64,000 nucleotides of DNA from Chamaelirium japonicum (taxonomy: Eukaryota > Streptophyta > Magnoliopsida > Liliales > Melanthiaceae): contig OX393549.1 of the NCBI GenBank assembly GCA_947650365.1, forward strand, positions 27,681,209 through 27,745,208, read 5' to 3'. A program made the translations under genes and the position numbers. This document shows, in pieces, positions 1 through 64,000 of the stretch. Each line of letters starts with the position of its first letter. Position 1 is the stretch's first letter. The notes under the pieces are model-generated. The model made no database searches. It was not told the origin of the DNA and saw nothing but the letters and a program-made list of their open reading frames with translations.

Positions 1-194
1 CATTCGTATGATCCATTCTAATTCATTCGTATGATCCATTCTAATTCATTTGTACGATCCATTCTAATTCATTCGTACAATCCATTCTATTTCATTCGTA
101 CGATCCATTCTTACTCATTCGTATAATACATTCTAATTCATTCGCACGAATGTATCCATTCTAATTCATTCATACAATCCATTCTAATTCATTC

Positions 195-254
195 CGTACG
201 ATCCATTATAATTCATTCGTACGATCGTATGAATGAATTATAATGGATCGTACG
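195..254. repeat. 60-bp palindrome with one mismatch and matching private variants
   Basis: It is centred on GATC at 223-226. Both arms carry the same uncommon change (CCATTATAATTC on the left, GAATTATAATGG on the right), while the left unit has CGTACG and the right CGTATG. Confidence 0.88.
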
Positions 255-434
255 AATGAATTAGAATAGATTGTGCGACTGAATTAGAATGGATCATACG
301 AATGAATTAGAATGGATCGTACGAATGAATTAGAATGGATCATACGAATGAGTAAGAATGGATCGTACGAATGAATTAGAATGGATCGTACGAATGAATT
401 AGAATGGATCGTACGAATAAATTAGAATGGATAC

Positions 435-907
435 ATTCGTCCGAATGAATTAGAATGGATTATACGAATGAGTAAGAATGGATCGTACGAATGAAATAGA
501 ATAGATTGTACGAATGAATTAGAATGGATCCTACGAATGAATTAGAATGGATCGTGTGAAAGAATTAGAATGGATTGTATGAATGAATTAGAATGGATCG
601 TATGAATGAATTAGAATGGATCGTGCGAATGAATTCGAATGGATCGTACGAATTCATTCTAATTCATTCATACAATCCATTCTAATTCTTTCACACGATC
701 CATTCTAATTCATTCGTACGTTCCATTCTAATTCATTAGCACGATCCATGCTAATTCATTCGTTCGATCAATTCTAATTCATTAGCACGATCCATTCTAA
801 TTCATTCGTACGATCCATTCTAATTCATTCGCACGATCCATTCTAATTCATTCATAGGATCCATTCTAATTCATTCATACGATCTATTCTAATTCTTTCG
901 CACGAAT
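435..907. repeat. Segment duplicated at 48.48-48.93 kb
   Basis: GGATCGTACGAATTC at 641 matches 48664, and CGCACGAATG at 899 matches 48922 (both offset 48,023). Upstream, ATTCGTCCG at 435 matches 48481 (offset 48,046). The difference is exactly 23 bp, one unit missing in the 48 kb copy (the GTGTGAAAG unit). The segment spans an R-to-F junction. Confidence 0.88.
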
Positions 908-2088
908 GTATCCATTCTAATTCATTCGCACGAATGTATCAATTCTAATTCATTCGTACGATCCATTCTAATTCATTCGTACGATCCATTCGAATTCATT
1001 CGCACGATCCATTCTAATTCATTCATATGATCCATTCTAATTCATTCATACAATCCATTCTAATTCTTTCACACGATCCATTCCAATTCATTCGTACGAT
1101 CCATTCTAATTCATTCATACAATCCATTCTATTTTATTCGTACGATCCATTCTTACTCATTCGTATGATCCATACTAATTCATTCGTATGATCCATTCTA
1201 ATTCATTCGTACGATCCATTCTAATTCATTCGTACGATCCATTCTAATTCATTCATACGATCCATTCTAATTCATTCGCACGAATGTATCCATTCTAGTT
1301 CATTCGTACGATCCATTCTAATTCATTCGTACGATCCATTCTAATTCATTCGCACGATCCATTCTAATTCATTCGTACGATCCATTCTAATTCGTTCATA
1401 CAATCCATTCTAATTCATTCGTACGATCCATTCTAATTCATTCGTACAATCTATTCTAATTCATTCGTACGAATGGATACATTCGTGTGAAAGAATTAGA
1501 ATGGATCATGTGAAAGAATTAGAATGGATTGTATGAATGAATTAGAATGGATCGTACGAAGGAATTAGAATGGATCGTACGAATGAATTAGAATGGATCG
1601 TACGAATGAATTAGAATGGATCGTACGAATGAATTAGAATGGATCGTACGAATGAACTAGAATGGATCGTGTGAAAGAATTAGAATGGATCGTACGAATG
1701 AATTAGAATGGATCGTGTGAAAGAATTAGAATGGATTGTATGAATGAATTAGAATGAATTCGTACAATCCATTCGAATTCATTCGCACGATCCATTCTAA
1801 TTCATTCATACGATCCATTCTAATTCATTCATACAATCCATTCTAATTCTTTCACATGATCCATTCTAATTCATTCGTAGGATCCATTCTAATTCATTCG
1901 TACAATCTATTCTATTTCATTCGTACGATCCATTCTTACTCATTCGTATAATCCATTCTAATTCATTCGGACGAATGTATCCATTCTAATTTATTCGTAC
2001 GATCCATTCTAATTCATTCGTACGATCCATTCTAATTCATTCGTACGATCCATTCTAATTCATTCGTCCGATCCATTCTAATTCATTC

Positions 2089-2356
2089 GCACGAATGTAT
2101 CCATTCTAATTAATTCGTACGATCCATTCTAATTCATTCGTACTATCCATTCTAATTCATTCGTAAGATCCATTCTAATTCATTTGTACGATCCATTCTA
2201 ATTCATTCATACGATCCATTCTAATTCATTCGCACGAATGTATCCATTCTAGTTCATTCGTACGATCCATTCTAATTCATTCGTACGATCCATTCTAATT
2301 CATTCGTACGATCCATTCTAATTCATTCGCACAAATGTATCCATTCTAATTCATTC
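2089..2356 (+). repeat. Reference stretch showing 23-bp units interspersed with 28-bp units
   Basis: This stretch shows the two unit lengths clearly. The 28-bp form has GCACGAATGTATCC where the 23-bp form has GTACGATCC, a net gain of exactly five bases. It begins at 2089, 2232 and 2329, with five and then three 23-bp units between. A CTAG variant (CATTCTAGTTC) follows the 28-bp unit at 2232. The same combination (28-bp unit followed by CTAGTTC) recurs at 1286, 3230, 3985, 11465, 35500, 42331 and 56515, so it is inherited by block copying rather than arising repeatedly. Confidence 0.9.
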
Positions 2357-4392
2357 GTACGATCCATTCTAATTCATTCGCACGATCCATTCTAATTCAT
2401 TCGTACGATCCATTCTAATTCATTCGCACGATCTGTTCTTATTCATTCGCACAATCCATTCTAATTCATTCGCACGAATGTATCCATTCTAATTCATTCG
2501 TACGATCCATTCTAATTCATTCGTATGATCCATTCTAATTAATTCGTATGATCCATTCTAATTCATTCGTACGATCCATTCTAATTCATTCATACAATCC
2601 ATTCTAATTCATTCGCACGAATGTATCCATTCTAATTAATTCGTACGATCCATTCTAATTCATTCGTATGATCTATTCTTATTCATTCGCACGATCCAGT
2701 CTAATTGATTCGCACGATCCATTCTAATTCATTCGCACGAATGTATCCATTCTAATTCATTCGTACGATCCATTCTAATTCATTAATATGATCCATTCTA
2801 ATTCATATGCACAAAGGTACCCATTCTAATCCATTCGTAGGATCCATTCTAATCCATTCGTACGATCCATTCTAATTCATTCGTACGATCCATTCTAATT
2901 CATTCGCTCGAATGTATCCATTCTAATCCATTCGTACGATCCATTCTAATCCATTCGTACGATCCATTCTAATTCATTCGCATGAATGTAACCATTCTAA
3001 TTCATTCATTTGATCCATTCTAATTCATTCGTACGATCCATTCTAATTCATTCGTCCGAACCATTCTAATTCATTCGCACGAATGTATCCATTCTAATTC
3101 ATTCGTACGATCCATTCTAATTCATTTGTACGATCCATTCTAATTCATTCGTAAGATCCATTCTAATTCATTCGTACGATCCATTCTAATTCATTCGTAC
3201 GATCCATTCTAATTCATTCGCACGAATGTATCCATTCTAGTTTATTCGTACGATCCATTCTTATTCATTCGTACGATCCATTCTAATTCATTCGCACGAT
3301 CCATTCTAATTCTTTCGTACGATCAATTCTAGTTCATTCGCACGAATGTATCCATTCTAATTCATTCGTACGATCCTGAATTAGAATGGATCGTACGAAT
3401 GAGTTAGAATGAATACCTTTGTGCATATGAATTTGAATGGATCGTACAAATGAATTAGAATGGATCATATTAATGAATTAGAATGGATTGTACGAATGAA
3501 TTAGAATGGATACATTCGTGCGAATGAATTAGAATGGATCGTGCACGAATGTATCCATTCTAATTCATTTGTACGATCCATTCTAATTCATTAATATGAT
3601 CCATTCTAATTCATTCGTACGATCCATTCTAATTCATATGCACAAAGGTATCCATTCTAATCCATTCGTAGGATCCATTCTAATCCATTCGTACGATCCA
3701 TTCTAATTCATTCGTACGATCCATTCTAATTCATTCGCTCGAATGTATCCATTTCTAATTCATTCATTTGATCCATTCTAATTCATTCATACGATCCATT
3801 CTAATTCATTCGTCCGATCCATTCTAATTCATTCGCATGAATGTATCCATTCTAATTCATTCGTACGATCCATTCTAATTCATTCGTACGATCCATTCTA
3901 ATTCATTCGTAAGATCCATTCTAATTCATTCGTACGATCCAGTCTAATTCATTCGTACGATCCATTCTAATTCATTCGCACGAATGTATCCATTCTAGTT
4001 CATTCGTACGATCCATTCTAATTCATTCGTACGATCCATTATAATTCATTCGCACGATCCATTCTAATTCATTCGTACGATCCATTCTAATTCATTCACA
4101 CGATCCATTCTAATTCATTCGTACGATCCATTATAATTCATTCGTACGATCTATTCTAATTCATTCGTACGATCCATTCTAATTCATTCGTACGATCCAT
4201 TCTAATTCCTTCGTATGATCCATTCTAATTCATTCATACAATCCATTCTAATTCTTTCACACGATCCATTATAATTCATTCGTAACATCCATTCTAATTC
4301 ATTCGTGCAATCCATTCTATTTCATTCGTACGATCCATTCTTACTCATTCGTACGATCCATTCTAATTCATTCACACGAATGTATCCATTCG

Positions 4393-6768
4393 TACGAATG
4401 AATTAGAATAGATTGTACGAATGAATTAGAATGGATCATACGAAGGAATTAGAATAGATCGTACGAATGAATTAGAATAGATCGTACGAATGAATTAGAA
4501 CGGATCGTACGAAGGAATTAGAATGGATCGTACGAATGAATTAGAATGGATATATTCGTGCAAATGAATTAGAATGGATCGTATGAATGTATTAGAATGG
4601 ATCGTATGAGTGAATTAGAATGGATCGTACGAATGAATTAGAATGGATTGTATGAATGAATTAGAATGGATCGTACGAATGAATTAGAATGGATCGTATG
4701 AATGAATTAGAATAGATCGTACGAATGAATTAGAATGGATCGTGCGAATGAATTAGAATGGATCGTACGAATGAATTAGAATGGATCGTACGAATGAACT
4801 AGATTGGATACATTCGTGCGAATGAATTAGAATGGATAGTACGAATGAATTAGTATGGATCGTACGAATGAATTAGAATGGATCGTACGAATGGATTAGA
4901 ATGGATCATACGAATGAATTAGAATGGATCGTGCGAATGAATTAGAATGGATCGAACGAATGAATTAGAATGGATATATTCGAGCGAATGAATTAGAATA
5001 GATCGTAGGAATGAATTAGAATGGATCATACGAATGAATTAGAATGGATCGTATGAACGAATTAGAATAGATCGTACGAACGAATTAGAATGGATCATAT
5101 GAACGAATTAGAATGGATCGTACGAATGAATTAGAAGGGATACATTCGAGCGAATGAATTAGAATGGATCGTACGAATGAATTAAAATAGATCATAGGAA
5201 TGAATTAAAATGGATCGTGCAAATGAATTAGAATGGATACATTCGTGCGAATGAATTAGAATGGATCGTGCGAATGAATTAGAATGGATCGTACTAATGA
5301 ATTAGAATGGATATATTTGAACGAATAAATTAGAATGGATCATACGAATGAATTAGAATGGATCGTACGAATGAATTAGAATGGATAGTGCGAATGAATT
5401 AGAATGGATCGTACGAATGAATTAGAATGGATACATTCGTGCGAATGAATTAGAATGGATCAAACGAATGAGTAAGAATGGATCGTACGAATGAAATAGA
5501 ATGGATTATGCAAATGAATTAGAATGGATACATTCGTGCGAATGAATTAGAATGGATCGTATGTACGAATGAATTAGAATTGATACATTCGTGCGAATGA
5601 ATTAGAATGGATCGTACGAATGAATTAGAATGGATCGTACGAATGAATTAGAATGGATTGTACGAATGAACTAGAATGGATACATTCGTGCGAATGAATT
5701 AGAATGGATCGTACGAATGAATTGGAATGGATCGTACGAATGAATTAGAATGGATCTTACAAATGAATTAGAATGGATCGTACGAATAAATTAGAATGGA
5801 TCGTATGAATGGTTTAGAATGGATACATTCGTGCGAATGAATTAGAATGGATCGGACGAATGAATTAGAATGGATCGTACGAATGAATTAGAATGGATCA
5901 AATGAATGAATTAGAATGGTTACATTCATGCGAATGAATTAGAATGGATCGTACGAATGGATTAGAATGGATCGTACGAATGGATTAGAATGGATACATT
6001 CGTGCGAATGAATTAGAATGGATCATACGAATGAGTAAGAATGGATCGTACGAATGAAATAGAATGGATTGTACGAATGAATTAGAATGGATCGTGCGAA
6101 TGAATTCGAATGGATCATACGAATGAATTAGAATGGATCGTGCTAATGAATTAGAATTGATCGTACGAATGAAATAGAATGGATTGTACGAATGATTTAG
6201 AATGGATCGTACGAATGAATTAGAATGGATCGTACGAATGATTTAGAATGGATACATTCGTGCGAATGAATTAGAATGTATCATACGAATGAGTAAGAAT
6301 GGATCGTACGAATGAAATAGAATGGATTGTATGAATGAATTAGAATGGATTGTGCGAATAAATTAGAATGGATCGTACGAATGAATTAAAATGGATCGTG
6401 TGAAAGAATTAGAATGGATTGTATGAATAAATTAGAATGGATCGTACGAATGAATTAGAATGGATCGTACGAATGAATTAGAATGGATACATTCGTGCGA
6501 ATGAATTAGAATGGATCGTATGAATGAATTAGAATAGATTGTGCGAATGAATTAGAATGGATCGTACGAATGAAATAGAATGGATACATTCGTGCGAATA
6601 AATTAGAATGGATTGTATGAATGAATTAGAATGGATCGTACGAATGAATTAGAATGGATCGTACGAATGAATTAGAATAGATTGCGCGAATGAATTAGAA
6701 TTGATCGTGCGAATGAAATAGAATGGATACAAATGAATTAGAATGGATCATACGAATGAATTAGAATG
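4393..6768 (-). repeat. R domain, 2.4 kb
   Basis: The domain is uninterrupted R units. It opens with the junction type ATCCATTCGTACGAATG at 4393. GGATACATTCGTGCG or GGATATATTCGAGCG 28-bp units recur at irregular intervals. Around 5040-5120 several units share GAACGAATT in place of GAATGAATT, a local variant cluster. From about 5720 the sequence belongs to the amplified block described separately. Confidence 0.9.
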
Positions 6769-7200
6769 ACGATCCATTCTTACTCATTCGTATGATCCAT
6801 TCTAATTTATTCGCACGAATGTATCCATTCTAATTCATTCGTACATCTAATTCATTCGTACGGTCCATTCTAATTCATTCGCACAATCCATTCTATTTCA
6901 TTCGTACGATCCATTCTTACTCATTCGTATGATCCATTATGGATACATTCGTGCGAATGAATTAGATTGGATCATACGAATGAGTAAGAATGGATCGTAC
7001 GAATGAAATAGAATGGATTGTGCGAATGAATTAGAATGGATCGTACGAATGAATTAGAATGGATCTTGTGAAAGAATTAGAATGGATTGTATGAATGAAT
7101 TAGAATAGATCGTATGTATGAATTAGAATGGATCGTACGAATGAATTAGAATGGATCGTACGAATGAATTAGAATGGATCGTACGAATGAATTAGAATGG
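5890..7200 (-). repeat. First copy of a 1.3-1.4 kb tandem higher-order block
   Basis: The block starts near the marker ATCAAATGAATGAATT (5897) and ends where the same marker reappears (7201). It contains R units with a 171-bp F island at 6769-6939. The island begins GAATGACGATCC and ends GATCCATTATGGATAC; the next copy has the same two junctions. The offset to copy 2 is 1,304 bp in the first part and 1,402 bp at the F island. Copy 2 carries about 98 extra bases near 7655-7750. Confidence 0.85.
6769..6939 (+). repeat. F island inside R domain, copy 1
   Basis: The left junction is GAATGACGATCC and the right junction is the short hairpin ATCCAT-T-ATGGAT. Inside, one unit is shortened (CGTACATCTAATTC), where the second copy reads CGTACGTCTAATTC. 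Both share the CGGTCC variant. These shared oddities identify it with 8171-8340. Confidence 0.85.
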
Positions 7201-8600
7201 ATCAAATGAATGAATTAGAATGGTTACATTCATGCGAATGAATTAGAATGGATTGTACAAATGGATTAGAATGGATCGTACGAATGGATTAGAATGGATA
7301 CATTCGTGCGAATGAATTAGAATGGATCATACGAATGAGTAAGAATGGATCGTACGAATGAAATAGAATGGATTGTACGAATAAATTAGAATGGATCGTG
7401 CGAATGAATTTGAATGGATCGTACGAATGAATTAGAATGGATCATGCTAATGAATTAGAATTGATCGTACGAATGAAATAGAATGGATTGTACGAATGAT
7501 TTAGAATGGATCGTACGAATGAATTAGAATGGATCGTACGAATGATTTAGAATGGATACATTCGTGCGAATGAATTAGAATGGATCATACGAATGAGTAA
7601 GAATGGATCGTACGAATGAAATAGAATGGATTGTATGAATGAATTAGAATGGATTCGTATGAATGAATTAGAATGGATACATTCGTGCGAATGAATTAGA
7701 ATGGATCATACGAATGAATTAGAATGGATCGTACGAATGAATTAGAATGGATAGTGCGAATGAATTAGAATGGATCGTACGAATGAATTAAAATGGATCG
7801 TGTGAAAGAATTAGAATGGATTGTATGAATGAATTAGAATAGATCGTATGAATGAATTAGAATGGATCGTACGAATGAATTAGAATGGATCGTACGAATG
7901 AATTAGAATGGATACATTCGTGCGAATGAATTAGAATGGATCGTATGAATGAATTAGAATAGATTGTGCGAATGAATTAGAATGGATCGTACGAATGAAT
8001 TAGAATGGATACATTTGTGCGAATAAATTAGAATGGATTATATGAATGAATTAGAATGGATCGTACGAATGAATTAGAATAGATTGCGCGAATGAATTAG
8101 AATGGATCGTGCGAATGAAATAGAATGGATACAAATGAATTAGAATGGATCATACGAATGAATTAGAATGACGATCCATTCTTACTCATTCGTATGATCC
8201 ATTCTAATTTATTCGCACGAATGTATCCATTCTAATTCATTCGTACGTCTAATTCATTCGTACGGTCCATTCTAATTCATTCGCACAATCCATTCTATTT
8301 CATTCGTACGATCCATTCTTACTCATTCGTATGATCCATTATGGATACATTCGTGCGAATGAATTAGATTGGATCATACGAATGAGTAAGAATGGATCGT
8401 ACGAATGAAATAGAATGGATTGTTCGAATGAATTAGAATGGATCGTACGAATGAATTAGAATGGATCGTGTGAAAGAATTAGAATGGATTGTATGAATGA
8501 ATTAGAATAGATCGTATGTATGAATTAGAATGGATCGTACGAAGGAATTAGAATGGATCGTACGAATGAATTAGAATGGATCGTACGAATGAATTAGAAT
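7201..8600 (-). repeat. Second copy of the 1.3-1.4 kb higher-order block
   Basis: This is a head-to-tail copy of 5890-7200, including the F island at 8171-8340 and a rare CGTATGTATGAATT variant (about 7111 and 8513). It diverges from copy 1 after about 8600, where GGATACATTCGCG appears. Because the inverted island is duplicated with its flanks, the inversion predates the duplication. Confidence 0.85.
8171..8340 (+). repeat. F island inside R domain, copy 2
   Basis: It is identical in layout to 6769-6939 at an offset of 1,402 bp. It has the same truncated unit, CGGTCC variant and CCATTATGG right junction. Confidence 0.85.
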
Positions 8601-9640
8601 GGATACATTCGCGAATGAATTAGAATGGATCGTACGAATGAATTAGAATGGATCGTACGAATGAATTAGAATGGATCTTACGAATGAATTAGAATGGATC
8701 GTACGAATGAATTAGAATGGATCGTACGAATGAATTAGAATGGATACATTTGTGCGAATGAATTAGAATGGATCGTACGAATGATTTAGAATGGATCGTA
8801 TGAATGAATTAGAATGGATCGTACGAATGAATTAGAATGGATCGTACGAAGGAATTAGAATGGATCCTACGAATGAATTAGAATGGATATATTCATGCAA
8901 ATGAATTAGAATGGATCGTATGAATGTATTAGAATGGATCGTATGAGTGAATTAGAATGGATCGTGCGAATGAATTAGAATGGATTGTATGAATGAATTA
9001 GAATGGATCGTACGAATGAATTAGAATGGATCATACGAATGAATTAGAATGGATCGTACGAATGAATTAGAATTAGAATGGATATATTCGTGCGAATGAA
9101 TTAGAATGGATACATTCGTGCGAAAGAATTAGAATAGATCGTATGAATGAATTAGAATGGATCCTATGAATGAATTAGAATGGATCGTGCGAATGAATTA
9201 GAATGGATCGTACGAATGAATTAGAATGGATCGTGCTAATGAATTAGAATTGATCGAACGAATGAATTAGCATGGATCGTGCTAATGAATTAGAATGGAA
9301 CGTACGAATGAATTAGAATGGATCGTGTGAAAGAATTAGAATGGATTGTATGAATGAATTAGAATGAATTCGTACGATCTATTCGAATTCATTCGCACGA
9401 TCCTATGAATGAATTAGAATGGATCGTGCGAATGAATTAGAATGGATCGGACGAATAAATTAGAATGGATCGTACGAATGAATTAGAATGGATCAAATAA
9501 ATGAATTAGAATGGTTACATTCATGCGAATGAATTAGAATGGATCGTACGAATGGATTAGAATGGATCGTTCGAATGGATTAGAATGGATACATTCGAGC
9601 GAATGAATTAGAATGGATCGTACGAATGAATTAGAATGAA
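8601..9640 (-). repeat. R domain with a 32-bp F islet
   Basis: R units run 8601-9370 and 9403-9640, with an F islet at 9371-9402 (GAATTCGTACGATCTATTC). The marker TTAGCATGGATCGTGC lies near 9266. The junction AGAATGAATTCGTACGATC occurs twice, at 9370 and 9640. The intervening 270 bp is absent from the related copy at 33.6 kb, so it is an insertion or local duplication in this copy. Confidence 0.85.
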
Positions 9641-10039
9641 TTCGTACGATCCATTCGAATTCATTCGCACGATCCATTCTAATTCATTCAAACGATCCAT
9701 TCTAATTCATTCATACAATCCATTCTAATTCTTTCACACGATTCATTCTAATTCATTCGTAGGATCTATTCTAATTCATTCGTACAATCTATTCTATTTC
9801 ATTCGTACGATCCATTCTTACTCATTCGTATGATCCATTCTAATTCATTCGGACGAATGTATTCATTCTAATTTATTCGTACGATCCATTCTAATTCATT
9901 CGTACGATTCATTCTAATTCATTCGTACGATCCATTCTTACTCATTCGTATGATCCATTCTAATTCATTCGTACGATCCATTCTAATTCATTCGTACGAT
10001 CCATTCTAATTCATTCGCACAATCTATTCTAATTCATTC

Positions 10040-10097
10040 GTACGATCCATTCTAATTCATTCGTACGATCGTACGAATGAATTAGAATGGATCGTAC
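10040..10097. repeat. 58-bp perfect palindrome at an F-to-R switch, orientation B
   Basis: It is centred on GATC at 10067-10070 with 29-nt arms. The one-base-longer unit is on the right (GTACAAAATG; GTACGGAATG in the 34 and 59.9 kb copies). AATCTATT lies on the left, where orientation A has AATAGATT on the right. Confidence 0.9.
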
Positions 10098-10466
10098 AAA
10101 ATGAATTAGAATGGATTGTATGAATGAATTAGAATGGATACATTCGTGCGAATGAATTAGAATGGATCATACGAATGAGTAAGAATGGATCGTACGAATG
10201 AAATAGAATGGATTGTACGAATGAATTAGAATGGATCGTATAAATGAATTAGAATGGATCGTACGAATGAATTAGAATGGATCATACGAATGAGTAAGAA
10301 TGGATCGTACAAATGAAAGAGAATGGATTGTACGAATGAATTAGAATGGATCGTACGAATGAATTAGAATGGATCGTGTGAAAGAATTAGAATGCATTGT
10401 ATGAATGAATTAGAATGGATCATATGAATGAATTAGAATGGATCGTGCGAATGAATTCGAATGGAT

Positions 10467-10486
10467 CGCATGATCCATTCGAATAG
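10467..10486. repeat. Micro-inversion within one unit
   Basis: Inside an R domain, about 13 bp flip to F (CGCATGATCCATTCGAATAG) and return. Copies lie at 20917, 34503 and 60278 in R, and reversed at about 19921 and 22387 in F domains. Confidence 0.85.
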
Positions 10487-11411
10487 AATGGATCGTATGA
10501 ATGAATTAGAATGGATCGAGCGAATGAATTAGAATGGATTGTAGGAATGAATTAGAATAGATCGTATGAATGAATTAGAATGGATCGTATGAATGAATTA
10601 GAATGGATCGTGCGAATGAATTAGAATGGATTGTACGAATGAATTAGAATGGATCGTACGAATGAATTACAATGGATCATACGAATGAATTAGAATGGAT
10701 CATACGAATGAGTAAGAATGGATCGTACGAATGAATTAGAATGGATTGTACGAATGAATTAGAATGGATACATTTGTGCGAATGAATTAGATAGGATCGT
10801 ACGAATGAATTAGAATGGATCGTACGAATGAATTAGAATGCATCGTACGAAAGAATTAGAATGGATATATTCGTGCGAATGAATTAGAATGGATCGTACG
10901 AAAGAATTAGACTGGATCGTACGAATAAATTTGAATGGATACATTTGTGCGAATGAATCTAAATGGATTGTATGAATGAATTACAATGGATCGTACAAAT
11001 GAATTAGAATGGATCGTACGAATGAATTAGAATAGCTCATAATAATAAATTAGAATGAATCGTATGAATGAATTAGAATGGTTACATTCGTGCTAATGAA
11101 TTAGAATAGATCATACGTATGAATTAGAATGGATCGTACGAATAAATTAGAATGGATCGTGGGAATGAATTAGAATGGATCGTACGAATGAATTAGAATG
11201 GATCCACCGAATTAGTTAGAATGGATCATACGAATGAATTAGAATGGATTGTACGAATGAATTAGAATGGATTGTGCGAATGAATTAGAATTGATCGTAT
11301 AAATGAATAAGAATGGATCGTACGAATGAATTAGAATGGATCGTGCGAATGAATTAGCATGAATCGTACGAATGTATTAGAATGGATCGTATGAATGAAT
11401 TAGAATGAATC

Positions 11412-13140
11412 GTACGATCCATTCTAATTCATTCGTACGATCCATTCTAATTCATTCGCACGAATGTATCCACTCTAGTTCATTCGTACGATCCATTCTA
11501 GTTCATTCGTACGATCCATTCTAATTCATTCGTATGATCCATTCTAATTCATTCGTATGATCCATTCTAATTAATTCGTATGATCCATTCTAATTCATTC
11601 GTACGGTCCATTCTAATTCATTCATACAATCCATTCTAATTCATTCGCACAAATGTATCCATTCTAATTAATTCGTACGATCCATTCTAATTCATTCGTA
11701 TGATCCATTGTTATTCATTCGCACGATCCAGTCTAATGGATTCGCACGATCCATTCTAATTCATTCGCACGAATGTATCCATTCTAATGCATCGTACGAT
11801 CCATTCTAATTCATTAATATGATCCATTCTAATTCATTCGCACGATCCATTCTAATTCATTCGTACGATCCATTCTAATTCATTCGTACGATCCATTCTA
11901 ATTCATTCGCACGATCCATTCTAATTCATTCTTACAATCTATTCTATTTCATTCGTACGATCCATTCTTACTCATTCGTATGATCCATTCTAATTCATTC
12001 GGACGAATATATCCATTCTAATTTATTCGTACGATCTATTCTAATTCATTCGTACGATCCATTCTAATTCATTCGTACGATCCATTCTAATTCATTCGTC
12101 CGATCCATTCTAATTCATTCGCACGAATGTATCCATTCTAATTCATTCGTACGGTCCATTCTAATTCATTCGTACAATCCATTCTATTTCATTCGTACGA
12201 TCCATTCTTACTCATTCGTATGATCCATTATGGATACATTCGTGCGAATGAATTAGAATGGATCATACGAATGAGTAAGAATGGATCGTACGAATGAAAT
12301 AGAATGGATTGTGCGAATGAATTAGAATGGATCGTACGAATGAATTAGAATGGATCGTGTGAAAGAATTAGAATGGATTGTATGAATGAATTAGAATAGA
12401 TCGTATAAATGAATTAGAATGGATCGTACAAATGAATTAGAATGGATCGTATGAATGAACTTGGATGGATACATTCGTGCGAATGAATTAGAATGGATCG
12501 TACGAATGAATTAGAATGGATCGTACGAATGAATTAGAATGGATCTTACGAATGAATTAGAATGGATCGTACAAATGCACGATCCATGCTAATTCATTCG
12601 TTCGATCAATTCTAATTCATTAGCACGATCCATTCTAATTCATTCGTACGATCCATTCTAATTCATTCGCACGATCCATTGTAATTCATTCGTACGATCC
12701 ATTCTAATTCTTTCACACGATCCATTCTAATTCATTCGTACGATCCATTCTAATTCATTCGCACGATCTATTCTAATTCATTCGTACGATCCATTCTAAT
12801 TTCATTCGTACGATCCATTCTAATTCATTCGCTCGAAAGTATCCATTCGTACGATCCATTCTAATCCATTCGTACGATCCATTCTAATTCATTCGCATGA
12901 ATGTAACCATTCTAATCCATTCATTTGATCCATTCTAATTCATTCGTACGATCCATTCTAATTCATTCGCATGAATGTATCCATTCTAATCCATTCGTAA
13001 GATCCATTCTAATTCATTCGTATGATCCATTCTAATTCATTCGTACGATCCATTCAATTCTAATTCATTCGTACGATCCATTCTAATTCATATGCACAAA
13101 GGTATCCATTCTAATTCGTTCGTACGATCCATTCTAATTC
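11412..13140. repeat. F-R-F trio, copy 1
   Basis: F runs 11412-12230, R 12231-12577 and F 12578-13140. It contains the variant CCAGTCTAATGGATTCGCAC (about 11726), the CCATTATGG junction, the AATGCACGATCCATGC junction, an extra-T unit (CTAATTTCATTCG, 12798) and ATGCACAAAGGTA (13092). The same order appears at 35442-37107 and 39660-41069. Confidence 0.85.
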
Positions 13141-14067
13141 AGGATCGTACGAATGAATTAGAATGGATACATTCGTGCGAATGAATTAGAATTGATCGTA
13201 CGAATGAATTAGAATGGATCGTGCGAATGAATTAGAATGGATCATACGAATGAATTTGAATGGATCGTACAAATGAACTAGAATGGATACATTCATGCGA
13301 ATGAATTAGAATGGATCGAACGAATGAATTAGAATGGATGGTACGAATGAATTAGAATGGATCTTACGAATGAATTAGAATGGATCGTACGAATGAATTA
13401 GAATGGATACATTTGTACGATCCATTCTAATTCCTTCGTACGATCCATTCTAATTCCTTCGTACGATCCATTCTAATTCATTCGTACGATCCATTCTAAT
13501 TCATTCGTGCAATCCATTATATTTCATTCATACGATCCATTCTTACTCATTCGTACGATCCATTCTAATTCATTCACACGAATGTATCCATTCGTACGGA
13601 TGAATTAGAATAGATTGTACGAATGAATTAGAATGGATCGTACGAATGAATTAGAATGGATCGTACGAAGGAATTAGAATAGATCGTACGAATGAATTAG
13701 AATGGATCATACGAATGAATTAGAATAGATCGTACGAATGAATTAGAATGGATCGTATGAATGAATTAGAATGGATCGTACGAAGGAATTAGAATGGATC
13801 GTACGAATGAATTAGATTGGATATATTCGTGCAAATGAATTAGAATTGATCGTATGAATGTATTAGAATGGATCGTATGAGTGAATTAGAATAGATCGTA
13901 CGAATGAATTAGAATGGATTGTATGAATGAATTAGAATGGATCGTACGAATGAATTAGAATGGATCATACGAATTAATTAGAATGGATCATACGAATGAA
14001 TTAGAATAAATCGTACGAATGAATTAGAATGGATCGTACGAATGAATTAGAATGGATACATTCGTGC
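13141..14067 (-). repeat. Mainly R domain with one F island
   Basis: R runs 13141-13414, F 13415-13595 and R 13596-14067. The F island closes with CACACGAATGTATCCATTCG (13575) leading into R, a junction type shared with 4373, 25325, 27912, 32836 and 45947. The entry at 13140 (TAATTCAGGATCGTACG) is shared with 32257, 37107 and 47062. Confidence 0.85.
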
Positions 14068-16346
14068 CATCCATTCTAATTCATTCGCACAATCCATTCT
14101 ATTTCATTCGTACGATCCATTCTTACTCATTGGTACGATCCATTCTAATTCATTCGCACGAATGTATCCATTCTAATTCATTTGTACGAATCCATTCTAA
14201 TTCATTCATACGATCTATTCTAATTCATTCATACAATCCATTCTAATTCTTTCACACGATCTATTCTAATTCATTCGTACGATCCATTCTAATTCATTCG
14301 CACAATCCATTCTATTTCATTCGTACGATCCATTCTTACTCATTGGTACGATCCATTCTAATTCATTCGCACGAATGTATCCATTCTAATTCATTCGTAT
14401 GAATCCATTCTAATTCATTCGTACAATCTATTCTATTTCATTCGTACGATCCATTCTTACTCATTCGTATGATCCATTCTAATTCATTCGGACGAATGTA
14501 TCCATTCTAATTTATTCGTACGATCCATTCTAATTCATTCGCACGATCCATTCTAATTCATTCGTACAATCAATTCTAATTCATTCGCACGAATGTATCC
14601 ATTCTAATTCATTCGTACGATCCATTCTAATTCATTCATAGGATCCATTCTAATTCATTCATACAATCCATTCTAATTCATTCGCACGAATGTATCCATT
14701 CTAATTCATTCGTACGATCAGTTCTAATTCATTCACAAAATCTATTCTAATTCATTCATACGATCCATTCTAATTCATTCACACGAATGTATCCATTCTA
14801 ATTCATTCATACGATCCATTCTAATTCATTCGTACGATCCATTCTAATTCACTCATACGATCCATTCTAATACATTCATAAATTAGAATGGATCGTATGA
14901 ATGAATTAGAATGGATCGTGCACGAATGTATCCATTCTAATTCATTCGTACGATCCATTCTAATTCTTTAATATGATCCATTCTAATTCATTCGTACGAT
15001 CCATTCTAATTCATATGCACAAAGGTATCCATTCTAATCCATTCGTAGGATCCATTCTAATCCATTCGTACGATCCATTCTAATTCATTCGCTCGAATGT
15101 ATGCATTCTAATCCATTCGTACGATCCATTCTAATCCATTCGTACGATCCATTCTAATTCATTCGCATGAATGTAACCATTCTAATTCATTCATTTGATC
15201 CATTCTAATTCATTCGTACGATCCATTCTAATTCATTCGTCCGATCCATTCTAATTCATTCGCACGAATGTATCCATTCTAATTCATTCGTACGATCCAT
15301 TCTAATTCATTAATATGATCCATTCTAATTCATTCGTACGATCCATTCTAATTCATTCGTACGATCCATTTAAATTCATTCGCACGATCCATTCTAATCC
15401 ATTCGTACGATCCATTCTAATTCATGAATATGATCCATTCTAATTCATTCGTACGATCCATTGTAATTCATATGCACAAAGGTATCCATTCTAATCCATT
15501 CGTAGGATCCATTCTAATCCATTCGTACAATCTATTCTATTTCATTCGAACGATGATATTCTTACTCATTCGTATGATCCATTCTAATTCATTCGGACGA
15601 ATGTATCGATTCTAATTTATTCGTACGATCCATTCTAATTCATTCGTACGATCCATTCTAATTCATTCGCTCGAATGTATCCATTCTAATCCATTCGCAT
15701 GAATGTAACCATTCTAATTCATTCATTTGATCCATTCTAATTCATTCGTAAGATCCATTCTAATTCATTAGCACGATCCATGCTAATTCATTCGTTCGAT
15801 CAATTCTAATTCATTAGCACGATTTATTCTAATTCATTCGTACGATCCATTCTAATTCATTCGCACGATCCATTCTAATTCATTCATAGGATCCATTCTA
15901 ATTCATTCATACGATCTATTCTAATTCTTTCACACGAATGTATCCATTCTAATTCATTCGCACGAATGTATCCATTCTAATTCATTCGTACGATCCATTC
16001 TAATTCATTCGCACGATCCATTCTAATTCATTCGTACGATCAATTCTAATTCATTCGCACGAATGTATCCATTCTAATTCATTCGTACGATCCATTCTAA
16101 TTCACTCATACGATCCATTCTAATACATTCATACGATCCATTCTAATTCATTTGCACGAATATATCCATTCTAATTCATTCGTACGATCCATTCTAATTC
16201 CTTCGTACGATCCATTCTAATTTATTCGTACGATCTATTCTAATTCATTCGTACGATCCATTCTAATTCATTCGTACGATCCATTCTAATTCATTCGTAC
16301 GATCTATTCAAATTCATTCGTACAATCTATTCTAATTCATTCGTTC
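14068..16346 (+). repeat. F domain with a 40-bp R islet
   Basis: F units run throughout except R at 14881-14920, which is entered by CATTCATAAATTAG, a junction seen once. Markers are AATTCATTCACAAAATC (14728), ATGCACAAAGGTA (15015, 15472), CATTCATTTGATCC (15189, 15722) and GCACGATCCATGCTAA (about 15771). A few reading frames of about 63 codons occur here by chance of variant units. Confidence 0.85.
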
Positions 16347-17430
16347 GAATGGATACATTCGTGTGAATGAATTAGAATGGATCGTACGAATGAGTAAGAA
16401 TGGATCGTACGAATGAAATAGAATGGATTGCACGAATGAATTAGAATGGATCGTACGAATGAATTAGAATGGATCGTGTGAAAGAATTAGAATGGATTGT
16501 ATGAATGAATTAGAATGAATCGTACGAATGAATTAGAATGGATCGTACGAATGAATTAGAATGGATCGTACGAATGAATTAGAATAGATTGTACGAATGA
16601 ATTAGAATGGATCGTACGAAAGAATTAGAATGGATCATTCGAATGAATTAGAATGGATATATTCGTGCAAATGAATTAGAATGGATCGTATGAATGTATT
16701 AGAATGGATCGTATGAGTGAATTAGAATGGATCGTACGAATGAATTAGAATGGATCGTATGAATGAATTAGAATGGATACATTCGTGTGAATGAATTAGA
16801 ATGGATCGTATGAATGAATTAGAATAGATTTTGTGAATGAATTAGAACTGATCGTACGAATGAATTAGAATGGATACATTCGTGTGAATGAATTAGAATG
16901 GATTGTATGAATGAATTAGAATGGATCGTACGAATGAACTAGAATGGATACATTCGTGCGAATGAATTAGAATGGATCGTACGAATGAAATAGAATGGAT
17001 CGTACGAATGAATTAGAATGGATCTTACGAATGAATTAGAATGGATCGTACGAATGAATTAGAATGGATCGTACGAATGAATTAGAATGGATACATTCGT
17101 GCGTATGAATTAGAATGGATCGGACGAATGAATTAGAATGGATCGTACGAATGAATTAGAATGGATCATACGAATGAATTAGAATGGATCGTACGAATAA
17201 ATTAGAATAGATACATTCGTCCGAATGAATTAGAATGGATCATACGAATGAGTAAGAATGGATCGTACGAATGAAATAGAATAGATTGTACGAATGAATT
17301 AGAATGGATCGTACGAATGAATTAGAATGGATCGTGTGATAGAATTAGAATGGATTGTATGAATGAATTAGAATGGATCGTATGAATGAATTAGAATGGA
17401 TCGTGCGAATGAATTCGAATGGATCGTACG
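16347..17430 (-). repeat. R domain, 1.1 kb
   Basis: It is entered at CATTCGTTCGAATGGATAC (F to R) and left at GGATCGTACGAATTCATTC (R to F). The stretch GAACTGATCGTACG after AGATTTTGTGAATG (about 16829-16860) is a rare variant pair. It also occurs at about 23490-23525, 58935-58975 and 63168-63195, marking a further scattered block. Confidence 0.85.
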
Positions 17431-20331
17431 AATTCATTCTAATTCATTCATACAATCCATTCTAATTCTTTCACACGATCTATTCTAATTCATTCGTAGG
17501 ATCCATTCTAATTCATTCGTACAATCTATTCTATTTCATTCGTACGATCCATTCTTACTCATTCGTATGATCCATTCTAATTCTTTCGGACGAATGTATC
17601 CATTCTAATTTATTCGTACGATCCATTCTAATTCATTCGTACGATCCATTCTAATTCATTCGTACGATCCATTCTTACTCATTCGTATGATCCATTCTAA
17701 TTCATTCGTACGATCCATTCTAATTCATTCGTACGATCCATTCTAATTCATTCGTACGATCCATTCTAATTCATTCGTACAATCCATTCTATTTCATTTG
17801 TACGATCCATTCTTACTCATTCGTATGATTCATTCTAATTCATTCGTACGATCCATTCTAATTCATTTGTACGATCCATTCTAATTCATTCGTACAATCC
17901 ATTCTATTTCATTCGTACGATCCATTCTTACTCATTTGTATGATCCATTCTAATTCATTCGCACGAATGTATCCAGTCTAATTCATTCATACAATCCATT
18001 CTAATTCATTCCGTACGATCCATTCTAATTCATTCGTACGATCGTACGAATGAATTAGAATGGATCGTACGAATGAATTAGAATAGATTGTGCGACTGAA
18101 TTAGAATGGATCGTACGAATGAATTAGAATCGATCGTACGAATGAATTAGAATGGATCGTACGAATGAATTAGAATGGATCGTACGAATGAATTAGAATG
18201 GATACATTCGTCCGAATGAATTAGAATGGATCATACGAATGAGTAAGAATGGATCATACGAATGAAATAGAATAGATTGTACGAATGAATTAGAATGGAT
18301 CCTACGAATGAATTAGAATGGATCGTGTGAAAGAATTAGAATGGATCGTGTGAAAGAATTAGAATAGATTGTATGAATGAATTAGAATGGATCGTATGAA
18401 TGAATTAGAATGGATCGTGCGAATGAATTCGAATGGATCGTACGAATTCATTCTAATTCATTCATACAATCCATTCTAATTCTTTCACACGATCTATTCT
18501 AATTCATTCGTACGTTCCATTCTAATTCATTAGCACGATCCATGCTAATTCATTCGTTCGATCAATTCTAATTCATTAGCACGATCCATTCTAATTCATT
18601 AGCACGATCCATTCTAATTCATTCGCACGATCCATTCTAATTCATTCACAAAATTTATTCTAATTCATTCATACGATCCATTCTAATTCATTCACACGAA
18701 TGTATCCATTCTAATTCATTCATACGATCCATTCTAATTCATTCGTACGATCCATTCTAATTCACTCATACGATCCATTCTAATACATTCATACGATCCA
18801 TTCTAATTTATTTGCACGAATATATGCATTCTAATTCAGTCGTACGATCCATTCTAATTCCTTCGTACGATCCATTCTAATTCATTCGTACGATCTATTC
18901 TATTTCATTCGTACGATCCATTCTTACTCATTCGTCCGATCCATTCTAATTCATTCGTCCGATCCATTCTAATTCATTCGCACGAATGTATCCATTCTAA
19001 TTCATTCGTTTGATCAATTCTAATTCATTAGCACGATCCATTCTAATTCATTCGTACGATCCATTCTAATTCATTCACACGATCCATTCTAATTCATTCA
19101 TAGGATCCATTCTAATTCATTCGTACGATCCATTCTAATTCATTCGTATGATCCATTCTAATTCATTCGCACAATCCATTCTATTTCATTCGTACGATCC
19201 ATTCTCACTCATTGGTACGATCCATTCTAATTCATTCGCACGAATGTATCCATTCTAATTCATTCGTACGAATCCATTCTAATTCATTCGTACAATCTAT
19301 TCTATTTCATTCGTACGATCCATTCTTACTCATTCGTATGATCCATTCTAATTCATTCGGACGAATGTATCCATTCTAATTTATTCGTACGATCCATTCT
19401 AATTCATTCGTACGATCCATTCTAATTCATTCGTACGATCCATTCTAATTCATTCGTCCGATCCATTCTAATTCATTCGCACGAATGTATCCATTCTAAT
19501 TCATCCGTACGATCCATTCTAAATCATTCGTACGATCCATTCTAATTCATTCGTAAGATCCATTCTAATTCATTCGTACAATCCATTCTAATTCATTCGT
19601 ACGATCCATTCTAATTCATTCGCACGAATCTATCCATTCTAATTCATTCGTACAATCCATTCTATTTCATTCGTACGATCCATTCTTACTCATTCATATG
19701 ATCCATTCTAATTCATTCGTATGATCCATTCTAATTCATTAGTACGAACCATTCTAATTCATTCGTACGATCCATTCTAATTCATTCGCACGATCCATTC
19801 TAATTCATTCATACGATCCATTCTAATTCATTCATACGATCCATTCTAATTCATTCCTACAATCCATTCTAATTCATTCGCCCGATCCATTCTAATTCAT
19901 TCATACGATCCATTCTATTCGAATGGATCATGCGATCCATTCGAATTCATTCGTACGATCCATTCTAATTCATTCATACGATCCATTCTAATTCATTCAT
20001 AGAATGCATTCTAATTCTTTCACACGATCCATTCTAATTCATTCGTACGATCCATTCTAATTCATTCATACAATCCATTCTATTTCATTTGTACGATCCA
20101 TTCTTAGTCATTCGTATGATCCATTCTAATTCATTCGTACGATCCATTCTAATTCATTTGTACGATCCATTCTAATTCATTCGTACAATCGATTCTATTT
20201 CATTCGTACGATCCATTCTTACTCATTCGTATGATCCATTCTAATTCATTCGCACGAATGTATCCATTCTAATTCATTCGCACAATCTATTCTAATTCAT
20301 TCGTACGATCCATTCAAATTCATTCGTACGA
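17431..20331 (+). repeat. F domain with one 400-bp R island
   Basis: F runs 17431-18041 and 18445-20331, and R 18042-18444. The R island is entered by the GATC-centred palindrome (18041) and left by GGATCGTACGAATTCATTC (18444), the same pair of junctions that bounds the R island at 225-650. From about 19.6 kb onward it forms the left arm of the large inverted repeat around 20.33 kb. Confidence 0.85.
18012..18071. repeat. 60-bp perfect palindrome at an F-to-R switch, orientation A
   Basis: It is centred on GATC at 18040-18043 with 30-nt arms. The left flank has an extra C (CATTCCGTACG) and the right flank does not. It is the mirror image of the palindromes at 10040 and 34071. Confidence 0.9.
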
Positions 20332-21200
20332 TCGTACGAATGAATTAGAATGGATCGTACGAATGAATTAGAATAGATTGTGCGAATGAATTAGAATGGA
20401 TCGTACGAATGAATTAGAATAGATCGTATGAATGAATTAGAATGGATCATACGAATGAGTAAGAATGGATCGTACGAATGAATTAGAATGGATCGTACAA
20501 ATGAATTAGAATGGATCGTACGAATAAATTAGAATGGATACATTCGTCCGAATGAATTAGAATGGATCATACGAATGAGTAAGAATGAATCGTATGAATG
20601 AAATAGAATAGATTGTACGATTGAATTAGAATGGATCCTACGAATGAATTAGAATGGATTGTGTGAAAGAATTAGAATGGATCGTACAAATGAATTAGAA
20701 TGGATCGTACGAATGAATTAGAATGGATCATACGAATGAGTAAGAATGGATCGTACAAATGAAATAGAATGGATTGTACGAATGAATTAGAATCGATCGT
20801 ACGAATGAATTAGAATGGATCGTGTGAAAGAATTAGAATGCATTGTATGAATGAATTAGAATGGATCGTATGAATGAATTAGAATGGATCGTGCGAATGA
20901 ATTCGAATGGATCGCATGATCCATTCGAATAGAATGGATCGTATGAATGAATTAGAATGGATCGGGCGAATGAATTAGAATGGATTGTAGGAATGAATTA
21001 AAATGGATCGTATTAATGAATTAGAATGGATCGTATGAATGAATTAGAATGGATCGTGCGAATGAATTAGAATGGATCGTACGAATGAGTTAAAAAGGAT
21101 CGTACGAATGAATTAGAATGGATCATACGAATGAATTAGAATGGATCATACGAATGAGTAAGAATGGATCGTACGAATGAAATAGAATGGATTGTACGAA
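19650..21200. repeat. Imperfect inverted repeat of about 1.5 kb centred near 20.33 kb
   Basis: The left arm (F, about 19650-20331) and right arm (R, 20332 to about 21200) carry the same rare variants in mirror order. CGCCCG in the left arm (about 19881) pairs with CGGGCG in the right arm (about 20963). The micro-inversion around 19921 mirrors 20917. CACACG with an AATGCATTC neighbour mirrors the GTGTGAAAG unit beside GAATGCATT. The right arm has about 180 bp more than the left between 20.40 and 20.67 kb. The centre is the near-perfect palindrome 20262-20401. Confidence 0.8.
20262..20401. repeat. Near-perfect 140-bp palindrome at an F-to-R switch
   Basis: The centre is the GATC at 20330-20333. 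Each arm is 70 nt and includes the AATAGATTGTGCG variant on the right and its complement CGCACAATCTATT on the left. There is one mismatch pair (CAAATT in the left arm against AATTAG in the right). It could extrude as a cruciform or hairpin; that is inference. Confidence 0.85.
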
Positions 21201-22065
21201 TGAATTAGAATGGATACATTCGTGCGAATGAATTAGAATGGATCGTACGAATGAATTAGAATGGATCGTACGAATGAATTAAAATGGATCGTACGAATGA
21301 ATTAGAATGGATCGTACGAATGGATTAGAATGGATACATTCGTGCGAATGAATTAGAATGGATTGTATGAATGAATTAGAATAGATTGTACGAATGAATT
21401 AGAATGGATCATACGAATGAATTAGAATGGATCGTACGAAGGAATTAGAATGGATCGTACGAATGAATTAGAATGGATCGTACGAATGAATTAGAATAGA
21501 TCGCACGAATGAATTAGAATGGATCGTACGAAGGAATTAGAATGGATCGTACGAATGAATTAGACTGGATCGTACGAATGAATTTGAATGGATACATTTG
21601 TGCGAATGAATCTAAATGGATTGTATGAATGAATTACAATGGATCGTACAAATGAATTAGAATGGATCGTACGAATGAATTAGTATAGCTCATATGAATG
21701 AATTAGAATGAATTGTATGAATGAATTAGAATGGTTACATTCGTGCGAATGAATTAGAATAGATCGTACGAATGAATTAGAATGGATCGTACGAATAAAT
21801 TAGAATGGATCGTGGGAATGAGTTAGAATGGATCGTACGAATGAATTAGAATGGATCCACCGAATGAGTTAGAATGGATCATATGAATGAATTAGAATGG
21901 ATTGTACGAATGAATTAGAATGGATTGTGCGAATGAATTAGAATGGATCGTATGAATGAACAAGAATGGATCGTACGAATGAATTAGAATGGATCGTGCG
22001 AATGAATTAGCATGAATCGTACGAATGTATTAGAATGGATCGTACGAATGAATTAGAATGAATCG
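20332..22065 (-). repeat. R domain, third relative of the inverted-pair unit
   Basis: It carries the micro-inversion (20917), GATCCACCG (21854) and GCATGAATCG (22010) in the same order as 10069-11411. It leaves by GAATCGTACGATCC at 22066, as at 11411. The micro-inversion offset from the 9.6-11.4 kb copy is 10,446 bp and the GATCCACCG offset is 10,653 bp, so about 200 bp of length change lies between them. Confidence 0.85.
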
Positions 22066-22798
22066 TACGATCCATTCTAATTCAATCGTCCGATCCATTC
22101 TAATTCATTCGCATGAATGTATCCATTCTAATTCATTCGTACAATCCATTCTATTTCATTCGTACGATCCATTCTTACTCATTCGTATGATCCATTCTAA
22201 TTCATTCGTATGATCCATTCTAATTCATTCGTACGATCCATTCTAATTCATTCGTACGATCCATTCTAATTCATTCATACGATCCATTCTAATTCATTCA
22301 TACGATCCATTCTAATTCATTCCTACAATCCATTCTAATTCATTCGCACGATCCATTCTAATTCATTCATACGATCCATTCTATTCGAATGGATCATGCG
22401 ATCCATTCGATTTCATTCGCACGATCCATTCTAATTTATTCATACGATCCATTCTAATTCATTCATACAATGCATTCTAATTCTTTTACACGATCCATTC
22501 TAATTCATTCGTACGATCCATTCTAATTCATTCGTACAATCCATTCTATTTCATTTGTACGATCCATTCTTACTCATTCGTATGATCCATTCTAATTCAT
22601 TCGTACGCTCCATTCTAATTCATTTTTACGATCCATTCTAATTCATTCGTACAATCCATTCTATTTCATTCGTACGATCCATTCTTACTCATTCGTATGA
22701 TCCATTCTAATTCATTCGCACGAATGTATCCATTCTAATTCATTCATACAATCCATTCTAATTCATTCCGTACGATCCATTCTAATTCATTCGTACGA
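22066..22798 (+). repeat. F domain, mirror copy of 10.07-10.49 kb
   Basis: From about 22376 to 22798 the order of variants is the reverse complement of 10069-10490: the micro-inversion (22382), AATGCATTC, CACACG-type unit, TTGTACG, the 28-bp unit, CATACAATCC and finally CCGTACG at the palindrome. Positions 22140-22376 resemble 19650-19909. Confidence 0.8.
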
Positions 22799-22822
22799 TC
22801 GTACGAATGAATTAGAATGGAT
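22775..22822. repeat. 48-bp perfect palindrome, orientation A
   Basis: It is centred on GATC at 22797-22800 with 24-nt arms. The left flank carries CCGTACG as at 195 and 18012. The right arm is cut short by GGATGGATAT. Confidence 0.88.
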
Positions 22823-24187
22823 GGATATATTCGAGCGAATGAATTAGAATAGATCGTAGGAATGAATTAAAATGGATCATACGAATGAATTAGAATGTAT
22901 TGTACGAACGAATTAGAATGGATCGTACGAACGAATTAGAATGGATCATAATAACGAATAAGAATGGATCGTACGAATGAATTAGAATGGATACATTCGA
23001 GCGAATGAATTAGAATGGATTGTGCGAATGAATAAGAACAGATCGTGCGAATGAATTAGAATGGATCGTACGAATGAATTAGAATGGATCGTGCGAATGA
23101 ATTAGAATGGATCGTACGAATGAATTAGAATGGATACATTTGTGCGAATGAATCAGAATGAATCGTACGAATGAATTAGAATGAATCATATGAATGAACT
23201 AGAATGGATCGTACGAATGAATTAGAATGGATCGTGCGAATGAATTAGAATGGATCGTACGAATGAATTAGAATGGATCATACGAAGGAATTAGAATGGA
23301 TCGTATGAATGAATTAGAATGGATATATTCGTGCAAATGAATTAGAATGGATCGTATGAATGTATTAGAATGGATCGTATGAGTGAATTAGAATGGATCG
23401 TTACGAATGAATTAGAATGGATCGTATGAATCAATTAGAATGGATACATTCGTGTGAATGAATTAGAATGGATCGTATGAATGAATTAGAATTGATTTTG
23501 TGAATGAACTAGAACTAATCGTACGAATGAATTAGAATGGATCGTACGAATGAATTAGAATGGATACATTTGTGCGAATGAATTAGAATGGATCGTACGA
23601 ATGAATTATAATGGATTGTATGAATGAATTAGAATGGATACATTCGTGCGAATGAATTAGAATGGATCGAACGAATGAATTAGAATGGATCGTACGAATG
23701 AATTAGAATGGATCGTACGAATGAATTAGAATGGATCATGCGAATGAATTAGAATGGATCGTGTGAAAGAATTAGAATGGATTGTATGAATGAATTAGAA
23801 TGGATCGTACGAATGAATTAGAATGGATCTTACGAATGAATTAGAATGGATCGTACGAATGAATTAGAATGGATCGTACGAATGAATTAGAATGGATACA
23901 TTCGTGCAAATGAATTAGAATGGATCGAACGAATGAATTAGAATGGATCGTACAAATGAATTAGAATGGATCGTACGAATGAATTAGAATGGATCGTGCG
24001 AATGAATTAGAATGGATCGTGTGAAAGAATTAGAATGGATTGTATGAATTAATTAGAATGGATCGTACGAATGAATTAGAATGGATCTTACGAATGATTT
24101 AGAATGGATCGTACGAATGAATTAGAATGGATCGTATGAATGAATTAGAATGGATACATTCGTGGGAATGAATTAGAATGGATCGTG
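22799..24187 (-). repeat. R domain, 1.4 kb
   Basis: It opens with the palindromic GATC junction followed by an unusual doubled GGATGGATAT (22820). A long run from about 23640 to 24150 shows two similar 240-bp stretches in tandem (starting near GATACATTCGTGCG at 23637 and GATACATTCGTGCA at 23895), both with CGTGTGAAAG and GGATCTTACG. It exits at GATCGTGCACGAATG. Confidence 0.85.
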
Positions 24188-25344
24188 CACGAATGTATCC
24201 ATTATAATTCATTCGTACGATCCATTCTAATTCATTAATATGATCCATTCTAATCCATTCGTAGGATCCATTCTAATCCATTCGTACGATCCATTCTAAT
24301 TCATTCGTACGATCCATTCTAATTCATTCGCTCGAATGTATCCATTATAATCCATTCATACGATCCATTCTGATCCATTTGTACGATCCATTCTAATTCA
24401 TTCGCATGAATGTAACCATTCTAATTCATTCATTTGATCGATTCTAATTCATTCGTACGATCCATTCTAATTCATTCGTCCGAACCATTCTAATTCATTC
24501 GCACGAATGTATCCATTCTAATTCATTCATACGATCCATTCTAATTTATTCGTACGATCCATTCTAATTCATTCGCACAAATGTATCCATTCTAATTCAT
24601 TCGTACGATCCATTCTAATTCATTCGCACGATCCATTCTAATTCATTCGTACGATCCATTCTAATTCTTTCACACGATCCATTCTAATTCATTCGTACGA
24701 TCCATTCTAATACATTCATACGATCCATTCTAATTCATTTGCACGAATATATCCATTCTAATTCATTCGTACGATCCATTCTAATTCCTTCGTACGATCC
24801 ATTCTAATTCATTCGTACGATCTATTCTAATTCATTCGTACGATCCATTCTATATCATTCGCACGATCTATTCTAATTCCTTCGTACGATCCATTCTAAT
24901 TTATTCGTACGATCCATTCTAATTCATTCATACAATCCATTCTAATTCTTTCACACGATCTAATCTAATTCATTCGTAGGATCCATTCTAATTCATTCGT
25001 ACAATCTATTCTATTTCATTCGTACGATCCATTCTGACTCATTCGTATGATCCATTCTAATTCATTTGCACGAATATATCCATTCTAATTCATTCGTACG
25101 ATCCATTCTAATTCCTTCGTACGATCCATTCAAATTCATTCGTACGATCTATTCTAATTCATTCGCACGATCCATTCTAATTCATTCGTACGATCCATTC
25201 TAATTCTTTCACACGATCCATTCTAATTCATTCGTACGATCCATTCTAATTCATTCGTGCAATCCATTCTATTTCATTCGTACGATCCATTCTTACTCAT
25301 TCGTACGATCCATTCTAATTCATTCACACGAATGTATCCATTCG
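24188..25344 (+). repeat. F domain, 1.2 kb
   Basis: It is entered by GATCGTGCACGAATGTATCC (shared with 3544 and 14920) and left by ATCCATTCGTACGAATG. It contains CATTCATTTGATCG (24424) and several CCTTCG variants (about 24785-25130). From about 25135 it belongs to the block duplicated at 27.7 kb. Confidence 0.85.
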
Positions 25345-26150
25345 TACGAATGAATTAGAATAGATTGTACGAATGAATTAGAATGGATCGTACGAATAAA
25401 TTAGAATGGTTCGTACGAAGGAATTAGAATGGATTGTACGAATGAATTAGAATGGATCGTACGAATGAATTAGAATAGATCGTACGAATGAATTAGAATG
25501 GATCGTACGAAGGAATTAGAATGGATCGTACGAATGAATTAGAATGGATATATTCATGCAAATGAATTAGAATGGATCGTATGAATGTATTAGAATGGAT
25601 CGTTTGAGTGAATTAGAATGGATCGTACGAATGAATTAGAATGGATTATATGAATGAATTAGAATGGATCGTACGAATGAATTAGAATGGATCATACGAA
25701 TTAATTAGAATGGATCATACGAATGAATTAGAATGGATCGTACGAATGAATTAGAATGGATCGTACGAATGAATTAGAATGGATAAATTCGTGCGAATGA
25801 ATTAGAATGGATTGTGCGAATGAATAAGAACAGATCGTGCGAATGAATTAGAATGGATCGTACGAATGAATTAGAATGGATCGTGCGAATGAATTAGAAT
25901 GGATCGTACGAATGAATTAGAATGGATACATTTGTGCGAATGAATTAGAATGGATCGTACGAATGAATTAGAATGGATCGTATGAATGAATTAGAATGGA
26001 TCGTACGAATGAATTAGAATGGATCGTGCGAATGAATTAGAATGGATCGTACGAATGAATTAGAATGTATCGTGTGAAAGAATTAGAATCGATCGTACGA
26101 ATGAATTAGAATGGATCGTGCGAATGAATTAGAATGTATCGCACGAATGA
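25135..26150. repeat. Approximately 1 kb duplicated block, left copy
   Basis: It matches 27722-28737 at a constant offset of 2,587 bp. Five anchors were checked: GCACGATCC 25165 and 27752, CACACGAATG 25325 and 27912, GGATAAATTC 25781 and 28368, GATACATTTG 25925 and 28512, GTGTGAAAG 26072 and 28659. It includes an F-to-R junction, so copies are direct repeats of an already inverted segment. Few point differences are visible, suggesting a recent event. Confidence 0.9.
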
Positions 26151-26435
26151 ATTAGAATGGATACATTTGTGCGAATGAATTAGAATGGATCGAACGAAAG
26201 AATTAGAATGGATCGTATGAATGAATTAGAATGGATCGTACGAATGAATTTGAATGGATCGTGCGAATGAATTAGAATGGATCGTACGAATGAATTAGAA
26301 TGGATCATACAAATGAACTAGAATGGATACATTCGTGCGAATGAATTACAATGGATCGTACGAATGAATTAGAATGGATCGTACGAATGAATTAAAATGT
26401 ATCTTAAGAATGAATTAGAATGGATCGTACGAATG

Positions 26436-27066
26436 AATTAGAATGGATCCTACGAATGAATTAGAATGGATCTTACGAATGAATTAGAATGGATCGTACG
26501 AATAAATTAGAATGGATCGTATGAATGGTTTAGAATGGATACATTCGTGCGAATGAATTAGAATGGATCGGACGAATGAATTAGAATGGATCGTACGAAT
26601 GAATTAGAATGGATCAAATGAATGAATTAGAATGGTTACATTCATGCGAATGAATTAGAATGGATCGTACGAATGGATTAGAATGGATCGTACGAATGGA
26701 CTAGAATGGATACATTCGTGCGAATGAATTAGAATGGATCATACGAATGAGTAAGAATGGATCGTACGAATGAAATAGAATGGATTGTATGAATGAATTA
26801 GAATGGATCGTGCGAATGAATTTGAATGGATCGTACGAATGAATTAGAATGGATCGTGCTAATGAATTAGAATTGATCGTACGAATGAAATAGAATGGAT
26901 TGTACGAATGATTTAGACTGGATCGTATGAATGAATTAGAATGGATCGTACGAATGATTTAGAATGGATAAATTCGTGCGAATGAATTAGAATGGATCAT
27001 ACGAGTGAGTAAGAATGGATCGTACGAATGAAATAGAATCGATTGTACGAATGAATTAGAATGGAT
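26436..27066 (-). repeat. Distant copy of the 5.72-6.35 kb segment
   Basis: The offset is exactly 20,716 bp at GGATCTTAC, ATGGTTTAG (5811 and 26527), ATCAAATG (5897 and 26613), GTGCTAATG (6140 and 26856), the GATTTAG unit (6235 and 26951) and GGATCGTACG (6301 and 27017). No net indel accumulates over about 630 bp. This makes it a third member of the 1.3-kb block family that is tandem at 5.9-8.6 kb. Confidence 0.88.
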
Positions 27067-27721
27067 TCATACGAATGAATTAGAATGGATACATTCGTGC
27101 GAATGAATTAGAATGGATCGTACCAATGAGTAAGAATGGATCATATGAATGAAATAGAATGGATACATTCGTGGGAATGAATTAGAATGGATCGTACCAA
27201 TGAGTAAGAATGGATCGTATGAATGAAATAGAATGGATTGTACAAATGAATTAGAATGGATAGTGCGAATGAATTAGAATGGATAGTGCGAATGAATTAG
27301 AATGGATAGTGCGAATGAATTAGAATGGATCGTACGAATTAATTTGAATGGATCATAAGAATGAATTAGAATGGATCGTACAAATGAATTAGAATGGATC
27401 GTACGAATGAATTAGAATGGATACATTTGTGCGAATGAATTAGAATGGATCGTACGAATGAATTAGAATGGATCGTACGAATGGATTAGAATGGATACAT
27501 GAATGTATTAGAATGGATCGTATGAGTGAATTAGAATGGATCATACGAATTAATTAGAATGGATCATACGAATGAATTAGAATGGATGGTACGAATGAAT
27601 TAGAATGGATCGTACGAATGAATTAGAATGGATTGTGCGAATGAATAAGAACAGATCGTGTAAATGAATTACAATGGATCGTACGAATGAATTAGAATAG
27701 ATCCATTCTAATTCATTCTAA

Positions 27722-28737
27722 TTCATTCGCACGATCTATTCTAATTCATTCGCACGATCCATTCTAATTCATTCGTACGATCCATTCTAATTCTTTCACA
27801 CGATCCATTCTAATTCATTCGTACGATCCATTCTAATTCATTCGTGCAATCCATTCTATTTCATTCGTACGATCCATTCTTACTCATTCGTACGATCCAT
27901 TCTAATTCATTCACACGAATGTATCCATTCGTACGAATGAATTAGAATAGATTGTATGAATGAATTAGAATGGATCGTACGAATGAATTAGAATGGATCG
28001 TACGAAGGAATTAGAATGGATCGTACGAATGAATTAGAATGGATCGTACGAATGAATTAGAATAGATCGTACGAATGAATTAGAATGGATCGTACGAAGG
28101 AATTAGAATGGATCGTACGAATGAATTAGAATGGATATATTCGTGCAAATGAATTAGAATGGATCGTATGAATGTATTAGAATGGATCGTATGAGTGAAT
28201 TAGAATGGATCGTACGAATGAATTAGAATGGATTGTATGAATGAATTAGAATGGATCGTACGAATGAATTAGAATGGATCATACGAATTAATTAGAATGG
28301 ATCATACGAATGAATTAGAATGGATCGTACGAATGAATTAGAATGGATCGTACGAATGAATTAGAATGGATAAATTCGTGCGAATGAATTAGAATGGATT
28401 GTGCGAATGAATAAGAACAGATCGTGCGAATGAATTAGAATGGATCGTACGAATGAATTAGAATGGATCGTGCGAATGAATTAGAATGGATCGTACGAAT
28501 GAATTAGAATGGATACATTTGTGCGAATGAATTAGAATGGATCGTACGAATGAATTAGAATGGATCGTATGAATGAATTAGAATGGATCGTACGAATGAA
28601 TTAGAATGGATCGTGCGAATGAATTAGAATGGATCGTACAAATGAATTAGAATGGATTGTGTGAAAGAATTAGAATGGATCGTACGAATGAATTAGAATG
28701 GATCGTGCGAATGAATTAGAATGGATCGTACGAATGA
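27722..28737. repeat. Approximately 1 kb duplicated block, right copy
   Basis: It is the partner of 25135-26150. Differences seen include AGATTGTATG against AGATTGTACG just after the junction and GGATTGTGTG against GTATCGTGTG near the right end. Zero net indel between anchors is notable in a region where most related blocks differ by unit-sized indels. Confidence 0.9.
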
Positions 28738-29465
28738 ATTAGAATGGATCATACGAATGAATTAGAATGGATCGTACGAATGAATTAGAATAGATCGTAC
28801 GAATGAATTAGAATGGATCGTACGAAGGAATTAGAATGGATCGTACGAATGAATTAGAATGGATATATTCGTGCAAATAAATTAGAATGGTTCGTAGGAA
28901 TGTATTAGAATGGATCGTATGAGTGAATTAGAATGGATCGTACAATGAATTAGAATGGATCATATGAATGAATTAGAATGGATCGTACGAATGAATTAGA
29001 ATGGATCGTACGAATGAATTAGAATGGATACATTTGTGCAAATGAATTAGAATGGATCGTACGAATGAATTAGAATGGATCGTATGAATGAATTAGAATG
29101 GATACATTCGTGCGAATGAATTAGAATGGATCGTGCAAATCCATTAGACTGGATCGTGCGAATGAAGAAGAATGGATCATACGAATGAATTAGAATGGAT
29201 CGTACGAATTAATTAGAATGGATACATTCGTGCGAACGAATTAGAATGGATTATATGAATGAATTAGAATGGATCGTACGAATGAATTAGAATGGATCAT
29301 ACGAATTAATTAGAATGGATCATACGAATGAATTAGAATGGATCGTACGAATGAATTAGAATGGATCGTACGAATGAATTAGAATGGATCGTACGAATGA
29401 ACTAGAATGGATACATTCGTGCGAATGAATTAGAATGGATCGTACGAATGAATTAGAATGGATCG

Positions 29466-29884
29466 TACGATTCATTCTAATTCATTCGTACGATCCATTC
29501 TAATACATTCGTACGATTCATGCTAATTCATTCGCACGATCCATTCTAATTCATTCGTACGATCCATTCTTATTCATACATACGATCCACTCTAATTCAT
29601 TCGCACAATCCATTCTAATTCATTCGTACAATCCATTCTAATTCATTCGTATGATCCATTCTAACTCATTCGGTGGATCCATTCTAATTCATTCGTATGA
29701 TCCATTCTAATTCATTCCCACGATCCATTCTAATTTATTCGTACGATCCATTCTAATTCATTCGTACGATCTATTCTAATTCATTCGCACGAATGTAACC
29801 ATTCTAATTCATTCATACGATTCATTCTAATTCATTCGTATGAGCTATTCTAATTCATTCGTACGATCCATTCTAATTCATTAA
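29466..29884 (+). repeat. GGTGGATCC-marked segment, F copy 1
   Basis: GATTCATGC (29515) and CGGTGGATCC (29671) lie 156 bp apart. CCCACGATCC and GAGCTATTC follow. The same markers with the same spacing are at 39276 and 39432, and at 60679 and 60835 (offsets 9,761 and 31,164, constant across both markers). The reverse-complement version occurs at 11201, 21854 and 35232. Confidence 0.88.
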
Positions 29885-32856
29885 TGGAACGTACGAATGA
29901 ATTAGAATGGATCGTGTGAAAGAATTAGAATGGATTGTATGAATGAATTAGAATGAATTCATACGATCCATTCTAATTCATTAGCACGATCCATTCTAAT
30001 TCATTCGCACGATCCATTCTAATTCATTCATACAATCCATTCTAATTCTTTCACACGATCCATTCTAATTCATTCATAGGATCCATTCTAATTCATTCAT
30101 ACAATCTATTCTTTTTCATTCGTACGATCCATTCTTACTCATTCGTATGATCCATTCTAATTCATTCGGACGAATGTATCCATTCTAATTTATTCGTACG
30201 ATCCATTCTAATTCATTCGTACGATCCATTCTAATTCATTCGTCCGATCCATTCTAATTCATTCGCACGAATGTATCCATTCTAATTCATTCGTATGGTC
30301 CATTCTAATTCATTCGCACAATCCATTCTATTTCATTCGTACGATCCATTCTTACTCATTCGTATGATCCATTATGGATACATTCGTGCGAATGAATTAG
30401 AATGGATCATACGAATGAGTAAGAATGGATCGTACGAATGAAATAGAATGGATTGTGCGAATGAATTAGAATGGATCGTACGAATGAATTAGAATGGATC
30501 TTGTGAAAGAATTAGAATGGATTGTATGAATGAATTAGAATAGATCGTATGAATGAATTAGAATGAATCGTACGAATGAATTAGAATGGATCGTACGAAT
30601 GAATTAGAATGGATCGTACGAATGAATTAAAATGGATCTTACGAATGATTTAGAATGGATCGTAGGAATGAATTAGAATGGATCGTACGAATAAATTAGA
30701 ATGGATACATTCGTCCGAATGAATTAGAATCGATCATACGAATGAGTAAGAATGGATCGTACGAATGAAATAGAATAGATTGTACGAATGAATTAGAATG
30801 GATCCTATGAATGAATTAGAATGGATCGTGTGAAAGAATTAGAATGGATTGTATGAATGAATTAGAATGGATCGTGCGAATGAATTAGAATGGATCGTAC
30901 GAATGAATTAGAATGGATCGTGCTAATGAATTAGAATTGATCGAACGAATGAATTAGCATGGATCGTGCTAATGAATTAAAATGGAACGTACGAATGAAT
31001 TAGAATGGATCGTGTGAAAGAATTAGAATGGATTGTATGAATGAATTAGAATGAATTCGTACGATCCATTCGAATTCATTCACACGATCCATTCTAATTC
31101 ATTCGTACGATCCATTCTAATTCATTCATACAATCCACTATAATTCTTTCACACGATCCATTCTAATTCATTCGTAGGATCCATTCTAATTCATTCGTAC
31201 AATCCATTCTAATCCATTCATACGATCCATTCTAATTCATTCGTACGATCCATTCTAATTCATTCGCACGAATGTATCTATTCGATCAATTCTAATTCTT
31301 TCGCACGAATGTATCCATTCTAATTCATTCGCACGAATGTATCCATTCTAATTCATTCGTACGATCCATTCTAATTCATTTGCACGATCCATTCTAATTC
31401 ATTCGTACGATCAATTCTAATTCATTCGCACGAATGTATCCATTCTAATTCATTCGTACGATCCATTCTAATTCATTCATAGGATCCATTCTAATTCATT
31501 CATACAATCCATTCTAATTCATTCGCACGAATGTATCCATTCTAATTCATTCGTACGATCAGTTCTAATTCATTCACAAAATCTATTCTAATTCATTCAT
31601 ACAATCCATTCTAATTCATTCACACGAATGTATCCATTCTAATTCATTCATACGATCCATTCTAATTCTTTCATACGATCCATTCTAATTTATTTGTACG
31701 ATCCATTCTAATTCATGCTAATTCATTCATACAATCCATTCTAATTCTTTCACACGATCCATTCTAATTCATTCGTACGTTCCAATCTAATTCATTAGCA
31801 CGATCCATGCTAATTCATTCGTTCGATCAATTCTAATTCATTAGCACGATCTATTCTAATTCATTCATACAATCCATTATAATTCATTCGCACGAATGTA
31901 TCCATTCTAATTAATTCGAACGATCAATTAGACTGGATCGTACGAATGGATTAGAATGGATCCTACGAATGGATTAGAATGGATACCTTTGTACATATGA
32001 ATTAGAATGGATCGTACGAATGAATTAGAATGGATCATATTAATGAATTAGAATGGATCGTACGAATGAATTAGAATGGATACATTCGTGCACGATCCAT
32101 TCTAATTCATTCGCACGAATGTATCCATTCTAATTCATTCGTACGATCCATTCTAATTCATTAATATGATCCATTCTAATTCATTCGTACGATCCATTCA
32201 AATTCATATGCACAAAGGTATCCATTCTAATTCATTCGTACGATCCATTCTAATTCAGGATCGTACGAATGAATTAGAATGGATACATTCATGCGAATGA
32301 ATTAGAATTGATCGTACGAATGAATTAGAATGGATCGTGCGAATGAATTAGAATGGATCGTACGAATGAATTAGAATGGATCGTACGAATGAATTAGAAT
32401 GGATACATTCGTGCGAATGAATTAGAATGGATCGTACGAATGAATTAGAATGGATCGTACGAATGAATTAGAATGGATCTTACGAATGAATTAGAATGGA
32501 TCGTACGAATGAATTAGAATGGATCGTACGAATGAATTAGAATGGATACATTCGTGCGAATGAATTAGAATGGATTGGACGAATGAATTAGAATGGATCG
32601 TACGAATGAATTAGAATGGATCGTATGAATGAATTAGAATGGATCGTACGAATGAATTAGAATGGATCATGCGAATGAATTAGAATGGATCGTACGAATG
32701 AATTAGAAAGGATCGTACGAATGAACTAGAATGGATACATTCGTGCGAATGAATTAGAATGGATCGTACGAATGAATTAGAATGGATCGTACGAATGAAT
32801 TAGAATGGCATTCGTACGATCCATTCTAATTCATTCACACGAATGTATCCATTCGT
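29466..32856. repeat. Fine mosaic of nine short orientation blocks
   Basis: F runs 29466-29884, R 29885-29959, F 29960-30373, R 30374-31060, F 31061-31925, R 31926-32091, F 32092-32257, R 32258-32810 and F 32811-32856. Most junctions are recurring types (CGTACGATTC, CCATTATGG, GAATTCGTACGATCC, TCGTGCACGATCC, CAGGATCG). AATTCATTCACAAAATC appears at 31565. The junctions at 29884 (TTAATGGAACG) and 31925 (CGATCAATTAGAC) were each seen once. Confidence 0.85.
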
Positions 32857-33676
32857 ACCAATGAATTAGAATAGATTGTACGAATAAATTAGAATGGATC
32901 GTACGAATGAATTAGAATGGATCGTATGAATGAATTAGAATGGATCGTATGAATGAATTAGAATGGATCGTGCGAATGAATTAGAATGGATCGTACGAAT
33001 GAATTAGAATGGATCGTACGAATGAACTAGAATAGATACATTCGTACAAATGAATTAGAATGGATCGTACGAATGAATTAGAATGGATCGTACGAATGAA
33101 TTAGAATGGATCGTACGAATGAATTAGAATGGATCATACGAATGAATTAGAATGGATCATAAGAATGAGTAAGAATGGATCGTACGAATGAAATAGAATG
33201 GATTGTACGAATGAATTAGAATGGATCGTACGAATGAATAAGAATGGATCGTGTGAAAGAATTAGAATGGATTGTATGAATGAATTAGAATGGATCATAT
33301 GAATGAATTAGAATGGATCGTGCGAATGAATTCGAATGGATCGTACAAATGAATTAGAATGGATCGTACGAATGAATTAGAATGGATACATTCGTGCGAA
33401 TAAATTAGAATGGATACATTCGTGCGAAAGAATTAGAATAGATCGTATGAATGAATTAGAATGGATCCTATGAATGAATTAGAATGGATCGTGCGAATGA
33501 ATTAGAATAGATCGTACGAATAAATTAGAATGGATCGTGCTAATGAATTAGAATTGATCGAACGAATGAATTAGCATGGATCGTGCTAATGAATTAGAAT
33601 GGAACGTACGAATGAATTAGAATGGATCGTGTGAAAGAATTAGAATGGATTGTATGAATGAATTAGAATGAATTCG
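32857..33676 (-). repeat. R domain, 0.8 kb
   Basis: It is entered by CACACGAATGTATCCATTCG followed by TACCAATG (a one-base variant of the usual TACGAATG). The right half carries GTGCTAATG and TTAGCATGG (33537-33580), as at 9233 and 59336. Confidence 0.85.
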
Positions 33677-35441
33677 TATGATCCATTCGAATTTATTCGC
33701 ACGATCCATTCTAATTCATTCATACGATCCATTCTAATTCATTCATACAATCCATTCTAATTCTTTCACATGATCCATTCTAATTCATTCGTAGGATCCA
33801 TTCTAATTCATTCGTACAATCTATTCTATTTCATTCGTACGATCCATTCTTACACATTCGTATGATCCATTCTAATTTATTCGAACGAATGTATCCATTC
33901 TAATTTATTCGTACGATCCATTCTAATTCATTCGTACAATCCATTCTAATTCATTCGTACGATCCATTCTTACTCATTCGTATGATCCATTCTAATTCAT
34001 TCGTACGATCCATTCTAATTCATTCGTACGATCCATTCTAATTCATTCGCACAATCTATTGTAATTCATTCGTACGATCCATTCTAATTCATTCGTACGA
34101 TCGTACGAATGAATTAGAATGGATCGTACGGAATGAATTAGAATGGATTGTATGAATGAATTAGAATGGATACATTCGTGCGAATGAATTAGAATGGATC
34201 ATACGAATAAGTAAGAATGGATCGTACGAATGAAATAGAATGGATTGTACGAATGAATTAGAATGGATCGTACAAATGAATTAGAATGGATCGTACGAAT
34301 GAATAAGAATGTATCATACGAATGAGTAAGAATGGATCGTACAAATGAAATAGAATGGATTGTACGAATGAATTAGAATGGATCGTACGAATGTATTAGA
34401 ATGGATCGTCTGAAAGAATTAGAATGCATTGTATGAATGAATTAGAATGGATCGTATGAATGAATTAGAATGGATCGTGCGAATGAATTCGAATGGATCG
34501 CATGATCCATTCGAATAGAATGGATCGTATGAATGAATTAGAATGGATCGGGCGAATGAATTAGAATGGATCGTATGAATGAATTAGAATGGTTCGTATG
34601 AATGAATTAGAATGGATCGTGCGAATGAATTAGAATGGATCGTACGAATGAATTAGAATGGATCGTACAAATGAATTAGAATGGATCCTACGAATGAATT
34701 AGAATGGATCATACGAATGAGTAAAATGGATCGTACGAATGAAATAGAATGGATTGTACGAATGAATTAGAATGGATACATTCGTGCGAATGAATTAGAA
34801 TGGATCGTACGAATGAATTAGAATGGATCGTACGAATGAATTAGAATGGATCATACGAATGAATTAGAATGCATCGTACGAAAGAATTAGAATGGATATA
34901 TTCGTGCGAATGAATTAGAATGGATCATACGAATGAATTAGACTGGATTGTACGAATGAATTTGAATGGATACATTTGTGCGAATGAATCTAAATGGATT
35001 GTATGAATGAATTACAATGGATCGTACGAATGAATTAGAATGGATCGTACGAATGAATTAGAATAGCTAATACGAATGAATTAGAATGAATCGTATGAAT
35101 GAATTAGAATGGTTACATTCGTGCGAATAAATTAGAATAGATCGTACGAATGAATTAGAATGGATCGTACGAATAAATTAGAATGGATCGTGGGAATGAA
35201 TTAGAATGGATCGTACGAATGAATTAGAATGGATCCATCGAATGAGTTAGAATGGATCATACGAATGAATTAAAATGGATTGTACGAATGAATTAGAATG
35301 GATTGTGCGAATGAATTCGAATGGATCGTATGAATGAATAAGAATGGATCGTACGAATGAATTAGAATGGATCGTGCAAATGAATTAGCATGAATCGTAC
35401 GAATGTATTAGAATGGATCGTACGAATGAATTAGAATGAAT
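33677..35441. repeat. Inverted-pair unit, copy at 33.7-35.4 kb
   Basis: F runs 33677-34100 and R 34101-35441. Anchors are the micro-inversion TGATCCATTCGAATAG (34503), GATCCATCG (35232, here CATCG where the other copies have CACCG) and GCATGAATCG (35388). Order and spacing match 9641-11411 closely, with an R-to-F exit junction of the same type (GAATTGTACGATCC here). Confidence 0.85.
34071..34130. repeat. 60-bp perfect palindrome, orientation B
   Basis: The centre is between 34100 and 34101, with 30-nt arms. The right flank reads GTACGGAATG. It is the 24-kb partner of the palindrome at 10040; a further, less perfect copy is at about 59877. Confidence 0.9.
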
Positions 35442-37107
35442 TGTACGATCCATTCTAATTCATTCGTACGATCCATTCTAATTTATTCGCACGAATGTAT
35501 CCATTCTAGTTCATTCGTACGATCCATTCTAGTTCATTCGTACGATCCATTCTAATTCATTCGTACGATCCATTCTAATTAATTCGTATGATCCATTCTT
35601 ATTAATTCGTATGATCCATTCTAATTCATTCGTACGATCCATTCTAATTCTTTCATACAATCCATTCTAATTCATTTGCAAGAATGTATCCATTCTAATT
35701 AATTCGTACGATCCATTCTAATTCATTCGTATGATCCAGTCTTATTCATTCGCACGAGCCAGTCTAATGGATTCGCACGATCCATTCTAATTCATTCGCA
35801 TGAATGTATCCATTCTAATTCATTCGTACGATCCATTCTAATTCATTAATATGATCCATTCTAATTCATTTGCACGATCCATTCTAATTCATTTGTACGA
35901 TCCATTCTAATTCATTCGTACGATCCATTCTAATTCATTCGCAAGAATCCATTCTAATTCATTCGTACAATCTATTCTGTTTCATTTGTACGATCCGTTC
36001 TTACTCATTCGTATGATCCATTCTAATTCATTCGGACGAATATATCCATTCTAATTTATTCGTACGATCCATTCTAATTCATTCGTACGATCCATTCTAA
36101 TTCATTCGTACGATCCATTCTAATTCATTCGTCCGATCCATTCTAATTCATTCGCACGAATATATCCATTCTAATTCATTCGTACGGTCCATTCTAATTC
36201 ATTCGCACAATCCATTCTATTTCATTCGTACGATCCATTCTTACTCATTCGTATGATCCATTATGGATACATTCGTGTGAATGAATAAGAATGGATCATT
36301 AATGAGTAAGAATGGATCGTACGAATGAAATAGAATGGATTGTGCGAATGAATTAGAATGGATCGTACGAATGAATTAGAATGGATCGTGTGAAATAATT
36401 AGAATGGATTGTATGAATGAATTAGAATAGATCGTATTAATGAATTAGAATGGATCGTACGAATGAATTAGAATGGATCGTACGAATGAACTATAATGGA
36501 TACATTCGTGCGAATGAATTAGAATGGATCGTACGAATGCACGATCAATGCTAATTCATTCGTTCGATCAATTCTAATTCATTAGCAGGATCCATTCTAA
36601 TTCATTCGTACGATCCATTCTAATTCATTCGCACAATCCATTCTAATTCATTCGTACGATCCATTCTAATTCTTTCACACGATGCATTCTAATTCATTCG
36701 TACGATCCATTCTAATTCATCCGTACGATCTATTCTAATTCATTCGTACGATCCATTCTAATTTCATTCGTACGATCCATTCTAATTCATTCGCTCGAAT
36801 GTATCCATTCTAATCCATTCGTACGATCCATTCTAATCCATTCGTACGATCCATTCTAATTCATTCGCATGAATGTAACCATTCTAATTCATTCATTTGA
36901 TCCATTCTAATTCATTCGTACGATCCATTCTAATTCATTCGTCCGATCCATTCTAATTCATTCGCACGAATGTATCCATTCTAATCCATTCGTACGATCC
37001 ATTCTAATTCATTAATATGATCTATTCTAATTCATTCGTACGATCCATTCTAATTCATATGCACAAAGGTATCCATTCTAATTCATTCGAACGATCCATT
37101 CTAATTC
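35442..37107. repeat. F-R-F trio, copy 2
   Basis: F runs 35442-36263, R 36264-36539 and F 36540-37107. The distinguishing variants of copy 1 are all present in the same order; here the second junction reads AATGCACGATCAATGC. It exits by the junction TAATTCAGGATTGTAC at 37108, the same type as at 13140. Confidence 0.85.
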
Positions 37108-38440
37108 AGGATTGTACAAATGAATTAGAATGGATACATTCGTGCGAATGAATTAGAATTGATCGTACGAATGAATTAGAATGGATACATTCGTGCGAAT
37201 GAATTAGAATTGATCGTACGAATGAATTAGAATGGATCGTGCGAATGAATTAGAATGGATCGTACGAATGAATTAGAATGGATCGTACGAATGAACTAGA
37301 ATGGATACATTCGTGCTAATGAATTAGAATGGATCGTACGAATGAATTTGAATGGATCGTACGAATGAATTAGAATGGATCTTACGAATGAATTAGAATG
37401 GATCGTACGAATGAATTAGAATGGATACATTCGTGCGAATGAATTAGAATGGATCGTACGAATGAATTAGAATGGATCAAATGAATGAATTAGAATGGTT
37501 ACATTCATGCGAATGAATTAGAATGGATCGTACGAATGGATTAGAATGGATACATTCGAGCGAATGAATTAGAATGGATCGTACGAATGAAATTAGAATG
37601 GATCGTACGAATGAATTAGAAAAGATCGTACGAATGAATTAGAAAGGATCGTACGAATGAATTAGAATGGATCGTACGAATAAATTAGAATGGATACATT
37701 CGTCCGAATGAATTAGAATGGATCATACGAATGAGTAAGAATGGATCGTACGAATGAAATAGAATAGATTGTACGAATGAATTAGAATGGATCCTACGAA
37801 TGAATTAGAATGGATCGTGTGAAAGAATTAGAATGGATTGTATGAATGAATTAGAATGGATCGTATGAATGAATTAGAATGGATCCTGTGAATAAATTCG
37901 AATGGATCGTACAAATTCATTCTAATTCATTCATACAATCCATTCTAATTCTTTCACACGATCCATTCTAATTCATTCGTACGTTCCATTCAAATTCATT
38001 AGCACAATCCATGCTAATTCATTCGTTCGATCAATTCTGATTCATTAGCACGATCCATTGTAATTCATTCGTACGATCCATTCTAATTCCTTCGTACGAT
38101 CCATCCTAATTTATTCGTACGATCTATTCTAATTCATTCGTACGATCCATTCTAATTCATTCGTACGATCTCGTACGAATGAATTAGAATGGGTCGTACG
38201 AATGAATTAGATTGGATACATTTGTGCGAATGAATTAGAATGGATCGTACGAATGAATTAGAATGGATCGTATGAATGAATTAGAATGGATACATTCGTG
38301 CGAATGAATTAGAATGGATCGTGCGAATGAATTAGAATGGATCGTACGAATGAATTAAAATGGATCGTGTGAAAGAATTAGAATGGATTGTATGAATGAA
38401 TTAGAATGGATCGTGCGAATGAATTAGAATGGATCGTACG
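37108..38440 (-). repeat. R domain with one F island
   Basis: R runs 37108-37911, F 37912-38170 and R 38171-38440. ATCAAATGAATG is at 37478. AAAGATCG and AAAGGATCG variants cluster at 37620-37650. The F-to-R switch at 38170 reads CGTACGATCTCGTACG, an imperfect form of the GATC palindrome. Confidence 0.85.
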
Positions 38441-40207
38441 AATTCATTCTAATTCATTCATACAATCCATTCTAATTCTTTCACACGATACATTCTAATT
38501 CATTCGTACGTTCCATTCTAATTCATTAGCACGATCCATGCTAATTCATTCGTTCGATCAATTCTAATTCATTAGCACGATCCATTCTAATTCATTCGTA
38601 CGATCCATTCTAATTCATTCGTACGATCCATTCTAATTCATATGCACAAAGGTATCCATTCTAATCCATTCGTAGGATCCATTCTAATCCATTCGTACGA
38701 TCCATTCTAATTCATTCGTACGATCCATTCTAATTCATTCGCTCGAATGTATCCTTTCTAATCCATTCGTATGATCCATTCTAATCCATTCGTACGATCC
38801 ATTCTAATTCATTCGCATGAATGTAGCCATTCTAATTCATTCATTTGATCCATTCTAATTCATTCGTACGATCCATTCTAATTCATTCGTCCGATCCATT
38901 CTAATTTATTTGCACGAATGTATCCATTCTAATTCATTCGTATGATCCATTCTAATTCATTCGTAAGATCCATTCTAATTCATTCGTACGATCCATTCTA
39001 ATTCATTCGTACGATCCATTCTAATTCATTCACACGAATGTATCCATTCTAATTCATTCATACGATCCATTCTACTTCATTCGTACTATCCGTTCTAACT
39101 CACTCATACGATCCATTCTAATTCATTCATATGATCCATTCTAATTCATTTGCACGAATATATCCATTCTAATTCATTCGTACGATCCATTCTAATTCCT
39201 TCGTACGATCCATTCTAATTCCTTCGTACGATCTATTCTAATTCATTCATACGATCCATTCTAATACATTCGTACGATTCATGCTAATTCATTCGCACGA
39301 TCCATTCTAATTCATTCGTACGATCCATTCTTATTCATTCATACGATCCATTCTAATTCATTCGCACAATCCATTCTAATTCATTCGTACAATCAATTCT
39401 AATTCATTCGTATGATCCATTCTAACTCATTCGGTGGATCCATTCTATTTCATTCGTACGATCCATTCTAATTCATTCCCACGATCCATTCTAATTTATT
39501 CGTATGATCCATTCTAATTCATTCGTACGATCTATTCTAATTCATTCGCACGAATGTAATCATTCTAATTCATTCATACGATTCATTCTAATTCATTCGT
39601 ATGAGCTATTCTAATTCATTCGTACGATCCATTCTAATTCATTCGTACGATCCATTGTAATTCATTCATACAATCCATTCTAATTCATTCGCAATGAATG
39701 TATCCATTCTAATTAATTCGTACGATCCATTCTAATTCATTCGTATGATCCATTCTTATTCATTCGCACGATCCAGTCTAATGGATTTGCACGATCCATT
39801 CTAATTCATTCGCACGAATGTATCCATTCTTATTCATTCGTACGATCCATTCTAATTCATTAATATGATCCATTCTAATTCATTCGTACGATCCATTCTA
39901 ATTCATTCGCACGATCTATTCTAATTCATTCGTACAATCTATTCTATTTCATTCGTACCATCCATTCTTACTCATTCGTATGATCCATTCTAATTCATTC
40001 GGACGAATGTATCCATTCTAATTTATTCGTCCGATCCATTCTAATTCATTCGTACGATCCATTCTAATTCATTCGTCTGATCCATTCTAATTCATTCGCA
40101 CAAATGTATCCATTCTAATTCATTCGTACGGTACATTCTAATTCATTCGCACAATCCATTCTATTTCATTCGTACGATCCATTCTTACTCATTCGTATGA
40201 TCCATTA
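38441..40207 (+). repeat. F domain, 1.8 kb
   Basis: It contains GCACGATCCATGCTAA (about 38528), ATGCACAAAGGTA (38642), CATTCATTTGATCC (38841), the GGTGGATCC segment and the start of trio copy 3. TACTATCCGTTCTAA (39086) is a rare variant shared with 45085, 57223 and 62170. Confidence 0.85.
39240..39665 (+). repeat. GGTGGATCC-marked segment, F copy 2
   Basis: GATTCATGC is at 39276 and CGGTGGATCC at 39432. This copy is embedded in a longer F domain with no orientation switch at its left end, unlike copies 1 and 3. It has a TATTTC variant immediately after GGTGGATCC. Confidence 0.85.
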
Positions 40208-41069
40208 TGGATACATTCGTGCGAATGAATTAGAATGGATCATACGAATGAGTAAGAATGGATCGTACGAATGAAATAGAATGGATTGTGCGAATGAATT
40301 AGAATGGATCGTACGAATGAATTAGAATGAATCGTGTGAACGAATTAGAATGGATTGTATGAATGAATTAGAATAGATCGTATGAATGAATTAGAATGGA
40401 TCATACAAATGAATTAGAATGGATCATACGAATGAACTGGAATGGATACATTCGTGCGAATGAATTAGAATGGATCGTACGAATGAATTAGAATGGATCG
40501 TACGAAAGAATTAGAATGGATCTTACGAATGAATTAGAATGGATCGTACGAATGCACGATCCATGCTAATTCATTCGTTCGATCAATTCTAATTCATTAT
40601 CATGATCCATTCTAATTCATTCGTACGATCCATTCTAATTCATTCGCACGATCCATTCTAATTCTTTCACACGATCCATTCTAATTCATTCGTACGATCC
40701 ATTCTAATTCATTCGTACGATCTATTCTAATTCATTCATACGATCCATTCTAATTTCATTCGTACGATCCATTCTAATTCATTCGCTCGAATGTATCCAT
40801 TCTAATCCATTCGTACGATCCATTCTAATTCATTCGCATGAATGTAACCATTCTAATTCATTCATTTGATCCATTCTAATTCATTCGTACGATCCATTCT
40901 AATTCATTCGTCCGATCCATTCTAATTCATTCGCACGAATGTATCCATTCTAATCCATTCGTAAGATCCATTCTAATTCATTCGTACGATCCATTCTAAT
41001 TCATTCGTACGATCCATTCTAATTCATTAATATGATCCATTCTAATTCATTCGTACGATCCATTCTAAT
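39660..41069. repeat. F-R-F trio, copy 3
   Basis: F runs from about 39660 to 40207, R 40208-40554 and F 40555-41069. Markers include CCAGTCTAATGGATTTGCAC (39772), CCATTATGG (40205), AATGCACGATCCATGC (40552) and the extra-T unit (about 40750). It lies 3.9-4.0 kb after copy 2. The exit differs: CTAATGAATTAG at 41070 instead of CAGGATCG. Confidence 0.8.
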
Positions 41070-41624
41070 GAATTAGAATTGATCGTACGAATGAAATAGA
41101 ATGGATTGCACGAATGATTTAGAATGGATCGTACGAATGAATTAGAATGGATCGGGTGAAAGAATTAGAATGGATTGTATGAATGAATTTGAATGGATCG
41201 TACGAATGAATTAGAATGGATCGTACGAAGGAATTAGAATGGATCGTATGAATGAATTAGAATAGATTTTACGAATGAATTAGAATGGATCGTACGAATG
41301 AATTAGAATGGATACATTCGTGCGAATGAATTAGAATGGATCGCACGAATGAATTAGAATGGATCGTGCGAGTGAATTAGAATGGATCGTACGAATGAAT
41401 TATAATGGATTCGTACGAATGAATTAGAATGGATACATTCGTGCGAATGAATTAGAATGGATCGTACCAATGAGTAAGAATGGATCGTACGAATGAAATA
41501 GAATGGGTTGTGCGAATGAATTAGAATGAAACGAACGAATGAATTAGACGTACGAATGAATTAGAATGGATACATTCGTGCGAATAAATTAGAATGGATC
41601 ATACGAATGAGTAATAATGGATCG
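41070..41624 (-). repeat. R domain, 0.55 kb
   Basis: Entry is CTAATGAATTAG and exit is GGATCGTCATTC; the latter type also occurs at 56847. A truncated unit (GAATTAGACGTACG) occurs near 41541. Confidence 0.85.
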
Positions 41625-41980
41625 TCATTCTAATTCATTCCTATGATCCATTCTAATTCATTTGTATCCATTCTATTTCATTCGCACGATCCATTCTAAT
41701 TCATTCGCGCAATCTATTCGAATTCATTCGTACGATCCATTCTAATTCATTCGTACGATCCATTCTAATTCATTCATACAATCCATTCTAATTTATTCGC
41801 ACAAATGTATCCATTCTAATTCATTTGCACGATCCATTCTAATTCATTCCTATGATCTATTCTAATTCATTTGTACGATCCATTCTAATTGATTCTAATT
41901 CATTCGTACGATCCATTCAACGATCCATTCTAATTCATTCGTATATTCCATTCTAATTCATTAGCACGATCCATGCTAAT

Positions 41981-42014
41981 GAATTAGAATGGATCGTACG
42001 ATCCAATCTAATTC
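41981..42014. repeat. One-unit inverted islet with 34-bp near-palindrome, copy 1
   Basis: GAATTAGAATGGATCG is followed by its complement with one mismatch pair, centred on CGTACG. Copies at 44605-44638 and 57681-57714 have the same CCATGCTAAT left flank (the copy at 44605 has AGGACG upstream). Confidence 0.85.
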
Positions 42015-44604
42015 ATTCATACGATCCATTCTTACTCATTCGTATGATCCATTCTAGTTCAATCGTACGATCCATTCTAATTCATTCGTACGATCCATTC
42101 TAATTCCTTCGTACGATCCATTCTAATTCCTTCGTACGATCCATTCTAATTCATTCGTACGATCCATTCTAATTCATTCGCGCAATCTATTCTAATTCAT
42201 TCGTACGATCTATTCTAATTCATTCGCGCAATCTATTCTAATTCATTCGCATGAATGTATCCATTCTAATTCATTCGTACGATCCATTCTAATTCATTCG
42301 TACGATCCATTCTATTTCATTCGCACGAATGTATCCATTCTAGTTCATTCGTACGATCCATTCTAATTCATTCGTACGATCCATTCTAATTCATTCGCAC
42401 GATCCATTCTAATTCATTCGTACGATCCATTCTAATTCATTCATACGATCCATTCTAATTCATTCGTACGATCCATTCTAATTCATTCGCACAAATGTAT
42501 CCATTCTAATTCATTCGTACGATCCATTCTAATTCATTCGCACGATCCATTCTAATTCATTCATATGTTCCATTCTAATTCATTCACACGAATGTATCCA
42601 TTCTAATTCATTCATACGATCCATTCTAATTCATTCGTACGATCCGTTCTAATTCACTCATACGATCCATTTTAATACATTCATACGATCCATTCTAATT
42701 CATTTGCACGAATATATCCATTCTAATTCATTCGTACGATCCATTCTAATTCCTTTGTACGATCCATTCTAATTCATTCGTACGATCCATTCTAATTCAT
42801 TCGTCCGATCCATTCTAATTCATTCGCACGAATGTATCCATTCTAGTTCATTCGTACGATCCATTCTAATTAATTCGTACGATCCATTCTAATTCATTCG
42901 CACGATCCATTCTAATTCATTTGTACGATCCATTCTAATTCATTCATATGATCCATTCTAATTCATTCGTACGATCCATTCTAATTCATTCGCACAAATG
43001 TATCCATTCTAATTCATTTGTACGATCCATTTTAATTCATTCGCACGATCCATTCTAATTCATTCGTACGATCCATTCTAATTCTTTCACACGATCCATT
43101 CTAATTCATTCGTACGATCCATTCTAATTCATTCGCACGATCCATTCTAATTCATTCGTATGATCCATTCTAATTCATTCATACGATCCATTCTAATTCA
43201 TTCGTACGATCCATTCTAATTCATTCGCACAAATGTATCCATTCTAATTCATTCAGATGATCCATTCTAATTCATTCGCAAGATCCATTCTAATTCATTC
43301 GTACGATCCATTCTAATTCATTCGCACGATCTGTTCTTATTCATTCGCACAATCCATTATAATTCATTTGCACGAATGTATCCATTCTAATTCATTCATA
43401 CGATCCATTCTAATTCATTCATACGATCCATTCTAATTCATTCGTATGATCAATTCTAATTAATTCGTATGATCCATTCTAATTCATTCGTACGATCCAT
43501 TCTAATTCATTCATACAATCCATTCTAATTCATTCGTACGATCAATTCTAATTCACTCATACGATCCATTCTAATACATTCATACGATCTATTCTAATTC
43601 ATTTGCACGAATATATCCATTCTAATTCATTCGTACGATCCATTCTAATTCCTTCGTACGATCCATTCTAATTCATTCGTACGATCTATTCTAATTCATT
43701 CGTACGATCCATTCTAATTCATTCGTACGATCCATTCTAATTCCTTCGTACGATCCATTCTAATTCATTCGTACGATCCATTCTAATTCATTCGTACAAT
43801 CTATTCTAATTCATTCGTACGAATGGATACATTCGTGTGAATGAATTAGAATGGATCGTACGAATGAGTAAGAATGGATCGTACGAATGAAATAGAATGG
43901 ATTGCACGAATGAATTAGAACGGATCGTACGAATGAATTAGAATGGATCGTGTGAAAGAATTAGAATGGATTGTATGAATGAATAAGAATGGATCGTACG
44001 AATGAATTAGAATGGATCGTACTAGGATCCATTCTAATTCATTCGTACAATCTATTCTATTTCATTCGTACGATCCATTCTTACTAATTCGTATGATCCA
44101 TTCTAATTCATTCGGACGAATGTATCCATTCTAATTTATTCGTACGATCCATTCTAATTCATTCGTACGATCCATTCTAATTCATTCGTACGATCCATTC
44201 TTACTCATTCGTATGATCCATTCTAATTCATTCGTACGATCCATTCTAATTCATTCGTACGATCGATTCTAATTCATTCGCACTATCCATTCTAATTCAT
44301 TCGTACGATCCATTCTAATTCATTCGTATGATCCATACAAATTTATTCGTTCAAATATATCCATTCTAATTCATTCGTACGATCCATTCTAATTCATTCG
44401 CACGATCCATTCTAATTCATTCGCACGTATGTATCCATTCTAATTCATTTGCACGATCCATTCTAATTTATTCCTATGATCTATTCTAATTCATTCGTAC
44501 GATCCACTCTAATTCATTCTAATTCATTCGTACGATCCATTCTACGATCCATTCTAATTCATTCGTATATTCCATTCTAATTCATTAGGACGATCCATGC
44601 TAAT

Positions 44605-44638
44605 GAATTAGAATGGATCGTACGATCCAATCTAATTC
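44605..44638. repeat. One-unit inverted islet, copy 2
   Basis: The same islet sequence as at 41981 lies between CCATGCTAAT and CCAATCTAATTC. GTATATTCC lies about 40 bp upstream, as in the other copies. Confidence 0.85.
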
Positions 44639-45967
44639 ATTCATACGATCCATTCTTACTCATTCGTATGATCCATTCTAATTCAATCGTACAATCCATT
44701 CTAATTCATTCGTACGATCTATTCTAATTTCTTCGTACGATCCATTCGTACGATCCATTCTAATTCATTCGTACGATCCATTCTAATTCCTTCGTACGAT
44801 CCATTCTAATTTATTCGTACGATCCATTCTAATTCATTCGCGCAATCTATTCTAATTCATTCATAATATCCATTCTAATTCATTCGTACGATCCATTCTA
44901 ATTCATTCATACAATCCATTCTAATTTATTCGGACGAATGTATCCATTCTAATTCATTCGTACGATCCATTCTAATTCATTCGCACAATCTATTCTAATT
45001 CATTCATACGATCCATTCTAATTCATTCGCACGAATGTATCCATTCTAATTCATTCATACGATCCATTCTACTTCATTCGTACTATCCGTTCTAATTCAC
45101 TCATACGATCCATTCTAATTCATTCATACGATCCATTCTAATTCATTTGCACGAATATATCCATTCTAATTCATTCGTACGATCCATTCTAATTCCTTCG
45201 TACGATCCATTCTAATTCCTTCGTACGATCCATTCTAATTCCTTCGTACGATCCATTCTATTTTATTCGTATGATCTATTCTAATTCCTTCGTACGATCC
45301 ATTCTAATTCCTTCGTATCCATTCTAATTCACTCATACGATCCATTCTAATTCATTCGTACGATCCATTCTAATTCATTCATACAATCCATTCTAATTCA
45401 TTCGCACGAATGTATCCATTCTAATTCATTCGTACGATCAGTTCTAATTCATTCACAAAATCTATTCTAATTCATTCATACGATCCATTCTAATTCATTC
45501 GCACGAATGTATCCATTCTAATTCATTCATATGATCCATTCTAATTCATTCGTACGATCCATTCTAATTCACTCATACGATCCATTCTAATACATTCATA
45601 CGATCCATTCTAATTCATTTGCACGAATATATCCATACTAATTCATTCGTACGATCCATTCTAATTCCTTCGTACGATCCATTCTAATTCATTCGTACGA
45701 TTTATTGTAATTCATTCGTACGATCCATTCTAATTCATTCGTACGATCCATTCTAATTCCTTCGTACGATCCATTCTAATTCATTCGTACGATCCATTCT
45801 AATTCATTCATACAATCCATTCTAATTCTTTCACACGATCCATTCTAATTCATTCGTACGATCCATTCTAATTCATTCGTGCAATCCATTCTATTTCATT
45901 CGTACGATCCATTCTTACTCATTCATACGATCCATTCTAATTCATTCACACGAATGTATCCATTCGT

Positions 45968-48671
45968 ACGAATGTATTAGAATAGATTGTACGAATGAAT
46001 TAAAATGGATCGTACGAATGAATTAGAATGGATCGTACGAAGGAATTAGAATGGATCGTACGAATGAATTAGAATGGATCGTACGAATGAATTAGAATAG
46101 ATCATACGAATGAATTAGAATGGATCGTACGAAGGAATTAGAATGGATCGTACGAATGAATTAGAATGGATATATTCGTGCAAATGAATTAGAATGGATC
46201 GTATGAATGTATTAGAATGGATCGTATGAGTGAATTAGAATGGATCGTACGAATGAATTAGAATGGATCGTATGAATGAATTAGAATGGATACATTCGTG
46301 CGAATGAATTAGAATTGATCGTACGAATGAATTAGAATGGATCATGCGAATGAATTAGAATGGATCGTACGAATGAATTAGAATGGATCGTACGAATGAA
46401 CTAGAATGGATACATTCGTACGAATGAATTAGAATGGATCGTACGAATGAATTAGAATGGATCGTACAAATGAATTAGAATGGATCTTACGAATGAATTA
46501 GAATGGATCGTGCGAATTAATTAGAATGGATCGTACGAATGAATTAGAATGGATACATTCGTGCGAATGAATTAGAATGGATCGGACGAATGAATTAGAA
46601 TGGATCGTACGAATGAATTAGAATGGATCAAATGAATGAATTAGAATGGTTACATTCATGCGAATGAGTTAGAATGGATCGTACGAATGGATTAGAATGG
46701 ATCATACGAATGGATTTGAATGAGCGAATGAATTAGAATGGATCGTACGAATGGATTAGAATGGATCCTACGAATGGATTAGAATGGATACCTTTGTGCA
46801 TATGAATTAGAAAGGATCGTACGAATGAATTAGAATGGATCATATTAATGAATTAGAATGGATCGTACGAATGAATTAGAATGGATACATTCGTGCACAA
46901 TCCATTCTAATTCATTCGCACGAATGTATCCATTCTAATTCATTCGTACGATCCATTCTAATTCATTAATATGATCCATTCTAATTCATTCGTACGATCC
47001 ATTCTAATTCATATGCACAAAGGTATCCATTCTAATTCATTCGTACGATCCATTCTAATTCAGGATCGTACGAATGAATTAGAATGGATACATTCGTGCG
47101 AATGAATTAGAATTGATTGTACGAATGAATTAGAATAGATCGTGCGAATGAATTAGAATGGATCGTACGAATGAACTAGAATGGATCGTACGAATGAACT
47201 AGAATGGATACATTCGTGCGAATGAATTAGAATGGATCGTACGAATGAATTAGAATGGATCGTACGAATCAATTAGAATGGATCTTACGAATGAATTAGA
47301 ATGGATCGTACGAATGAATTAGAATGGATACATTCGTGCGAATGAATTAGAATGGATCGGACGAATGAATTAGAATGGATTGTACGAATGAATTAGAATG
47401 GATCAAATGAATGAATTAGAATGGTTACATTCATGCGAATGAATTAGAATGGATCGTACGAATGGATTAGAATGGATCGTACGAATGGATTAGAATGGAT
47501 ACATTCGAGCGAATGAATTAGAATGGATCGTACGAATGAATTAGAATGGATCGTACGAATGGATTAGAATGGATCCTACGAATGGATTAGAATGGATACC
47601 TTTGTGCATATGAATTAGAATGGATCGTACGAATGAATTAGAATGGATCATATTAATGAATTAGAATGGATCGTACGAATGAATTAGAATGGATACATTC
47701 GTGCGAATGAATTAGAATGGATCGTGCGAATCAATTAGACTGGATCGTGCGAATGAATAAGAATAGATCATACGAATGAATTAGAATGGATCGTACGAAT
47801 GAATTAGAATGGATCATACGAATTAATTAGAATGGATCATACGAATGAATTAGAATGGATCGTACGAATGAATTAGAATGGATCGTACGAATGAATTAGA
47901 ATGGATACTTTCGTGCGAATGAATTAGAATGGATTGTGCGAATGAATAAGAACAGATCATGCGAATGAATTAGAATGGATCGTATGAATGAATTAGAATG
48001 GATCGTGCGAATGAATTAGAATGGATCGTTCGAATGAATTAGAATGGATACATTTGTGCGAATGAATTAGAATGGATCGTACGAATGAATTAGAATGGAT
48101 CGTATGAATAAATTAGAATGGATCGTACGAATGAATTAGAATGGATCGTGCGAATGAATTAGAATGGATAGTACGAATGAATTAGAATGGATCGTACGAA
48201 TGAACTAGAATGGATACATTCGTGCGAACGAATTAGAATGGATCGTACGAATGAATTAGAATAGTTCGTACGAATGAATTAGAATGGATCTTACGAATGA
48301 ATTAGAATGGATCGTACGAATGAATTAGAATGGATCGTACGAATGAATTAGAATGGATACATTCGTGCGAATGAATTAGAATGGATCGGACGAATGAATT
48401 AGAATGGATCGTATGAATGAATTAGAATGGATCGTACAAATGAATTAGAATGGATCGTACAAATAAATTAGAATGGATACATTCGTCCGAATGAATTAGA
48501 ATGGATCATACGAATGAGTAAGAATGGATCGTACGAATGAAATAGAATAGATTGTACGAATGAATTAGAATGGATCCTACGAATGAATTAGAATGGATTG
48601 TATGAATGAATTAGAATGGATCGTATGAATGAATTAGAATGGATCGTGCGAATGAATTCGAATGGATCGTA
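45968..48671 (-). repeat. R domain, 2.7 kb, with a 167-bp F island
   Basis: F lies at 46896-47062; the rest is R. ATCAAATGAATG occurs at 46627 and 47402, and TACCTTTGTGCAT at 46788 and 47598. The two halves (46600-46900 and 47370-47700) are similar, about 780-810 bp apart. The F island enters by TTCGTGCACAATCC and leaves by CAGGATCG, the same pair as at 32091-32257. Confidence 0.85.
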
Positions 48672-51087
48672 CGAATTCATTCTAATTCATTCATACAATC
48701 CATTCTAATTCTTTCACACGATCCATTCTAATTCATTCGTACGTTCCATTCTAATTCATTAGCACGATCCATACTAATTCATTCGTTCGATCAATTCTAA
48801 TTCATTAGCACGATCCATTCTAATTCATTCGTACGATCCATTCTAATTCATTCGCACGATCCATTCTAATTCATTCATAGGACCCATTCTAATTCATTCA
48901 TACGATCTATTCTAATTCTTTCGCACGAATGTATCCATTCTAATTCATTCGTACGATCCATTCTAATTCATTCGTATGATCTATTCTAATTCATTCGTAC
49001 GATCCATTCTAATTCATTCATACGATCTATTCTAATTCATTCATACAATCCATTCTAATTCTTTCACATGATCCATTCTAATTCATTCGTACGATCCATT
49101 CTAATTCATTTGCACAATCCATTCTATTTCATTCGTACGATCCATTCTTACTCATTGGTACGATCCATTCTAATTCATTCGCACGAATGTATCCATTCTA
49201 ATTCATTCGTACGAATCCATTCTAATTTATTCGTACAATCCATTCTATTTCATTCGTACGATCCATTCTTACTCATTCGTATGATCCATTCTAATTCATT
49301 CGCACGAATGTATCCATTCTAAATCATTCGTACGATCCATTCTAAATCATTCGTACGATCCATTCTAAATCATTCGTACAATACATTCTATTTCATTCGT
49401 ACGATCAATTCTAATTCATTAGCACGATCCATTCTAATTCATTCGTACGATCCATTCAAATTCATTCGCACGATCCGTTCTAATTCATTCGTACATTCCA
49501 TTCTATATCATTCGTACGATCCATTCTTACTCATTCATATGATCCATTCTAATTCATTCGCACGAATGTATCCATTCTAATCCATTCGTACGAATGAATT
49601 AGAATGGATCGTACGAATAAATTAGAATGGATACATTCGTCCGAATGAATTAGAATGGATCATACGAATGAGTAAGAATGGATCGTACGAATGAAATAGA
49701 ATAGATTGTACGAATGAATTAGAATGGATCCTACGAATGAATTATAATAGATCGTGTGAAAGAATTAGAATGGATTGTATGAATGAATTAGAATGAATTC
49801 GTACGATCCATTCGAATTCATTCGCACGATCCATTCTAATTCATTCATACAATCCATTCTAATTCTTTCACACGATCCATTCAAATTCATTCGTAGGTTC
49901 CATTCTAATTCATTCGTACAATCTATTCTATTTCATTCGTACGATCCATTCTTACTCATTCGTATGATCCATTCTAATTCATTCGTACGAATGTATCCAT
50001 TCTAATTTATTCGTACGATCCATTCTAATTCATTCGTACAATCCATTCTAATTTATTCGTACGATCCATTCTAATTCATTTGTCCGATCCATTCTAATTC
50101 ATTCGTACGAATATATCCATTCTAATTCATTCGTACGATCCATTCTGATTCATTCGTACGATCCATTCTAATTCATTCGTAAGATCCATTCTAATTCATT
50201 CAAACGATCCATTCTAATTCATTCGTACGATCCATTCTAATTCATTCGCACGAATGTATCCATTCTAGTTCATTTGTATGATCCATTCTAATTCATTCGT
50301 ACGATCCATTCTAATTCATTTGCACGATCCATTCTAATTCATTAGTACGATCCATTCTAATTCATTCATACGATCCATTCTAATTCATTCGTACGATCCA
50401 TTCTAATTCATTCACACAAATGTATCCATTCTAATTCATTCGTACGATCCATTCTAATTCATTCGCATGATCCATTCTAATTCATTCGTACGAACCATTC
50501 TAATTCTTTCACACGATCCATTCTAATTCATTCGTACGATCCATTCTAATTCATTCGCACGATCCATTCTAATTCATTCGTACGATCCATTCTAATTCAT
50601 TCATACGATCCATTCTAATTCATTCGTACGATCCATTCTAATTCATTCGCACAAATGTATCCATTCTAATTCATTCGTACGATCCATTCTAATTCATTCG
50701 CACGATCCATTCTAATTCATTCGTACGATCCATTCTAATTCATTCGTACGATCCATTCTAATTAATTCGTATGATCCATTCTAATTCATTCGTACGATCC
50801 ATTCTAATTCATTCATAGAATCCATTCTAATTCATTCGCACGAATGTATCCATTCTAATTAATTCGTACGATCCATTCTAATTAATTCGTATGAGCTATT
50901 CTTATTCATTCACACGATCCAGTCTAATTGATTCGCACGATCCATTCTAATTCATTCACACGAATGTATCCATTTGAATTCATTCGTACGATCCATTCCA
51001 ATTCATTAATATGATCCATTCTAATTCATTCGTACGATCCATTCTAATTCATATGCACAAAGGTATCCATTTTAATTCATTCGCACG
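48672..51087 (+). repeat. F domain, 2.4 kb, with one R island
   Basis: F runs 48672-49591 and 49801-51087, and R 49592-49800. The left part up to about 48930 matches 650-907 at a constant offset of 48,023. Chance frames of 84 and 70 codons (49068-49322, 49793-50005) lie here because runs of CTTACTC and CTATTTC variants remove the usual TAA. Confidence 0.85.
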
Positions 51088-54000
51088 AAAGAATTAGAAT
51101 GGATTGTATGAAAGAATAGATCGTATGAATGAATTAGAATGGATCGTACGGAATGAATTAGAATGGATTGTATGAATGAATTAGAATGGATCGTACGAAT
51201 GAGTAAGAATGGATCGTATGAATGAATTAGAATGGATCATACGAATGAATTAGAATGGATCGTACGAATAAATTAGAATGGATCATACGAATGAAATAGA
51301 ATGGATCGTACGAAGGAATTAGAATGGATCATACGAAGGAATTAGAATGGATCGTACGAAGGAATTAGAATGGATCGTACGAATGAATTAGAATGATTAT
51401 ATTCGTGCAAATGAATTAGAATGGATCGTATGAATGAATTAGAATGGATCGTATGAGTGAATTAGAACGGTTAGTACGAATGAAGTAGAATGGATCGTAT
51501 GAATGAATTAGAATGGATACATTCGTGTGAATGAATTAGAATGGATCGTATGAATGAATTAGAATGGATCGTATGAATGAATTAGAATGGATCGTGCGAA
51601 TGAATTAGAATGGATCGTACGAATGAATTAGAATGGATCGTACGAATGAACTAGAATGGATAAATTCGTGCGAATGAATTAGAATGGATCATACGAATGA
51701 ATTAGAATGGATCGTACGAATGAATTAGAATGGATCTTACGAATGAATTAGAATGGATCGTACGAATGAATTAGAATGGATCGTACGAATGAATTAGAAT
51801 GGATACATTCGTGTGAATGAATTAGAATGGATCGGACGAATGAATTAGAATGGATCGTACGAATGAATTAGAATGGATCAAATGAATGAATTAGAATGGA
51901 TCGTACGAATAAATTAGAATGGATACATTAGTCCGAATGAATTAGAATGGATCGTACGAATGAATTAGAATGGATCGTACGAATGAATTAGAATGGATCG
52001 TACGAATGAATTAGAATGGATACATTCGTACGAATGAATTATAATGGATCGTACGAATGAATTAGAATGGATCGTACGGAATGAATTAGAATGGATATAT
52101 TTGAACGAATAAATTAGAATGGATCATACGAATGAATTAGAATGGATCGTACGAATGAATTAGAATGGATAGTGCGAATGAATTAGAATCGATCGTACGA
52201 ATGAATTAGAATCGATCGTACGAATGAATTAGAATGGATCATACGAATGAGTAAGAATGGATCGTACGAATGAATTAGAATGGATCGTACGAATGAATTA
52301 GAATGGATCGTACGAATAAATTAGAATGGATACATTCGTCCGAATGAATTAGAATGGATCATACGAATGAGTAAGAATGGATCGTACGAATGAAATAGAA
52401 TAGATTGTACGAATGAATTAGAATGGATCCTATGAATGAATTAGAATGGATCGTGTGAAAGAATTAGAATGGATTGTATGAATGAATTAGACTGGATCGT
52501 ATGAATGAATTAGAATGGATCGTACGAATGGATTAGAATGGATCGTACGAATGAATTAGAATGGATCGTACGAATGAACTAGAATGGATACATTCGTGCG
52601 AATGAATTAGAATGGATCGTACGAATGAATTAGAATGGATCGTACGAATGAATTAGAATGGATCTTACGAATGAATTAGAATGGATCGTACGAATGAATT
52701 AGAATGGATCGTACGAATGAATTAGAATAGATCGTACGAATGAATTAGAATGGATCGTTCGAAGGAATTAGAATGGTTCGTACGAATGAATTAGAATGGA
52801 TCGTATGAATGAATTAGAATGGATACATTCGTGCGAATGAATTAGAATGGATTGTACGAATGAATTAGAATGGATCGTACGAATGAATTAGAATGGTTCG
52901 TGTGAAAGAATTAGAATGGATTGTATGAATGAATTAGAATGGATCATATGAATGAATTAGAATGGATAAATTCGTGCGAATGAATTAGAATGGATCGTAC
53001 GAATGAATTAGAATGGATCGTACGAATGAATTAGAATGGATCGTACGAATGAATTAGAATGGATCGTATGAATGAATTAGAATGGTTACATTCATGCGAA
53101 TGGATTAGAATGGATCGTACGAATGGATTAGAATGGATCGTACGAATGGATTAGAATGGATACATTCGAGCGAATGAATTAGAATGGATCGTACGAATGA
53201 ATTAGAATGGATCGTACGAATGGATTAGAATGGATCCTACGAATGGATTAGAATGGATACCTTTGTGCATATGAATTAGAATGGATCGTACGAATGAATT
53301 AGAATGGATCATATGAATGAATTAGAATGGATCGTGTGAAAGAATTAGAATGGATTGTAGGAATGAATTAGAATAGATCGTATGAATGAATTAGAATGGA
53401 TCGTACGAATGAATTAGAATGGATCGTACGACTGAATTAGAATGGATCGTACGAATGAATTAGAATGGATACATTCGTGCGAATGAATTAGAAATGATAC
53501 ATTCGCGCAAAAGAATTAGAATAGATCGTATGAATGAATTAGAATGGATCCTATGAATGAATTAGAATGGATCGTGCGAATGAATTAGAATTGATCGTAC
53601 GAATGAATTAGAATGGATCGTGCTAATGAATTAGAATTGATTGAACGAATGAATTAGCATGGATCATGCTAATGAATTAGAATGGATCGTGCGAATGAAT
53701 TAGAATGGATCGTACGAATGAATTAGAATGGATAATGCGAATGAATTAGAATGGATCGTACGAATTAATTAGAATGGATTCGTACGAATGAATTAGAATG
53801 GATACATTCGTGCGAATGAATTAGAATGGATCGTACCAATGAGTAAGAATGGATCGTACGAATGAAATAGAATGGATCGTAAGAATGAATCGTATGAATT
53901 AGAATGGATCGTATGAATGGATTAGAATGGATCGTACGAATGGATTAGAATCGATACATTCGAGCGAATGAATTAGAATGGATTGTACGGAATGAATTAG

Positions 54001-54916
54001 AATGGATTGTATGAATAAATTAGAATGGATCGTACGAATTAATTAGAATGGATACATTCATGCGAATGAATTAGAATGGATTGTATGAATGAATTAGAAT
54101 GGATCGTACGAATGAATTAGAATGGATCATACGAATTAATTAGAATGGATCATACGAATGAATTAGAATGCATCGTACGAATGAATTAGAAGGGATCATA
54201 CGAATGAATTAGAACGGATCGTACGAATAAATTAGAATGGATACATTCGTCCGAATGAATTAGAATGGATCATACGAATGAGTAAAAATGGATCGTACGA
54301 ATGAAATAGAATGGATTGTACGAATGATTTAGAATGGATCGTACGAATGAATTAGAATGGATCGTACGAATGATTTAGAATGGATACATTCGTGCGAATG
54401 AATTAGAATGGATCATACGAATGAGTAAGAATGGATCGTGCGAACGAAATAGAATGGATTGTACGAATGAATTAGAATGGATTCGTACGAATGAATTAGA
54501 ATTGATACATTCGTGCGAATGAATTAGAATGGATCGTACCAATGAGTAAGAATGGATCGTACGAATGAAATAGAATGGATTGTGCGAATGAATTAGAATG
54601 GATCGTAAGAATGAATTAGAATGGATCATACGAATTAGGTAGAATGGATCGTACGAATGAATTAGAATGGATCGTACGAATGAATTAGAATGGATCATAC
54701 GAATTAATTAGAATGGATCGTACGAATGAATTAGAATGGTTCGTACGAATGAATTAGAATGGATCGTACGAATGAATTAGAATGGATACATTTGTGAGAA
54801 TGAATTAGAATGGATCGTACGAATGGATTAGAATGGATCGTACGAATGGATTAGAATGGATACATTCGTGCGAATGAATTAGAATGGATTGCATGAATGA
54901 ATTAGAATGGATCGTA
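51088..54916 (-). repeat. Longest single-orientation domain, R, 3.8 kb
   Basis: No orientation switch was seen between 51088 and 54916. Entry (CATTCGCACGAAAGAATTAG) was seen once. Markers are ATCAAATGAATG (51877), TACCTTTGTGCAT (53257) and TTAGCATGGATCATGC (about 53653). A chance complementary-strand frame of 107 codons lies at 54375-54698. Confidence 0.88.
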
Positions 54917-54926
54917 CGATCCATTC
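54905..54926. repeat. 22-bp perfect palindrome at an R-to-F switch
   Basis: GAATGGATCG, TA, CGATCCATTC reads the same on both strands. The R unit abuts an F unit at their shared CGTACG. The next flanking bases no longer match. Confidence 0.9.
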
Positions 54927-57879
54927 GAATTCTTTCACACGATCCATTCTAATTCATTCGTACGATCCATTCTAATTCATTCATACGATCCATTCTAATT
55001 CATTCGTACGATCCATTCTAATTCATTCGTATATTCCATTGTAAGATCCTACGAATGAATTAGAATGGATCGTACGAATGAATTAGAATGGATTGTACGA
55101 ATGAATTAGAATGGATCGTGCGAATGAATTAGAATGGATACATTCGTGCGAATGAATTAGAATGGATCGGACGAATGAATTAGAATGGATCATATGAATG
55201 AATTAGAATGGATCAAATGAATGAATTAGAATGGTTACATTCATGCGAATGAATTAGAATGGATCGTACGAATGGATTAGAATGGATCGTACGAATGAAC
55301 TAAAATGGATACATTCGTGCGAATGAATTAGAATGGATCGTACGAATGAATTAGAATGGATCGTACGAATGAATTAGAATGGATCGTACGAATGAATTAG
55401 AATGGATACATTCGTGCGAATGAATTAGAATGGATCGGACGAATGAATTAGAATGGATCGTATGAATGAATTAGAATGGATCAAATGAATGAATTAGAAT
55501 AGTTACATTCATGCGAATGAATTAAAATGGATCGTACGAATGGATTAGAATGGATCGTACGAATGTATTAGAATGGATACATTCGAGCGAATGAATTAGA
55601 ATGGATCGTACGAATGAATTAGAATGGATCGTACGAATGGATTAGAATGGATCCTACGAATGGATTAGAATGGATACCTTTGTGCAGAATGGATCGTACG
55701 AATGAATTAGAATGGATACATTCGTGCACGATCCATTCTAATTCATTCGCACGAATGTATCCATTCTAATTCATTCGTACGATCCATTCTAATTCATTAA
55801 TATGATCCATTCTAATTCATTCGTACGATCCATTCTAATTCTTTCACACGATCCATTCTAATTCATTCGTAGGATCCATTCTAATTCATTCGTACAATCT
55901 ATTCTATTTCATTCGTACGATCCATTCTTACTCATTCGTATGATCCATTCTAATTCATTCGGACGAATGTATCCATTCTAATTTATTCGTACGATCCATT
56001 CTAATTCATTCATACGATCAATTCTAATTCATTCGTCCGATCCATTCTAATTCATTCGCACGAATGTATCCATTCTAATTCATTCGTACGATCCATTCTA
56101 ATTCATTCGTACGATCCATTCTAATTCATTCGTAAGATCCATTCTAATTCATTCGTACGATCCATTCTAATTCATTCGTACGATCCATTCTAATTCATTC
56201 GCACGAATATATCTATTCTAGTTCATTCATACGATCCATTCTAATTCATTCGTACGATCCATTCTAATTCATTCGCACGATCCATTCTAATTCATTCGAA
56301 TGATCCATTCTAATTCATTCATACGATCCATTCTAATTCATTCGTACGATCCATTCTAATTCATTCGCACAAATGTATCCATTCTAATTCATTCGTACGA
56401 TCCATTCTAATTCATTCGTACGATCCATTCTAATTCATTCGCACGATCTGTTCTTATTCATTCGCACAATCCATTCTAATTCATTCGTACGATCCATTCT
56501 AATTCATTCGCACGAATGTATCCATTCTAGTTCATTCGTACGATCCATTCTAATTAATTCATACGATCCATTCTAATTCATTCGCACGATCCATTCGAAT
56601 TCATTCGTACGATCCATTCTAATTCATTCATATGATCCATTCTAATTCATTCGTACGATCCATTCTAATTCATTCGTCCGATCCATTCTAATTCATTCGC
56701 ACGATCCATTCTTACTCATTGGTATGATCCATTCTAATCCATTCGTATGATCCATTCATACGATCCATTCTTATTCATTCTAATTAGAATGGATACATTC
56801 GTGCGAATAAATTAGAATGGATCATACGAATGAGTAAGAATGGATCATCATTCTAATTCATTCGTTTGATCCATTCTAATTCATTTGTATCCATTCTATT
56901 TCATTCGCACGATCCATTCTAATTCATTCGCGCAATCTATTCTAATTCATTCGTACGATCCATTCTAATTCATTCGTACGATCCATTCTAATTCATTCGC
57001 ACGAATGTATCCATTCTAGTTCATTAGTACGATCCATTCTAATTCATTCATACAATCCATTCTAATTAATTCGCACGAATGTATCCATTCTAATTCATTC
57101 GTACGATCCATTCTAATTCATTCACAAAATCTATTCTAATTCATTCATACGATCCATTCTAATTCATTCGCACGAATGTATCCATTCTAATTCATTCATA
57201 CTATCCATTCTACTTCATTCGTACTATCCGTTCTAATTCACTCATACAATCCATTCTAATTCATTCATACGATCCATTCTAGTTCATTTGCACGAATATA
57301 TCCATTCTAATTCATTCGTACGATCCATTCTAATTCCTTCGTATGATTCATTCTAATTCCTTCGTACGATCCATTGTAATTCCTTCGTACGATCCATTCT
57401 ATTTCATTCGTATGATCCATTCTAATTCCTTCGTACGATCCATTCTAATTCCTTCGTATCCATTCTAATTAATTTATACAATCCATTCTAATTTATTCGC
57501 ACGAATGTATCCATTCTAATTCATTTGCACGATCAATTCTAATTCATTCCTATGATCTATTCTAATTCATTCGTACGATCCATTCTAATTCATTCTAATT
57601 CATTCGTACGATCCATTCTACGATCCATTCTAATTCATTCGTATATTCCATTCTAATTCATTAGCACGATCCATGCTAATGAATTAGAATGGATCGTACG
57701 ATCCAATCTAATTCATTCATACGATCCATTCTTACTCATTCGTATGATCCATTCTAATTCAATCGTACGATCCATTCTAATTCATTCGTACGATCCATTC
57801 TAATTCCTTCGTACGATCCATTCTAATTCATTCGTGTAATCCATTCTATTTCATTCGTACGATCAATTTTAATTCATTA
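54917..57879. repeat. Mosaic, mainly F
   Basis: F runs 54917-55045, R 55046-55726, F 55727-56783, R 56784-56847 and F 56848-57879 apart from the islet at 57679-57700. The R block has two ATCAAATGAATG units about 270 bp apart (55212, 55480) and a shortened form of the TACCTTTGTGCA variant (55677) that lacks CATATGAATTA. CCTTCG variants cluster at 57330-57460. Confidence 0.85.
57681..57714. repeat. One-unit inverted islet, copy 3
   Basis: It is the same islet, flank and mismatch as at 41981 and 44605. All three carry ATCCAATC on the right side, showing descent from one event. Confidence 0.85.
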
Positions 57880-59473
57880 GAATGGATCGTACGAATGAAT
57901 TAGAATGGATCATATTAATGAATTAGAATGGATCGTACGAATGAATTAGAATGGATCGTACGAATGAATTAGAATGGATCTTACGAATGAATTAGAATAG
58001 ATCGTACGAATGATGTAGAATGGATCATACGAATGAGTAAGAATGGATCGTACGAATGAATTAGAATGGATTAGAATGGATTAGAATGGATCGTACGAAT
58101 GAAATAGAATAGATTGTACGAATGAATTAGAATGGATTCGTACGAATGAATTAGTATGGATACATTCGTGCGAATGAATTAAAATGGATCGTACCAATGA
58201 GTAAGAATGGATCGTACGAATGAAATAGAATGGATTGTGCGAATGAATTAGAATGGATCGTACGAATGAATTAGAATGGATCGTGAGAAAGAATTAGAAT
58301 GGATTGTATGAATGAATTAGAATAGATCGTATGAATGAATTAGAATGGATCGTACGAATGAATTAGAATGGATCGTGCGAATGAATTAGAATGGATCGTA
58401 CGAATGAATTAGAATGGATACATTCGTGCGAATGAATTAGAATGGATCGGACGAATAAATTAGAATGGATCGTACGAATGAATTAGAATGGATCAAATGA
58501 ATGAATTAGAATGGTTCGTACGAATGAATGTGAATGCATCGTACTAAAGAATTAGAATGGATATATTCGTGCTAATGAATTAGAATTGATCGAACGAATG
58601 AATTAGCATGGATTGTATGAATGAATTAGAATGGATCGTACGAATGAATTAGAATGGATAGTACGAATGAGTAAGAATGGATCGTACGAATGAAATAGAA
58701 TAGATCGTACGAATGAATTAGAATGGATCATACGAAGGAATTAGAATGGATCGTACGAATGAATTAGAATGGATATATTCGTGCAAATGAATTAGAATGG
58801 ATCGTATGAATGTATTAGAATGGATCGTATGAGTGAATTAGAATGGATCGTACGAATGAATTAGAATCAATCGTATGAATGAATTTGAATGGATACATTC
58901 GTGTGAATGAATTAGAATGGATCGTATGAATGAATTAGAATAGATTTTGTGAATGAATTAGAACTGATCGTACGAATGAATTAGAATGGATACATTCGTG
59001 CGAATGAATTAGAATGGATTGTATGAATGAATTAGAATGGATCCTATGAATGAATTAGAATGGATCGTACGAATGAATTAGAATGTATACATTCGTGCGA
59101 ATGAATTAGAATTGAACGTACGAATGAATTAGAATGGATCGTGCGAATGAATTAGAATGGATCGTACGAATGAATTAGAATGGATACATTCGTGCGAATG
59201 AATTAGAATGGATACATTCGTGCGAAAGAATTAGAATAGATCATATGAATGAATTAGAATGGATCCTATGAATGATTTAGAATGGATCGTGCGAATGAAT
59301 TAGAATGGATCGTACGAATGAATTAGAATGGATCGTGCTAATGAATTAGAATTGATCGAACGAATGAATTAGCATGGATCGTGCTAATGAATTAGAATGG
59401 AACGTACGAATGAATTAGAATGGATCGTGTGAAAGAATTAGAATGGATTGTATGAATGAATTAGAATGAATTC
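57880..59473 (-). repeat. R domain, 1.6 kb
   Basis: A rare run of short spacing, GGATTAGAATGGATTAGAATGG, lies at 58069-58090, where units lost their GTACG part. The right part (59.16-59.47 kb) matches 9.09-9.37 and 33.40-33.67 kb. Confidence 0.85.
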
Positions 59474-61334
59474 GTACGATCCATTCGAATTCATTCGCAC
59501 GATCCATTCTAATTCATTCATACGATCCATTCTAATTCATTCATACAATCCATTCTAATTCTTTCACACGATCCATTCTAATTCATTCGTACAATCTATT
59601 CTATTTCATTCGTACGATCCATTCTTACTCATTCGTATGATCCATTCTAATTCATTCGGACGAATGTATCCATTCTAATTTATTCGTACGATCCATTCTA
59701 ATTCATTCGTACGATCCATTCTAATTCATTCGTACGATCCATTTTTACTCATTCGTATGATCCATTCTAATTCATTCGTACGATCCATTCTAATTCGTTC
59801 GTACGATCCATTCTAATTCATTCGCACAATCTATTCTAATTCATTCGTACGATCCATTCTAATTCATTCGTACAATCGTACGAATGAATTAGAATGGATC
59901 GTACGGAATGAATTAGAATGGATTGTATGAATGAATTAGAATGGATACATTCGTGCGAATGAATTAGAATAGATCATACGAATGAGTAAGAATGCATCGT
60001 ACGAATGAAATAGAATGGATTGTACGAATAAATTAGAATGGATCGTACAAATGAATTAGAATGGATCGTACGAATGAATTAGAATGGATCATACGAATGA
60101 GTAAGAATGGATCGTACAAATGAAATAGAATGGATTGTACGAATGAATTAGAATGGATCGTACGAATGAATTAGAATGGATCGTGTGAAAGAATTAGAAT
60201 ACATTGTATGAATGAATTAGAATGGATCGTATGAATGAATTAGAATGGATCGTCCGAATGAATTCGAATGGATCGCATGATCCATTCGAATAGAATGGAT
60301 CGTATGAATGAATTAGAATGGATCGGGCGAATAAATTAGAATGGATTGTAAGAATGAATTAGAATGGATCGTATGAATGAATTAGAATGGATCGTATGAA
60401 TGAATTAGAATGGATCGTGCGAATGAATTAGAATGGATCGTACGAATGAATTAGAATGGATCGTACGAATGAATTAGAATGGATCATACGAATGAATTAG
60501 AATGGATCGTACGAATGAGTAAGAATGGATCGTACGAATGAAATAGAATGGATTGTACGAATGAATTAGAATGGATACATTCATGCGAATGAATTAAAAT
60601 GGATCGGACGATTGAATTAGAATGGATCGTACGATTCATTCTAATTCATTCGTACGATCCATTCTTATACATTCGTACGATTCATGCTAATTCATTCGCA
60701 CGATCCATTCAAATTCATTCGTACGATCTATTCTTATTCATTCATACGATCCATTCTAATTCATTCGTACAATCCATTCTAATTCATTCATACAATCCAT
60801 TCTAATTCATTCGTATGATCCATTCTAACTCATTCGGTGGATCCATTCTAATTCATTCGTATGATCCATTCTAATTCATTCCCATGATCCATTCTAATTT
60901 ATTCGTACGATCCATTCTATTTCATTCGTACGATCTATTCTAATTCATTCGCACGAATGTAACCATTATAATTCATTCATACGATTCATTCTAATTCATT
61001 CGTATGAGCTATTCTAATTCATTCGTACGATCCATTCTAATTCATTCGTACGATCCATTGTAATTCATTCATACAATCCATTTAGATTCATTCGCACAAA
61101 TGTATCCATTCCAATTCATTCGTACGATCCAGTCTAATTCATTCGTACGATCCATTCTAATTCCTTCGTACGATCCATTCTAATTCATTCATACGATCTA
61201 TTCTAATTCATTCGTACGATCCATTCTAATTCATTCGTACGATCCATTCTAATTCCTTCGTACGATCCATTCTAATTTATTCGTACGATCCATTCTAATT
61301 CATTCGTACAATCTATTCTAATTCATTCGTACGA
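59474..61334. repeat. Inverted pair related to 9.6-11.4 kb, then F
   Basis: F runs 59474-59877, R 59878-60631 and F 60632-61334. The first two blocks copy 33677-34860 (micro-inversion at 60278). The copy then stops and jumps to the F form of the GGTGGATCC segment, so this unit is a recombinant between two known blocks. Confidence 0.82.
60632..61090 (+). repeat. GGTGGATCC-marked segment, F copy 3
   Basis: GATTCATGC is at 60679 and CGGTGGATCC at 60835. The entry junction GATCGTACGATTCATTC is the same as at 29466. It is followed by GAGCTATTC and CCATTGTAATTC as in copy 2. Confidence 0.85.
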
Positions 61335-62482
61335 ATGGATACATTCGTGTGAATGAATTAGAATGGATCGTACGAATGAGTAAGAATTGATCGTACGAAT
61401 AAAATAGAATGGATTGCACGAATGAATTAGAATGGATCGTACGAATGAATTAGAATGGATCGTGTGAAAGAATTAGAATGGATTGTATGAATGAATTAGA
61501 ATGGATCGTACGAATGAATTAGAATGGATCGTACGAAGGAATTAGAATGGATCGTACGAATGAATTAGAATGGATCGTACGAAGGAATTAGAATGGATCA
61601 TACGAATGAAATAGAATGGATCGTACGAATAAATTAGAATGGATACATTCGTCCGAATGAATTAGAATGGATCATACGAATGAGTAAGAATGGATCGTAC
61701 GAATGAAATAGCATAGATCGTATGAGTGATTTAGAATGGATTGTATGAATGAATTAGAATGGATCGTATGAATGAATTAGAATGGATCGTGCGAATGAAT
61801 TCGAATGGACCGTACGAATTCATTCTAATTCATTCATACAATCCATTCTAATTCTTTCACACGATCTATTCTAATTCATTCGTAGGATCCATTCTAATTC
61901 ATTGGTATAATCCATTCTATTTCATTTGTACGATCCATTCTTACTCATTCGTATGATCCATTCTAATTCATTCGTACGATCCATTCTAATTCATTTGTAC
62001 GATCCATTCTAATTTATTCGCACGAATGTATCTATTCTAATTCATTCGTACGATCCATTCTAATTCATTCGCACAATCTATTCTAATTCATTCATACGAT
62101 CCATTCTAATTCATTCGCACAAATGTATCCATTCTAATTCATTCATACGATCCATTCTACTTCATTCGTACTATCCGTTCTAATTCACTCATACGATTCA
62201 TTCTAATTCATTCATACGATCCATTCTAATTCATTCTAATTCATTCATACAATCTATTCTATTTCATTCGTACGATCCATTCTTACTCATTCGTATGACC
62301 CATTCTAATTCATTCGGACGAATGTATCCATTCTAATTTATTCGTACGATCCATTCTAATTCATTCGTACGATCCATTCTTACTCATTCGTACGATCCAT
62401 TCTAATTCCTTCGTACGATCCATTCTAATTCATTCGCACGATCCATTCTAATTCTTTCATATAATCCATTCTAATTCTTTCG
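61335..62482. repeat. R then F block
   Basis: R runs 61335-61815 and F 61816-62482. Entry CATTCGTACGAATGGATAC is shared with 1468, 16346 and 43823; the R-to-F switch CCGTACGAATTC is a variant of the 650-type. The exit TTCTTTCGTGCGAATG at about 62482 was seen once. Confidence 0.82.
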
Positions 62483-64000
62483 TGCGAATGAATTAGAATG
62501 GATACCTTTGTGCATATGAATTAGAATGGATCGTACGAATGAATTAGAATGGATCATATTAATGAATTAGAATGGATCGTACGAATGAATTAGAATGGAT
62601 ACATTCGTGCGAATGAATTAGAATGGATCGTGCGAATCAATTAGACTGGATCGTGCGAATGAATAAGAATAGATCATACGAATGAATTAGAATGGATCGT
62701 ACGAATTAATTAGAATGGATACATTAGTGCGAATGAATTAGAATGGATTGTATGAATGAATTAGAATGGATCGTACGAATGAATTAGAATGGATCATACG
62801 AATTAATTAGAATGGATCATACGAATGAATTAGAATGGATCGTACGAATGAATTAGAATGGATCGTACGAATGAATTAGAATGGATCGTGCGAATGAATT
62901 AGAATGGATCGAACGAATGAATTAGAATGGATACATTTGTGCGAATGAATTAGAATGGATCGTACGAATGAATTAGAATGGATCGTATGAATGAATTAGA
63001 ATGGATCGTACGAACGAATTAGAATGGATCGTGCGAATGAATTAGAATGGATCGTACGAATGAATTAGAATGGATCGTGTGAAAGAATTAGAATGGATCG
63101 TACGAATGAATTAGAATGGATCGTGCGAATGAATTAGAATGGATCGTATGAATGAATTAGAATAGATTTTGTGAATGAATTAGAACTGATCGTACGAATG
63201 AATTAGAATGGATCGTACGAATGAATTAGAATGGATACATTTGTGCGAATGAATTAGAATGGATCGTACGAATGAATTAGAATGGATCATATGAATGAAT
63301 TAGAATGGATACATTTGTGCGAACGAATTAGAATGGATCGTGCGAATCCATTAGACTGGATCGTGCGAATGAATAAGAATGGATCATACGAATGAATTAG
63401 AATGGATCGTACGAATTAATTAGAATGGATACATTCGTGCGAATGAATTAGAATGGATTGTATGAATGAATTAGAATGGATCGTACGAATGAATTAGAAT
63501 GGATCATACGAATTAATTAGAATGGATCAGACGAATGGACTAGAATGGATCGTACGAATGAATTAGAATGGATCGTACGAATGAACTAGAATGGATCGTA
63601 CGAATGAAATAGAATAGATTGTACGAATGAATTAGAATGAATTCGTACGAATGAATTAGAATGGATACATTCGTGCGAATGAATTAGAATGGATACATTC
63701 GTGCGAAAGAATTAGAATAGATCGTATGAATGAATTAGAATGGATCCTATGAATGAATTAGAATGGATCGTGCGAATGAATTAGAATGGATCGTACGAAT
63801 GAATTAGAATGGATCGTGCTAATGAATTAGAATTGATCGAACGAATGAATTGGCATGGATCGTGCTAATGAATTAGAATGGATCGTACGAATGAATTAGA
63901 ATGGATCGTACGAATGGATTAGAATGGATCGTATGAATGGATTAGAATGGATACATTCGAGCGAATGAATTAGAATGGATCATACGGAATGAATTAGAAT
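62483..64000 (-). repeat. R domain to the window edge, with a 710-bp tandem duplication
   Basis: TTAGACTGG at 62641 matches 63351, and TAGAATGGATACATT at 62711 matches 63421, both offset 710. GTGCTAATG near 63817 and GGCATGGATCG follow. The array continues past 64000. Confidence 0.85.

What the first reader, a model, noticed from the sequence alone, without database searches (positions are those of the whole stretch)
1..64000. Satellite with about 85 orientation switches in 64 kb
Head-to-tail order is the norm for tandem satellites. Here F and R blocks alternate from 22 bp to 3.8 kb with no gene or transposon at the borders. That implies inversion is a routine part of how this array changes, or that the locus replicates or repairs by template switching. 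The count was made by eye from the switch between CTAATTCATTC and GAATGAATTAG.
Basis: seen in the sequence. Interest (0 to 1): 0.8.

Follow-up and report, generated by a model that had tools for sequence, protein, structure and literature searches.

The report
Plant satellite with copied strand switches
This stretch of a probably plant genome is one 23-base repeat whose strand flips about eighty times, and most of those flips look like copies of a limited set of old ones found thousands of times across the genome, not eighty separate inversions.

Summary
All 64 kb is one 23-bp satellite. A two-strand profile scan finds 85 switches, or 79 at a stricter penalty (range 71-101). One-strand controls give 0 at the stricter penalty. 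Blocks reach 3,826 bp; blocks under about 36 bp are not robust.

"Inversion is routine" is only partly supported, because most switches are copies. In 144 kb from five places on four contigs, 161 junctions form 48 clusters, and eight clusters hold 108. Exact 41-45 bp junction sequences occur 11,053, 7,313 and 2,800 times genome-wide, near 50:50 in strand. Copies of a junction share a median 352 bp around it; inverted copies are as numerous and as similar as direct ones (427 of 851). Two 6-kb stretches 15,019 bp apart are 99.7% identical and carry the same six switches.

Best explanation: a limited set of founding strand joins spread with a roughly 200-Mb satellite by in-register homologous exchange that largely ignores strand. 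The nearest precedent is Tribolium macro-dyad satellites; differences are the probable plant host, denser switching, more junction kinds, and no extra conservation at junctions. Raw reads could not be checked.

The parts
1..64000 (.). 23-bp satellite in alternating strand blocks; 79 switches at penalty 1e-8, 85 at 1e-5
   Evidence: flanking 10-kb loci L015 and L016 are also 100% satellite
653..654 (.). R-to-F junction, class 0; window copies begin at 654, 1758, 17434, 18448, 29957, 31055, 33672, 37917, 38444, 48677, 49797, 59470, 61820 (both orientations)
   Evidence: 28 copies in the 161-junction sample; an exact 45-bp form occurs 5,502 forward and 5,551 reverse in the genome
1470..1471 (.). 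F-to-R junction, class 1; window copies at 1471, 4392, 13594, 16347, 25344, 27931, 43821, 45966, 61333
   Evidence: 23 copies in the sample; an exact 42-bp form 3,604 forward and 3,709 reverse
3376..3377 (.). F-to-R junction, class 2; window copies at 3377, 13142, 32258, 37109, 47063
   Evidence: 13 copies in the sample
3551..3552 (.). R-to-F junction, class 3; window copies at 3552, 24196, 32083, 46888
   Evidence: 12 copies in the sample; an exact 41-bp form 1,410 forward and 1,390 reverse
6938..6939 (.). F-to-R junction, class 4; window copies at 6939, 8341, 12230, 30374, 36263, 40207
   Evidence: 11 copies in the sample; genome count not obtained
222..223 (.). F-to-R junction, class 5, centred on the palindrome GATC; window copies at 223, 10067, 18040, 20330, 34099, 59878
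   Evidence: 9 copies in the sample; strand overlap at the join 4 bp in most copies
9526..12508 (+). Segment with four switches, direct copy of 33563-36539
   Evidence: 2,990-bp alignment at 95.5% identity
33563..36539 (+). Copy of 9526-12508
1..1507 (+). Segment with three switches, inverted copy of 32818-34324
   Evidence: 1,507-bp alignment at 97.3% identity
32818..34324 (-). Inverted copy of 1-1507
51086..54911 (-). Longest one-strand block, 3,826 bp in R orientation
9368..9403 (+). Shortest block kept at penalty 1e-8, 36 bp in F orientation

Best explanation
A 23-bp satellite of roughly 200 Mb in a 1.52-Gb, probably plant, genome carries a limited stock of strand-switch junctions. Shown: about ten kinds of join make up most sampled switches; copies of a kind have inherited flanks; they lie in different arrays and contigs, in both orientations; and they travel inside larger duplicated segments. 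Inferred: a limited set of illegitimate strand joins arose early, some at the 8-10 bp palindrome inside each unit. Afterwards the arrays were rearranged mainly by homologous, in-register exchange: unequal crossing-over, gene conversion or break-induced copying, flips between inverted blocks, perhaps circle reinsertion. Once both strands are present, any unit can pair with any other whichever strand it lies on, so existing junctions are copied and flipped without a new join being made. Switch density then drifts as a passenger trait.
For: 161 junctions form 48 clusters; eight clusters (28, 23, 13, 12, 11, 9, 6, 6) hold 108, each in several loci. Ten join phases hold 139 of 161; same-phase junctions share flanks in 72% of 1,191 pairs, other same-type pairs in 0.23% of 5,209. 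Shared flanks: median 352 bp in total over 851 pairs, against side medians of 5 and 22 bp for 793 random in-register pairs. Genome counts 5,502/5,551, 3,604/3,709, 1,410/1,390 forward/reverse with 0 for reversed controls. Inverted pairs 427 of 851 with the same shared length as direct ones, p=0.94; nearest partner inverted in 52 of 112. 4,529 of 4,655 unit intervals are in register and 47 are off by more than 1 bp. Two stretches 15,019 bp apart match at 5,984 of 6,000 bases with identical seven blocks. Six of seven junctions in two further contigs match a known class within 10 edits per 120.
Against: Clusters were defined by similarity within 60 bp of the join, so only the extent beyond 60 bp is independent. 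Ordinary array windows also have close relatives (nearest-neighbour median 6 edits per 120 against 2 for junctions). Strand mixing is incomplete: on C1 17.1-18.4 Mb 20 of 24 class-3 copies point one way and on 27.4-29.3 Mb 13 of 41; class-0 neighbours agree in 60 of 99 (p=0.044); best tile hits are 244 direct, 185 inverted. Some locality exists: nearest partner in the same array in 63 of 112, and local excess in L016, L021, L026. 31 of 161 junctions are singletons, so new joins may still arise. The exchange steps themselves are inferred.
Confidence: 0.7

Rival explanations
1. One reading: inversion or template switching happens continually and each of the 79-85 switches is a separate event.
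For: 31 of 161 sampled junctions are singletons. Joins show more strand overlap than random joins (mean 2.1 bp per class against 0.33), with 8 bp in 7 of 48 classes. Two palindrome-centred join phases are each split over five clusters, as repeated formation would give.
Against: 108 of 161 junctions fall in eight clusters with inherited flanks; one exact 45-bp junction occurs 11,053 times; own arms are not more alike than foreign arms.
Confidence: 0.15
2. Assembly or read artefact: fold-back reads or a short-word graph walk made the switches.
For: Raw reads were not available. Satellites are hard to assemble, and the unplaced contigs are many.
Against: Fold-back reads give near-perfect arms; the lowest own-arm distance is 7 edits per 150 over 157 junctions. 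77% of 101-mers of the window are unique within 134 kb, so the sequence is not a walk over a short-word graph. The same junctions occur in placed chromosomes and unplaced contigs.
Confidence: 0.06
3. The switches are kept by selection: inverted blocks form hairpins or double-stranded RNA that serve heterochromatin or centromeres, as proposed for Tribolium.
For: A similar layout with conserved inversion sites in beetles (PMC13081366). The units contain an 8-10 bp palindrome.
Against: Junction cores are no better conserved than flanks: mismatch 0.0299 at 0-20 bp, 0.0303 at 20-150 bp, over 320 non-independent pairs. Block lengths mostly vary and switch density differs between loci.
Confidence: 0.1
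4. The copied segments are mobile modules, satellite-based foldback elements, inserting in either orientation.
For: Copies lie in both orientations and far apart. A 307-bp satellite piece with a switch lies between stretches of retrotransposon-like DNA (L025 1727-2033).
Against: Similarity runs through the junction on both sides, so junctions are internal, not module ends. Register is kept in most intervals. Most neighbour pairings vary in spacing, although a few are fixed, such as 175 and 348 bp. Segment ends and target-site duplications were not searched for.
Confidence: 0.04

Closest known systems
Tribolium madens TmSat1/TmSat2 macro-dyad satellite arrays (PMC13081366; abstract, section 7 part 2, section 10 and found passages read)
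   Same: An abundant satellite with strand changes inside arrays; inversion sites of conserved sequence in thousands of copies (2,044, 3,486 and 6,428 reported, 98% or more alike); little contig-specific clustering; exchange between chromosomes proposed.
   Different: There: monomers built on a unit of about 110 bp, two intermingled satellites, mostly two subarrays of several kb, three inversion-site kinds, confirmed in HiFi reads. Here: 23-bp unit, one satellite in the window, blocks of about 0.6 kb median in long series, about ten common and many rare kinds, probable plant host, no reads.
Cuscuta europaea CUS-TR24 (PMC8091179; passages read)
   Same: A plant satellite seen in both orientations in nanopore reads; inversions and segmental duplications proposed.
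   Different: Neighbouring arrays mostly in the same orientation (40-45% same, 10-15% opposite in the 1-10 kb neighbourhood); broken up by LINEs and simple repeats.
Pea CEN6 FabTR-10 (PMC10027222; passages read)
   Same: A plant satellite in large arrays with no preferred orientation over the centromere.
   Different: Orientation uniform within each array except one; [quoted passage not shown]
Human alpha satellite higher-order arrays (PMC9859433; passages read)
   Same: Tandem satellite with copied higher-order segments.
   Different: The review says few inversions occur within the higher-order units and orientation is typically maintained. Frequent inversions in other human satellites are recalled, not read; that report was not held.

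Membership tests
Tribolium-type macro-dyad satellite arrays | Strand changes within continuous satellite arrays | tested here: met
   79-85 switches in 64 kb, 0 background bases
Tribolium-type macro-dyad satellite arrays | Inversion sites of conserved sequence in many copies genome-wide | tested here: met
   11,053, 7,313 and 2,800 exact copies of three junctions
Tribolium-type macro-dyad satellite arrays | Mostly two long subarrays of several kb forming one large dyad | tested here: not met
   80 successive blocks in 64 kb, median 636.5 bp
Tribolium-type macro-dyad satellite arrays | Two intermingled satellites, major and minor | tested here: not met
   One satellite explains the whole window
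Tribolium-type macro-dyad satellite arrays | No clustering of copies by contig | tested here: inconclusive
   Different-array pairs share as much as same-array pairs, but nearest partners lie in the same array in 63 of 112 and three loci show local excess
Tribolium-type macro-dyad satellite arrays | Layout confirmed in raw long reads | not testable with these tools
   No reads available
Classical head-to-tail satellite DNA | Tandem units in register | tested here: met
   4,529 of 4,655 intervals in register
Classical head-to-tail satellite DNA | Uniform orientation within an array | tested here: not met
Higher-order repeat array with one superunit carrying all switches | Same order and spacing of switches in every unit | tested here: inconclusive
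   Face pairs of neighbouring junctions recur above chance (108 v 55.2; same length 32 v 2.4) and a 15,019-bp tandem copy exists, but many spacings vary

The most novel reading that the evidence does not exclude
The satellite arrays of this genome behave as one recombining pool in which strand carries almost no memory. Homologous exchange copies segments between arrays and chromosomes in either orientation, so inversion junctions become neutral markers whose copy number, shared flank length and orientation measure the exchange. Conserved inversion sites, read elsewhere as functional, would then be expected without any function.
Probability: 0.4. Interest if true: 0.65.

Novelty: new variant of a known kind. 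Interest (0 to 1): 0.52.

Why it matters
Conserved inversion sites in satellite arrays have been proposed to be functional in beetles. A probable plant with denser switching, many junction kinds, near 50:50 orientation and no extra conservation at the junctions suggests that they can be passengers of strand-indifferent exchange. Each junction is a rare, countable marker, so exchange between satellite arrays on different chromosomes becomes measurable.

Tried and rejected
Considered and set aside: a gene or known RNA in the window (no ORF of 150 aa or more; no Rfam match); a prokaryotic, phage or plasmid source (no matches, and the genome is 1.52 Gb); fold-back artefact; short-word assembly walk; transposon modules. 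Convergent re-formation at one palindrome was set aside as the general cause but kept for a minority.

A methylation-type mutation signature in the unit profile is not clean: changes at CG positions are frequent at some sites (G to A 19% at the first CG) but low at another (C to T 4.5%) and high at a non-CG site (12.7%). My first density figure used non-overlapping counts (133 in the window); overlapping counts give 150 and about 203 Mb. The place lists show forward hits only, although reverse hits exist, so they were not used for strand. The lists agree with both strands of my loci.

Not obtained: genome counts of the class-4 junction and of a perfect fold-back junction, and a plastid-gene search. 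The machine did not answer.
Full report
Observation. It is entirely a satellite of 23-bp units with 28-bp variants. A two-strand profile scan gives 85 switches at penalties 1e-5 and 1e-6, 79 at 1e-8, and 71-101 over the range tried. One-strand controls give 0 at 1e-8; the re-oriented window gives 6 at 1e-5.

Scale. An exact 33-mer of the unit occurs 242,956 times forward and 242,191 reverse in the genome. At 2.39 per kb in 144 kb of pure array (window plus nine loci, L009 left out) this gives about 203 Mb, roughly 13% of the assembly. That is a rough figure that assumes equal density. On C1, exact class-3 junctions mark arrays near 1.4-3.2, 10.4-10.6, 17.1-18.4 and 27.4-29.3 Mb, where the list is cut. 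Of the first 20 stretches fetched, several of them placed beside known hits and so not a random sample, seven are wholly satellite, one is 84% and one holds a 307-bp piece. Of three more, two are wholly satellite and one has none. Each satellite stretch fetched contains strand switches.

The switches are copies. I took the window plus eight loci (L009, L010, L015, L016, L017, L021, L026, L027) and kept the 161 switches at least 60 bp from a locus end. Single linkage at 10 edits or fewer per 120 bp, in either orientation, gives 48 clusters. Those with 28, 23, 13, 12, 11, 9, 6 and 6 members hold 108, each in several loci; 31 clusters are singletons. In the window, 60 of 79 junctions have at least one other copy in the sample and 50 of 79 belong to a cluster also seen outside this array. 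Some singletons are false, because a very short neighbouring block falls inside the compared stretch (for example 9368 and 9404). With 200-bp windows, the 79 window junctions form 29 clusters at 20 edits. The 161 use 30 join phases, and ten phases hold 139. Junctions of the same phase share flanks in 72% of 1,191 pairs; other same-type pairs in 0.23% of 5,209. Ordinary in-register windows of the array also have close relatives (nearest-neighbour median 6 edits per 120, against 2 for junctions; 51% against 78% at 6 or fewer), so the whole array is copied and junctions go along with it. In two further contigs, 6 of 7 junctions match a known class within 10 edits.

Extent of copying. For 851 same-cluster pairs not cut by a locus end, high identity extends a median 352 bp in total around the switch. 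For 793 random in-register pairs the medians of the shorter and longer side are 5 and 22 bp. The first 60 bp on each side is partly given by how clusters were made; the rest is not. The two sides are uncorrelated in the two largest classes (r=0.01 each) and range from -0.08 to 0.46 in the other seven. Larger copied units exist: 2,990 bp with four switches in direct copy, 1,507 bp with three switches in inverted copy, and two 6-kb stretches 15,019 bp apart on C1 with 5,984 of 6,000 bases identical, no gaps, and the same seven blocks. Face pairs of neighbouring junctions recur (108 coincidences against 55.2 permuted) and keep their length (32 against 2.4), with no permutation of 2,000 reaching either value.

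Strand. Three exact junction sequences occur 5,502/5,551, 3,604/3,709 and 1,410/1,390 times forward/reverse, with no match to the reversed control patterns. In the sample 427 of 851 pairs are inverted, with the same shared length as direct pairs (p=0.94), and the nearest partner is inverted in 52 of 112. Mixing is not complete. Among the first 100 listed class-3 places on C1 the forward counts per array are 17 of 30, 5 of 5, 20 of 24 (p=0.0015) and 13 of 41 (p=0.03); among the first 100 class-0 places, 52 are forward and neighbours agree in 60 of 99 (p=0.044). Best tile hits are 244 direct to 185 inverted of 429.

Place. Pairs in different arrays share as much as pairs in the same array (356-357 against 335-341 bp), while nearest partners lie in the same array in 63 of 112, more than the share of such pairs (386 of 901) would suggest. 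Tile comparisons over 13 ten-kb pieces show no locality except in L016, L021 and L026. Local tandem growth is therefore also at work, as the 15,019-bp copy shows.

How joins arose. Over 48 classes the overlap between the two strands' consensus at the join is 0 in 23 and 8 bp in 7. Over all 529 possible joins of the consensus it is 0 in 305 and 8 in 9. The 8-bp cases sit on the unit's own palindrome. Two palindrome-centred phases (12 and 9 junctions) are each split over five clusters, so some joins may have formed repeatedly. Own arms are no more alike than foreign arms (157 junctions, median 21 against 21 edits per 150, lowest 7). This argues strongly against fold-back reads and gives no sign of recent fold-back formation. 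Junction cores show the same mismatch rate as flanks, 0.0299 against 0.0303 over 320 pairs that are not independent, so selection on the junction is not visible.

Mechanism. Register is kept in 4,529 of 4,655 intervals, with 47 off by more than 1 bp, so exchange is mostly homologous. In an array with both strands, homologous pairing between inverted blocks flips or copies what lies between and makes no new join. That explains few junction kinds, both orientations and variable block lengths together. Which of crossing-over, conversion, break-induced copying or circle reinsertion dominates is not decided, and these steps are inferred.

Host. L025 holds reverse transcriptase, RNase H and integrase zinc-binding domains in what I read, from memory, as a plant-type Ty3 element. 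59 of the 100 cox1 matches listed score 506 bits with no stop under the standard code, which fits plant mitochondria. The species was not identified and 'plant' is an inference; a plastid-gene search did not complete.

Literature. Ten searches of the library were made. The closest work is on Tribolium madens, whose authors state that macro-dyad symmetries of satellite arrays have been documented only in Tribolium (PMC13081366). In the listings of those searches, and in the passages I read of four other papers, I saw no plant with this density of switches; the library lacks most subscription papers.

Noticed in passing
L025 1727-2033 (C12:1001726-1002032): A 307-bp satellite piece with one R-to-F switch lies between retrotransposon-like stretches, which are partly inverted copies of each other (845 bp at 80%). 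Its junction is 24 edits per 120 from the nearest sampled junction, so it may be an old copy.
   Followed up: partly
L009 2819-4013 (C1:1365818-1367012): A 1,195-bp non-satellite insert inside an array. It looks like a solo LTR by eye; no database search was made.
   Followed up: partly
C1:2862000-2883018 (L038, L039): Local tandem duplication with a 15,019-bp period, 99.73% identical over 6 kb, inside the array at 2.5-2.9 Mb; listed junction places there also repeat at offsets such as 65,268 and 164,182 bp.
   Followed up: yes
window, 28-bp unit variants: About one interval in eight between unit anchors is 28 bp (595 against 3,272 of 23 bp in 142 kb); the variant holds CATTCGCACGAATG, itself a short near-palindrome.
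   Followed up: partly
G000, small contigs C514 to C3216: 59 contigs carry a full cox1 at the same score (59 of the 100 matches listed), so mitochondrial DNA seems to have been assembled many times over.
   Followed up: no
G000 contigs C16-C20: Contigs from C16 on are about 3 Mb or less, while C12 is 69.9 Mb, so there are between 12 and 15 chromosome-size contigs.
   Followed up: no
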